NCBI GenBank assembly: GCA_947462335.1
Contig: OX381704.1
Coordinates: 120,896,065 to 120,960,064 of the forward strand
Length of the DNA stretch: 64,000 nucleotides
Source: Harmothoe impar
Taxonomy: Eukaryota; Annelida; Polychaeta; Phyllodocida; Polynoidae
Direction: 5' to 3'
Shown: piece after piece, positions 1-64,000 of the stretch
Layout: each line of letters starts with the position of its first letter
Numbering within the stretch: position 1 is the first letter of the stretch
The notes under the pieces: generated by a model
Databases searched by the model: none
What the model saw: the letters and a program-made list of their open reading frames with translations, nothing else
What the model was told of the DNA's origin: nothing
Program-made: the position numbers and the translations under genes

Positions 1-269
1 TGTATGTATATCTATAGGTGACTGACCGGCCTGTATGGAGAGATGCTATAGAGAACGGTGGCTTTATGCTGTGTTATATAGTGTTATACTTGATGCTGTA
101 GGTGACTGACCGGCCTGTATGGAGAGATGCTATAGAGAACGGAGGCTTTATGCTGTGTTATATAGTGTTATACTTGATGCTGTAGGTGACTGACCGGCCT
201 GTGTGGAGAGATGCTATAGAGAACGGTGGCTTTATGCTGTGTTATATAGTGTTATACTTGATGCTGTAG
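1..269 (+). repeat. 84-bp tandem repeat carrying a 3' splice site and exon start (4 copies with the exon)
   Basis: Copies of the exon start TAG|GTGACTGACCGG occur at 18, 102, 186 and 270, an exact 84-bp spacing. The 270 copy continues into the real exon; the others diverge after about 47 exon-like bases into TATGCTGTG. Each copy keeps a TAG acceptor and the first ~47 nt of the exon. Each copy ends in TAG in the exon frame, so the upstream acceptors cannot give an open longer exon. Confidence 0.9.
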
Positions 270-3200
270 GTGACTGACCGGCCTGTATGGAGAGATGCTA
301 TAGAGAACGGAGGCTTCGTGCAGCAGACAGAGAGCCTCACGTGGAGCGGCAAACCAGAGGAACACATCAAGACGGAGATGGAGAAGTTGGAGGAGGACAG
401 CGACGACGAGGGGGACAAGTAAGGACGCATGTCGCTAATAGATGACATTTGTTGTCATGATGCACCGATGCAGCCCTGGCGGTGTTGCATTGGTGCAACA
501 TGCCGACCCTACAGGAGTGTCTCATGCCCATAGGGTCGGCATGAAGCTTGAAATGAGCACTGGAGTTACTCGCCTGAGCTGCATAAATGCATCATGCCCA
601 CCAAAGGCATGGTGCATTAATGCATTGTTCACTAGTCGCCCTTAAACATTAACCTTATATTAAAGGACCGCAGCATGAGTGTATGTGCGCTTAATAAGAT
701 TAAAACATATTTTTGGTTTAAATTATTTTTTAAGCGCGCAAAGCGCTTATTACATCAAATGCGGTAAATGAATGAGAGTTTGGAGTAAGTAGCTAAATGT
801 TGGTTTGTGCTGCAGGACTGCCGAGAACAAGGTGGTACACGACCTGAAGAGGGCGCTGCTACAAATAGAGCAAGGCATCGACAGCAAGTACCTCAACCCA
901 CCACTAGGTGAGCACAACTTGTATTTTTTATTTCTTCATAACGTAGGCATTTATTGTGACTACGCATGGTACAGTCATAATGTACGAGTTGAAATGTTGG
1001 ATTCGTCGAAGTCAGTCGTCTTCTCAGAATCACGTGTTAGCATCCTTACACAATTATCTGCACACCGCTGATAACACCTCACATTCCACAATTTAATCAT
1101 TCTTTCAACATGTTTGTTGCGAAAAAATGAGAAATAGTTTTCAAGTCGCAATTTACGATAATCAATGATCACTTAAATTTCACCTCAAGCACGACACTTT
1201 AGTTTGTAAGTTATTAACCCTTTAAGGCGAGTAACTCGCCAGTGCTGCATTCAAGTATCATGCTGACCCTGCAGGGTTGAGACACTCCCAAAGGGTCGGC
1301 ATGATGCACCAATGCAGCGCGGATGACGACAAATATAATCTTTTATTGACATTGCGGCCATAACGGGTTAGTTAGCTCCACGTTCACAGTTCACCCCTCA
1401 CTCACACACCTTGTGTTGTCACACTGTAGGTGAAGACGAGAAAGCTAAACGTGCACGACAAAAAGCCACCATAGAGCAGGCCTTTAAGGGACTGCAGGAA
1501 GGGGGCAAGGCCAAGGACAAGGCCAAGGACACAACCAAGGACACAACCAAGGAGCACAAGGACAGCGACAGCAGCTCAGAGAGCGACAATGGTGAGAAGA
1601 CAGGGAACCCGGAGGGGGGAGGGGGGGAGGGCTTCAGTGGCGCCATGAATATAACCTTAGTTGTCGAAATGCCGTTAAACATCCATTACTCACTCATTTA
1701 CTCATGGATTGATATAGTCAAATTTTTCCTTACTGCCAGTTTTTTCATGTCGCAAAGACCTAGGCTAGACTTCTTGACATTTATTGACTTTGTTTTGGAT
1801 GTTATAAAGAGATGGGTTGCGACAGAATTATGACTGACTGACCCTTTAGAAATATGAGGTACCGTCATTTTGAATGTATTTTCTAATGCTGCAGTTCAAA
1901 TTGTATCACAAGAGTCCCACCATAATTCCTCTGCCTTTTTATAGTCCTCTATTTTACAAAGTCTCACTTCACTACACTCCACTTCACTTCACTACTTTCA
2001 CCATTAATAAGTAACATGAACAGGTTTTTGTGGATGGGTCTTTCTCTGTTTCTGTCCTACAGAGGAGGGACATGTCAACCATGTATCAAGAAAGGGTCCT
2101 TTTTATAATATATTATAGTTGTTATGTTGGTATTTACTTATAGCTGAATCCTCATTACATTGCCTGTATTGGCTGTATTTGCAAACATTTCACATCAGGA
2201 AATCCACAAAATAATTATCTTTTAAATAACTTGTATCATAATGCAGGTCTTTGAGGTTATTATATTTCATGTATTTGTCAGTCACACTTCAGACTTTAGA
2301 AAACGTTATCAACAACTTTTTCTGAAATATCACCAGTTCTTTCAATGTCTATAATGCTGTATTACATTGTACAGAGGAGGGGGGGGGGGGAAAGTTCACC
2401 CACTCCATTTGATTGAAGGTTTACATTTGCAGACAAGCACCCACCCCCAATTTATAATTGTTTAAAATCCAAAATCTGTAGACCAATTTCTTTCTGGGTG
2501 TGGTCTAATGCTGTGTATTGTTGTACAGAGGAGGAGAACCTGATTATGATTTTTTCTAAAAAGTCCCTGTTTCTTGCTACCTTTGTCTATAATGCCCCAT
2601 CTCTGGCTATGGTCCAGTGCACAAGCACTGCCTATACAACCCTATTTACATTACTATATATACAGTCATACTTGCATTCACATAATTTCATACTCATTGA
2701 CATGATTCATACTATATATAGGATAGGTAGATTGCACAAGCAATGCCCTCCTTAATTCTATTTAAAAGAAAACATCAAACACAGATCGCCAACACTACTA
2801 TCATTCATCTGTAAGAAGAATTCTATCAATTGGCTACTGCTATGCCCAAACAGACCTGGGGTGGAACTCAGTTTATGTATTTATATGTTTGCACTTATAT
2901 GTACATAGCTCTTCCAATTCAGCTCTTGAAAATCGTAGTGTGAACCATAACTTTGTCTGAAATTTAAAAAAATCTTACAATTGTGTGTTGTAGAGGAGGA
3001 GAACGAGGCGATGAAGAAGACGCCCCTGGAGCGCTGGGAGGAGTCTCTGATGGCCTCGACCTCCCTGCCCCAAATCTTCCTGCACATCTCTGTCCTAGAG
3101 CGCTCCATCGTCTGGTCCAAGTCTGCCCTGCACGCAAGGTGTAGGATCTGCCGCCGCAAGGGGGACGCCGAGAAGATGTTACTGTGTGACGGGTGTGACA

Positions 3201-6200
3201 GGGGGCAGCACATGTACTGTCTGAAACCTGTAGTTAAGGTGTGTTATGTAGTATACTGTACATGTAGTGTAGAAGTAGTACATGTAGGGAGTATAGAAGG
3301 GGGGCACAGAGAAGATGTTACTGTGTGACGGCTGTGACAGGGGGCAGCACATGTACTGTCTGAAACCTGTAGTTAAGGTGTGTTATGTAGTATACTGTAC
3401 ATGTAGTGTAGAAGTAGGGAGTACATGTAGGGAGTATAGAAGGGGGGCACAGAGAAGATGTTACTGTGTGACGGGTGTGACAGGGGGCAGCACATGTACT
3501 GTCTGAAACCTGTAGTTAAGGTGTGTTATGTAGTATACTGTACATGTAGTGTAGAAGTAGTACATGTAGGGAGTATAGAAGGGGGACACAGAGAAGATGT
3601 TACTGTGTGACGGGTGTGACAGGGGGCAGCACATGTACTGTCTGAAACCTGTAGTTAAGGTGTGTTATGTAGTATACTGTACATGTAGTGTAGAAGTAGT
3701 ACATGTAGGGAGTATAGAAGGGGGACACAGAGATGTTACTGTAGACCTGAACTTTAGAAGTAGGTGTAGGCTGTACAGATATGCGTCCCAGAGGACCATT
3801 CCTGTAATTCATGTCAATCCACTGAGTAAAAAATTTAGGGGGGGGGAGGGGCACTCATGAAATGCCCCTTTTGAATATCAAAACAAGGTAAATCTCAACT
3901 GAATGAATTCATTCCTGGACCAATATTAACATTCATCTATTTTGACTTTACAGAAAATCCCCGAGGGAGACTGGTACTGTGTGGACTGCCGCCCTAAGGT
4001 GATCGTCCAGACGCCCCGTAAGGCACGTCGCAGCCTGTCTACACGCACGGAGGAGAGTGAGGAGGAGGAGGAGGAAGAAGAGGACGAGTCGGACGATGCA
4101 CAGGAACTAGAGTCAGACGAGGAGGAGGAGGAGGAAGCACAGGACTCGGACGCTGAGGTGGCCGACAGTGATGACGCAGAGGACGATGATGATGACGACG
4201 ATGATGATGATAGGTAACTTTTTCACCACTTATGTATTCAAAAACTTTTTTTTTTGCAGTGAGATTATTCTAGATGTACTTCTAGCTTGTCTGTTATTCT
4301 TCTAAATTACCGGTAACATAATGTCAACACTTCTTACAGCGATGATGATGATGAAGATGATGACGATGATGATGATGACAGCGATGAGGAGGAGGAGGAA
4401 GAGGAGGAACCTCAACCCGTAGCCGTCAAGTTAATCAAATGTAAGTGATTTATCATGTCTTTACTTTTATTGTTAAGGCTGATTTCAATGATAGGTATAT
4501 GAAATAAGAGTTTATATAATGATCCACAGGAATACTTACAATAACTGACAAAGGGAAAGTCATGGAGAATGTTGGAGGGCTAGGGAGGGTGGGGGGATAT
4601 TTTGACAAAGTCCATTAGAATGTATCATTTGCTTGTGAGGTTTATTCAAAATTGAAGACCACCTGGCGCTTTATTTCAATGACAAATTTACCTTCGGGCG
4701 CACTAGTTATTTTCACTGTAGACGCAGTAATAAGAAGGACTCTCGGTCTTTGTAGCTAAGGCGCGCGGTCGTCCCGGCTCGGCGCCGTCCTCCGGTCGCT
4801 CTACCCCCAATCTGAGCTCCGGGCGGCGCAGTAAGGAGCCCACCCCCGCCGACACCGGCCGCACCTCACGTAACCGGCAGAGTCTGGACACCTCAGGGGG
4901 ACCCCCCGCCAAGCGCTCCCGCACCAGCCTAGACAAGCCCCCCAAGGGCCGGGTGAGCGATGCGGGAAGCAAGCGCAGCAGCCTCGCCGGTCGCAGCGCC
5001 GGGAAGAAGACAGCGAGCGAGCCGAGGAAGGTCGCCGCTGGGAAGAGTCAGGAGAAGGCCGGCCAGGGGCGACACGCTCGGTCTAACAGCGCTAAGGGAC
5101 GCCAGAGTCTGGACACGGCCACAAAGGGCAGCAAGAGGAAACTACACCTGGACGACGGTAAGCAACCCACTGAGGGACTCATCTAGGGACAGGACGGGGG
5201 GGGGGGGGGGTAGGACATGGCTGGGTGCCTGGGACACCGCTGGGTGCCTGGGACATGGCTGGGTGCCTGGGACACGGCTGGGTGCCTGGGACACGGCTGG
5301 GTGCCTGGGACAGAACGGGGTGCCTTGGACACGGCTGGGTGCCTGGGACACAGCTGGGTGCCTGGGACACGGCTGGGTGCCTGGGACACGGCTGGGTGCC
5401 TGGGACACGGCTGGGTGCCTGGTACACGGCTGGGTGCCTGGGACAGAACGGGGTGCCTTGGACACGGCTGGGTGCCTGGGACACGGCTGGGTGCCTGGGA
5501 CACGGCTGGGTGCCTGGGACACGGCTGGGTGCCTGGGACACGGCTGGGTACCTGGGACACGGCTGGGTGCCAGGGACACGGCTGGGTGCCTGGGACACGG
5601 CTGGGTGCCTGGGACACGGCTGGGTGCCTGGGACACGGCTGGGTGCCTGGGACACGGCGGGGTGCCTCGGACACGGCTGGGTGCCTGGGACACGGCTGGG
5701 TGCCTGGGACACGGCTGGGTGCCTGGGACACGGCTGGGTGCCTGGGACACTGCTGGGTGCCTGGGACACTGCTGGGTGCCTGGGACACTGCTGGGTGCCT
5801 GGGACACGTCTGGGTGCCTGGGACACGGCTGGGTGCCTGGGACACGGCTGGGTGCCTGGGACACGGCTGGGTGCCTGGACATGGCTGGGTGCCTGGACAT
5901 GGCTGGGTGCCTGGGACATGGCTGAGTGCCTGGGACCAATTGTAATGGCTTAAGTTAACAATCTTAGACTTCAAATCAATAGATGTTAAATAGCATAAAC
6001 CTTTGTTAATTCATTGAACATAATGCCTTTATACCAGTAAATATTAAATCATTTTAATTCAGTATAAAGCTTTGTTCATTCAACCTAAGGGAGTGGTCAT
6101 TTTTTAACAACAGGGGGGGGTTGGTGGATTTGCCTTGAAGGGGGCGGACCAAAAAAAATTCGACCCCTCTTGAGGGGGGGACCAAAAAAATTACACCCCT

Positions 6201-8894
6201 TTTTAGCGAAAAAGCCCGTGCGATACTATAGCTCAAAGGGGTCGACCACGCTCATTTTCAACCTGCCTAGGGGGGGACCGAAAAATTTGTGACCCCTTCC
6301 GCGGGGGGGACCAAAAAAATTTCGACCCGCTCGCGCGAAAATCCACCGACCCCCCCCCCTGTTGTTAAAAAATGACCACTCCCTAATGCCTGTATATTGT
6401 GTTGTAGAAGAGGAGGAGCCGGTGAGTAAGAAGACGGTCAGTAAGAGTAGGGGCGGGGAGGACGCCTCTCAGCTCAAACTCTGTGAGAACCTGCTGCTGG
6501 AGCTGGCAGACCACAAGGACGCATGGCCCTTCGCACGGCCCGTCACCAAGAGGGAGGTGAGCAGATCTACGTAATTCTGTGTACGGACTGGCATGTGTAC
6601 CTGGTATCAGATAATGACAACAGTTTCAGGGTCTGATGACCTGCAACTGTAAAGGTAAACTGCTAATGGGCATGGATGTTGCCTGGATAATTAAGTGTGC
6701 CTGGGACCACCTTTGGGGTGCCTGGGACCAGCTTTAGGGGTGCCTGGATAATGGGCAGTGCCTGGGACCAGCCTTTGGGGTGCCTGGGTAATGGGGGGTG
6801 CCTGGGTAATGGGGGGTGCCTGGGACCAGCTTTGGGGTGCCTGGATAATGGGCAGTGCCTGGGACCAGCCTTTGGGGTGCCTGGGTAATGGGGGGTGCCT
6901 GGGACCAGCTTTGGGGTGCCTGGGTAATGGGGGGGGTGCCTGGGACCAGCATTGGGGTGCCTGGGTAATGGGGGGGGGTGCCTGGGACCAGCTTTGGGGT
7001 GCCTGGGTAATGGGGGGGTGCCTGGGACCAGCTTTGGGGTGCCTGGATAATGGGCGGTGCCTGGGACCAGCTTTGGGGTGCCTGGATAATGGGGGGTGCC
7101 TGGGTAATGGGGGGGGTGCCTGGGACCAGCTTTGGGGTGCCTGGGTATTGTAGAGGTTGCGGAAAACTTAGTCATTGGATCGGCCGGGAATCGAACCACA
7201 GACCTCTCGCACCGGTGACAAGCGTGCTAACCGTTACACTACCAACCCGTGACTACTCTCCGCTCCCTACGTTACTGGATCGGTATGGTACAGAGGGGGA
7301 GGATTACCCAGGTGTTTCACCCCTTCGGGCTTTCCACCAGGGTACGGGGAATCCGACCCCTACACTACCCCCACCAGCTTCCATTATGTCCTCTCGATTC
7401 GGATTTTCCGGGGGGTTACCAACCCTGGGCTTTCTCTCCCTCCTAGAAGGGGCTTTATCAAGCAGTTACAGAGAGTCCCAGCCCCCGGAGTATAGAGGCA
7501 CCTAGCACCAGGCATTCTCACCCACCAGAGACCGAAGGTCCCAATGAGGCTTTATCAAGCAGTTGTTGAGATACCCTGACTTCCCAGCAATGGAAGCTTT
7601 CCACACCATACCGATTCAGCCAATTCTGTTGACTAGACTCCATGCTTAACTCCAACTACCCGTACTAGGATCCAGTTCTCCTTCCCAAGGCCCTTGTACA
7701 GGGGGCCCTGTTTTCTCCTTCGGAACCCTAGCAAGTTGGAATGCTCCTGCCGACTAGTCAACGTACTACCCGATTCATCGCGGCAGATCCACCAGTGTAG
7801 AGGTCGCGGAAAACTTAGTCATTGGATCGGCCGGGAATCGAACCACAGACCTCTCGCACCGGTGACAAGCGTGCTAACCGTTACACTACCAACCCGTGAC
7901 TACTCTCCGCTCCCTACGTTACTGGATCGGTATGGTACAGAGGGGGAGGATTACCCAGGTGTTTCACCCCTTCGGGCTTTCCACCAGGGTACGGGGAATC
8001 CGACCCCTACAGTATTAAAGGGGGATGCCTGGGACCAGGATTGTTTCCCTTGTCTGACTTTCCTGTCTACTTGCGTTTTTAGGCCCCGACTATTTCAACA
8101 TCATCCAGACCCTGATGGACTTCCATGTATACTAATGACTGTATGTTTGTCTCTAGGCCCCCGACTACTTCAACATCATCCAGACCCCGATGGACTTCCA
8201 TGTATACTAATGACCGTGTGTTTGTCTCTAGGCCCACGACTACTTCAACATTATGCAGACCCCGATGGACTTCCATGTATACTAATGACTATGTGTTTGT
8301 CTGTAGGCCCCCGACTACTTCAACATCATCCAGACCCCGATGGACTTCCATGTATACTAATGACTATGTTTGTCTCTAGGCCCGATGGACTTCCATGTAT
8401 ACTAATGACTATGTTTGTCTCTAGGCCCGATGGACTTCCATGTATACTAATGACTATGTGTTTGTCTGTAGGCCCCCGACTACTTCAACATCATCCAGAC
8501 CCCGATGGACTTCCAGACGATGAAGGCCAAGATGAACAAGTACTCGTACCTGGAGCCGTGTGCGGTGCTGGAGGACCTCCGACTTATCTTCCAGAACTGT
8601 GAGCGCTACAACGTCCCCGACGCCCCCGAGTACCTGGCCGGGCAGCGGCTGTGTCGGCACTTTGTGCAGCGGGTCAAGGAGCTGAAGCTGGACGCCGTGC
8701 TGTCTCAGCAGGCAGCGGGCAGCAACAAGGGCAGCACGGGGGGCAGTAAGGGCAGCAGGGGCAGCCCGGGCAGCAGCACCAAGGGCAGTAGGACCAGCCC
8801 CGCAGCCACCAACAAGTCCAGCCCCAAGGTGAACGGGGGAGGAGGGTCGCCTGGGGAGGGCAAGTCCCGGCGACGCTCAGGCAGACGGACTTAA
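270..8894 (+). CDS. BAZ1A: BAZ1A/ACF1-like chromatin-remodelling subunit, 3' part, 9 exons
   Basis: Coding exons: 270-418, 816-907, 1430-1591, 2994-3238, 3954-4213, 4340-4440, 4756-5157, 6408-6556, 8472-8894. Every junction is GT-AG and every phase matches, giving 660 codons plus TAA. Order of parts: a linker with LLQIEQGIDSKYL (about 65-77); a conserved block before the PHD (TPLERWEESL to WSKSALHARC); a PHD finger (184-228) with all eight ligands C184, C187, C199, C202, H207, C210, C225, C228; acidic Asp/Glu runs; a basic Ser/Arg region; a bromodomain (about 496-598) with the WPF shelf (510-512) and acetyl-lysine Asn N567; a Gly/Ser/Lys tail ending in RRRSGRRT. Known family role: partners the ISWI ATPase in ACF/CHRAC nucleosome spacing. 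The PHD (KGDAEKMLLCDGCDRG) favours BAZ1A; parts of the bromodomain (MDFQT) also resemble BAZ1B, so the invertebrate single-copy BAZ1 is possible. The N-terminal WAC and DDT regions lie outside the window. Confidence 0.88.
422..815. repeat. Intron with a GGCGAGT/ACTCGCC-type dyad repeat
   Basis: Intron between BAZ1 exons 270-418 and 816-907. Positions about 455-640 hold a degenerate member of the dispersed dyad repeat seen throughout the window (TGATGCACC.ATGCAGC, TTACTCGCC, TGCATCATGCC). A second member lies in the next intron at about 1219-1345. No coding signal seen. Confidence 0.7.
1592..2993. other. Intron of the BAZ1-like gene with acceptor-like duplicates
   Basis: No exon is supported here. 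Sequences like the start of the next exon (ACAGAGGAGG) occur at about 2060, 2373 and 2525, each preceded by a plausible acceptor AG. The last copies TGTACAGAGGAGGAGAAC, close to the real junction TTGTAG|AGGAGGAGAAC at 2994, then diverges. They look like decayed duplicates of the exon start. Confidence 0.5.
2994..3238 (+). CDS. BAZ1A: BAZ1-like exon: pre-PHD helix block and first part of the PHD finger
   Basis: Encodes residues 136-216. It carries six of the eight PHD ligands (C184 to C210); the last two (YCVDC) are in the next exon. The first donor, AAG|GTGTGT after 3238, joins in frame to AAAATCCCC at 3954. The final ~70 nt plus donor are repeated downstream. Confidence 0.9.
3171..3745 (+). 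repeat. About 140-bp tandem repeat of the PHD exon end plus splice donor (4 copies)
   Basis: The string AGAAGATGTTACTGTGTGAC recurs at about 3171 (in the exon), 3310, 3452 and 3591, with a fragment near 3727. Each full copy encodes MLLCDGCDRGQHMYC, then ends in the same AAG|GTGTGT donor and ~70 bp of intron. The copies are nearly identical, which implies recent amplification. Confidence 0.93.
3954..4440 (+). CDS. BAZ1A: BAZ1-like exons: PHD end and acidic tracts
   Basis: Exons 3954-4213 and 4340-4440, phase 2 joined through an AGC Ser codon. The first gives IPEGDWYCVDCRPK, closing the PHD, then long Glu and Asp runs. The second continues the Asp/Glu run and ends near VAVKLIK. The acidic tract is split by a 126-bp intron between GATGAT repeats, so both exon edges sit inside a GAT/GAG microsatellite-like stretch. 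Confidence 0.85.
4756..5157 (+). CDS. BAZ1A: BAZ1-like exon: basic Ser/Arg-rich low-complexity region
   Basis: A 402-bp GC-rich exon (acceptor TTTGTAG, donor ACG|GTAAGC). It encodes a basic disordered segment beginning KARGRPGS, an AT-hook-like GRP core, with two copies of RQSLDT (about 50 residues apart). It links the acidic region to the bromodomain. Confidence 0.85.
5200..5935 (+). repeat. Intronic 19-bp minisatellite (GGGTGCCTGGGACACGGCT)
   Basis: About 38 tandem copies of a 19-bp unit directly behind a G run, inside the intron 5158-6407. Because 19 is not a multiple of 3, all frames stay open for hundreds of codons; these are not genes. Variants (ACATGGCT, ACTGCT, AGAACGG) recur in blocks, showing segmental copying within the array. 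Confidence 0.95.
6089..6383. mobile_element. PIF/Harbinger-like MITE (copy 1)
   Basis: Terminal inverted repeats GGGAGTGGTCATTTTTTAAC / GTTAAAAAATGACCACTCCC, 295 bp, flanked on both sides by TAA. A 3-bp TWA target duplication is the PIF/Harbinger signature. The interior is G- and C-run rich with no ORF. It ends about 25 bp before the bromodomain exon at 6408, so it may supply part of that exon's upstream splicing context. Confidence 0.85.
6408..6556 (+). CDS. BAZ1A: BAZ1-like exon: start of the bromodomain
   Basis: Acceptor GTTGTAG, donor GAG|GTGAGC, phase 1 in and phase 0 out. Encodes an acidic/basic linker, then CENLLLELADHKDAWPFARP, bromodomain helix Z and the WPF shelf. It joins in frame to APDYFNII at 8472. 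Confidence 0.9.
6690..7150 (+). repeat. Second intronic minisatellite (GGGTGCCTGGGACCAGCTTT and GGGTAATGG variants)
   Basis: An alternating array of two related units sharing the core GGTGCCTGGG, which is also the core of the array at 5200-5935 one intron upstream. The units alternate a ...ACCAGCTTTG form with a ...TAATGGG form of variable G-run length. Confidence 0.9.
7151..7367 (-). mobile_element. tRNA-derived SINE, copy A
   Basis: Read on the - strand it has an A box (TAGTGTAACGG) and a B box (GGTTCGATTCC) in a tRNA-like arrangement, followed (lower strand, towards the left) by a non-tRNA region. The second portion, TTACTGGATCGGTATGGTAC to CGACCCCTACA, recurs in other elements. A nearly identical copy lies 647 bp downstream. 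Confidence 0.8.
7368..7797. other. Spacer between two SINE copies
   Basis: About 430 bp containing two GGCTTTATCAAGCAGTT motifs about 100 bp apart. No coding signal, and no terminal repeats apart from the flanking SINEs. The SINE-spacer-SINE arrangement may be a local duplication or two independent insertions. Confidence 0.4.
7798..8010 (-). mobile_element. tRNA-derived SINE, copy B
   Basis: Nearly identical to 7151-7367 over its length, same orientation, including the A and B boxes and the ATCCGACCCCTACA end. The high identity suggests recent insertion or local duplication. Confidence 0.8.
8075..8471 (+). repeat. Tandem repeat of the bromodomain-exon acceptor and exon start (7 acceptor copies including the real one)
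   Basis: Acceptors TAG|GCCC occur near 8081, 8154, 8232, 8306, 8379, 8424 and the real 8472. The first four copies carry up to ~50 nt of exon-like sequence (PDYFNIIQTPMDF) and then fall into TCCATGTATACTAATGAC, which includes a branch-point-like TACTAAT; the next two are shortened units of about 46 bp. Every copy thus has branch point, pyrimidine tract, AG and exon start. Confidence 0.92.
8472..8894 (+). CDS. BAZ1A: BAZ1-like terminal exon: bromodomain core and C-terminus
   Basis: Encodes APDYFNIIQTPMDFQTMKAK, the BC-loop FQNCERYN with the acetyl-lysine-binding Asn, helix C (YLAGQRLCRHFVQRV), then a Gly/Ser/Lys-rich tail ending RRRSGRRT and TAA. Start is set by the last TAG|GCC acceptor because only that copy continues into MDFQTMKAKM. 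Confidence 0.93.
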   Translation, partial: APDYFNIIQTPMDFQTMKAKMNKYSYLEPCAVLEDLRLIFQNCERYNVPDAPEYLAGQRLCRHFVQRVKELKLDAVLSQQAAGSNKGSTGGSKGSRGSPGSSTKGSRTSPAATNKSSPKVNGGGGSPGEGKSRRRSGRRT

Positions 8895-10093
8895 AGTTGT
8901 GGCTGTAGGACTTGATGTTATTGTGAGGAGGCTGCAGCTTCTACTAAGTCATATCACCCAGTACAGCCGGGGGGGGGCGTAGAGGGCTGCCGGGGGGGGT
9001 GTGGCACGTAGAGGACTGCCACTGGTACTGTGAGGAGGCACACATGTGTCACACCGACCACACAGGAGAGAAACCTGTCACCCGGTCACTGACTGCCTCC
9101 CCACCTCCCCCCGTGGTAGACACCCAGTACTTACCTACATTACACAACTAGAATCATGACATTCCACAGATGGAGTAGGAGGCTGCAGCATGATTCAGCC
9201 CCAGAGGCCTTACCTGGACCCTGCCCCACAACACTGCTGTAGTACATGGGAGGGGGGGTGTTGAGACATGATGTCTACCATGCCACCATGGGACTAGGGA
9301 CTAGTTCACAGCCGTGTACCTCATGACGTAGAGCTGTGACTTGAGTGCTGACATGCACCCAACTGTTATAGATTAATTACTGTGAACGTGGATATGTTCA
9401 CTGGTGTAAATTTCCGCGGATTTGCTAAAAAGTTCTATTTCTCAAGGATTTTAATTTGTGAAATCTGCGAATATATGGACTGTGCAAAATAAAATATGTT
9501 TTTACAGTACCACATTATTATATACATCAATCAATGAGACACATCAAAAGTTGTTGACTCATCCGGGACAGACTGTTACCACAAGCAGACCGAGAGACTC
9601 TGCTTAATAAACACGATGCATTTAACTTCAAGTTTCACATCTGCCACCACCACATGCCAATCCTGTATTTATCACCAGAAGACAGGTTTGGAGGTTTACC
9701 GACAAATGTAGAGTGTTCAATTTATATTTTGTTACCCATGTAGCCGCAGCGTGTGTCAGAAGGGAGGAGTGTGTTGACATGTGCCGTGGTGCAGGTGGAA
9801 TTATTCCCAATTATTGTATATATTTAACACGATATAAAGACACTGCATCGCTCAAATCGCGTTAAGAGGCATAGCTGATATAAGGAATGTCGCTCAGGTC
9901 TTTCTATGACACCCGTAATAAACTTGTACACTGTTTTATTTAAATTATTGTGACACAAAGATGAACTGTTCCTTTCTCTGACGAGCGCGCAGTGACGCTA
10001 GGATACCTGCCGGCGCCATTTTAAGCAGCATGTTTTGATTGTTGACTGTCAGCTGAGTGGAGACTGACGGCGTCGAGTTGAGATAGAAATAAA
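8895..10093 (+). other. 3' UTR region of the BAZ1-like gene with candidate poly(A) signals
   Basis: AATAAA occurs at 9488-9493, 9606-9611 and 10088-10093. Which is used cannot be told. The segment 9375-9510 starts TTACTGTGAACG and ends TTTTTACAGTA, a weak inverted repeat that may be a decayed MITE. Near 10009-10021 GGCGCCATTTTAAG resembles a reversed YY1 site. Confidence 0.5.
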
Positions 10094-10733
10094 GCTGTCA
10101 TTACAACCTATGTGTTAGTCTGGGTTTGTGACTACCATAGAAACAAACGACCATTTATATGTGCATATACGCCTGACAAGCGTTAAACCCGCACACCCAA
10201 ATCTTTTGAGTAACAGGGGTCCCGAATAACAATTCATTAAGTTCTGTAGTATACTGCATTATCCGATTGTTCCAATTACGTTTCAGTTTAATAGGCTTAT
10301 AATGGTGAGAAAACATTAATGCAAAACCTTGCATACAAGCCGCCCCTTATTAAACTTTCAAAGCTGTGAAAACTCAGCGTAAAATCTCCAGATCCATTGA
10401 GAAATCTATTATACTTTCTGTGTGTGTCGGGAGGGGGGGGGGGGGACACTCATTTAGTCTCCCAAGCCCTCACATTATTTGCCTTTTCCCAGTTGACACC
10501 GCTACCTTTGGAAAATCATAGAGGCCTAACAAGGGATCTCATTATGGCAACTTCAGTACTGGAGTATACAGTCAATGACTTACGTATTCACAGGCTGCAC
10601 CCTGTCTTTGTCCTGATTCTATAAGCCGCACTGGCCGCAGCCTACATGCAAGGTTTTACAGTACTGGCTATTTTTAGTTGAAAGGGGCGTGCGCTAGTGT
10701 TATTGTGGAATACACTCTGCATGTTTGGTGAGA
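10094..10733. other. Intergenic sequence between convergent genes
   Basis: No exon supported. It contains fragments of the TATAAGCC(G) MITE family (near 10320 and 10620), low-copy TA-rich sequence and a G run at 10429-10445. Confidence 0.4.
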
Positions 10734-10736
10734 TTA

Positions 10737-11054
10737 GGGAGTGCTCATTTTTTAACAACAGGGGGGGGTGGTGGATTTGGGGGGGGGGTAAAAAATTTGG
10801 ACCCCTTGACCCGGGGGGGGTAAAAAATTTAGACCCCTCTTGGGGGGGGGGGTCATGAAAATTCAACCTGTTTTGAAGGGAAAAGCCCGCGCGTTACTAT
10901 GCTACAAAGGGGCGCGAACGCGAGCGATTTTCGGCCTGCCGGGGGGGGGGGTAAAAAATTTCGACCCCTCTAGGGGGGGGGTGAAAAAATTTCGCACGCT
11001 CTGCGCGAAATCTCACCGCCCCCCCCCCCCTGTTGTTAAAAAATGAGCACTCCC
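10737..11054. mobile_element. PIF/Harbinger-like MITE (copy 2)
   Basis: TIR GGGAGTGCTCATTTTTTAAC with its inverted partner, 318 bp, flanked by TTA on both sides. Same family as the 6089 and 27697 copies, with G/C runs inside and no ORF. Confidence 0.85.
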
Positions 11055-11058
11055 TTAA

Positions 11059-11226
11059 GGGAGTGTTTATTTATTAGTTACGGGAGGGGGTGGTGGGGTT
11101 GGGGCGGTGGCAGCGTAAAAGTTTCCGACCCCTCCTGAGGTGGGGGGGGGGGCGTAAAAAATTTTCGCCCCTCCCGGCGAAATCTCATCGCCCCCCCCCC
11201 CTTGTAATTAATAAATGAACACTCCC
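11059..11226. mobile_element. PIF/Harbinger-like MITE (copy 3, short)
   Basis: 168 bp, TIR GGGAGTGTTTATTTATTAGT / ATTAATAAATGAACACTCCC, flanked by TAA. It begins immediately after copy 2: the two share the junction TTAA, so one element inserted into the target-site edge of the other. Confidence 0.8.
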
Positions 11227-12851
11227 TAAGCTGGGGTTGATTAGCTGAGGCTTCTACGTGAGAATTTACTGTAATACTTCTAGAAAAAACACGAAGGGCA
11301 CACAGAAGCTTACTTTAATAGATAGGTTTTTATTTCATTCTGTACAAGTTCATTATAATGACTACATATAACACTTACATAATGCTGTACACAAAGGTTT
11401 AATGGACAGAATCAGGCGGACAATTAATCTCATTATATATGCAGATTTATGCATGATTACAAATATGCAATGACAAGTTTGCATACGTAAGACCTGTAGA
11501 ACACAGAGGTGTGGACAGCTGGAGATGCGCTCTATATCGGTGTGTGTTCAGGTATAAGGCTTTACACTCGTGGACGACGCCCGGAGGCGGGACCCTGTGT
11601 CAGGTTTACCCCAACAAGGAGGCATCTCAGATCACAGACACATGACAACAACGCCACACTTATGTATACTTCACATGACTTCCATGAACGTAGTTTGAAA
11701 TGGAAATAAGAGAATGGAGACAACAAGCACAGAAATGAGCACAGAGGAACAGAACTCTGGTTATAGATGAATATGATACACACAGACTGTTATATACAGG
11801 TGATTATGACTAAACCCATAGATATGTAGAGTAAGCATGTTAACCTCAGCATTTAAGGACACAACAGGGGTAGACACTAACTTTTTCAGCCATGGGCCAC
11901 CCGGGCCCGTAGCTTTAGAAATCTATGGGCCCGCTCCTAAATGTATGGACCCACAATTATCGTTTCACTTTTCCTAAAGAGAACATCTGTTAGCTTATAT
12001 TAAACTTAACCATGATTGCTGGTTTCCCAGTGATTTTTCCCCCTTTTTAACAAAATTTAACATGACTATGTACATATATAGATGTATTTTTCTAGAATTT
12101 CCTCCATGCACTTCTGAGGGCCACCAGGGCTCATAGGAATGTAATTCTTGAAACAAAACTATGGGCCCGCAGCCAAAACTACGAGTCCTTGGCTCCCGGC
12201 CTAGCGTTAGTGTCTATCCCTGATACAATATAGTTCGACATGAAGAGACGGAGGTGTCCCGAGACCATCCTGCGGGGCGTGTTACAGTCCACACTGACTG
12301 ACCCACTGAGCTGTCAACAAGTAATAATGCTCAATATACAACAATATACCACAGTGTGGTGCATGCCTGGACTGGGACTAGACACGGGGCCCTGAGGAGA
12401 CACGCAGGGTACGCAGGCTGCAGAACTGATTGTCACATGGTTCAGGCAAGTCTATTTCAGCTGCAACTTCTTCCTCAAAAACAAAAGAAAAATCCAATTG
12501 TTTGTTCACCCTTCAAGGGCCAGATAATGCTTTAATCCAGTTTGTTGTCATGATGCATGAACGCAGGATCGGTGAGTAACTTAACAGTGCTTCATTCATG
12601 CATCATGCCCACCGTTCAGGAGTGTTGTCAATTCTGTAGGTTAAGCATGATGCATTCATGCAGCAAAGGTGAGTAACTCGCCATTGTTGCATCGGAATCC
12701 TATGCATCATGACGATAAAGGGCATAATGCATTAAAGCACTGTAATTTCCTGTGCACAAGTTGCCCTGAGGCTGTGTGTGAAAGGTGCATGATCCGGGAC
12801 AAGGAGAAACGCCGCTTGACTTATGATGCTGGTCTGCTAACGATGACGAGC
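11227..12851 (-). other. Probable 3' UTR and downstream region of FRMD8-like gene
   Basis: On the - strand AATAAA occurs at 11329-11334, about 1.5 kb past the FRMD8 stop codon. The interval includes a 358-bp inverted-repeat element (11865-12222) and a dyad-repeat copy (about 12535-12760). No other coding signal. Confidence 0.4.
11865..12222. mobile_element. Short inverted-repeat transposon, CAGGGGTAGACACTAAC family (copy 1)
   Basis: Begins CAGGGGTAGACACTAAC and ends GCGTTAGTGTCTATCCCTG. The interior repeats the phrase CCGGGCCCGTAG and the companion GGGCCCGC. The copy at 32341-32706 has the same ends and interior. No clear target duplication here, and no transposase. Confidence 0.75.
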
Positions 12852-15800
12852 TCACTTCTTCTTTATCGAGCGGGCGTTGTTCTTGGTGCATTCTCCTACA
12901 AACAGAATTGATGCTCATTATTATTCTTATTCACTGCTTGAAAAAATGGTGATTTTTTTTCTTTCATTGAATTCCCCCCCCCCATTTTCTTACTTTGAAC
13001 AGTTCTTTAAATCTTTAATAATAGGAATATCCACAATCAAGAACAAGGTCTGCTAGTGCACTATGTCTAGATTACATTCCAACCATCAGGACTTAATTTG
13101 TGAGTTCTGGCTTGAAAGAGGAACATCATCCTCAAAAAAAGAGAAACCTCCAACTTGGGGGAGGGCGCTTGTTACGTTAAATATGGTATACCCGATAAGT
13201 TACTACCGTAAAACCTCGCGTATAAGCCTAACTCGCGTATAAGCCGCACCCCGACTTTGTGCCGATCCTATAAGCCGCACCAGCCATCTGAATATGGTGA
13301 CTTTAGTACTGTACTATAGGAGCAAAACCCCTCGTATAAGCCGCACCCCGACTCTGGGCCGATCCTATAAGCCGCACCAGCGATCTGATTCGCGTACTAG
13401 CCGCGGCTTATACGCGAGGTTTTACGGTAAGTATGTGACTAGATGTGGTACGTACCTTTCCTGTTGAAGGTGGCGAGACACATGCGGTTAAAGTCGCTCC
13501 ACGTCTCTCCCGACGACAACATGACACCATCTGAAGACACAACATTACCGTCTGAGGATACAACATATGGCGTACTTACACAATATCACATCATGTATTA
13601 TCCAGAAGCAGCAGATACAGTAGCAGCCAGCCTTTCTGCGCTGATATATTGTTGTTAAGGTGAGATTAATCTCATTACATATGTACTATAAAAACCCAGC
13701 TATAAGCCGAATCACCCAAATCATTAATAAAACAGGCTTATATTAGAAGGGCCAAAAAACTTTTTGGGTGTCACGTTCAGGTTTACAAAAATTTTGAAAA
13801 AATCTTCCCATTTCTATACTTTTTTGGGTCAATTTTAGCGGGAAAGTGAAAAAAAAAAAGTGGAAAAAAAAAAAATCCGACCTACCGTCCCTAGAGTTTC
13901 TTCCCATGTTTAATACCTGAACCAAAGCTGTATTTTTTTTAAAAGTAATGTATTACAACCTAGCCTATAAATTGACTCCATAAAGATTGGGAAGATGACA
14001 ATGCCTCACTGACCGGTCTCGTCGACCTGTTCTGGGGAGGCGTTCTTCAGCTTGATGCAGGCCTCGATGAGGGCGTCCATCAGGATCCCCTGAAGTAACA
14101 CGTGTAGACACATTGTAACAGGACATTATTAAAGTCTAGTAAAACAAGTCATGGTTTACACACACACAGCAGCTGTAGATACGTCACTGAGGCAGTAGTC
14201 GTGCTGTATTGGACACTTTAACTAATGTAATCCCCCATCTTGTACAACCCTGACCTTTAACCCCCTGTGAGACCTAACATTTAATTCCCTATGTGTGACT
14301 GACCTTGATCACATTTCTGACTCCGACATTCAACCCCCTGTGTGACTTTAGCTAGATTCCCGATGTAACCCGAATATCTAACCTGTGACCTGCCATTAAT
14401 CTGTGTGACTTAAATTATTTGACCCTGACCTTCAGAATTAATGTGTCACCTTGACCTTTAACTGTTTGTGTGCCCTTGCCCTACTTCCCACTGTGAACCT
14501 GTGACCAGAGATGCCACTCTCTGGACGACAAAAAGTTAAAGTCAATTTACTGTAGACAATGCTCACAATTTAATACAGATATTCCCATGAAAAAGTAGGA
14601 ATTGCTGCAAAAGTAGGAAAATTGCACCGTACCTCTCGTGAGAAGATCTGCAGCATCTTGGAGACGGTCTCTCCGTCCTCCTTGGCCTTGAACTGCAGGA
14701 AGAGGCAGGGCATGCAGTTCCTGTTCTCCAGGTCCTTAGGCTCTGCATACTCCCACGACAACTCACGGAACAGCAGCCCCATCAGGAATTTCTGTACAAC
14801 GAGGAGCATGGAACATGAGCAAAACATAGAACATCAACAAAAATGATACATGAATGCAGCCCTGGTGACTCACCAGTGCTGCATTCATGCATTCTTCTGA
14901 CCCTACAGGGTTGAGACACTCCCAAATGGTCGGCATGATGCACCAATGCAGCACTGGCGAGTTACTTGCCGGGGCTGCATTGGTGCATCATGACAACAAA
15001 TGCCATCTTTTAGCAACTTGTGTCCTTAAATGGTTCAGACAGCTTATGACCCATTGTTGAGAGCAGGGCGTTATGCGAGACTCCCCACGTCGTCCATAAA
15101 TAAAGAAGAAATCGACCTACTGACCCTATTTATTTATAGCCATGTTCTCGGAACACAACTTATACTACTAATTAGGCCTTATCTGACACTCACCATGTCG
15201 TCCATGTCTATGATGTACACCCCCCTTATATGGCACTCACCACGTCGTCCATGTCTATGATGTACACCTTATATGGCACTCACCACGTCGTCCATGTCTA
15301 TGATGTACACCTTATATGGCACTCACCATGTCGTCCATGTCTATGATGTACACCTTATATGGCACTCACCACGTCGTCCATGTCTATGATGTACACCTTA
15401 TATGGCACTCACCACGTCGTCCATGTCTATGATGTACACCCCCTTATATGGCACTCACCACGTCGTCCATGTCTATGATGTACACCTTATATGGCACTCA
15501 CCACGTCGTCCATGTCTATGATGTACACCTTATATGGCACTCACCACGTCGTCCATGTCTATGATGTACACCCCCCTTATATGGCACTCACCACGTCGTC
15601 CATGTCTATGATGTACACCCCCTTACATGGCACTCACCACGTCGTCCATGTCTATGATATACACCCCCCTTATATGGCACTCACCACATCGTCCATGTCT
15701 ATGATGTACACCTTATATGGCACTCACCACATCGTCCATGTCTATGATGTACACCTTATATGGCACTCACCACGTCGTCCATGTCTATGATGTACACCCC

Positions 15801-18800
15801 CTTATATGGCACTCACCATGTCGTCCATGCCTATGATGTACACCCCCTTATATGGCACTCACCACGTCGTCCATGTCTATGATGTACACCCCCTTATATG
15901 GCACTCACCACGTCGTCCATGTCTATGATGTACACCTTATATGACACTCACCACGTCGTCCATGCCTATGATGTACACCCCCTTATATGGCACTCACCAC
16001 GTCGTCCATGTCTATGATGTACACCTTATATGGCACTCACCACGTCGTCCATGTCTATGATGTACACCTTATATGGCACTCACCACGTCGTCCATGTCTA
16101 TGATGTACACCCCCCTTATATGGCACTCACCACGTTGTCCATGTCTATGATGTACACCTTATATGACACTCACCACATCGTCCATGTCTATGATGAAGAC
16201 CCCCCGGGTGTTGATGGCCACGTACACAGGGTCGTCCATCAACGAGCGCAGGTGGAACTTACCGCCCGGGTGTTCAATCTGCCCCTTGAAGAACGCCGCC
16301 CTGCAAGCACAACAATAGGGGCACTGTCAGCAGGGGAGAAATGGCAGCTTAAACATGAACCCAAATCACTCAAACAAAACTTTACCAATATTCATCCCCT
16401 CCCACTTTGGGTTTGATCCATGGAAGAGAACCAGACATTGGGCTGATTGAGTGTCATATTGATAAATCTAGTCGCGGACAAACGTTCCCTGCCCACTTTG
16501 GGCTCAATGCATGTTTCCCTCCATGACTAAAGTAGGGAATCAGATATTGGGCTGGTTGAGCATGAGGAATTTTCACCACAAAAGTGATACTCATTATTGA
16601 TTGATTGATTGATTTGTTTAACGTCAAGACGTACATCAAGTACCTCACGGGACATCTCAAGTTGGCAAGGAGTCATCCACAAATAGTGGTAGTCTGCCTT
16701 GCAGTGGTAGGACAGATATTTATATGCTGCTTGCCCAATACAGCAGTGACCACATCTATGGATGATTGAATCTATGAAATGAATGACCGCATCTATGAGG
16801 TGAGGGAGAAAACCGTAACCGGGGCACGTCCCCTACTGTTTTCGAAGGATAGCAAGTGTTCTTTTATTTGTTCCTACCTACCTGGGCTAGTACCATAGTA
16901 GGCAGGGCCAAACAAACCACGGCCTTTGATATCTCAGACGTGGTTCACTGAGGAGGAATCCCATGCCAGACCACCAGCAAGAAGGCCTGGGCCCGTGCAT
17001 ATGGGCAGCGGTTGCCAAACAGCTTACGTGACTAATCACAGCAGTAAGGCACTAGACCCCTCAAGGTTTGTCACCTTTTACGAATCCGGTATGCCCATTG
17101 GTATTGTGGAAGGCTCCCGATGAAGTTATTCTACTCCTTCATGCCCCCATCATGAAGGTCCCCACTAACACAGGGAGATGATACTCATTAGATCAATATC
17201 ATAGTCATAGGCCCCAATTTTACTGAATATTTTTGGACTTCAATCCAGAAAGTGCCATTAAATGATTACATGAAATTAACGCTCAATTCTAAGTCCCTAC
17301 TTACCAATAGTAAGGCAGCTTCCAGCAGAAGTCTAAGTAGGTCTTGTAGCAGTGTCTGTACTCACCCATAGTAAGGCAGCAGAAGTCTAAGTAGGCCTTG
17401 TAGCAGTGTCTGTACTCACCCATAGTAAGGCAGCAGAAGTCTAAGTAGGCCTTGTAGCAGTGTCTGTACTCACCCATAGTAAGGCAGCAGAAGTCTAAGT
17501 AGGCCTCGTAGCAGTGTCTGTACTCACCCATAGTAAGGCAGCAGAAGTCTAAGTAGGCCTCGTAGCAGTGTCTGTACTCACCCATAGTAAGGCAGCAGAA
17601 GTCTAAGTAGGCCTCGTAGCAGTGTCTGTACTCACCCATAGTAAGGCAGCAGAAGTCTAAGTAGGCCTCGTAGCAGTGTCTGTACTCACCCATAGTAAGG
17701 CAGCAGAAGTCTAAGTAGGCCTCGTAGCAGTGTCTGTACTCACCCATAGTAAGGCAGCAGAAGTCTAAGTAGGCCTCGTAGCAGTGTCTGTACTCACCCA
17801 TAGTAAGGCAGCAGAAGTCTAAGTAGGCCTCGTAGCAGTGTCTGTACTCACCCATAGTAAGGCAGCAGAAGTCTAAGTAGGCCTCGTAGCAGTGGCTGTA
17901 CTCACCCATAGTAAGGCAGCTTCCAGCAGAAGTCTAAGTAGGCCTCGTAGCAGTGTCTGTACTCACCCATAGTAAGGCAGCAGAAGTCTAAGTAGGCCTC
18001 GTAGCAGTGGCTGTACTCACCCATAGTAAGGCAGCTTCCAGCAGAAGTCTAAGTAGGCCTTGTAGCAGTGTCTGTACTCACCCATAGTAAGGCAGCAGAA
18101 GTCTAAGTAGGCCTTGTAGCAGTGGCTGTACTCACCCATAGTAAGGCAGCTTCCAGCAGAAGTCTAAGTAGGCCTTGTAGCAGTGTTTGCGTGCCTCAAT
18201 GTTCTCCAGACGTCCGTACGTCTTGTAGGCCTGTGCATGGTAACCCGTCAGCCGGATCTCGGGCGCGTTCTTACCACGGAACAAGGACCACTTCTTGGAG
18301 AGAGCGATGTGCTCTGGGTAATACTCCGACACCAACTCTCTGCAAGCACAATATACATGTAGGTTAAGCAATGCCACATTGTGATAAAACTCACCAAGGA
18401 AGTGTATGTACATGGATTGTGAAATAGGCTGTTTTATTCTGATGAGAGATGTATTACGGATCCGCCACCGAAAATTTGGCATTTTGCGAAGAAAAAGTCC
18501 ACTGAGGCCTGATATTTCTGAACATACTTTCCTACTGGATAAAATTTGAAATTCAGATTTTGGGCCCACAGATGGTAGAGATTCCCTGCACTAAGTCTAT
18601 GACCCTCAGAGTCACCTATGGGGCACCTTCAAATGTACTGTCATGAAAACAAGACTCCCCTAAGTGTAAGCTATTCCCTTGAGGCTTCATTACAGTATGT
18701 CCTATACCTGCAGTATTTGTTACAATCTATATTTACCTGTAGTATTTGGGTGTGTATATGTTGTCTCTATATTTACCTGTAGTATTTAGGAGTGTGGATG

Positions 18801-21800
18801 GTGTCTGTATTTACCTGTAGTATTTAGGAGTGTGGATGTTGTCTATATTTACCTGTAGTATTTGGGAGTGTATATGTTGTCTCTATATTTACCTGTAGTA
18901 TTTAGGAGTGTGGATGGTGTCTATATTTACCTGTAGTATTTGGGAGTGTGGATGTTGTCTCTATATTTACCTGTAGTATTCAGGTACATATTTACCTGTA
19001 GTATTTGGGAGTGTGGATGTTGTCTATATTTACCTGTAGTATTTGGGAGTGTGGATGTTGTCGTCGTACTGCCGGTGGTTGATGAGGGCCTGTAGACCGG
19101 CCAGCATGTCGTACTGAGCAGCTTCTAGCGGGTAGCGCCCGTCTACCACGTTCTCCTTAGCCTCGTGGTACAACAGACGTAGGATCTCCGGGTCCGTGAT
19201 CTGACAAACGGCAACACGGAAATGTACATGACGATGGGTAATCAGAGGTTCTACAGGAAAGTCTTGAACCCACGGATGAAAGTGAACAATCTCAAAGAAA
19301 CTTGAAAAATTCAAATTGAGGTCACTGAATGGGTCCTCGATGGTTAAGTATAGATCTTCTCGACATAAAAGAAATCTTGAAATCAGAGAAAAACTTTCAT
19401 CTCTGTGAACTTGTTTTGGATGGGCATTTGTGGAGGAAAGTGGAAAAATTGGGTCAGACATGCAGATTTTAATCAATTCACAGAACAATATGAAAAGAGC
19501 AATTAAATCAGCAAGTTTAAAGGAGAAAACCTGAATCTTTAGTCAGATGACAAAGTACAGAGAATGATGGAAACCTTGGGTGAGGCTTTGGTGGATTTAC
19601 CTCTTTTTCCTTTGACAGCGGGTAGAAGACGTTACGTTGGAACATGATGACAGCCTCATCTGAAATATAACAACCCGCGATTAGCACAAGTTCGGAGACA
19701 GAAATAAGAACATATCAACCAAATCTGTAAGATTTCAGAATCAGGAAATCTTTTAACGTAGGCCTCAAGACAAAAAGTCCAAAGAAATTGCTAGCCCAGC
19801 TAGGTATATATTAGGGTGTGGGTGTTCAGAACATTAGCAATATAAAATGTTGTGTACCTCTCTCGATGTCGTCTTCGTCGGCGGAGGTGTACTTCTCACA
19901 GAGCTCCTCCCAGTAACACGCCAACTTGAAGGGCACCTGGTTCGGCTTCAGCTGCACCTCTGGGAATATAGAGAGACTTGGATAGAGGAAACATAGCTTC
20001 TGGTTGTACATACAAGGTTATAATATTAGGTTTTAGCTGCACCTCTGGGAACATACAGAGTAACAGAGGCAGGACATTAGTAAATATCACCTCTGGGCAA
20101 ACTCACGGAGCGCCATTTCCAATGTGGGAAATACACCACTCACATTTGACAACAGAACTGTAGTTCTGCCCGTGCAGACATACCCGGTATTTTACTTACA
20201 CTGTAAATACACATTGTCGTGCATCATTCTTACACTGTTTCCCATTGATTTGTAATTTTATCTAGATATTTAGGCCCATAATTGATCAGATATGCGTTAA
20301 AATAGGTTTTAAAAACTGTCAGGTCCCGAAAATGTAGCCCAATATAATCCTGGATTCTAGGCTTTGTTGTCTATTTTATTGTAGAATAATGGAAAACTAA
20401 ATAATTTGATTTGGGTTCTATTCCCTTTATGATAAAGACTCTGTAAAACCTTGCGTATAAGCCGCGGCTAGTACGCGAGTGCGGCTTATAGCACCGGCCC
20501 AGAGTAAGGGTGCGGCTTATATGGGAATTTTTCAACTACCATGGTACAATACTAAAGGCACCATAATCAAATCGCCAGTGCGGCTTATAGGATCGGCCAA
20601 AAGTCAGGGTGCAGCGCATACGAGAGTTAGGCTTATACGCAAGGTTTTACGATATGCCTAATTGTTCAGATTGGTAGGAACTACATTTTAACATGTTACT
20701 CACCAAGGCTGCATTCATGCATCATGCTGACTAAGGGCATGATGCATTAATGCCTTAAAGGGTTAAAGGACTAACTCACCTAGCAGGTCCGAGACCAGCC
20801 ACATGGAGAAGATCTCGCGGGCGGCGGGAGGGAACTTCATCTCCTCCATGACCATCTCAAACAGCTCTGACGCCTCGCAGTTCTGTCCATCGTCCACGAC
20901 TAAGTGGATGCCGGTCTTATCCATGAAGTAGACCACCACCTCTAGTGCTGTAAGTATAGGACACCCAATGTACCTCTAGCTGTACACATAGTATAGTAGG
21001 ACTTTATATAATAGTACATGGAGACACCACCAGTCTTACCCATCAAGTATACAACTACCCCAAACGCTGTAAATATATAATGTATAATAATTACTGCACT
21101 GTAAGTGTATTATATACATGGTAGTGTAAGAGAAACAGGTTCTCTGAAAAGGGGTTTCTCAGAGACACCGGGACTCGAACCTGCGGCCTCCCAATCCAAA
21201 GCGGGTGCTCTACAACTGAGCTATAGCCCAACCCTTCAGATAGACCACACCTCACGTTGCTGGATCGGTTCGGTGCGTGGAGGGGAATAATGATGCAGGA
21301 ATTATCCTCTACAAGTGAATATATGGACACCACGTAAATATTTTATATACCGTAAATTCTCACATGAACCAAACTGCCAGTGCAGGATATATAGGTCAAG
21401 GTCAGGTTATGGGTCTGAAGTCCAGGTGCAAGCTACATACGAGAATTTACGGTACACACTTAATGTATATATACACCTACCCCAATATAAAATGTCCTGT
21501 ACAATCAAACATCAGCACCTGGTTGTAAAAGAGTCTTGTACATGTATAAGCACCAGGGATTTAGGCACCCTTAAAATACATCTTAAAGATGTAAAATGAG
21601 CGCCTGTCTTGTATAAGCGACAAGCATATGTTGCACACCCCGCTTCGTCCATTGACAATTCTTTTTAAAACAACTTTCCTAAAATATACACCCATATACA
21701 CCCCATCACCCCTGGTAACAAGAACACACAGGAGCTGGGGCCGCAGTAAACACAACAAATACAACTCAAAATGGTCTAGCATAATTCCCCTTCAAAAACT

Positions 21801-24800
21801 CTTCAGGTTGCAATTAACTTTAAATGAGCGAAGCAAGACTGAAAATTGCATTTCAAAACTATGGTTCTAAATTATTACTGGATAAGTTTGTTCTTGATTT
21901 CAGCAGTTGGGCATAAAAATTCATTTTGTACAATCAGAATGTTATCTTTTGTAATCCTTGTTTTCTTTTTCTTTTTTAAGTAAAAGATCACTAATTCATA
22001 TGAGCGGTGAATTACCTTTAAATATAAATAAATAAATTTACAAGAAATTAAAAAATATATATATGATAAAGAAGATCTAGAAGGGTTAGGAATTGTAGAC
22101 CATGGTATTATGGTAGTGTTTATACGCGGCCCCAGCTGTAGACCCAGGACACAGCCCCACACGTGCCACCACCTGCTGCCACCTTACGGCACTCTCTGTA
22201 ACTACCTTCTTTCCGCGAGGATCCCGGAGCTACACAAACAGACAGCTACACCGTTACTACCGCTACATGATATTTTATTGTTTTGAAATACAAGATTTAC
22301 TATGCTTTAGTACTGGAAGCACCGGATTCAATGCCCCGCCCATTGAATACAATATGGCCGTATTCAATGGGCAAATTGTATTTCCTTCATTAAATGGCTT
22401 CAAATCAAATAATAAACACAAATGCCGACTACACTGATACCGTCTCTGACGTATTTCACTTGTGGGGGCTTAAGGCATATCCCTCTCAGCCTGCGACATA
22501 CTACCCTAGCCCCCACTTGTGACGGTATCAATGGTTGTTGGCATTTATATTAAATAAATTGGATCCCTGCTGAGAAGAACCCTCACATGTACAGCACAGT
22601 GGTGGTAAATCAGACAGTAAATAGAAATGATGCTTTGTGTGTTCAATTCTGCAATACAACACTCTACTTAAGGATGGCATCATGCCTAAATTAGTCGTCA
22701 TGATGCATGAATGCAGTGCCAGCGAGTAACTTTCTGGGACTTCATTGGTGCATCATGCCTTCCCAGTGGGAGTTCAATCTCAATACAGGCATGTGTGCTA
22801 ATAAACATAGGTAATGAAAATGTGATAGGAATGTGAATAACTGTGTGAACTATGGTGTGAATAATGTGAAAACAAACAGTAAATAACCGGGTACAGATAT
22901 AAACGCTGTGTAAAGCAGTGCGGGAAACCCGTTAAGGACAGCATGATGCACTCATAGTGCAGCAATGCAGCACTGAAGAGTAACTCGCTGACGCTGCATT
23001 ATGCCATCATGATGCATTAATGCAGCACCGGCAAGTAACTCGCCAATGATGCATGATGCCCTCATGATGCACCAATGCAGTGCTGGCGAGTAACTCGCCA
23101 ATGCTGCATGATGCCCTCATGATGCACCAATGCAGCACCAGCAAGTAACTCGTCAATGCTGCATGATGCCCTCATGATGCACCAATGCAGCACCGGCGAG
23201 TAACTCGCCAATGCTGCATGATGCCCTCATGATGCACCAATGCAGCACCGGCGAGTAACTCGCCAACGCTGCATGATGCACTAATGCAGCACCGAAGAGT
23301 AACTCGCTGATGCTGCATGATGCCATCATGATGCATTAATGCAGCACCGGCAAGTAACACACCTGCATGATGCCCTCATGATGCACTAATGCAGAACTGG
23401 TGAGTAACTCGCCAATGCTGCATGATGCCCTCATGATGCAACAATGCAGCACCGGCAAGTAACTCGCCAGCGCTGCATGATGCACCAGCGAGTAACTCGC
23501 CAATGCTCCATGATGCCCTCATGATGCACCAATGCAGCACTGGCGAGTAACCCGCCAATGCTGCATGATGCCCTCATGATGCAGCACCGGCGAGTAACTC
23601 GCCAACGCTGCATCGTCATGATGCATGGAATGAATGCAGCAAAGACGAGTTACTCGCCGTAGCTGTATTCATCGATCATGATGACAAAATAAGAGTGCAT
23701 GGTGGATTAAAACACTAAGCTGTCCTTAAAGGGTTGCACCATTGTTTAAATTTCTGACACCAGATGCGGTGTGTGCTGCGGTGAGGGTATGAGGGTAAAA
23801 CACGTCACATACCACCACTAGACTTGCTCGACTCTGAATTGAGACAACATAAATATCACCTTTCCGAAATTTTAAGTAAAACAACCAAACTTTAACCGAA
23901 AGAGTTATTTAGAAACTTACTATATTCAAATGGAAGTAGAAACAAATCTTTTGTACTTGATAAATTTACTCATAACAGCAGTTCAAACTGACACTATTGT
24001 TTAACTTTCTTTAATCACACCAATTCTTAATGTAATTCTTGGGATTCCAACCAGAGTAAATATTAATGCAATGTTACATTCTGTGTGGAGTTACTCACGT
24101 TTGTTGTTGGAGCTGCTCTGGGAGCCGATACGGGGCATGCCGACCGAGTGCAGCTTCTCCCCCCCGGGTGACGGCTGCCTCATGTAGGCGCCGTCTCCCC
24201 CGTCTGGCACGCTGATGATCGTCTGTTCCTGCATCTGGGCGGGGTAGGTGCCACGCACCGTGGAGAGCGGGGGCAGGCCGCGACCGTCCAACGGGGGCAG
24301 CTTACTGCGCGCTGTGGGCAGGAAAAATATAGGCAGTATGTAGTGTAATGCTACACCAACAAATATACAAACTGGTATGGATGATTCTACCCACGTAAAT
24401 CAGCACTATCAGACTACAGACGGTCACAGCGTAGGTTGGAAACGATCCAACCCCAACATCAGACAGACGCTACTCACACCACACTTACCGGGAGGCCTAC
24501 CTGTAGGTGTTATCTGACACCAAGCCTCCTTATCCTTATCTGATACCAGTACAGAGTCCTTATCTACAGCTAGGTAGGTGTCAGTACCGTGACACCTCAG
24601 TTATAAGTCTATCTTGGTTATAAGCCGAAACTCAGTTTAATAGGAAATAGTTGGCTTATAATAAAGATCAACCCCGAAGAAGACGGTTTATCGTCGAAAC
24701 TGTAGGTTCAGTACTCAATTAAATAAAAGCCACCTTGAAACCGATGTTGGACTCTAGTTGTGTTGTTTATATTTTTTTTAAATCACCAAAATAAAGATAT

Positions 24801-27272
24801 TTGAAATTACTTTTCACTATATTCCTAAGCATAAAAACTCGCCCCTAAATTTCGGCTTTAATAGAGCATATAAAAACGCCCGATAAGATTGGACTTATAA
24901 CCGAGGCTTTACGGTAGGTATCAGTCAGGTCTGGTGCTAGCTGTGATCTCAGGTAAAAGTGAAAACACTGCCGGCCTCTCTACAGCAGACCCCCCCCCCC
25001 CTACCCTCACCACTCCACCAAGGTGGGTTGACACCACAACCAACCCCACATAAGGTCACCCCTCCCCCCACAACCACCCTTACATTATGTTACATGAGAT
25101 CACCTCACCCCCACAGTTATTTTGACACATGTCCCGCTGCTGTAAAACATAACACTGTATGAAACAACTCCCCCCCCCCTTCACACACACACACACACGA
25201 GCCACCGCCACATGAGGTCAACTTTACATGTGTCCCCATGTCCATGTTATCAACTACTGTGTACTCCGACGACAATACAAATAAAGCTTGAGCTGACTCA
25301 ATGTCCATCCGATAACCCAAACAACCCCCCCCCCCCCATTCACACACACACAAGAGAGTTGACAGGAATAAATATAAAATGCATTGAAATAGGAATGTGA
25401 ATAGACAGATGGTGAAGGGAAGCAGACAACTTCAAACTGTGACAACAATCTGGTTTGTGACACAGAACCCGGCTACAGATCCAATCAGTGAGTGTTGTTG
25501 AGGGCTGAGTGGCTTATCCCGCTAATCCAGTCGTGGTGCCAGGACAGAGCAGTGAGCTGCCGGATGACTGCCATGTCTACCTCCATACGGCGGGGTATGA
25601 CACAAAGAGAAACCAGCCACCGCTGTATTGTTGTGTTATACATGTAGCTGTTCTGTAATGTTCTGTAAAGAGCTTTGAAGATACCTCAGCCTAATCCGCT
25701 GCTGTTATTATGTCTCCTATCCATCACATGTCTCTACTTCTAGCCCTATACTAGGCACTTACCTATATATTATGGATATGTGCTGTGCATTTCAACTTAT
25801 ATCCATTGGATAGATCTCAATGAGAGAATTGTATTTGCTTTTTAAATGAAGTCTTTATGTCAAGTTAAAGTGAAATTATGACCGCTCAAAGATCTAATAT
25901 CAACCCCATAATTCTGCAACACTTTCCTATTGTTAAGAGTGTAGTTGGGACATGGGTTTTGTGATCGAGATAAGCTGTGTGGTAACAGTGCCTGACCGCC
26001 ACATGCACTGCTCCTGCCTCTAGGGCAGGTAGGCCCAGGTAGAAAGGGTTTCCTTGCAATTTTAGTGCAGCATTTTAAATATACTGCGCTATGGCAGAAA
26101 GCAACAACCCAGACATATTCTAGACTAGAATTAACTGGGGAATCCGTGGAAACCATTTATTTTAGCGTGCTACTAGCCTTTCATATAGTAAACAGCTGCT
26201 AAAGTTATGTTTCAAAATTATTCCATGAATAATCTTGTCCGATCTGCCCAGTAATTGCTATATCTTTAATTAAAGATATGCATTGAACCCGCACAATCAA
26301 TACCTTTACAGTGATACATTATGATCCCAGATCCTCCTGTTAACAGCCTCAAAATCAGCTTGCAAAGATATAATAGGTTGAAACTCCCCTGTAAAAAAAT
26401 TATCACACTTTACACTCCTGCGGCGGTCAGAACGGCGCAGGGGAGATAGGTCAGTGCCTACCTATACTAACCCTTCAAGGACGGCATCAATCCTCAATGC
26501 TTCTGTAACGGTCGCAGAAAAGTCATGTGGAGAGATTCAAACCCACGACCTCTAGACTCATGGGCCAGTGCTCTACCACTGAGCTACATTCCCATCCGAC
26601 AACTTAACCGCACCGAACATTACTGGATTGGTATGGCATGTATATAGGGGTGCAGGATTACCCAAGTGATACCTCCTTGCAGGTTTATCACCAAGGTGTG
26701 AGTAATCCGAGCCCCTACACTTCATTTGTCTGTAGCTGAAAGCGGTCAGCCGCACTCAATATAATAATAAAAATATTAAAAGATTAAATTTCCAGAAGCA
26801 ATAAATATGTTCATGGCCATAATGAAAATTGGTTTAAACTGATCAGTAAACAGTGGTCCCCAGTATGTGGCCTGAGGCTTAGGGCTTAAGGCGAGGATCC
26901 ACTGCCGCAAATTAGCTGCGTTTTTGCCACTCGTGCAAATACACACAGACAGAACGTTCCAGCAGTGGATCTCCTACTGCGACTGCCTGTGACAACATCA
27001 TCACAAGGGATGTGTGGCGTGCGACTCTACTCGCAGAAATCTAAAGTTTTGGATTTTTGCGAGTATACTCGTAAAGTGTCTGTCTTGTGACTAGATTTGC
27101 AGCAAAGTGGGGGCAGTGGATCCCCGGCTTTAGTTGCCGGTGATCTGGTGGTATCGCCCAGACGGCTCATCACGGGGGGTGTGACGACACGGTTACCTGT
27201 CATACTGATCTGGTCCACGCTGCGGCTGTCTGCCTCCTCTAGGTACGAGTCCAGGTACGACTCTACATCCAT
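12852..27272 (-). CDS. FRMD8: FRMD8-like FERM-domain protein, complete, 12 exons, 489 aa
   Basis: Exons in transcript order: 27272-27197, 24311-24099, 20947-20780, 19959-19858, 19659-19601, 19200-19034, 18339-18136, 16300-16174, 14791-14633, 14089-14014, 13530-13456, 12895-12852. All GT-AG, phases match, 1470 nt with stop. Start ATG begins MDVESYLDSY. Recognised by FERM blocks shared with vertebrate FRMD8: FSMWLVSDLLEVQLKP (143-158), RNVFYP (about 195-200), ITDPEILRLLYHEAKENV (207-224), HCYKAYLDFCWKLPYYG (about 314-330), AAFFKGQIE (331-339), GLLFRELSWEY (about 377-387), MLQIFSRE. FERM spans about 98-450; the C-terminus (ECTKNNARSIKKK) is short and basic. Known family role: FRMD8/iTAP binds iRhoms and stabilises ADAM17 sheddase at the cell surface; the fly relative Bili modulates Wnt co-receptors. 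Human FRMD8 is about 464 aa, so the length fits. Three consecutive exons (6-8) are followed by arrays of their own donor ends. Confidence 0.92.
13204..13429. mobile_element. MITE with TACCGTAAAACCTCGCGTAT ends
   Basis: Perfect-looking terminal inverted repeats (TACCGTAAAACCTCGCG / CGCGAGGTTTTACGGTA) with internal direct repeats TATAAGCCGCACC, 226 bp. It ends about 25 bp before FRMD8 exon 11. TA termini suggest a Tc1/mariner-type origin, not proven. Confidence 0.8.
14840..15025. repeat. Dispersed dyad repeat (GGCGAGT...ACTCGCC family)
   Basis: Contains GCAGCACTGGCGAGTTACT and its near inverse, CACCAGTGCTGCATTCATGC, forming a hairpin-capable dyad. Inside FRMD8 intron 8, next to exon 9. Confidence 0.75.
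15185..16173 (-). repeat. Splice-donor minisatellite behind FRMD8 exon 8 (about 22 copies, 44-49 bp)
   Basis: On the - strand each unit reads as the last ~25 nt of exon 8 (encoding VYIIDMDDV), the donor GTGAGTGCC and ~12 nt of intron. The exon copy encodes VFIIDMDDV and has GTGAGTGTC. Length varies with a run of C (CACC to CACCCCCC). In the exon frame the first intron codons are GTG AGT GTC ATA TAA, so skipping the first donor ends translation at once. Confidence 0.95.
16174..16300 (-). CDS. FRMD8: FRMD8-like exon 8 (FERM core)
   Basis: Encodes AAFFKGQIEHPGGKFH to FIIDMDDV. Acceptor CTTGCAG at 16301-16307, donor GTGAGTG. Its 3' end is the seed of the array at 15185-16173. Confidence 0.9.
16570..17170. 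repeat. Unclassified interspersed repeat in FRMD8 intron 7
   Basis: Begins with TGATTGATTGATTGATTTGT and TTAACGTC, contains CCGGGGCACGTCCC. The layout resembles non-LTR-derived or SINE-like dispersed elements of invertebrates, but no coding domain or clear terminus was seen. Confidence 0.35.
17306..18135 (-). repeat. Splice-donor minisatellite behind FRMD8 exon 7 (about 15 copies, mostly 54 bp)
   Basis: Each unit on the - strand carries the last ~50 nt of exon 7 (HCYEAYLDFC..LPYYG) and the donor GTGAGTACAG. Most copies lack 7 nt (GAAGCTG, between two CTG repeats), while those at about 17306, 17909 and 18024 keep it, as does the exon. The most distal copy ends in TTG|GTAAGT instead of TGG|GTGAGT. 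The 7-nt loss puts a shifted frame in register with the 54-bp unit, producing a 202-codon open frame that is probably a by-product. Confidence 0.95.
18136..18339 (-). CDS. FRMD8: FRMD8-like exon 7 (FERM core)
   Basis: Encodes ELVSEYYPEHIALSKKW to CWKLPYYG, including the segment aligned with the CHELPFYG block of vertebrate FRMD8 and the CWEIPTYG block of KRIT1-type FERM domains. Phase 2 in, phase 2 out. Confidence 0.92.
18729..19033 (-). repeat. Splice-donor minisatellite behind FRMD8 exon 6 (8 intronic copies, ~35-45 bp)
   Basis: On the - strand each unit carries GACAACATCCACACTCC, AAATACTACAG and the donor GTAAATATAG, i.e. the DNIHTPKYY end of exon 6 plus its 5' splice site. One copy (about 18975) is truncated. 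Confidence 0.93.
19034..19200 (-). CDS. FRMD8: FRMD8-like exon 6
   Basis: Encodes ITDPEILRLLYHEAKENVVD to IHTPKYY, the best-conserved FERM F2-lobe block of the protein. Phase 0 in, phase 2 out, donor CAG|GTAAAT. Confidence 0.93.
20451..20653. mobile_element. MITE, TGTAAAACCTTGCGTATAAG ends
   Basis: Inverted ends GTAAAACCTTGCGTATAAGC / GCTTATACGCAAGGTTTTAC with internal GGCTTATA repeats. Same family as 13204-13429, more diverged. Confidence 0.75.
20780..20947 (-). CDS. FRMD8: FRMD8-like exon 3 (start of FERM)
   Basis: Encodes LEVVVYFMDKTGIHLVVDDG to FSMWLVSDLL, the ubiquitin-like F1 lobe. Phase 1 in and out; the next exon continues EVQLKPNQVPFKL. Confidence 0.92.
21129..21300 (-). mobile_element. 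tRNA-derived SINE, second head type
   Basis: - strand GGGCTATAGCTCAGTTGTAG (A box TAGCTCAGTTG) and GGTTCGAGTCC (B box) about 34 nt apart. The would-be acceptor stem does not pair, so it is not a functional tRNA. The adjoining GCTGGATCGGTTCGG resembles the body of the SINEs at 7151 and 7798. Confidence 0.7.
21348..21454. mobile_element. Short MITE, TACCGTAAATTCTC ends
   Basis: 107 bp with inverted ends TACCGTAAATTCTC / GAGAATTTACGGTA. Ends share TACCGTAAA with the 13204 and 24585 elements but the interior differs. Confidence 0.75.
22680..22770. repeat. Single dispersed dyad-repeat copy
   Basis: GTCATGATGCATGAATGCAG and GTGCATCATGCC around a central GCGAGTAACT. Same family as the 22940 array. 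Confidence 0.7.
22940..23700. repeat. 55-bp dyad satellite array in FRMD8 intron 2
   Basis: About 12 units of 55 bp (for example CTC phases at 23061, 23116, 23171, 23226). Each unit contains two palindromic cores, GGCGAGTAACTCGCC and GCATGATG..CATGATGC, so single strands can fold into repeated hairpins. This is the amplified form of the dyad repeat scattered singly at about 455, 1219, 12535, 14840, 20690, 22680 and 59858. Confidence 0.9.
24099..24311 (-). CDS. FRMD8: FRMD8-like exon 2 (N-terminal disordered region)
   Basis: Phase 1 in and out. Encodes RSKLPPLDGRGLPPLSTVRG to GSQSSSNNK, a Pro/Gly/Ser-rich region before the FERM domain. No internal Met start is needed because it joins in frame to the MDVES exon at 27272. 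Confidence 0.82.
24585..24916. mobile_element. MITE, TACCGTGACACCTCAGTTAT ends
   Basis: Ends TACCGT...CCTCAGTTATAAGTC and GACTTATAACCGAGGCTTTACGGTA, 332 bp, with internal CTTATAA copies. Diverged relative of 13204-13429. Confidence 0.65.
24980..25350. repeat. C-run/CACA low-complexity stretch
   Basis: Several C runs of 8-15 with (CA)n tracts at about 25181-25200 and 25338-25352. No gene. Confidence 0.7.
26505..26725 (-). mobile_element. tRNA-derived SINE, third head type
   Basis: - strand GGGAATGTAGCTCAGTGGTA (A box) and GGGTTTGAATCTC (B box). The body, TACTGGATTGGTATGGCATG to CCGAGCCCCTACA, is clearly related to the body of the SINEs at 7151 and 7798, although the tRNA-like head differs. 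Confidence 0.75.
27197..27272 (-). CDS. FRMD8: FRMD8-like exon 1 with start codon
   Basis: ATG at 27272-27270, encoding MDVESYLDSYLEEADSRSVD and QISMT, then donor CAG|GTAACC. The preceding bases on the - strand read GTAGCAGG. The next exon supplies phase-matching CG. Confidence 0.8.
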
Positions 27273-27696
27273 CCTGCTACACGGTATGGTGTCACACAGA
27301 CGGTATCCTGCTACACGGTATGGTGTGTGACCGACACGGTCACTCTGACACCACTATAACTGGTACTCCAACAGCCTTACACCTACTGACTCAACACCCT
27401 CACACCTACTGCACACCCCTCTCTCCCCCACACTCATATAGCACTAACAGTATACTGACAGTAGACCCTGGCTAATAGTACAGTAGTTACAAAGACAACA
27501 TACAGCGCTGTGTGGTGGAGCCTCCTGCAGTGACTCGGTACTCTCACTATGGACCTCTGTGTACCAGGAGCTGTTGGTGTATGAAGGCCGGCCAACACCC
27601 GCCTCTCGCTACTCACCCGTCAGGCCGACAACAATAGGGGTGTGGTGCTGCTAACAGCCACCGTTATTCATAATGGGATTATTACCTGGGGACTAA
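27273..27696. other. Upstream region of the FRMD8-like gene
   Basis: Likely 5' UTR/promoter side of FRMD8. It has a duplicated TGCTACACGGTATGGTGT motif (about 27277 and 27309) and no TATA box that I trust. Confidence 0.35.
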
Positions 27697-27993
27697 GGGA
27701 GTGGTCATTTTTTAACAACGGGGGGGGGGGGGGGGTCTGTGGATTTTCATGGGAGTGGGTCGACATTTTTTTTAGTTCTCCCGTGGGAGTGGTCCAAATT
27801 TTTTTGGTTCCCCCCCTCAGGCAAGTTGAAATTGAGCATGGCTGACCCCTTTCAGCTATAGTAATGTGCGGGCTTTTTCACTAAAAAGGGGTGCAATTTT
27901 TTGGTCCCCTCCCCTCTAGAGGGGTCCAAATATTTTTGCCCCCCCCCCCCTTCAAATCCAACAATCCCCCCCTGTTAAAAAATGACCACTCCC
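27697..27993. mobile_element. PIF/Harbinger-like MITE (copy 4)
   Basis: TIR GGGAGTGGTCATTTTTTAAC / TTAAAAAATGACCACTCCC, 297 bp, TAA target duplication on both sides. Closest to copy 1. Confidence 0.85.
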
Positions 27994-28284
27994 TAATTTT
28001 AGTGGGGAATTTTTACATTTTCAGATATCAATTTACCCGGTAAGCATAGCAATTTTTTTTCCTAATTTCTTTTTAGGAACAACGGGGCCAGCTCACTGTG
28101 GCCTGTGTAAAATAAGTGAAACCATACTTCACTAAAAGTCCGTTTCAAAGCAAAGTTACAAAGATATCAAGACGAAACCAACTGCAAATGCTTTCCCCCG
28201 CCCCTGGGCACCCATACACGGCAATACAGAAACTGAGAAACCATTCCCCGATTTTCTAGAATTTTTTTTAAGGTTTGGAGCTTT

Positions 28285-28430
28285 TTGTTCGCTAGAGAGG
28301 GTTCTAATAAAGATAGAGAGCTGCGGATAGCGCCAAAAGAAGCGCCTCGGCGGCCCGGATCAGCTGATCGAAGATGGCGCAGTTTCGGTAATCGGGCGAC
28401 GAACGGCGGCCGATCAAAGATCCGACTTTA
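28285..28430. promoter_or_regulatory. CpG-rich segment with a YY1-like AAGATGGCG
   Basis: Locally CG-dense in an AT-rich surrounding; contains GAAGATGGCGCAG, close to the YY1 core found at many metazoan TSSs. It could be a promoter of FRMD8 (leftward), of the SET gene (rightward), or neither. No downstream coding exon is supported. Confidence 0.35.
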
Positions 28431-29849
28431 CCTCAAACACATGATACAAATATGTGGTTGGTTTGGTGAACAGAGCCAGGGTAGATTATGTTACTTACTT
28501 GCCAATGGAGCAGGGCTGGTAAGGAGAGGAGAACCACTTTGATGTGGCCAAATGCTGGACTGTTTGTTTGTTGACATCCATGCTTCAGAAAGTAGGGAAA
28601 TCTCCCCCTGGTGTGTCTGTCTGCTACCAGGGGGAGTGGCAGTGTTTGCCGCCCAAAGATGGGGCTCCCTGCCTGACTGGTCACCTCTGTTGTAGACTGA
28701 TTTGGGGTAGCATGTACAGAGAATGTGTGCTGTATGACTTGCTGAGGCACAGAGTGCTGTAGAGGTGCAGCCTGAAGTGCTGTAGACAATAGGGATGAGG
28801 CTGGTGAGGTGGGGAGGCTGGGTGAGAAGGGGTACTGTGATTGGCTGCTGTGGGTGTGGGTACTTGGAGTAGACTGAAAGGGGTGGACTTGGAGTAGGGG
28901 TGTGGTGGAAGTGCAGTGAATAATCTTCCTAATCTTTATTAGCTGTAAAAAAACAGATGTACTTTTTAATCCATGTGGTAGGTTAGGTGCATATGCTATG
29001 GATGACTTTTAAATGATCTAGAATAAATTCAGCAAGACCATAGGTGGAGATCTATGGGGTGGATCCCATAGTTTTTGATTTTAGAATGCCCTCCACTCTC
29101 CAGGCCAGAGGTTGGGTACCAGCCAGTGAATAGCAACATCTGCTTGGAGAATTGGATTAGGCCCTTCACTGCAGAATGTGTGGGGGGAAATATGGTTGTT
29201 GTTGTTGTTGTCTGAAGATCTTTGGAAACCTTTGATGCAAGGAGATCACTTGGCAGTTCTCAGGAACCACACTGTGTTCAAGACTGGACCTGGCCAGCCC
29301 CACAATCACCAAGGTGAGTTCTAGGCAAATCTTATTTTTGTGGATGCCATTGATGTTAACTTTTGTGGATGGGTAAGTGAGTGGACTGGGTGAGGGCATC
29401 AAGGCATGTTAACACAAACGATGCGGCCCGGAAATTTGGCGATTTTCAAATCAATGCTGTGCTGTTAATAATCATTTTATTCCTTAATCCTTGGAACTTG
29501 GGATGTAGAACAATTTTGTCAATGCCCTCAGCGAGTTACAGCCCGATCTGTTGAGTGGTCGGCCGTCGGGTGTCGTTCCAACCCGGCATTGCACAGTAAA
29601 ATCATCTCTGTTTAGAAAATCAAAAATAAATGTTATCTGAAAGGACTGCTGTTCATGAGTTTTTAAAGAGATTAATCACGGCTGTGTATGGCACAAATAT
29701 GAAAGGAAAAGCAAAAAAATATTTGAATAGTCCAGGTGGTTTCCATGGTTACCTGGCTATCCAACCTGCGGCTGTGATAGTGGCCATTCCATAGCTCACG
29801 CACCCAAGTTCAAAGTAATACAAATATAGACTATCAATAAATATTACTG
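28431..29849. other. Unassigned intergenic sequence
   Basis: No exon supported on either strand. The stretch holds a (GTT)n run at 29195-29210 and CAGGG/TGGGGA-rich low-complexity sequence at 28790-28920. Confidence 0.4.
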
Positions 29850-32800
29850 TAGGCCGGAAGTAATTCTTACATTTGGTCCTGGCACAATACAAGCCTTAGT
29901 ATCCGCTAAAGGTTATCGTTACCGAAAGCCATAGATTAGGCCAAAAGTAATTCTTATATATTAGGTCCCGGAACACCACAGTAGTAGTGTAGACCAGAAG
30001 TGATTCTCACTTTAGCTCCTGATACACTACAAGCCTTTGTAAAGGCCAGAAGTAATTCTTACATCAGGCCCTGGTACACCACAAGCCTTTGTATATTCAG
30101 GAAGTAATCTTCACATTAGCTCCTGGTACATGAGAGGCCTTAGTATAGGCTAGAAGCAATTCTTGCATTTGGTTCTGGTACACTACAAGCCCTAGTATAA
30201 GCTGAAAAGTAATTGTTAGATTAGTTCCTGATACATTTCAAGTCTTAGTACAGGCCCAAAACAATTCTTACATTAGGTCCTGCTACACCACAAGCCTTAG
30301 TATGGGCCTAAAAAATAATACTTACATGAGGCCCTGGTACACTACAAGCCTTAGTATAGGCCCGAAATAATTCTTACATTAGGCCCTGGTACACCACAAG
30401 CCTTAGTATAGGCCCGAAATAATTCTTACATTAGGCCCTGGTACACCACAAGCCTTAGTATAGGCCCGAAAATAATTCATACATTAGGTCCTGGTACACC
30501 ACAAGCGTTAGTATAGGCCAGAAATAATACTTACATTAGGCCCTGGTACGCTGCAAGCCTTAGTATAGGCCCAAAACAATTCTTACATTAGGTCCTGGTA
30601 CACCACAAGCCTTAGTATGGGCCAGAAATAATACTTACATTAGGCCCTGGTACACTACAAGCCTTAGTATAGGCCCGAAGTAATTCTTACATTTGGTCCT
30701 GGCACACTACAAGCCTTAGTATCCGCTAAAAGTTATTGTTACGCTAGTTCCTGATACACTACAAGCCTTTGTATAGGCCCAAAACAATTCTTACATTATG
30801 TCCTGGTACACCACAAGCCTTAGTATGGGCCAGAAATAATACTTACATTAGGCCCTGGTGCACTACAAGCCTTTGTATAGGCCCAAAATAATTCTTACAT
30901 TAGGCCCTGGTACACCACAAGCCTTAGTATAGGCCCAAAACAATTCTTACATTAGGTCCTGCTACACCACAAGCCTTAGTATGGGCCTAAAAAATAATAC
31001 TTACATGAGGCCCTGGTACACTACAAGCCTTAGTATAGGCCCGAAATAATTCTTACATTAGGCCCTGGTACACCACAAGCCTTAGTATAGGCCCGAAAAT
31101 AATTCATACATTAGGTCCTGGTACACCACAAGCGTTAGTATAGGCCAGAAATAATACTTACATTAGGCCCTGGTACGCTGCAAGCCTTAGTATAGGCCCA
31201 AAACAATTCTTACATTAGGTCCTGGTACACCACAAGCCTTAGAATGGGCCAGAAATAATACTTATATTAGGCCCTGGTACACTACAAGCCTTAGTATAGG
31301 CCCGAAGTAATTCTTACATTTGGTCCTGGCACACTACAAGCCTTAGTATCCGCTAAAAGTTATTGTTACGCTAGTTCCTGATACACTACAAGCCTTTGTA
31401 TAGGCCCAAAACAATTCTTACATTAGGTCCTGATACACTACAAGCCTTTGTATAGGCCCAAAACAATTCTTACATTATGTCCTGGTACACCACAAGCCTT
31501 AGTATGGGCCAGAAATAATACTTACATTAGGCCCTGGTGCACTACAAGCCTTTGTATAGGCCCAAAATAATTCTTACATTAGGCCCTGGTACACCACAAG
31601 CCTTAGTATAGGCCCAAAAATAATTCATACATTAGGTCCTGGTACACCACAAGCGTTAGTAAAGGCCAGAAATAATACTTACATTAGGCCCTGGTACGCT
31701 GCAAGCCTTAGTATAGGCCCAAAACAATTCTTACATTAGGTCCTGGTACACCACAAGCCTTAGAATGGGCCAGAAATAATACTTATATTAGGCCCTGGTA
31801 CACTACAAGCTTTAGTATAGGCCCGAAATAATTCTTACATTTGGTCCTGGCACACTACAAGCCTTAGTATCCGCTAAAAGTTATTGTTACGCTAGTTCCT
31901 GATACACTACAAGCCTCTGTATAGGCCAAAAATAATTCTTACATTTGGTCCTGGCACACTAGAAGCCTTAATATTGGCTAAAAGCAATTGTTACGATAGT
32001 ACCTGATACACCACAAGCCTTAGTATAGGCCAGAAATAATTCTTACATTAGGCCCTGGTACACTACAAGCCTTAGTATAGGCCCGAAATAATTCTTACAT
32101 TTGGTCCTGGCACACTAGAAGCCTTAATATAGGCTAAAAGCAATTGTTACGTTAGTTCCTGATACACTACAAGCCTTAGTATAGGCCAGAAATAATTCTT
32201 ACATTAGGCCCTGGTACACTACAAGCCTTAGTATAGGCCAGAAATAATTCTTACATTAGGCCCTGGTACACTACACGCCTCAGTATAGGCCCAAAATAAT
32301 TCTTACATTAGGCCCTGGTACAGCACAAGCCTTAGTATAGCAGGGGTAGACTCTAACTTTTTCAGCTGTGGGCCGCCCGGGCCTGTAGCTCTAGAAAACT
32401 ACGGGCCCGGACCAAGATCTGTGTGCCAATGGTCAAAGTTTCTGTTTTCTTTAAGACAAAAAAAACATGTATACTTCTGATTGGTCTATGAAGGACTGAA
32501 ATCAATATGATCGATTCGGGCACATTTCCTTCTTTTCAACGATATCTTGCATGACTATAGTTGTCAGGAAAACTTTCTTTAAATGTCTTCCAAATACTTC
32601 TGTGGGCCACCCGGGCCCGTAGGAATGCTATTGTGCAGAAAACTGCGGGCCCGGACCAATAACTATGGGCCATTGGCTCCAGGGCCAGCGTTAGTGTCTA
32701 CCCCTGTATAGGCTGGCAGTAATTCTTACATTATGTCCTGGTACACTACAAACCTTAGTATAAACCAGAAGTCATGCTTACATTAGGCCCTGGTACACCA

Positions 32801-33040
32801 CAAGCCTTAAAAAAGACCAGAAGTAATTCTTACACTAGGTCCTGGTACACCATTGATATTAGTAGAGCTATGAAATAACCTGTGTGTACTACAGGCCCTA
32901 GTATAGGCTGTGAATAATTTCAACATTGTATCCTGGTGGACCACATTCCCTAGTAAAGGCCAGAAGTAATTATTACATTCGGCCCTGGAACACCGAAAGC
33001 CATAGATTAGGCCAAAAGTAATTCTTATATTAGGTCGCGG
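29850..33040 (+). repeat. ~52-bp satellite array (TTACATTAGGCCCTGGTACA family)
   Basis: Roughly 60 monomers of about 52 bp: AATAATTCTTACATTAGG, CCCTGGTACACCACAAGCC, TTAGTATAGGCC. Blocks of several monomers recur in the same order (for example around 30300 and 30980, and around 30740 and 31375), so there is higher-order copying. Interrupted by the element at 32341-32706. Monomers become degenerate at both ends. Confidence 0.95.
32341..32706. mobile_element. CAGGGGTAGAC inverted-repeat transposon (copy 2), nested in the satellite
   Basis: 366 bp, ends CAGGGGTAGACTCTAAC / GCGTTAGTGTCTACCCCTG. It splits a satellite monomer: left flank ends TTAGTATAG and right flank starts TATAGGCTGG, so TATAG is duplicated. 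Interior GGGCCCGTAG phrases match the 11865 copy. Confidence 0.85.
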
Positions 33041-34679
33041 TCCTAGTCGCAATTCTAGTCTACTAGTGGGGTTTGGATTTCGGTCATGGTGGTTGGACGG
33101 CCCTAGTGAGTTTGCAACCTTGTAAATCTGGCTGTTCGGAACCAATACCATGCCTAGCCATTTGGCATGTGGTGTCCAGAGCCAATGAATTCTAGACGCA
33201 GACACGCTCTGCCATACAGGTGAAACAAAGAATGGAGTCCATCAGCCGTTAAAGTTGCATTGTCACCAAGAGTTTCTGTCAGATGACACGTATATATGAC
33301 AACAGACAACAGAAATTTGACACAGGTACTAGACTTCTCTTTAAAACATCGGAGGAAAATAGCCCTAGTGGCATGAGAACTATCTTAAAAGAAATAGGGG
33401 ATCTACCCATTATTTAAGAAGTGAAAATTGTGATTATTAAGTAGCAGGAACATAGCATTTAGGTCCAGTTACATATACTTGATCATTTTATTTATATGTG
33501 AGGTGTGGTGGGGAAACAGACTCAACCTCTATAGAAGTGACTGTTCCCAGTATAATGAGTGCTGGGGTGCTGCTGTGCTCAAGGATATGAGGCCTGACTT
33601 AGTGACTACCTGCCCTGGCCGCTCCCACTAGCTTTCCCACTCTCCATGATATGCAGGATCAGGCAGGACAGTCTGCCTGTCACCCACCTGTAAACTCTTA
33701 CTGAGGTAGACTCTCACTGTGAGCGGCTGGACCCAATTAACCCAACTCTGTATCAACTAGCGTACTCCTATTGACCTGGGTCTGCTTATTCTCATGTAAA
33801 CACAATCAAAACAGAGGTTGTTTTTCTTCACTCAAAGAAGTAGTTCTACCACTGTAGCTAGATTAATCTTATAATATTGAATATGACAGGCAAATGATAA
33901 TAAATCCACAAACATACTCGTCCCCAGGACAACTCTTATCAGACTCCTTATCAAGGGTGTAGTGATATTATCAGCTGACCCCCCAGGGTATTGGGGACTC
34001 GTATGTAAGTGTGTATTTATCAGACTCCTCATTGAAGGGTGTGGTGACCCTGGAAGTTGTATTGGGGCAGTATGCTAATGTATACAGGTAAGGTTCTGGT
34101 ACCTCATGGAACTAGGTGTAGAAGTAGCCCTGGTGCTAATTACCCCCGGCCTAATGATACAGTTCCATCAGCACTGTAGTACTGCACATGGCCATAAGGG
34201 ATTGTTTTTCACACCTGTTCTCAGAAAAAGAACCTGGTCATTAGTAGGGGGAGGGGAGGGAATTTCAAACCCTTGTAACTATAATTAAATATGTGTGATT
34301 CCATAAGTTTGGGGCATTTTGCAAAAGCAGAACCTCTGTGGGGGGGGGGGGTGTAGTTGAGATTACTTTGGCTGATTGATAAGGGGGGCGGCAGTCGAAA
34401 AAAACCTGTTGTGGGAATATCCACCAGGGCCCCCCACAGCACGACCATTGATGAATGACTTGGCCCTAGACCATACAGACAATAGAAACATGTTCAATGA
34501 TCCAGAACAAATGTGGCTACCAGTACCTGGTTTTGATAGTAGGTTGCACCGTTCATAGGGGTCCTGCATGTGAGGTGGTGTGTGTTGCAGTGTAAGTAGT
34601 CATAGTTACAGGAAGCTGCACCTGAGGACACCACAAACTGGGTACCCGGGTGTAGATTCGGTGATTAGGCCCCTTTAAA
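33041..34679. other. Low-copy intergenic sequence
   Basis: Nothing coding seen. Contains a G run (34339-34350) and partial duplicates of CTTATCAGACTCCT... near 33930 and 34018. Confidence 0.4.
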
Positions 34680-37600
34680 CAAGCTCTCTGAAGCACAGAG
34701 TTTGTTTGCAGCTCAACCCCCTTGCGCACTCTGCTGTGGTAATGTCTCGAACTGATCGACTCAACGCCTGGGCTAAGAGGCTTGGCTGAAGCGGCCCTAA
34801 TGTAGGGAAGGATTGACTGGACAGGAATTGACTGTTTTGAGGATAAAAAGCCGGATCAGCCTCCGGTAGGGTGAAAATATAGGACATCATCAGACATCGG
34901 ACCCAGGACGATAAAAACAATTCAGTTTATGTATTCCCAAAGCTCCCCGATAGCTCATTGACAGACAACAGTGTTGAGAAACGCATTATCAACATCGTCC
35001 CCCATGTACGGATGTTTGGCACCTGCAGGAAATGACAAAGCAGTGCACATGGCTGCTCTTGTAACGAGGGCTTGCTCTGGCAGCCCTCCCAAGGGTAATT
35101 CCTGAAAGGCCTCTGAATGGAGGTGCAGATCCATCCTTATAATGTCCTGATTAGATTAGGAATTGACCGTCCCACGGGCTCCCTGAGGCTCTAGGAGGTG
35201 TGTTTCAGTCGCAAACCGAGCGCCCAAAAACGCTTGAATGCATCTCGTGAGAGGAAGGCTTGCTCTGACAGCCAATGCAAGGTCATGTGCCGAAAGGCCT
35301 TTGATTGTAGATGCAAATTCACCTTTTACATGTCCCGATCCACCAAGATTTGACCGTTTTGCGGCTTCCAACGTGACAAGAAGTCACCCCTGACTGGGCT
35401 CTGGGAGGCTCGGACCCTACCACCAACAGCCGAAACGGGGCCCTGGCTGAAAAGCTTTCCTGATTTACTATTCCCAAGCTCATAGATGGACACCGGTGTT
35501 GAGAAATGCATTCTTAGCCGCCATTTCCATCAAAGAACGTTCCGCAACTTCAGGAAGTGGCCAAACTGAGATCACTTTTGCTCCCGCAAGCCTGCTGGAT
35601 GCTTGTTTTCAGCCGAAATGTGGCACCTGAAAATGCTTGAATGCATCTCGTGAGGAGAAAGCTTGCTCTGACAGCCCACCCAACAAGATGTGCTTGACGG
35701 CCTTTGAACGTAGATGCAAATTCACCTTTTACATGTCCCGATCCAACAAGATTTGACCGTTTGGCGGCTTCCAACATGACGAGAGGTGGCCCCTGACCGG
35801 GCTCCGGGAAGCTTTTTTTTCCTGGTTTACCCCGACGCGAAAGTATATCGGTCTGCAGGGTGCCTGAGCTTTTTAAACCTGATTTGGTCTTGGATTTACC
35901 ATGTGGTGGTTGTTCAATTCCTATTCACCCTTTAAAAGGCATAGGAATGTTCGTCAATGGCCGTGCGCTGTGCGTCAGTGTGCCGTTTCAGGTCTGGGAC
36001 CCCACTACATCAGTCCATAGGGCTCCTAATTAGATCCAGTTTCACTCAAATCAAGACTTTTATACAGTATTTGTATTTACATTCACTGTTTTGAACCCTG
36101 CGAGTGGCTGGTCGGTGCCCATGGACAGGCACGGCAATTAGGTCTTGGCAGAAATCTGACTCTAATGAGGAAACAAACTGTCCAGCTGCATCCATTATAC
36201 ATGTATACACCTAGGATTGTACATTAAACTACAAAATTCTTTCAAATCAATGTGGTTCAAGGGGTATTGTAGTTCCTGGGTGAGTGACAATTGCCATAGT
36301 GCTAAGCTAGCCCCCATAGCTGAGCTGAAAGTGTGCGTCCGTGCTCGAGGACCCGTCATTCACCTCGGGTTTCTGTGTGCTTGGGGGAAGGTAGAGGGGT
36401 CTGACGGCCATCTACCAGTCCAGCTGAACTTGGAAAAAATCTAAAGCATTGATTTCGGAGTGTCTTGTCCTCTTCTGACCCTTCTGTCACTGCCGTTTTT
36501 GACTAGCACCACTAAAATGACCGACAGACGACTGAAACATTCGTCTTAGCTGTTACTTTTCTATGACAAAGGCTTTTGACTCTCTTCAGCACAAAGTCTA
36601 GGTGACTCTGCGACATATATTCTGTCTGTGGTCATGCGCCCAAAGCAATTGGATCGAAGCTGATGCACCAAGGGGGGGTCAAGGGGAATGCCCCGGCTGG
36701 GCTGAAACAGCCATCGTCTGACACTTGATTGGCCCTAATGTTTATAAGGATTGCTCTGCCAGCCTGACTAGTCAGCCCATTGAAACGGCCTTCAATTGTA
36801 GATGTAAATCCATCCTTTAAATTCTCTGAACGGACAGGAATTGACCGTTTTCAGGTTTCAGACGTGATGAAAAGTCGGCTGGGACCAGCCTCTGATAGGG
36901 TGAATGCATAAGACATGCCCCGTGATCGGACCCGGGACGATGAAATATTCAGATTTTGTGTTCCCAAAGCTGCCAGATGGCTCTTAGATGGATAACAGTG
37001 TTGAGAAATGCATTTTCGACACCCTCGTCTATGTACGGACGTTCAGTGCCTTCGATAACTGACATCCGGATCCATCGTTTGGGAGTGCATGCCTACTGGA
37101 GCCATGTCCCGACCGAGATTTTACCACTCTGGAAGCCCTAAAACAGTCAATTCTTGTCAGATCAGGACATGTAAAAGATGAATTTGCATCTACGTTTAAA
37201 GGGCTCTCAGAATATTATCTTGGCCAGGCTTAGAAGGAAAGCGTTCTTCTCATCAGATGCATCCTAGTGTTTCCGAATACCCAGTTTCTGCCTGAAACAT
37301 GGCTATGAGACACACTTGGGAACCTGTCTGACTATCAATTCTTGTCCGATACGGACATGTAAAAGATGAATTTACATCTACGTTCAAAGGGCTTTTAGAA
37401 TATTACCTTGGCCGGGCTTAGAAGGAAAGCGTTCTTCTCATCAGATGCATCCTAGTGTTTTCGATAAGACAGATTCTGTCTGAAACATGCCTACGAGAGG
37501 CACTTGGGAGGCCCTCTAACAGTCAATTCTTGTCCGATCCGGACATGTAAAAGATGAATTTGCATCTATATTCTGAGCAGATTCAGAATATGATCTTGGC

Positions 37601-38340
37601 TGGGTTAGGAAAGAAGCGTTCTTCTCATGAGATGCATGCTAGTGTTTCCGAAAACCAAGATTCCATCTGAAACATGGTTATGAGACGCACTTGGGATGCC
37701 GTCTGACCATCGTTTTTGTCCGATCCGGACATGTAAAAGATGAATTTACATCTACGTTTAAAGGGCTTTCAGAACATTACCTTGCCCAGACTTGGAAGAG
37801 AAGTGTTGCTCTCATGAGATGCATGCTAGTGTTTCCAAATACCCAGTTTCTGTCTGACATTTGTCTCTGAGAGGCTCTTGGGATGCCATCTGATGGTCAA
37901 TTCTTGTCGGATCAGGACATGTAAAAGATGAATTTGCATCTACATTCTGAGCACATTCAGAATATAATCTTGGCTGGGTTAGAAAAGAAGCGTTCTTCTC
38001 ATGAGATGCATGCTAGTGTTGACTAATACCCAGTTTCTGCCTGGTAAGGTAAATGCATAGGACATGCCACGTCATCGGCCCCTGGACAATAAAATACTCA
38101 GTTTATGTGTCCCCAAAGCTGCCAGATGGCTCATAGTTGGACAACAGAGTTGAGAAATGCATTTTTGACACCCTTGTCCGTGATTGGATGTGCGGCACCT
38201 TCAGTTATTGACATCTGGATCCATGCTTCGGGAGTCCTTGCCTACCGGAGCCTGTTCCCGACTGAAATTTTACAATGCCAGAAGCCGTGAAGCCTCAATT
38301 CTTGTCGTATCCTGACATGTAAAAGATGAATTTGCATCTA
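34680..38340. repeat. Diverged flank of the 1.78-kb tandem repeat
   Basis: Contains degenerate copies of the same submotifs as the core array (TTTATGT.TTCCCAAAGCTGCC, GGACATGTAAAAGATGAATT). In 34.7-35.8 kb the latter occurs reversed (AATTCACCTTTTACATGTCC). A diverged full unit runs from about 36224 to 38340. Confidence 0.85.
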
Positions 38341-41300
38341 CTTTCAAGCATTGTATATTAAACTAAAAAAGCTTTTAAATCAATGTGGTTCAGGGGGTTT
38401 TGTGGTTCCTGGGTGAGTGCCCATGGGTATAGCGCTAAGCTAACCTCAAAAGGTCCTCATAGCTGAGCCAAAGTGTGCGCCCCTGCTCGAGGACCCGTCG
38501 TTCACCTCGGGTTTCTGTGTGCTTGGGGCTGTGGGGGGGGGGGGGGGTGGGTTGAGGGGTCTGACGGCCATCTACCACCAGTCTAGCTGATCCTGGAAAA
38601 ATAACCAAAGCATTGATTTCAGACTGTCTTGTCCTCGTCTGACCCTTCTGTCACTGCCGTTTTTGACTCACTAAAATGACCAACGGACGACCGAAACATT
38701 CGTCTTAGCTTTAAATTTTTCTATGAAAGGCCTTTGACTATATTTAGCACAAAGTCTGGGTGACTCTGATATAAATTCTGTCTGTGGTCATGTGCCCAGA
38801 GCAATCGGATCAACACCCAGGCCCCAAGGGTTGCCGCGGTATGCCTCAGCTGGGCTGAAACGGCCATCGTCTGACACTTGATTGGCTTTAATGTAGAAAA
38901 GGATTGCTCTGCCAGCCTGACTAGTCAGCCCATTGAAACGGCCTTGGATTGTAGATGTAAATTGATCCTTTACATCTCCTGATCGGACAGGATTTGACCA
39001 TTTTGAGGCTCTAGACATGACAAAACGTTGGCCAGGATCGGCCTCTGGTAGGGTAAATGCATAGGACATGTCCCGTCATCGGACCCTGGACAATAAAATA
39101 TTTAGTTTATGTATTCCCAAGGCTGCCTGATGGCTCGTAGATGGACAACAGTGTTGAGAAATGCACTTTTGACACCCTCGACTACATACAGACGTTCAGC
39201 GCCTACGGTAGTTGACATCCAGATCAATCCTTTGGGAGCCCATGCCTACTGGAGCCCGGTCCCGACCGAGATTTTACCACTCTGGAAGCCGTGAAACAGT
39301 CAATTCTTGTCGGATCCGGACATGTAAAAGATGAATTTGCATCTACGTTCAAAGGGCTTTCAGAATATTACCTTGGCCAGGCTTAGAAGGAAAGCGTTCT
39401 TCTCATCAGATGCATCCTAGTGTTTCCGAATACCCAGTTTCTGTCTGAAACATGCCTACGAGAGGCACTTGGGAGGCCCTCTAACAGTCAATGCATGTCC
39501 GATCCGGACATGCAAAAGATGAATTTGCATCTATATTCTAAGCACATTCAGAATATAATCTTGGCTGGGTTAGAAAAGAAGCATTCTTCTCATGAGATGC
39601 ATGCTAGTGTTTACTAATACCCGGTTTCTGCCTGGTAAGGTAAATGCATAGGACATGCCACGTCATCGGCCCCTGGACAATAAAATACTCAGTTTATGTG
39701 TCCCCAAAGCTGCCAGATGGCTCGTAGTTGGACAACAGAGTTGAGAAATGCATTTTTGACACCCTTGTCCGTGATTGGATGTGCGGCACCTTCAGTTATT
39801 GACATCTGGATCCATGCTTCGGGAGTCCTTGCCTACCGGAGCCTGGTCCCGACTGAAATTTTACAATGCCAGAAGCCGTGAAGCCTCAATTCTTGTCGTA
39901 TCCAGGCATCTAAAGGATGAATTTGCATCTACTTTCAAAGGGCTTTCAGAATATTACCTTTGCAAGGCTTCGATGGGAAGCGTTCCTCTCATGAGATTCA
40001 TGCTAGTGTTTCCGAAAACCAAGATTCCATCTGAAACATGGCTATGAGACGCACTTGGGATGCTGTCTGAACATCAATTCTTGTCCGATCCTGACATGTA
40101 AAAGATGAATTTGCATCTACTTTCAAGCATTGTATATTAAACTAAAAAAGCTTTTAAATCAATGTGGTTCAGGGGGTTTTGTGGTTCCTGGGTAAGTGCC
40201 CATGGGTATAGCGCTAAGCTAACCTCAAAAGGTCCTCATAGCTGAGCCAAAGTGTGCGCCCCTGCTCGAGGACCCGTCGTTCACCTCGGGTTTCTGTGTG
40301 CTTGGGGCTGTGGGGGGGGGGGGGGTGGGTTGAGGGGTCTGACGGCCATCTACCACCAGTCCAGCTGATCCTGGAAAAATAACCAAAGCATTGATTTCAG
40401 ACTGTCTTGTCCTCGTCTGACCCTTCTGTCACTGCCGTTTTTGACTCACTAAAATGACCAACGGACGACCGAAACATTCGTCTTAGCTTTAAATTTTTCT
40501 ATGAAAGGCCTTTGACTATATTAAGCACAAAGTCTGGGTGACTCTGATATAAATTCTGTCTGTGGTCATGTGCCCAGAGCAATCGGATCAACACCCAGGC
40601 CCCAAGGGGTGCCGCGGTATGCCTCAGCTGGGCTGAAACGGCCATCGTCTGACACTTGATTGGCTTTAATGTAGAAAAGGATTGCTCTGCCAGCCTGACT
40701 AGTCAGCCCATTGAAACGGCCTTGGATTGTAGATGTAAATTGATCCTTTACATCTCCTGATCGGACAGGATTTGACCATTTTGAGGCTCTAGACATGACA
40801 AAACGTTGGCCAGGATCGGCCTCTGGTAGGGTAAATGCATAGGACATGTCCCGTCATCGGACCCTGGACAATAAAATATTTAGTTTATGTATTCCCAAGG
40901 CTGCCTGATGGCTCGTAGATGGACAACAGTGTTGAGAAATGCACTTTTGACACCCTCGACTACATACAGACGTTCAGCGCCTACGGTAGTTGACATCCAG
41001 ATCAATCCTTTGGGAGCCCATGCCTACTGGAGCCCGGTCCCGACCGAGATTTTACCACTCTGGAAGCCGTGAAACAGTCAATTCTTGTCGGATCCGGACA
41101 TGTAAAAGATGAATTTGCATCTACGTTCAAAGGGCTTTCAGAATATTACCTTGGCCAGGCTTAGAAGGAAAGCGTTCTTCTCATCAGATGCATCCTAGTG
41201 TTTCCGAATACCCAGTTTCTGTCTGAAACATGCCTACGAGAGGCACTTGGGAGGCCCTCTAACAGTCAATGCATGTCCGATCCGGACATGTAAAAGATGA

Positions 41301-44300
41301 ATTTGCATCTATATTCTAAGCACATTCAGAATATAATCTTGGCTGGGTTAGAAAAGAAGCATTCTTCTCATGAGATGCATGCTAGTGTTTACTAATACCC
41401 GGTTTCTGCCTGGTAAGGTAAATGCATAGGACATGCCACGTCATCGGCCCCTGGACAATAAAATACTCAGTTTATGTGTCCCCAAAGCTGCCAGATGGCT
41501 CGTAGTTGGACAACAGAGTTGAGAAATGCATTTTTGACACCCTTGTCCGTGATTGGATGTGCGGCACCTTCAGTTATTGACATCTGGATCCATGCTTCGG
41601 GAGTCCTTGCCTACCGGAGCCTGGTCCCGACTGAAATTTTACAATGCCAGAAGCCGTGAAGCCTCAATTCTTGTCGTATCCAGGCATCTAAAGGATGAAT
41701 TTGCATCTACTTTCAAAGGGCTTTCAGAATATTACCTTTGCAAGGCTTCGATGGGAAGCGTTCCTCTCATGAGATTCATGCTAGTGTTTCCGAAAACCAA
41801 GATTCCATCTGAAACATGGCTATGAGACGCACTTGGGATGCTGTCTGAACATCAATTCTTGTCCGATCCTGACATGTAAAAGATGAATTTGCATCTACTT
41901 TCAAGCATTGTATATTAAACTAAAAAAGCTTTTAAATCAATGTGGTTCAGGGGGTTTTGTGGTTCCTGGGTGAGTGCCCATGGGTATAGCGCTAAGCTAA
42001 CCTCAAAAGGTCCTCATAGCTGAGCCAAAGTGTGCGCCCCTGCTCGAGGACCCGTCGTTCACCTCGGGTTTCTGTGTGCTTGGGGCTGTGGGGGGGGGGG
42101 GGGGGTGGGTTGAGGGGTCTGACGGCCATCTACCACCAGTCCAGCTGATCCTGGAAAAATAACCAAAGCATTGATTTCAGACTGTCTTGTCCTCGTCTGA
42201 CCCTTCTGTCACTGCCGTTTTTGACTCACTAAAATGACCAACGGACGACCGAAACATTCGTCTTAGCTTTAACTTTTTCTATGAAAGGCCTTTGACTATA
42301 TTTAGCACAAAGTCTGGGTGACTCTGATATAAATTCTGTCTGTGGTCATGTGCCCAGAGCAATCGGATCAACACCCAGGCCCCAAGGGGTGCCGCGGTAT
42401 GCCTCAGCTGGGCTGAAACGGCCATCGTCTGACACTTGATTGGCTTTAACGTAGAAAAGGATTGCTCTGCCAGCCTGACTAGTCAGCCCATTGAAACGGC
42501 CTTGGATTGTAGATGTAAATTGATCCTTTACATCTCCTGATCGGACAGGATTTGACCATTTTGAGGCTCTAGACATGACAAAACGTTGGCCAGGATCGGC
42601 CTCTGGTAGGGTAAATGCATAGGACATGTCCCGTCATCGGACCCTGGACAATAAAATATTTAGTTTATGTATTCCCAAGGCTGCCTGATGGCTCGTAGAT
42701 GGACAACAGTGTTGAGAAATGCACTTTTGACACCCTCGACTACATACAGACGTTCAGCGCCTACGGTAGTTGACATCCAGATCAATCCTTTGGGAGCCCA
42801 TGCCTACTGGAGCCCGGTCCCGACCGAGATTTTACCACTCTGGAAGCCGTGAAACAGTCAATTCTTGTCGGATCCGGACATGTAAAAGATGAATTTGCAT
42901 CTACGTTCAAAGGGCTTTCAGAATATTACCTTGGCCAGGCTTAGAAGGAAAGCGTTCTTCTCATCAGATGCATCCTAGTGTTTCCGAATACCCAGTTTCT
43001 GTCTGAAACATGCCTACGAGAGGCACTTGGGAGGCCCTCTAACAGTCAATGCATGTCCGATCCGGACATGTAAAAGATGAATTTGCATCTATATTCTAAG
43101 CACATTCAGAATATAATCTTGGCTGGGTTAGAAAAGAAGCATTCTTCTCATGAGATGCATGCTAGTGTTTACTAATACCCGGTTTCTGCCTGGTAAGGTA
43201 AATGCATAGGACATGCCACGTCATCGGCCCCTGGACAATAAAATACTCAGTTTATGTGTCCCCAAAGCTGCCAGATGGCTCGTAGTTGGACAACAGAGTT
43301 GAGAAATGCATTTTTGACACCCTTGTCCGTGATTGGATGTGCGGCACCTTCAGTTATTGACATCTGGATCCATGCTTCGGGAGTCCTTGCCTACCGGAGC
43401 CTGGTCCCGACTGAAATTTTACAATGCCAGAAGCCGTGAAGCCTCAATTCTTGTCGTATCCAGGCATCTAAAGGATGAATTTGCATCTACTTTCAAAGGG
43501 CTTTCAGAATATTACCTTTGCAAGGCTTCGATGGGAAGCGTTCCTCTCATGAGATTCATGCTAGTGTTTCCGAAAACCAAGATTCCATCTGAAACATGGC
43601 TATGAGACGCACTTGGGATGCTGTCTGAACATCAATTCTTGTCCGATCCTGACATGTAAAAGATGAATTTGCATCTACTTTCAAGCATTGTATATTAAAC
43701 TAAAAAAGCTTTTAAATCAATGTGGTTCAGGGGGTTTTGTGGTTCCTGGGTGAGTGCCCATGGGTATAGCGCTAAGCTAACCTCAAAAGGTCCTCATAGC
43801 TGAGCCAAAGTGTGCGCCCCTGCTCGAGGACCCGTCGTTCACCTCGGGTTTCTGTGTGCTTGGGGCTGTGGGGGGGGGGGGGGGGTGGGTTGAGGGGTCT
43901 GACGGCCATCTACCAACAGTCCAGCTGATCCTGGAAAAATAACCAAAGCATTGATTTCAGACTGTCTTGTCCTCGTCTGACCCTTCTGTCACTGCCGTTT
44001 TTGACTCACTAAAATGACCAACGGACGACCGAAACATTCGTCTTAGCTTTAACTTTTTCTATGAAAGGCCTTTGACTATATTTAGCACAAAGTCTGGGTG
44101 ACTCTGATATAAATTCTGTCTGTGGTCATGTGCCCAGAGCAATCGGATCAACACCCAGGCCCCAAGGGGTGCCGCGGTATGCCTCAGCTGGGCTGAAACG
44201 GCCATCGTCTGACACTTGATTGGCTTTAACGTAGAAAAGGATTGCTCTGCCAGCCTGACTAGTCAGCCCATTGAAACGGCCTTGGATTGTAGATGTAAAT

Positions 44301-45457
44301 TGATCCTTTACATCTCCTGATCGGACAGGATTTGACCATTTTGAGGCTCTAGACATGACAAAACGTTGGCCAGGATCGGCCTCTGGTAGGGTAAATGCAT
44401 AGGACATGTCCCGTCATCGGACCCTGGACAATAAAATATTTAGTTTATGTATTCCCAAGGCTGCCTGATGGCTCGTAGATGGACAACAGTGTTGAGAAAT
44501 GCACTTTTGACACCCTCGACTACATACAGACGTTCAGCGCCTACGGTAGTTGACATCCAGATCAATCCTTTGGGAGCCCATGCCTACTGGAGCCCGGTCC
44601 CGACCGAGATTTTACCACTCTGGAAGCCGTGAAACAGTCAATTCTTGTCGGATCCGGACATGTAAAAGATGAATTTGCATCTACGTTCAAAGGGCTTTCA
44701 GAATATTACCTTGGCCAGGCTTAGAAGGAAAGCGTTCTTCTCATCAGATGCATCCTAGTGTTTCCGAATACCCAGTTTCTGTCTGAAACATGCCTACGAG
44801 AGGCACTTGGGAGGCCCTCTAACAGTCAATGCATGTCCGATCCGGACATGTAAAAGATGAATTTGCATCTATATTCTAAGCACATTCAGAATATAATCTT
44901 GGCTGGGTTAGAAAAGAAGCATTCTTCTCATGAGATGCATGCTAGTGTTTACTAATACCCGGTTTCTGCCTGGTAAGGTAAATGCATAGGACATGCCACG
45001 TCATCGGCCCCTGGACAATAAAATACTCAGTTTATGTGTCCCCAAAGCTGCCAGATGGCTCGTAGTTGGACAACAGAGTTGAGAAATGCATTTTTGACAC
45101 CCTTGTCCGTGATTGGATGTGCGGCACCTTCAGTTATTGACATCTGGATCCATGCTTCGGGAGTCCTTGCCTACCGGAGCCTGGTCCCGACTGAAATTTT
45201 ACAATGCCAGAAGCCGTGAAGCCTCAATTCTTGTCGTATCCAGGCATCTAAAGGATGAATTTGCATCTACTTTCAAAGGGCTTTCAGAATATTACCTTTG
45301 CAAGGCTTCGATGGGAAGCGTTCCTCTCATGAGATTCATGCTAGTGTTTCCGAAAACCAAGATTCCATCTGAAACATGGCTATGAGACGCACTTGGGATG
45401 CTGTCTGAACATCAATTCTTGTCCGATCCTGACATGTAAAAGATGAATTTGCATCTA
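38341..45457. repeat. Higher-order tandem repeat, four units of ~1.78 kb
   Basis: Units start near 38341, 40120, 41898 and 43678 (TTTCAAGCATTGTATATTAA), with spacing 1778-1780. Units 2-4 differ at very few positions, chiefly the length of an internal G run (at about 38527, 40312, 42090, 43871). Each unit has two related ~587-bp half-units carrying 61-codon open frames (39109/39696, 40887/41474, 42667/43254, 44447/45034), plus an inverted arm with a 93-codon frame on the - strand. No protein domain is recognised. Confidence 0.95.
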
Positions 45458-47480
45458 CTTTCAAGCATTGTATATTAAACTAAAAAAGCTTTTAAATCAA
45501 TGTGGTTCAGGGGGTTTTGTGGTTCCTGGGTGAGTGCCCATGGGTATAGCGCTAAGCTAACCTCAAAAGGTCCTCATAGCTGAGCCAAAGTGTGCGCCCC
45601 TGCTCGAGGACCCGTCGTTCACCTCGGGTTTCTGTGTGCTTGGGGCTGTGGGGGGGGGGGGTGGGTTGAGGGGTCTGACGGCCATCTACCACCAGTCCAG
45701 CTGATCCTGGAAAAATAACCAAAGCATTGATTTCAGACTGTCTTGTCCTCGTCTGACCCTTTTGTCACTGCCGTTTTTGACTCACTAAAATGACCAACGG
45801 ACGACCGAAACATTCGTCTTAGCTTTAAATTTTTCTATGAAAGGCCTTTGACTATATTTAGCACAAAGTCTGGGTGACTCTGATATAAATTCTGTCTGTG
45901 GTCAAGATGAATTTGCATCTACGTTCAAAGGGCTTTCAGAATATTACCTTGGCCAGGCTTAGAAGGAAAGCGTTCTTCTCATCAGATGCATCCTAGTGTT
46001 TCCGAATACCCAGTTTCTGCCTGAAACATGCCTCCAAGAGGGGCTTGGGAACCTATCTGACAGTCAATTCTTGCCCATTCCGGACATGTAAAAGATGAAT
46101 TTGCATCTACATTCATAGGGCTTTCAGAATATTACCTTGGCTAGGTTTAGAAGGAAAGCGTTCTTCTCATCAGATGCATCCTAGTGTTTTCGATGACACA
46201 GATTCTGTATGAAACATGCCTACGAGAGGCACTGACACTTGATTGGCTTAAAATAATGTAGAAAAGGATTGCTCTGCCAGCCTGACTAGTCAGCCCATTG
46301 AAACGGCCTTGGATTGTAGATGTAAATTGATTCTTTACATCTCCTGATCGGACAGGATTTGACCATTTTGAGGCTCCAGACTTGACAAAAAGTTGGCCAG
46401 GATCGGCCACTGGTAGGGTAAATGCATAGGACATGTCCCGTCATCAGACCCTGGACAATAAAATATTCAGTTTATGTATTCCCAAAGCTGCCAGATGGCT
46501 CGTAGATGGACAACAGTGTTGAGAAATGCACTTTTGACACCCTCGACTACATACAGACATTCAGCGCCTTCGGTAGTTGACATCCAGATCAATCCTTTGG
46601 GAGCCCATGCCTACTGGAGCCCAGTCCCGACCAAGATATTACCACTCTGGAAGCGGTGAAACAGTCAATTCTTGTCAGATCCGGACATGTAAAAGATGAA
46701 TTTGCATCTACATTCAAAGGGCTTTCAGAATATTACCTTGGCCAGGCTTAGAAAGAAAGCGTTCTTCTCATCAGATGCATCCTAGTGTTTTCGATAACCC
46801 AGATTCTGTCTGATACATGCCTACGAGAGGCACTTGGGAGGCCATCTAACAGTCAATTCTTGTCCGATCCGGACATGTAAAAGATGAATTTGCATCTACA
46901 TTCTGAGCACATTCAGAATATAATCTTGGTTAGGTTAGAAAAGGAGCATTCTTCTCATGAGATGCATGCTAGTGTTTACTAATACCCAGTTTCTGCCTGG
47001 TAGGGTAAATGCATAGGACATGCCACGTCATCGGCCCCTGGACAATAAAATATTCAGTTTATGTGTCCCCAAAGCTGCCAGATGGCTTGTAGTTGGACAA
47101 CAGTGTTCAGAAATGCATTTTTGACACCCTTGTCCGTGATTGGATGTGCGGCACCTTCAGTTATTGACATCTGGATCCATGCTTCGGGAGTCCATGCCTA
47201 CCGGAGCCTGGTCCCGACTGAAATTTTACAACGCCAGAAGCCGTGAAGCCTCAATTCTTGTCGTATCCAGGCATCTTAAGGATCAATTTGCATCTACTTT
47301 TAAAGGGCTTTCAGAATATTGCCTTTGCCAGGCTTAGATGGGAAGCGTTCCTCTCATGAAATTCATGCTAGTGTTTCCAAATACCCAGTTTCTATCTGAA
47401 ACACGTCTCTGATAGGCTCTTGGCAAGCTATCTGACTGTCAATTCTTGTCGGATCTGGACATGTAAAAGATGAATTTGCA
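45458..47480. repeat. Truncated fifth unit and diverged right flank of the tandem repeat
   Basis: 45458-45903 matches the start of a unit, then jumps at TGTGGTCAAGATGAATTTGC to an internal subrepeat, showing a deletion/recombination junction. 45904-47480 is a diverged unit of the same family. Confidence 0.9.
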
Positions 47481-47660
47481 CCTACATCTTAAGGTAAAGC
47501 CCAGAAGTATGTCCTAGTACACCACAAGCCTTAGTGCAGGCTAGAAGTAAATCTTACATTGGGTCCTGGTACACCACATGCTCTAGTGAAGCCCAGAAGT
47601 AATTCTTACATTAGGTCCTGGTAGACCACGCACCTAAGTGCAGGATAGAAGTAAATCGTA
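47481..47660 (+). repeat. Satellite fragment (~52-bp family)
   Basis: About three monomers (AGAAGTAATTCTTACATTAG, GTCCTGG..CACCACA) in the same orientation as the 29.85-kb array. Confidence 0.8.
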
Positions 47661-48036
47661 CATTGGGCAAGGCAAATTCATTTAAAAATCAAAATTTTAA
47701 ATCTTATTTCATATTAGCTTCTTTGAAACTGATGTTTTTTAACTTGATTTGGTTTTAGGTTTATTTCACACTGTAAATCACATGGGAGTGTCCATCAATG
47801 GCCGGCTAGGGACAATCCATATCTTTTAGGGTGTTTGGCTTGAGGATGATGCAAGGCACCTACAACAAGATTTTGGGGGAAATCAAGTTACTATTTAAAT
47901 TCACACATAGCATTAGTTTGAAGCTTGATCCATTGAAAGATTAGGATATTGCAACAGTTATTGATCAACCTGGTCTGTGTTTTGCCAACAGATAGAAGTG
48001 ATTCGGAGCCAGCATACCGCTAAGTACCCAAGAGTG

Positions 48037-51000
48037 ATGTCTGAGCAGGCTGACACAAGACCCGAGTCCGACGACACGTTGCCTGAGCCATTTTGTAGGA
48101 TGTTGACGCGACAAAAACGCAAGTCTGTTCCAGTAAGTCACCATAAAGCTTTAACCTATTACAGGAAGTTTCTCTTCCTGTGTTTCACCATCAAGCTTTA
48201 CTCTACTTATCTCTAATATAGGGTTGTCTCACTAAAGCGATCCAAGTTGAAACTTTATGACCAGTGGTTGTCTATGACCAGGGGTTGTTTATCTCTGGTG
48301 ATTGTCTATGACAGGCAGAATTGAATATGTGCTTATTTAGAGCAGATGTATATAGAAATGTAATTGATTTATTTAGAAAGTAATAAACCTTGCATCGTAC
48401 ACACCTTTAGATTTTTTTCGTGTTGGTACCTATCTGGGTACCAGGACCCTACTAGCAGCTGGACATAGTCAGGTGACAGCTAACCAAGATTCCCTCCCCA
48501 TTGTGGAGGACAGAACCTTATTGCTATTTAGTAAACACTCACAGACAGGTTGCCACACCGTAGTGTTAAACTGAGATGTATAAGTCAATGTATTTATGAC
48601 TTAAATTAAAACTAATTTGTGATCTTTTTTTACAAATTAGTGGAATAAACCAACATCATGAGCTAAGAGATGGATATCCCTTCTAGAGGTCTGTGGATGT
48701 ATCGAGTTGATGTTGCGTTGTATTTAGGAGAAAAGAGGACTTAACATTGTGTATGCATGAATTCCATCTCTGCCTAGCCTCCCCCACTTTGTACTACTAG
48801 ATGTCACCAGATCTGTGTGTAAGTGTGCGTGTGGAAACGGTGTACGTTCTAATGTGGCCGTGGACCATACCTGATAGTCGCCTGCCAGTCATAGATGTCA
48901 CCAGGACATAGACACCCACTGGTCATAGATGACATAGAACTAAATCTTACTAGAAATGGCTTATATATAGTATATGAATATACTATATATAACAAAAATA
49001 TATATATAGATGTTATAAATTTATTTCAGCTTTTAGAAAATAATGAACCTTAATTTGTAAAATATTTAGTTTTTTATGTTTGCCCATCTGGGTACCATGG
49101 CCAGTCAGAGGCTTTACCCGGTCATAGACAACTGCCGGTCATAGACAACTACCTGTTATAGACTTTCAACTTCAGTTGTCTTGGTGAGACTGAGCCACAG
49201 GCTGAATGTAGTTATTGCATGTAGACACCAGAAGCCCCAGATGCCACACACCTCGGAATAACCCGGAAGTAATCATTAGGTCCTGGTACACCACACACCT
49301 TAGTAAAGGCTGGAAGTAAACATTCTTACATTTGGTCCTGGCACACCACATGCCTAAGTATGACCAAGAAGTAATTCTTAGAATATGCCCAGTACACCAC
49401 AAGCCTTATTATAGACCCAGGGTAATTCTTACATGAGGTCCTAGTACACCACAAGCCTTAGTATAGGCCCAAAGTAAATCTTAAGTTAAATCCTGGAACC
49501 CCACAATCTCAGTGTAGGCAGGAAGTAATGAATGTGTCTCACAAACTTATGCCAATGTTTTTGTCTCTGACCGGGTGCCGTCTTTGACCAGGTGCTGTCT
49601 GACCAGTTTGGCATGGTAAGGTCAAAATACCAACAGCAGGAAGCTAATTATAATTATGATTATAATTATAAAATAACCGCCATACAGTTTTTACAAATCC
49701 TTAGATACATGAGTATAATTCTTTTTAAAACACCTTTTTTCTGATACCTGGTGAGAGACGGCACCTGGTCAGAGATGGTACCTGGTCAGAGATGGCACCC
49801 GATCAGATACAAATCCGTGAGACACAGCCTAATTCTTATGCTAGATCCTGGCACACCACAAACATGAGTATAGCCCAGAAGCTATTCTTGCATTCCCTGT
49901 ACACCACACGCCTTAGTAAAAGCCCAAGAGTTTTCTTTACATTAGATCCTAAAAGAAAATTCTCACCTTAGGTCTGGAAATAACTCTTACATTAGCTCCT
50001 GGTTCATCACAAGCCTTATTATAGGCAGGAAGAGATGGCTGTAGTAGGTCACAAAGTAACTTTTACGTTAGGTCCTGATACACCACTTGTAAGTCTAAGT
50101 TAAGGCCAGAAGTAATTCTCATGTTAGGTCCTGGTACACCACAAGACATATAATTCTCCAGAAGTAATTATCAAAATTTGGTCCTCAATATGGGCTCATT
50201 AGAAGCTAATTTGAGCAATTCATATCACTTCTTTGATATTTATTCTTTTGTCATTTTCTCAAACCTGTTGGTTAACTAACCTCAATTTAGATTTTGCATG
50301 ATTCTTTTCAAAGTCCAAACAGCGTTTGGAAAAATAACGATTGACCCATACTGGTGCTATGCGCAAGACTTCAAGTCCCACATAATGCTTTATTGCGCTA
50401 TGCTCTATTCTCCTTAATTGTGTCTAAATCCTTGTTGTACATTGATGCGATCGATCCATTATATTTTCCCCCTATGTTTGTTTTACAGGGATCAATGATT
50501 GACTTGACTACCGGATGGACGACCATAGACAAGTTAAGAGGGGCACTGGAGAAATGGAGGAAACGAGAGGCAGATGATTTCCGTGTGGAGAACCACCCGG
50601 AGAGAGGCCTTTGCGTAGTGGCCAACAGAGACTTCAAAAGATGGGAGTTTGCCCTCGAGTATGAAGGCGACTTCATTCATATGGAGGAGAGGTTACGGAG
50701 AGAACTAATTTACAAAAGGACGAACCCAGGGTCCTATGTGGTAGACGCCTGGTGGGAGGGGGGAAGGGTGGCAATAGATGCTACCAACACCTTGGGGACT
50801 TGGGGACGATTAGTGAATCATGCCAAAGACCCAAATCTCATGCCCTATCCCCGATTGGTACAGGTCACACCTGAGGACAAGCCCCGGATGGCACTCTACT
50901 GTAAAAAGAGGATACGGGAGGGCGAGGAAGTCTTTTGGGATTACGGGGTTTCGGATTCTGAAGTCCATTGGGCAGCCTTTAAGAGGAGGACCGACACAAA

Positions 51001-54000
51001 CACTAGGTAGGCTAGCATACAAAATAACACACACCTTTTCTCAATGTATTCAGGTCATAACGAATAGATACTATAAGTATTCCTCTATAGACTTTGATAC
51101 ATCGCACAATTTATCTGCATCTTATATGTCACATACTACCTAGCCCCTTTGATGATGTTATATCTTGCAGAAAGCCCATGGTGTGTGACAAAATGACGGC
51201 AATGCCTCTGCCTGCCTCAACGTGGGCCCGGTGTCTGGTGCCAGTGCAGGATCGGAGGGTGTGCCGTGTGATTCTCCATCGCCTGGACCCATCACTCCTC
51301 CCAGCAGTTCCGTGAGTAGATCTGATATATTTTGTTTCTGTTCTGAATGACATACTGTTATAAACAATTATTTGTTGGATCTAGGTAAATTGTATAGACA
51401 TCTAGAATTACAACATTATACATAAACCCCTAAGTGGTGAGCTGATGATACTCTTGGGGGCATCTGTCCACCAGCCTGTGAGAGAAAGAAATTACAAAAC
51501 AATATCAACAGAAACTTACAAAGGACATGTGGGAGTCTTTACAAGCTACCTTGCAAAGTTGTAATTGTCAATATACACAATAAACCAGGCTCAATTTTCA
51601 ATATATACTGTAGAGCAGTGATGGTGTCTCAAGACATCCCAGCTCCCGCCCCAACTAAGTCACCAAGGCCTGCCGTTGATGAGTCATCCAAGCCTGCCAC
51701 CCTCCCTGCTCCAGCCGTTAGTGAGTCATCCAAGCCTGCCTACCTCCCTGCTCCAGCCATTAGTGAGTCATCCAAGCCTACCGCCCTCCCTGCTCCAGCC
51801 GTTGTTGAGTCATCCAAATCTGCCACCCTCCCTGCTCCAGCCGTTGTTGAATCATCCAAGCCTGCCGCCCTCCCTGCTCCAGCCGTTGTTGAATCATCCA
51901 AGCCTGCCGCCCTCCCTGCTCCAGACGTTGTTGAGTCATCCAAGCCTGCCTACCTCCCTGCTCCAGACGTTGGTGAGTCATCCAAGCCTGCCGCCCTCCC
52001 TGCTCCAGCCGTTAGTGAGTCATCCAAGCCTGCCTACCTTCCTGCTCCAGCCGTTAGTGAGTCATCCAAGCCTGCCTACCTCCCTGCTCCAGCCGTTAGT
52101 GAGTCATCCAAGCCTGCCTACCTTCCTGCTCCAGCCGTTAGTGAGTCATCCAAGCCTGCCTACCTTCCTGCTCCAGCCGTTAGTGAGTCATCCAAGCCTG
52201 CCACCCTCCCTGCTCCAGCCGTTAGTGAGTCATCCAAGCCTGCCTACCTCCCTGCTCCAGCCGTTAGTGAGTCATCCAAGCCTGCCGCCCTCCCTGCTCC
52301 AGCCGTTATTGAGTCCTCCAAGCCTGCCACCCTCCCTGCTCCAGCCGTTATTGAATCATCCAAGCCTGCCTACCTCCCTGCTCCAGACGTTAGTGAGTCA
52401 TCCAAGCCTGCCTACCTCCCTGCTCCAGCCGTTAGGGAGTCATCCAAGCCTGCCTACCTCCCTGCTCCAGACGTTAGTGAGTCATCCAAGCCTGCCTACC
52501 TCCCTGCTCCAGCCGTTAGGGAGTCATCCGAGCCTGCCGCCCTCCCTGCTGTACTAGCAGCTGGTGGAAATGCCTTGGAGGAGGAGAGACGTTCAACAGT
52601 GACATGGTCGCACGTGGCGCTGTTGGCAGTCCAGTTAGTGCAATATTAAGTACAATATGTCAATGTTAAAATGTAGCTAATCAATGTAGTTAATCAATGT
52701 AGCAAATTGTTGTGTATCATATCATATTGCAATAAATCCAAGGCTTCATAAATACCCATTATATAGCTTATAACCTGGGGACCAGGTTAATACAACTCTT
52801 CATTGGATTAGATATGGTTCATAAGTTTAACTAATGAAATGGTACACACGTTTCCCTCAATCAGTTCATGTGCTGTAAGCTTCATGTCAATGCCTTCTTG
52901 AAATCAGTATAAAAACTTAATCTGATGTGCTAAAGGTTATCTTTAAATGATATTCCTGGTATACAATTGCTAAATATTACTTAAAGGGCCCCAGTTGTGC
53001 GGAGACCTGGGCGGTTGTCACTAAAGCGTAGGCACTCCAAGACTCTGCTGTAAGTAGATACTTCAAAATGGCACTCTCACCAATTATGATGCCTAAGTTA
53101 ATATATTAGAACTGTACTAGAAAATTGAACTCTTTTAAAAAACCTTGATGAGGAAACAGCATTGAAATTAGAGTACAAATTTACAGATTCACCCAATACA
53201 ACTTTGTACACATGTAGAATGCCATTTTCATGTTGTCCTTCCACCAAGAATACTGTGACTCCAATCATTAAATCAAAAATGTCTCTTGCAGGGTTTCACT
53301 GAGCAACAATTCTCCTCTGGTCTGCCCTGTCCCTTCACCTCCTGTGCCCCCTATGGAGGACACCATAACCTGTGATGGGGGCCGACTCAAGCAGGTGAGT
53401 TTTATTATCGTAGATGACAGCACAATTTACATCAATGGTTTCCAGTCTTAAGTTATTATGTGCACCTTAACTACACCCACTACATTGATCAACTATCACT
53501 GGCAATAGTCACCTCTGCTCATATTCTGATTCAATTAGCCATTGAGTTTAATTGGACTCGATGTGGTTTTGTGTGTTCTTCATCTCATCATTATATGCAT
53601 GTTTGTCTTTCTTTTCAGGACACTATTGACAGTCCATCACCTGTACCGGCGACCGTTGGAAAGGCTCGTAAGGAGAAGAAGTCATCTGAGGAAGCTGATG
53701 AGGTTGGACACTCAATCCCTGTGCCGGTGACCATGGGACCCAGGCAGGTGAGTTTCACAGATTACAGTGCAATTAAAATACATGGCTCCTACCCTTTCAG
53801 AGTTAATGGAGAGGTTGAGATTGGTGAACATGTACTGGTAAGGTAGCGGCAAGGGCTACAAGTACAGGTTCCAGTACAGGTACAGGTCAAGTAGTTAATA
53901 ATAGATATAACTATATGGGTCAACCAAGACCTGCAGTATGTGGTCCCAGGTGAGTGGGGTAAAGGCTCTCAAAGAGAGGTAATTACACAGGGATGTAATC

Positions 54001-57000
54001 ATTCCTCAAGCAATTCATACTTAGAGTAGGTACTCACATTATTTCATTCATAGTCAAACTTTCTTTCTATAGCCCCCCCGACATGTACATGTGATTTTAA
54101 CCTCACTATTATGTGTACCTGAACTACACTAGTCCAACATAATTTGCACTACTGCTTTAAAGTATAGTCCCTGTATCCTACAGTCACTGCCAACAATGTT
54201 TTTTCTTTCGGAGAATTTGCTTAATGTCGCTACCCAACAATACAATATTAGAACTTTAATTCCTTTGAATCAGTAGATTTGTTGTGGCAGGAATACACCG
54301 GCTGACTTTAATTAGTACCATCGGGTTAACCTCAAATCTAAAATAGCGTTATACTTTAACAGTGGTTACCCTAATCTCAGAGACTCACCTTGGGCTGTAG
54401 ATATGAGTAGAACCCTTAGGACCCATGGTACAGGTGTCTACAGCATCAGACTCAGGGAACAACTACCCTGGAGGCACACACATGTGCATCAGCGTTGGAC
54501 CTGTGGGGGTTACACACAGGCCCCCAGTGTCCAGCAGTGTCCTGTTACCCCAACAGGCATCCCCTGCCCTCCCTGATACGTACTACAGTAGCAATGCATG
54601 TTCCACCACATTGTTTTGCTGGACAGTCTAGTACATGTTAAAATCTATTGTAAGTTTTGAGTCTGAGTTCTTATACAAAGTTGGCAGGATACAACATATG
54701 TATGTAGGATCTTGTTGGATGGGCTTACTTGAACCTGGCATGAGTTAAAAAGCAGTTTGGCTACTCAGCCAGATTGGCTGGGTAGATAAAATTGGCTTGC
54801 ACTGAGGTATGTACTAACTAAAGTATACAGGTAGCAATGACAACCTAAACTACTACTGATCAACTACTATGGGCATTTTCAGAATATGGCTGGTTATATA
54901 CACTTTCAACTGATTAACGTTACCATTCAGTGTTATTGAACTGCATCTGGCTTTGTGTGAATTTCTCTTTCATCCTATTATTTCTTACATGTCTGTCCTC
55001 CTATTCAGGCTAGTGTCAATACAGTGATCCCTGTACTTTCACCCGTGGGAAAGGTGAGCTGGTCCCAGGTGGCGCTATTTGCAGTCCCGTAAGTATATCA
55101 AGCACAGTAGATAAATGTTAAAATGTGGCAACTCGGATGGCAGTCTATTGTGCACCATACCAGTAGTTAGACTTATGAACAATGTCCAAGCCCATGAAGG
55201 CTGAGAGTTGTATTACACCGGGCGTCAGGTAATTAGCTATCGGTATCTATGTAGACATGACTTTATTGCAATGTCCTAGTTACATGTTCCCTGATTGAGT
55301 TCATGGACTGTAAGCATCATTTACCAAAATATAAATGTCAAAAATTCAAATTCAATTGATATTTTTGGTATACAACTGCTGAATATTGTTTACAGGGCTC
55401 CCGTTGTGCGCAGACCTGGGCGATTGTCACTGAAGCGTAAGAGCTCCCAGACTCTGCAGTAAGTTGACTAGAAGAATAGTGAACTCTTTTAAAAGCCTTG
55501 ATGAGAGAACAGCATTAAAATCAGAGTACAAATTTACAGATTCACCCCATTAAACTTTGCACAAATGCAGAATGCCATTTTATGGGGAACCCCTGCGTAT
55601 GTGGTCCTTCTATCCAGAATACTGTGATTCCAATCATTAAATCAATAATGTCTTTTGCAGGGTTTCACTGGGGAACAATCCTCCTCTGGTCCACCCTGCC
55701 TCCATGATCTCTGATGAGAGCCGACCCAAGCAGGTGAGTTTTATTGTCATAGATTACAGCACAATTTACATCAATGGTTTCTAGTCTTTAGTCTTTATTT
55801 GTACCTGAACCACATCCACTACATTGATCAACTAGAACTGGCATCACTCATGTCTGCTCATATTCTGAACCTTCAACTGATTGAATTAACCATCAAGTTT
55901 AATTTGGCTCCATCTGGTTTTGTGTATAACTTTATCTCATCATTACATGGCTCAGTCTCATGACTATGTAGCAATTGAATCGTCTTTGATTGGGTGAAGT
56001 CTTTGACCGGGTGACGTCTTTGACCGGGTGACGTCTTTGACTGGGTGACATGTTTGACCAGGAGACTAGAAAAGGCTACTTTTAATTTTTCTTTTTTTCC
56101 CTATCTCTACTATTAGAGAAAATATGTGGATGGTAATTGCATAATACTTTGGACAGTGTACCTCTTCATATTCCACATAATATAGAAAGTGATGTCTTTG
56201 ACCGGGCAGAGGAAGAAATATAACATTATGCTATAATGCATGTAAAAGAGCCTACATATAAATATAAAAAACTTGAAATGAATTTCCTTTCATATAGTGT
56301 GAAAATATCCTTTGACTTTTTCCACCCATTTCTTACTATATAGGTCTAATTTATGCTATAATAACGTTTCCCGGTCAGAGACGTCACCCGGTCAAAGACG
56401 TCACCCAGTCAAAGACGTCACCCGGTCAAAATGATCAAATTGTTAAAAAGTTGTGAATGTTACATGCATGCCTGTCCTCCTTTTCAGGCCACAGTTGACA
56501 GTTCACTGCCTGTACCGGCTCTGGTGGGAAAGGCTCGTAGGGAGGAGAAGTCATCTGAGGAAGCTGATGAGGTCGGACGGTCGGTCAGTTTGATCAGCCC
56601 TATAGAAAAAGACCAACCAGAGCAGGTGAGTTTCATTATCACAGATTACAGTCCAATTAAAATACACGGTCTCTACCCTTTCAGAATTATTATGTGGACC
56701 TGAACTACACTAGTCCAACACATCTGGTGATACTTTGCAAGACTGGAGTCCCTATACTATCCTATAGTCATTGCCAAGAATGTATTTTTTTCTGAGAAAC
56801 TGCTTGCTGTCACTCCCCAACAAAGTTCAAAACTGTATTAGAAGTTGAATCCCTTTAAACTGATTTGTTGTGGCAGTAATACACAGGCTTACTTTAATTG
56901 GTACCATCGGGTTAACATCAGATCTAAAATAGCAAGGTTGGCTACTCTGCCAGATTGGCTGAGTAAATAACTTTCTGTTCTCCTTTTTAGGCCACGGTTA

Positions 57001-58361
57001 ACAGTTCATTCCCTGTACCTGCACCCGTTGGAAAGGCCCGTCAGGAGGAGAAGACATCTGAGGAAGCTGATGAGGTCCGACCCTCATTCTCTGTACCTGC
57101 ACCCCTTGGAAAGGCCCGTCAGGAAGAGAAGGCATCTGAGAAAGCTGATGAGGTCCAACACTCGGTGAGTTTGTTTGACATACAACTCATTGCAAAACAG
57201 ATTAACTGCCACCTTTCATTTCTCATATTTCCATACAAATTCTCCTTGGGTCATGATGATCCAAAGAAAATATAACATTCAATTCAACTTATCTGACCAG
57301 ACTCTGAAATGTGTGTGTGAATTCTATGCACTTCGTAAAGGTCTCATACAAAATGAGTAAAATAGGATTAACTTTAAATCACTGATTCATGCCATTCTGA
57401 AAATTGGTAGGTTCATCCAAATAATGGAGGAATAAACACAAATTTCTTATTTCAGGCCTTCAAACCTAGGATTAGAGAGGGATATTCAGCAACGAATGCC
57501 AAGAGGAAGTGCCCCAAGTGTGGTAACTACAAGACACACCTTGTCATACACTTCAGGGAGTGCTGCCCCAATGTAAGTGTTTCCAGCAAAGTGTGGATCA
57601 TGCTGACAAGTCTAACTTTAAGATAACTTGCCATCTTTGAATGCAGTAATAGATATTGGCTTCCTTCTTACATAAAAAGTGGGTTAGGAAAATATAGAGA
57701 AACCCATAGTCAGACGACCCCACTTTATAACAAATAAGGTCCTCTGACCTAGAATTTATGCATTTACTAGTGTTTGACTTGAAGTTTCAGAAGTTACACA
57801 CTCATTTAATTAGGAATTCTAAAAAACGAATACAATGTGTAACCGAAAAATTAAAATAAACCTCAAATTACCTCCTAGCCCATCCTTAATCTCATTTATG
57901 ACCTTGTGCAGATGGGTTTGATTTATTTGCCTGATGTCCATTTATCCTTTATAGCCTACAGAGGCTGACCGGGCCCTGCTAGCGACAGCCCTAACCGAGC
58001 GGCAGCAACAGCGACGGGAGACGGGGGAGGCCATGCCCCTTAGGGTCTGTGCTCTCTGTGGGAAAGGCGTGGCTGACCTCCTAGGCTACCACCTGACGGT
58101 CAAACACAGGATCAAGAGCCTGTCGTACGTTTTTGTTTTGTGTATTACTGCCCAAGATTGATATTTTCTGTTGGATTTGAATGATGCAGGGAGAATTCCA
58201 CATTGGTAACTCATTGACAAGGGTTCAAATTTATCTACCTCTAGAATGCTACTTTTAATTTTGTTACAAACTGTGTTTCACACTTTGGTTAAATGTTGTT
58301 TCTTTACTTGTTTCTCTTCAGGGAGAGGAAGGACATCTTAAGCAGGTCACTGTACCTATGA
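48037..58361 (+). CDS. SET (KMT5A-type) / 14-aa repeat / zinc-finger protein, 15 exons, 974 aa
   Basis: Exons: 48037-48132, 50489-51006, 51171-51311, 51614-52633, 52987-53049, 53292-53394, 53619-53747, 55009-55088, 55396-55458, 55661-55733, 56488-56625, 56991-57164, 57456-57572, 57955-58124, 58322-58361. All GT-AG and phase-consistent; total 2925 nt. The 5' exon has acceptor CAACAG at 47991, so an upstream non-coding exon exists; the start ATG is 48037 (MSEQADTRPE). Domains: SET at about 62-190; 21 copies of a 14-aa Pro/Ser repeat; basic exons (VVRRPGRLSLKR) in two copies; repeated linker exons (VGKAR.EEK.SEEADEV); C-terminal CPKC...HFREC and CALC...HLTVKH zinc-finger-like motifs; end SERKDILSRSLYL. 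KMT5A monomethylates H4K20, but the substrate here is unknown. Exon 4 donor (CCA|GTTAGT) and exon 5 acceptor (no pyrimidine tract) are weak; a shorter isoform stopping at 52649 is possible. Confidence 0.82.
48233..49190. mobile_element. Fold-back element in intron 1 (iterated GTTGTCTATGACC ends)
   Basis: The left end GTTGTCTCACTAAAGCGATC, then AGTTGAAACTTTATGACC and two GTTGTCTATGACC-type iterations, is mirrored at the right end (GTCATAGACAAC twice, CTTTCAACTTCAGTTGTC, TTGGTGAGAC). About 0.96 kb; no ORF. Confidence 0.65.
49240..50170 (+). repeat. Degenerate ~52-bp satellite monomers in intron 1
   Basis: Scattered monomers (TCCTGGTACACCACA, AAGTAATTCTTAC) in the same orientation as 29.85-33.0 kb, interrupted by the fold-back element at 49558-49813. 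Confidence 0.8.
49558..49813. mobile_element. Fold-back element, iterated CTTTGACCAGGTGC ends
   Basis: Left end TTTGTCTCTGACCGGGTGCC, then GTCTTTGACCAGGTGCTGTC; right end is the inverse (GACGGCACCTGGTCAGAGAT, GGCACCCGATCAGATACAAA). 256 bp, inserted in satellite DNA. Confidence 0.75.
50489..51006 (+). CDS. SET-domain exon (KMT5A-type)
   Basis: A single 518-bp exon holds the whole SET domain. Visible blocks by residue: ERGLCVVANRDF (70-81), EYEGDFI (89-95), a Tyr in GSYVV (113-117), RVAIDATNTLGTWGRLVNHA (125-144), GEEVFWDYG (177-185). These align to the KMT5A blocks GRGVIATKQF, EYHGDLI, GCYMYY, YCVDATRETNRLGRLINHS and GEELLYDYG. The SAM-binding NH pair is kept (N142, H143), NHS reads NHA, and YDYG reads WDYG. 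No post-SET cysteines follow, as in KMT5A. Confidence 0.88.
51614..52633 (+). CDS. Exon 4: 21-copy 14-aa Pro/Ser repeat
   Basis: A coding 42-bp minisatellite (51674-52555), unit VSESSKPAYLPAPA with variation at the second residue (S, V, I, D, G, R), the YL position (Y, A, T) and the final A/D. No stop in frame. The exon ends STVTWSHVALLAVQ, which has a homologue in exon 8 (VSWSQVALFAVP). Confidence 0.9.
52987..53747 (+). CDS. Exons 5-7: basic motif, Pro-rich linker, VGKAR/EEADEV module (first set)
   Basis: Exon 5 (63 bp) encodes APVVRRPGRLSLKRRHSKT, a likely nuclear-localisation or DNA-binding basic stretch. Exon 6 encodes VSLSNNSPLVCPVPSPPVPP; exon 7 encodes PVPATVGKARKEKKSSEEAD. Each has a homologous exon about 2.4 kb downstream (9, 10, 11). 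Confidence 0.82.
55009..55088 (+). CDS. Exon 8: hybrid exon at a tandem-duplication junction
   Basis: The first half (ASVNTVIPVLSPVGK) looks like exons 7, 11 and 12; the second half (VSWSQVALFAVP) looks like the end of exon 4. This is what a duplication breakpoint between two paralogous exons would leave. GT donor GTAAGT. Confidence 0.8.
55396..57164 (+). CDS. Exons 9-12: second set of basic and VGKAR/EEADEV modules
   Basis: Exon 9 APVVRRPGRLSLKRKSSQT, exon 10 VSLGNNPPLVHPASMISDES, exon 11 and exon 12 each start AxVxxS.PVPA.VGKAR. Exon 12 contains the VGKAR...EEADEV module twice in tandem. Confidence 0.82.
55982..56430. mobile_element. Fold-back element with iterated 17-bp GTCTTTGACCGGGTGAC ends
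   Basis: Left arm has four 17-bp iterations (55982 to about 56055), right arm has the inverse (GTCACCCGGTCAAAGAC) to 56430; 449 bp. It sits in the intron before exon 11 and accounts for the extra length of the second copy of the tandem duplication. Each iteration contains a TGACGTC, the CRE/ATF core. Confidence 0.85.
57456..58124 (+). CDS. Exons 13-14: two zinc-finger-like motifs
   Basis: Exon 13 encodes KCPKCGNYKTHLVIHFRECC, a C-x2-C...H-x3-C arrangement. Exon 14 encodes a Gln/Arg-rich helix then VCALCGKGVADLLGYHLTVK followed by H, i.e. CX2CX10HX4H. The two are 3' of the SET domain by ~650 residues. Exon 15 adds the last 12 codons. Confidence 0.78.
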
Positions 58362-59110
58362 TCAACTCATACCAGCCAAGCGTGTGGATGATAGCCGCTG
58401 CAGCCATGTGTCGAGTCCTCACCTGGGCATGTGTCTGTGTGTGTACATTATAAGGGGAAAGTGGTCTCTCTCACTCACCAGGTTATAACACCTGTGTGAC
58501 TAACACAGTAAATCGGACTGACACCATGTAACTGACTTCAAAAGGGGTACCTTTGGTGATATAGAAAAGTCCTTTAGGCGACAGTGAACGACATGTGCCC
58601 CAGTGATGTTTTGTAGGAAGCTGGTCCTTGGCGTGCAGTGCCACGCTGCCCTGCTCCACCCACCCACCCTTCACATCTCAAATCTCCATCAGTGAACAAC
58701 TACATTTTTGTTCTGTCATACATTTTGTCTGTAGATCACAAAATGATATCATGGCCATTCTGATAGACTACTACAAATCAAAACATTAAAGCAGGTGTAT
58801 ATGGACGTTGGCCTTTTTACTTTTATTTATGTTATTGAGTTATCAAAGGAACTCCGCACCACTGTGCGGTAATGTGTTATTTTGACTTGACAAAAAGTCT
58901 TGTACCCAAAACAATATGGGGTTTATTTTTAAGTGTTGAATTAGTAGGACACTTCTTTGGGTGAGAATGATACACAGTGACATTCTCTATATCCACTTCC
59001 TGTATGATCCTTCCTAGAAGTACATACATTTTCTCTGATGTGACATTTTTAGCCAACAGGTTTATTGTCTATGTAGTTTCATTCAATAAAGAATGCAGTT
59101 AAGATATATT
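58362..59110 (+). terminator. 3' UTR and poly(A) signal of the SET/zinc-finger gene
   Basis: AATAAA at 59085-59090 (CATTCAATAAAGAATGC), about 0.73 kb after the stop. No other ORF is supported here. Confidence 0.6.
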
Positions 59111-59249
59111 GTGTCAGTGTTGTTCTTGATGTGCCACTCCTGTGTCCATCCTATAGAGAAACAAAGTGGCCTGTTGTAGGACAAATATGAAACAGATCTC
59201 ACAGTAGAACCCTAACCAGTCAGTGGCGTACACAATTTTAAATAAAGAA

Positions 59250-59690
59250 GAATTTTAACATTAGGCCTGAGTATAGGCCACAAGTAATTGCATTAATATT
59301 AAAGCTGGAAGTAATTCTTAAATTAGGTCCTGGTACACAGAAACCTTAGTATAGCCAAGAAGTAATTCTTAGATTAGATCCTGGTACACAGCAAGCCTTA
59401 GTATAGCCAAGAAGTAATTCTTACACGGTCCTGGTACAACACAAGCCTTGATATAGCCAAGAAGTAATTCTTAGATTAGATCCTGGTACACCCAAACATA
59501 AGTATAGCTGAGGAGTAATTCTTACATTAGGTCCTGGTACAAACCAAGCATTAGTGTAAGCTGGGGGTAATTCTCACACGGTCCTGGTACAACACAAGCC
59601 TTGATATAGCCAAGAAGTAATTCTTACGTTAGATCCTGGTACACAGCAAGCCTTGGTACTGGCCGGAAGTAATTCTTACAAATATCAAAT
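59250..59690 (+). repeat. ~52-bp satellite fragment downstream of the SET gene
   Basis: About eight monomers (AAGTAATTCTTA, GATCCTGGTACACAGCAAGC, CTTAGTATAGCC) in + orientation. Confidence 0.85.
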
Positions 59691-59857
59691 TATAGAAATA
59701 CATATTCGAAAAGATTTTGTAGAAGAAGAACCATGGGATAGATGCATTCAAGAATCTGCAAACAAAGAAAGAACCTTGTTCATACATGGATTTGCCAGAT
59801 TGCACTCTAATCAGAGTATGGAATATAATTTATTTTGCTTAATCCAGCTAGTATGTG

Positions 59858-59930
59858 TTGGATGCATTCAAAATGAAGGATGCCTTAATGCATCATGCCC
59901 TTGGTCATCATGATGCATGAATGCAGCCCA
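59858..59930. repeat. Dispersed dyad-repeat copy
   Basis: TTAATGCATCATGCC and CATGATGCATGAATGCAG flank a short centre. Same family as 22.94-23.70 kb. It directly abuts the G-rich array. Confidence 0.7.
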
Positions 59931-59934
59931 CACA

Positions 59935-62900
59935 GGAGGGGGGCTACACCTACACAAGGGGCTACACCCACACAGGGGGCTACACTCACACAGGGGGCTA
60001 CACCCACATAGGGGGCTACACCGACACAGGGGGCTACATCCACACAGGGGGCTACACTCACACAGGGGGCTACACCTACACAGGGGGGTTAGACCCACAC
60101 AGGGGGCTATACCCACACAGGGGGCTACACCCATACAGGGGGCTACACCCACACATGGGGCTGCATCCACAGAGGGGGGCTACACCCACACAGGGGGCTA
60201 CACCCACAAAGGAGGCTACACCCACACAGGGGGGCTACACCCATAAAGGGGGCTACAATGACTCAGGGGGCTACACCCACACAGGGGGCTACACCCACAC
60301 AGGGGGCTAAACCCACACAGGGGGGCTACACCCAAACAGGGGGCTATACCCACACAGGGGGACGACACCCACACAGGGGGCTACACCCACACAGGGGGGC
60401 TACACCCACACAGGGGGCTAAACCCACACAGGGGGGCTACACCCAAACAGGGGGCTATACCCACACAGGGGGGCTACACCCACACAGGGGGCTACACCTA
60501 CACAGGGGGCTACACCCACACAGGGGGCTACACCCACACAGGGGGCTACACCCACACAGGGGGCTACACCCACACAGGGGGCTACACCCACACAGGGGGC
60601 TACACCCACACAGGGGGCTACACCCACACAGGGGGCTACTGCAGCTCTCTTGGTGGGCACTTGGAGCTTTGTGCTGTACCAGGATCTAATGTAAGCATTA
60701 CTTCTGGTTTATACTAAGGTGTGTAGTGTACCAGGACATAATGTAAGAATTACTGCCAGCCTATACCAAGGCTTGTGCTGTACCAGGACCTAATGTAAGC
60801 ATTGCTTCTGGTTTATACTAAGGTGTGTAGTGTACCAGGACATAATGTAAGAATTACTGCCAGCCTATACTAGGGCTTGTGCTGTACCAGGACCTAATGT
60901 TAGCATTACTTCTGCTTTATAGTAAGGTGTGTAGTGTACCAGGACATAATGTAAGAATTACTGCCAGCCTATACCAAGGCTTGTGCTGTACCAGGACCCA
61001 ATGTAAGCATTACTTCTGGTTTATACTAAGGTGTGTAGTGTACCAGGACATAATGTAAGAATTATTGCCAGCCTATACTAAAGCTTGTGCTGTTCCAGGA
61101 CCTAATGTAAGCATTACTTCTGGTTCATACTAAGGTTTGTAGTGTACCAGGACATAATGTAAGAATTACTGCCAGCCTATACTACGCTGACACAGGGGGC
61201 TACACCCACACAGGGGGCTACACCCACACAGGGGGCTACACCCACACAGGGGGCTACACCCACACAGGGGGCTACACCCACACAGGGGGGCTACCCTGAC
61301 ACAGGGGGCTACACCCGCACAGGGGGCTACACCCACACAGGGGGCTACACCCACACAGGGGGCTACACCCACACAGGGGCCACACCCACACAGGCAGCTA
61401 CACCCACACAGCGGCCACACCCACACAAGGGGATACACCCACACAGGGGGCTACACCCACACAGGGGGCTACACCCACACAGGGGGCTACACCCACACAG
61501 GGGGCTACACCCACACAGGGGGCTACACCCACACACGGGCCTACATCCACATAGGGGGCTACACCCACACAGGGGGGCCACACCCACACAGGGGGGCTAC
61601 ACCCACACAGGGGGCTACACCAACACAGGGGGCTACACCCACACAGGGGGCTACACTGACACCGGGGGCTACAAACACACAGGGGGCTACACCCACACAG
61701 GGGGCTACACCCACACAGGGGGCTACACCCACACAGGGGGGCTACACCCACACAGGGGGCTACACCCACACAGGGGGCTACACTGACACAGGGGGCTACA
61801 CCAACAAAAAGGGCTAAACCCACACAGGGGGCTACACTCACACAGGGGGCTACACCTATACTGGGGGCTACACCCACAGAGGGGGCTTCACCCACACAGG
61901 GGGCTACACCCACACAGGGAGCTACACCCACACAGGGAGCTACACTGACACAGGGGGCTACACTCATACAGGGGGCTACACCTATACTGCTGGCTACACC
62001 CACACAGGGGGGTACACCCACAAAGGGGGCTACACCAACACAGGGGGCTACACCAACACAGGGGGGCTACTGCAGTTCTCTTGGTGGGGTCTTGGAGCTT
62101 TGTGCGGTGCCAGGATCTAATGTAAGCATTACTTCTGGTTTATACTAAGGTATGTAGTGTACCAGGACATAATGTAAGAATTACTGCCAGCCTATACTAC
62201 GCTGACACAGGGGGCTACACCCACACAGGGGGGCTACACCCACACAGGGGGCTACAACCACACAGGGGGGCTACACCCACACAGGGGGGCTACACTGACA
62301 CAGGGGGCTACACCCACACAGGGGGGCTACACCCACACAGGGGGCTACACCCACAAAAGGAGCTACACCCACACAGGGGGCTTCACCCACACAGGGGGCT
62401 ACACCCACACGGAGGGTCAAACCTATACTGGGGGCTACACCCACAGAGGGGGCTTCACCCACAGAGGGGGCTACACCCACACAGGGGGCTACACCCACAC
62501 AGGGAGCTACACTGACACAGGGGGCTACACTCACACAGGGGGCTACACCTATACTGGTGGCTACACCCACACAGAGGGCTACACCCACACAGGGGGCTAC
62601 ACCCACACAGGGGCTACACCCACACAGGGGGCTACACCCACACAGGGGGCTACAGCCACACATGGGGGCTACACCAACACAGGGGGCTACACCCACACAG
62701 GGGGCTACACCCACACAGTGGGCTACACCCATACTGGGGGCTACACCCACACAGGGGGCTACACCCACACAAGGGGCTACACCCACACAGGGGGCTACAC
62801 CCACACAGGGGGGCTTCACCCACAAAAGGGGCTACACCCACACAGGGGGCTACACCCACACAGGGGGGCTACACCCACACAGGGGGGCTACCGCCACACA

Positions 62901-64000
62901 GGGGGCTGTATCCACAGGGGGCTACACCAACACAGGGGTTACAACCACACAAGGGGCTACACCCACACAGGGGGCTACACCCACACAGGGGGCTACACCC
63001 ACACAGGGGGGCTACACCCACACAGGGGGGCTACACCCACACAGGGGGCTACACTGACACAGGGGGCTACACCAACACAAAGGGCTTAGCCCACACAGGG
63101 GGCTACACTCACACAGGGGACTACACCTATACTGGGGGCTACACCCACAGAGGGGGCTTCACCCACAGAGGGGGCTACACCCACACAGGGAGCTACACAT
63201 AGGGAGCTACACTCATACAGGGGGCTACACTCATACAGGGGCCTACACCTATACTGGTGGCTACACCCACACAGGGGGGTACACCCACACAGGGGGCTAC
63301 ACCAACACAGGGGGCTACACCAACACAGGGGGGCTACTGCAGTTCTCTTGGTGGGGTCTTGGAGCTTTGTGCGGTGCCAGGATCTAATGTAAGCATTACT
63401 TCTGGTTTATACTAAGGTGTGTAGTGTACCAGGACATAATGTAAGAATTACTGCCAGCCTATACTAAGGTGTGTGGTGTACCAGGACCTAATGTAAGCAT
63501 TACTTCTGGTTTACACTAAGCTGTGTGATGTACCAGGACCTCATGTAAGCATTACTGCCAGCCTATTCCCACACTGGGGGTTACACCCACACAGGGGGCT
63601 ACACTTACACGGGGGGCTACACTCACACAGGGGGGCTACACCCACACAGGGGGCTACACCCACACAGGGGGCTACACCCACACAGGGGGCTACCCCCACA
63701 CAGGGGGCTACACCCACACAGGGGGCTACACCCACACAGGGGGCTACACCCACATATAGGGCTACACCCCCACAGGGGGGCTACACCCACACTAGGGGCT
63801 ACACCCACACAGGGGGCTACACCCATACAGGGGGCTACACCCACACAGGGGGCTACACCCACACAGGGGGCTACACCCAGACAGGGGGCTACACCCACAC
63901 AGGGGGCTACACTGACACAGGGGGCTACACCAACACAAAGGGCTTAACCCACACAGGGGGCTACACTCACACAGGGGGGCTACACCCATACAGGGGGCTA
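59935..64000 (+). repeat. 19-bp G-rich minisatellite (CTACACCCACACAGGGGGC), in four blocks
   Basis: Blocks at about 59935-60645, 61190-62066, 62200-63340 and 63567-64000 (runs off the window). The unit is 19 bp with a GGGGG run; variants change the CCC (ACTGAC, CCAACA, CTATACT). Between blocks lie short pieces of the ~52-bp satellite in reverse orientation. All six long open frames here are by-products of a 19-bp period. Confidence 0.97.
60660..61180 (-). repeat. ~52-bp satellite, reverse orientation
   Basis: Monomers reading AATGTAAGAATTACTGCC, AGCCTATACTAAGGCTTGTG, CTGTACCAGGACCTAATG: the reverse complement of the 29.85-kb family. Shorter inverted pieces at about 62095-62200 and 63365-63570, where the block starts GGCTACTGCAG.TCTCTTGG each time. 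Confidence 0.9.

Follow-up and report, generated by a model that had tools for sequence, protein, structure and literature searches.

Junction-spanning minisatellites (mirages) in tandemly duplicated BAZ1-like and FRMD8 genes of the scale worm Harmothoe impar

Introduction

Minisatellites whose repeat unit joins exon sequence to the adjoining intron across a real splice junction are known as mirages. Amphioxus mirages are described in Adh3, the globin genes BflGb6 and BflGb9, troponin C, and PGBD5, and RT-PCR suggests that these genes are spliced normally (PMC3087553, PMC3902484). Partly similar arrangements occur elsewhere. Human variable internal tandem repeats, found in genes within segmental duplications, are likewise minisatellites of recently duplicated genes and some of them lie at exon-intron boundaries; they make exons or introns longer or give rise to introns (PMC2812944), whereas the six Harmothoe impar arrays described here all lie on the intron side and leave the modelled coding sequence unchanged. 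Intron gain by tandem duplication also involves tandem copies of sequence bearing splice signals (PMC4974935). In H. impar, by contrast, it is the ends of introns already there that are multiplied or replaced, and a new intron position was not seen. The intron minisatellites of earthworm metallothionein are, like ours, gene-intron arrays in an annelid known from long-read data; they are placed within the first intron, and exon edges are not described in the part of the report available (PMC12783039). Among the matches listed in the open-access literature, no annelid mirage was found; in an ascidian paper containing the word "mirages", it appears only in the title of an unrelated reference.

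The H. impar arrays extend mirages, known mainly from lancelets, to an annelid. An earlier note on this DNA had pointed to the amphioxus precedent, and the arrays do match the published description (PMC3087553, PMC3902484). Six arrays and two duplications in myosin genes have a unit of exon sequence plus adjoining intron across the real junction, and splice signals are retained in many copies. The same note had taken the DNA for a lancelet genome, which we reject; the host is an annelid scale worm, its COX1 being 97% identical to a Phyllodocida entry, and the structure does not demand a cephalochordate. Apart from the phylum, the locus differs from the amphioxus cases in holding six arrays within 19 kb of two genes and in belonging to nine paralogous loci, which allow growth, collapse, and replacement of intron ends to be compared.

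Results

Six arrays at exon-intron junctions

The window, the whole 64,000-nucleotide stretch analysed, is part of chromosome 1 (C1) of H. impar in assembly wpHarImpa5.1. This assembly was built from HiFi reads (QV 58.6), and N is absent from the window and from the other loci inspected; a short-read assembly artefact, which the earlier note had named as a possible refutation, is therefore unlikely. Reading-frame models and Pfam matches identified the 3' part of a BAZ1-like gene and, on the opposite strand, an FRMD8 gene with FERM_M and KRIT1_FRMD8_FERM_C domains (Table 1). The frame is open throughout both models (nine and ten exons, respectively), all introns are GT..AG, and the junction positions were set by these reading frames.

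All six of the arrays that had been proposed to repeat an exon edge together with its donor or acceptor were found by TRF in 1-19062 of the window, close to where they had been placed. The real junction was also correctly put at an array edge: in 6/6 arrays, the copy next to the exon is the frame-fixed authentic site. By reading, each unit of the bromodomain-exon array (B9A) consists of TACTAAT, a pyrimidine tract, AG, and the exon start. In the array of the first BAZ1-like exon in the window (B1A), in-frame reading of a decoy hits a stop inside one unit. The splice motif is retained in nearly all copies rather than in every full one, as 3 of 866 dinucleotide positions are mismatched over 433 decoys at eight loci, compared with 1177 of 19359 positions elsewhere. 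The statement that the array unit always straddles a junction stands for the six arrays and fails for three repeats of these genes that TRF places wholly within introns. Six is, moreover, an undercount of affected junctions, with two degenerate acceptor copies in FRMD8, near 20044 and 21067.

Table 1 Genes, junction arrays, and comparison repeats in the window.
Feature	Positions	Strand	Basis and details
BAZ1-like gene, 3' part	270-8894	+	Reading-frame models; Pfam: PHD finger and bromodomain
BAZ1-like exons, first five	270-418, 816-907, 1430-1591, 2994-3238, 3954-4213	+	
BAZ1-like exons, last four	4340-4440, 4756-5157, 6408-6556, 8472-8894	+	
FRMD8 gene	12850-20947	-	Reading frames, Pfam; ten coding exons modelled (20947-20780 ... 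12895-12850)
Acceptor array, BAZ1-like exon 1 (first in window) (B1A)	15-316	+	TRF 84 bp x3.6; decoy exon starts 18, 102, 186; authentic acceptor before exon start 270
Donor array, BAZ1-like PHD exon (B4D)	3158-3733	+	TRF 139 bp x4.1; authentic donor after 3238; decoy donors deeper in intron
Acceptor array, BAZ1-like bromodomain exon (B9A)	8080-8471 (TRF 8080-8475)	+	TRF 75/45-bp units; authentic acceptor before exon start 8472
FRMD8 donor array (F6D)	15177-16195	-	TRF 43 bp x22.9; 22 decoys; authentic donor after 16174
FRMD8 donor array (F5D)	17323-18186	-	TRF 54/61 bp x15.6; 15 decoys; authentic donor after 18136
FRMD8 donor array (F4D)	18726-19062	-	TRF 38-bp unit; 8 decoys; authentic donor after 19034
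Single degenerate FRMD8 acceptor/exon-start copy (F2A)	20021-20044	-	Authentic exon start 19959; preceding intron end resembles the working one of P5, P6, and P8
Single degenerate copy, acceptor/exon start of FRMD8 exon 20947-20780	21020-21067	-	Local alignment score 41
Intron-only 19-bp array, comparison	5213-5936		TRF
Intron-only two-copy 32-bp repeat, comparison	6134-6200		TRF
Intron-only array of about 40 bp, comparison	6718-7114		TRF

Copy number across nine tandem loci

Nine tandem copies (P1-P9) of the BAZ1-like/FRMD8 block lie within 780 kb of C1, and their exons are mostly 95-100% identical to those of the window. Because P8 and P9 are identical across the 20 kb compared, P9 was left out of most counts and eight distinct loci remain; BAZ1-like exons 1-3 lie beyond the analysed stretch in 5/9 loci. 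The number of decoys per junction ranges from 0 to more than 50 among the copies. Across the eight distinct loci, it is 8, 30, 8, 52, 33, 26, 29, and 9 at F4D; 8, 18, 15, 25, 4, 10, 9, and 0 at F5D; 0, 0, 22, 0, 0, 14, 0, and 0 at F6D (present in 2/8); 9, 2, 3, 8, 6, 19, 10, and 11 at B4D; and 1, 0, 4, 0, 7, 2, 2, and 7 at B9A. The four loci reached at B1A have 4, 8, 15, and 15. Unstable copy number, a further mark of mirages, is thus seen between paralogous loci only, for example 8-52 at F4D. F5D and F6D in P8/P9 bear apparent scars of this kind of array, and from these remnants some arrays look to have collapsed and left scars behind. FRMD8 itself is under strong constraint (dN/dS 0.016, frames open in 9/9), with the same ten modelled exons in 9/9 loci; a new intron position was sought across the nine FRMD8 loci and none was seen.

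Exchange of intron ends and exon variants

Intron ends were compared by identity over 60 nt, for which shuffled sequences gave a median of 0.58 and a 95% level of 0.63-0.65. At three acceptors (F2A, F7A, and B9A), the lead-in to a decoy in one copy resembles the working intron end of another. At F2A, the decoy end of P3 is 0.90 identical to the authentic end of P5/P6/P8, and the authentic end of P3 is 0.92-0.98 identical to those of P1/P2/P4/P7 (cross values 0.62-0.67). At F7A, the decoy end of P7 matches P1/P2 at 0.97-0.98, and its authentic end matches P8 at 0.88 and P4 at 0.80 (cross values 0.62-0.72). The B9A comparison is based on P6, the decoy of P1 having been missed by the script; the outer decoy of P6 is 0.98 identical to P2 and 0.82 to P4, and its authentic end is 1.00 identical to P1 (cross values 0.60-0.63). 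P7 is a mosaic that switches at the exon-edge copy: upstream it is 0.98-0.99 identical to P1/P2 (others 0.66-0.71), and downstream 0.978-0.985 identical to P3/P4/P6/P8 (P1, P2, and P5 0.885-0.906). These comparisons of gene copies suggest that decoys and real splice sites have swapped places. At F2A, the loss of an older duplicate in P5/P6/P8 explains the pattern as well as exchange does, because P3 agrees with P5/P6/P8 in both of its flanks. An intron-end swap at the degenerate copy of B4A was unsupported (0.65), and identities at F9A were 0.65-0.75.

Exon variants pointed in the same direction. Four cases lay inside a repeat unit where the locus has decoys, and in three of them (B9A-P5, F4D-P4, and F6D-P3) the variant, silent by codon reading, is common to the decoys of the same locus; the F5D-P4 variant is absent from its same-locus decoys. 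Counting against this reading, mirage exon edges are no more divergent between loci than others, with values of 0.0128 vs 0.0149 for donors and 0/1320 vs 0.0161 at other acceptor edges, BAZ1-like exons 1-3, 5, and 6 being excluded. The proposition that duplicated pieces of intron end in AG without exception was dropped, as the AG of F5D is AA in some copies, such as P5.

Junction arrays in the window and in control loci

The argument that exon edges are hit more often than plain tandem duplication would explain is borne out in the window but not in seven control loci. In the two genes of the window, the units of 6/9 arrays span a junction against 1.16-1.35 expected (permutation with each array reduced to one unit, TRF period at least 15 and score at least 80; P=1.5e-4 to 4.2e-4), and an earlier permutation without the two-copy 6134-6200 repeat (8 arrays) gave P=1.5e-4; these P values are post hoc, since the window was picked for the feature. 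The controls were a single gene for clathrin heavy chain, in which 19 introns were modelled and the stretch with the first exon was left aside, and six myosin loci, picked for compactness among 83 matches before sequence inspection. Among the control arrays, 1/10 crosses a junction against about 0.61 expected (P(≥1)=0.48), which is no excess. By edges, a local copy is present at 8/36 junction edges of the window's locus and at 2/108 in the controls (Fisher P=2.4e-4), where two low-complexity edges (B5D and B6A, of the acidic BAZ1-like exons 5 and 6) were scored as misses and the myosin edges are approximate tblastn match ends, undetected exons being uncounted. The two control edges belong to junction duplicates in two myosin genes; the control genes on C12 and C20 have a junction-duplicate structure like that of the window.

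Between 25% and 50% of intron-internal windows of the cluster, depending on the locus, have local copies, showing duplication to be frequent throughout these introns. Because long arrays swell the intron count, a window-based enrichment test was replaced by unit counting. No counts were taken from the TRF overlap classes of eight loci (29 junction and 41 intron rows), since several of the rows classed as "intron" belong to junction arrays for which TRF stopped before reaching the junction. Local copies of exon-interior 70-mers (0/1 in FRMD8 and 3/19 in BAZ1-like, a sample too small for control use) are perhaps due, in the BAZ1-like case, to the acidic low-complexity exons.

These counts bear on the possibility that the arrays are ordinary tandem duplications with zero junction preference, in which minisatellite-rich introns, among many windows, would have some repeats crossing exon edges by chance, and junction-crossing copies would be tolerated as readily as intronic ones. 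The control arrays, the three intron-only repeats, and the frequency of intron-internal copies are what it predicts, and since the control arrays gave no excess, a special junction preference outside the preselected window is not established. However, the junction excesses by array and by edge argue against it, though in a preselected window, as do the additional junctions of the FRMD8 and BAZ1-like genes that bear degenerate copies. We regard this explanation as unlikely, while giving it real weight.

Discussion

We propose, with a probability of about 0.6, that the arrays represent mirages in an annelid: neutral minisatellites across splice junctions, driven by unequal exchange that is anchored in exons and able to replace intron ends as well. 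A different proposal is that selection keeps the decoys, for example because they slow or regulate splicing or lead by missplicing to nonsense-mediated decay. U1 pairing of the decoy donors is about as good as that of the authentic site (equal at F6D), reading on past the authentic donor meets a stop ahead of the first decoy donor in 23/25 donor locus-junction pairs (all but F5D and B4D of P2), and mismatches at decoy splice dinucleotides are rare. However, a stop after a donor is expected in any intron, and decoys are absent from several distinct loci (6/8 at F6D, 1/8 at F5D, and 2/8 at B9A). Furthermore, in a count of distinct variants, conservation of the dinucleotides does not clearly exceed that of adjacent pairs taken at random (permutation P=0.051), so that selection on them is unsupported; we consider this proposal very improbable.

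Even harder to credit are intermediates of intron gain, in which a decoy exon piece would be recruited as an exon or decoy splice signals would define a new intron. Gain from mirage copies was proposed for amphioxus globins (PMC3087553), and related intron formation from tandem repeats is described in human duplicated genes (PMC2812944), but the nine FRMD8 loci, with their uniform exon models and open frames, speak against it. An assembly artefact, which the identity of P8 and P9 might suggest if one were a duplicated assembly piece, has the least chance of all given the HiFi assembly, the absence of N from the loci inspected, the differing array lengths at the same junctions in eight distinct loci, and the shared structure in genes on C12 and C20.

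Neutral mirages of this kind would form in three steps. A slip or an unequal exchange would first duplicate a segment crossing the junction and place the copy on the intron side; because the new copy falls there, the mRNA would be unchanged if the exon-side copy stays in use. In the second step, seen across the paralogous loci, copy numbers vary, with arrays expanding and, by their scars, probably collapsing. Finally, the real exon edge would itself join the exchange, as the variants common to exon and decoys indicate, and the intron end adjoining the exon could give way to one from a different allele or gene copy; silent variants and intron ends both display this step, and we infer its direction. 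In this cluster, the exchange probably takes place between tandem gene copies. Since the exons of such copies stay alike and their introns differ, homology ends at exon edges, which may account for the local junction excess. Exon definition is the likely, if putative, reason why the exon-side donor would be chosen among equally good donors.

More tentatively, mirages may be a form of intron-end turnover, in which exon edges anchor recombination between alleles or gene copies with diverged introns, the edge is duplicated, and the working splice site passes on while the protein is unchanged. Such turnover would operate genome-wide in this annelid, given the 2/108 control edges, and maybe wherever the divergence of introns far outpaces that of exons; we hold this generalization to be possible, if doubtful.

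The arrays of H. impar take mirages beyond cephalochordates on long-read data. Its nine near-identical loci present one and the same junction with zero, one, or dozens of copies. Two questions thereby become testable: how the spliceosome singles out the exon-side donor when many others are as good, and whether splice sites pass between duplicates, with intron ends replaced and the protein left as it was.

Organism and gene models

The window belongs to the annelid Harmothoe impar and not to a lancelet, as the earlier note had supposed: COX1 of the assembly (contig C736) matches a Phyllodocida entry at 97% identity, and the next named matches are the scale worms Branchipolynoe, Alentiana, and Branchinotogluma. 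A second COX1, on contig C466 (stretch L030), is very unlike the worm's own; it is flatworm-like, and perhaps derives from a parasite, prey, or a contaminant in the assembly. The assembly searched comprises 1.51 Gb, with the window on contig C1, and the window and the other loci checked contain no N bases. The wpHarImpa5.1 assembly is based on 30-fold HiFi reads and Hi-C, with a QV of 58.6 (PMC10541532).

Gene models were derived from the reading frame and splice sites.

Gene models, authentic splice sites, and junction repeats outside the cluster
Feature	Position	Strand	Description
BAZ1-like gene		+	nine exons; PHD finger, bromodomain; frame open throughout
FRMD8 gene		-	ten exons; FERM and KRIT1/FRMD8 domains; frame open throughout
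Authentic acceptors (BAZ1-like)	before 270 and before 8472	+	fixed by reading frame
Authentic donor (BAZ1-like)	after 3238	+	fixed by reading frame
Authentic donors (FRMD8)	after 16174, 18136 and 19034	-	fixed by reading frame
Myosin gene (L035)	C12, authentic exon start 34194032, decoy 34194265	-	acceptor duplication
Another myosin gene (L040+L039)	C20:17439401-17443200		acceptor mirage, 50 bp x10.7

TRF and these models bear out the six junction-straddling arrays described previously in the two genes. All lie in the first 19 kb, the unit of each combines the edge of an exon and the adjoining splice site, and the authentic junction is at the array edge in 6/6, where the copy closest to the exon body is the authentic site and the other copies (decoys) are intronic. 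TRF also detected three purely intronic repeats in the same genes (5213-5936, 6134-6200, and 6718-7114). A dispersed element, with ~96% copies on many contigs, is located within an FRMD8 intron (~16597-17180).

Other repeats are present further along the window. Large tandem repeats occupy 37131-46440, including 188/374-bp units at 37131-38043 and near-identical ORFs spaced 1.78 kb apart between 38791 and 44413. In-frame, coding-like tandem repeats within ORFs on the + strand are found at 51672-52550 (42 bp x21) and 57006-57163 (78 bp x2). An 18-bp array, GGGGGCTACACCCACACA, extends from 59939 to 64000 and past the window end; it is interrupted by a 52/104-bp repeat, which looks by eye like those near 29.9-32.3, 47.5, 49.3, and 59.3 kb.

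Array turnover in nine tandem copies

A DNA search located nine copies of the FRMD8 locus (P1-P9) at 120.755-121.535 Mb of C1, one of which is window positions 1-21500 (P3); the block repeated in tandem comprises the BAZ1-like gene and FRMD8. FRMD8 exons 1-10 and BAZ1-like exons 4-9 are present in all nine; BAZ1-like exons 1-3 were mapped in four loci, for which the sequence analyzed extends that far. Exon identity to the window is mostly 95-100%, decreasing to 89% in one locus for the acidic BAZ1-like exon 6. P8 and P9 do not differ anywhere in the 20 kb compared, so that the distinct loci number eight. The FRMD8 frame is open in all nine, and 28 pairs gave a mean dN of 0.0011 and a mean dS of 0.067 (dN/dS ~0.016). 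The introns of the block look mosaic between copies.

Junctions are named here by gene (F, FRMD8; B, BAZ1-like), exon number, and donor (D) or acceptor (A). Among the eight distinct loci, decoy numbers range from 8 to 52 at F4D, 0 to 25 at F5D, 2 to 19 at B4D, and 0 to 7 at B9A, while F6D decoys number 22 in one locus and 14 in another and are absent from the other six. At F5D and F6D of P8/P9, the second unit is reduced to its first bases and followed by other intron sequence, the scar expected from a collapsed array. In P5, where no F6D decoys were counted, the sequence after the donor nearly equals that beyond the window's final F6D copy.

Possible exchange between decoys and working sites

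Intron ends were compared over 60 nt (median identity of shuffled sequence 0.58, 95% level 0.63-0.65). At F2A, F7A, and B9A, the loci carry two kinds of intron end whose mutual likeness is about that of shuffled sequence, and both kinds occur in a single locus with an exon-start copy between them. At F2A, the decoy end in the window shares 0.90 identity with the authentic end of P5/P6/P8, and the window's authentic end shares 0.92-0.98 with P1/P2/P4/P7; cross values are 0.62-0.67, a few of them slightly over the shuffled level. The decoy end of P7 at F7A matches P1/P2 (0.97-0.98) and its authentic end is closest to P8 (0.88) and P4 (0.80), with cross values of 0.62-0.72. At B9A, the outer decoy end of P6 matches P2 (0.98) and the authentic end of P6 matches P1 (1.00), with cross values of 0.60-0.63. 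These sequence comparisons suggest that decoys and working splice sites have traded places at the three acceptors.

Around F7A, P7 has a mosaic structure that switches at the exon-edge copy: the 250 nt upstream are 0.98-0.99 identical to P1/P2, and the downstream side is 0.978-0.985 to P3/P4/P6/P8 versus 0.885-0.906 to P1, P2, and P5. At F2A, the window's flanks on both sides resemble P5/P6/P8, so that an earlier duplicate lost from those loci would explain the pattern as well as exchange does. No intron-end swap was seen at B4A (60-nt identity 0.65), and the F9A identities are 0.65-0.75. A rare silent exon variant of P5 at B9A occurs in 4/7 of its decoys and in no decoy of any other locus; such sharing is weaker at F4D of P4 (5/52) and F6D of P3 (2/22) and absent from all decoys at F5D of P4. 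Divergence between loci is no higher at exon edges with mirages (junction-spanning minisatellites) than at other edges, which counts against a strong effect on exons.

Selection on decoys

GT is kept in 200 of the 202 decoy donors tested in P3, P4, and P6, and their mean U1 pairing energy is close to that of the authentic site. By raw mismatches, the splice dinucleotides look better conserved (3/866 versus 1177/19359 elsewhere), but copies within an array are related to one another; when distinct variants were counted, random adjacent pairs equaled the splice dinucleotides in 5.1% of trials. There is no clear selection on the decoys. Reading past the authentic donor, a stop codon precedes the first decoy donor in 23 of the 25 locus-junction pairs with donor decoys, the exceptions being F5D and B4D of P2, and the window's two acceptor decoy readings meet a stop within one unit. 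In the PHD-donor array (3158-3733) and its paralogs, distinct variants are far fewer in the exon portion of the decoys than in the intron portion, perhaps because the latter is itself micro-repetitive.

Junction preference and cases outside the cluster

The excess of arrays at exon edges claimed earlier holds within the window but does not extend to the control loci. Units of 6/9 window arrays cross a junction, compared with an expectation of 1.16-1.35 (P from 1.5e-4 to 4.2e-4 depending on the null, post hoc since the window was preselected for junction arrays); the initial count was 6/8, and the ninth array raised P slightly. Among seven controls, one clathrin heavy-chain locus plus six for myosin that together cover 66.7 kb and 108 known edges, there was no excess, with 1/10 arrays crossing an edge versus 0.61 expected. 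A local copy accompanies 8/36 edges in the window's locus, counting two low-complexity matches as misses, versus 2/108 in the controls, with approximate edges for myosin (Fisher P=2.4e-4). The window's genes are thus rich in junction copies, and a genome-wide preference is without support from the controls.

Closer inspection upheld the two control cases. In the C12 myosin gene, 65 nt across the acceptor (-21 to +44) are duplicated with 63/65 identical, and a 28-bp array lies between the two copies. The 50-bp unit in C20 consists of intron end and exon start, and the array reaches 17 nt into the exon. With these cases, the junction-repeat structure extends to four genes, which represent three families and lie on three chromosome-scale contigs.

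Proposed mechanism and relation to known mirages

We propose that neutral duplication across a junction is the most likely origin, with copies that would end up on the intron side and be tolerated while the exon-side site stays in use, probably picked via exon definition. The arrays would then expand and contract, and the authentic edge may join the exchange. Between tandem gene copies that have similar exons and unlike introns, exchange would tend to stop at exon edges.

The type of repeat mentioned in the earlier note is indeed on record: mirages received their name at amphioxus Adh3 and have since been described for globin, troponin C, and PGBD5 genes; RT-PCR suggested normal splicing, and an intron-gain model was proposed (PMC3087553, PMC3902484). 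Human duplicated genes contain variable tandem repeats, some of them at exon-intron boundaries (PMC2812944). No mirage outside cephalochordates appeared among the matches listed from open-access titles and abstract openings; the arrays described here therefore represent a known type of repeat in a new phylum. Mirages in an annelid add evidence for the turnover of intron ends.
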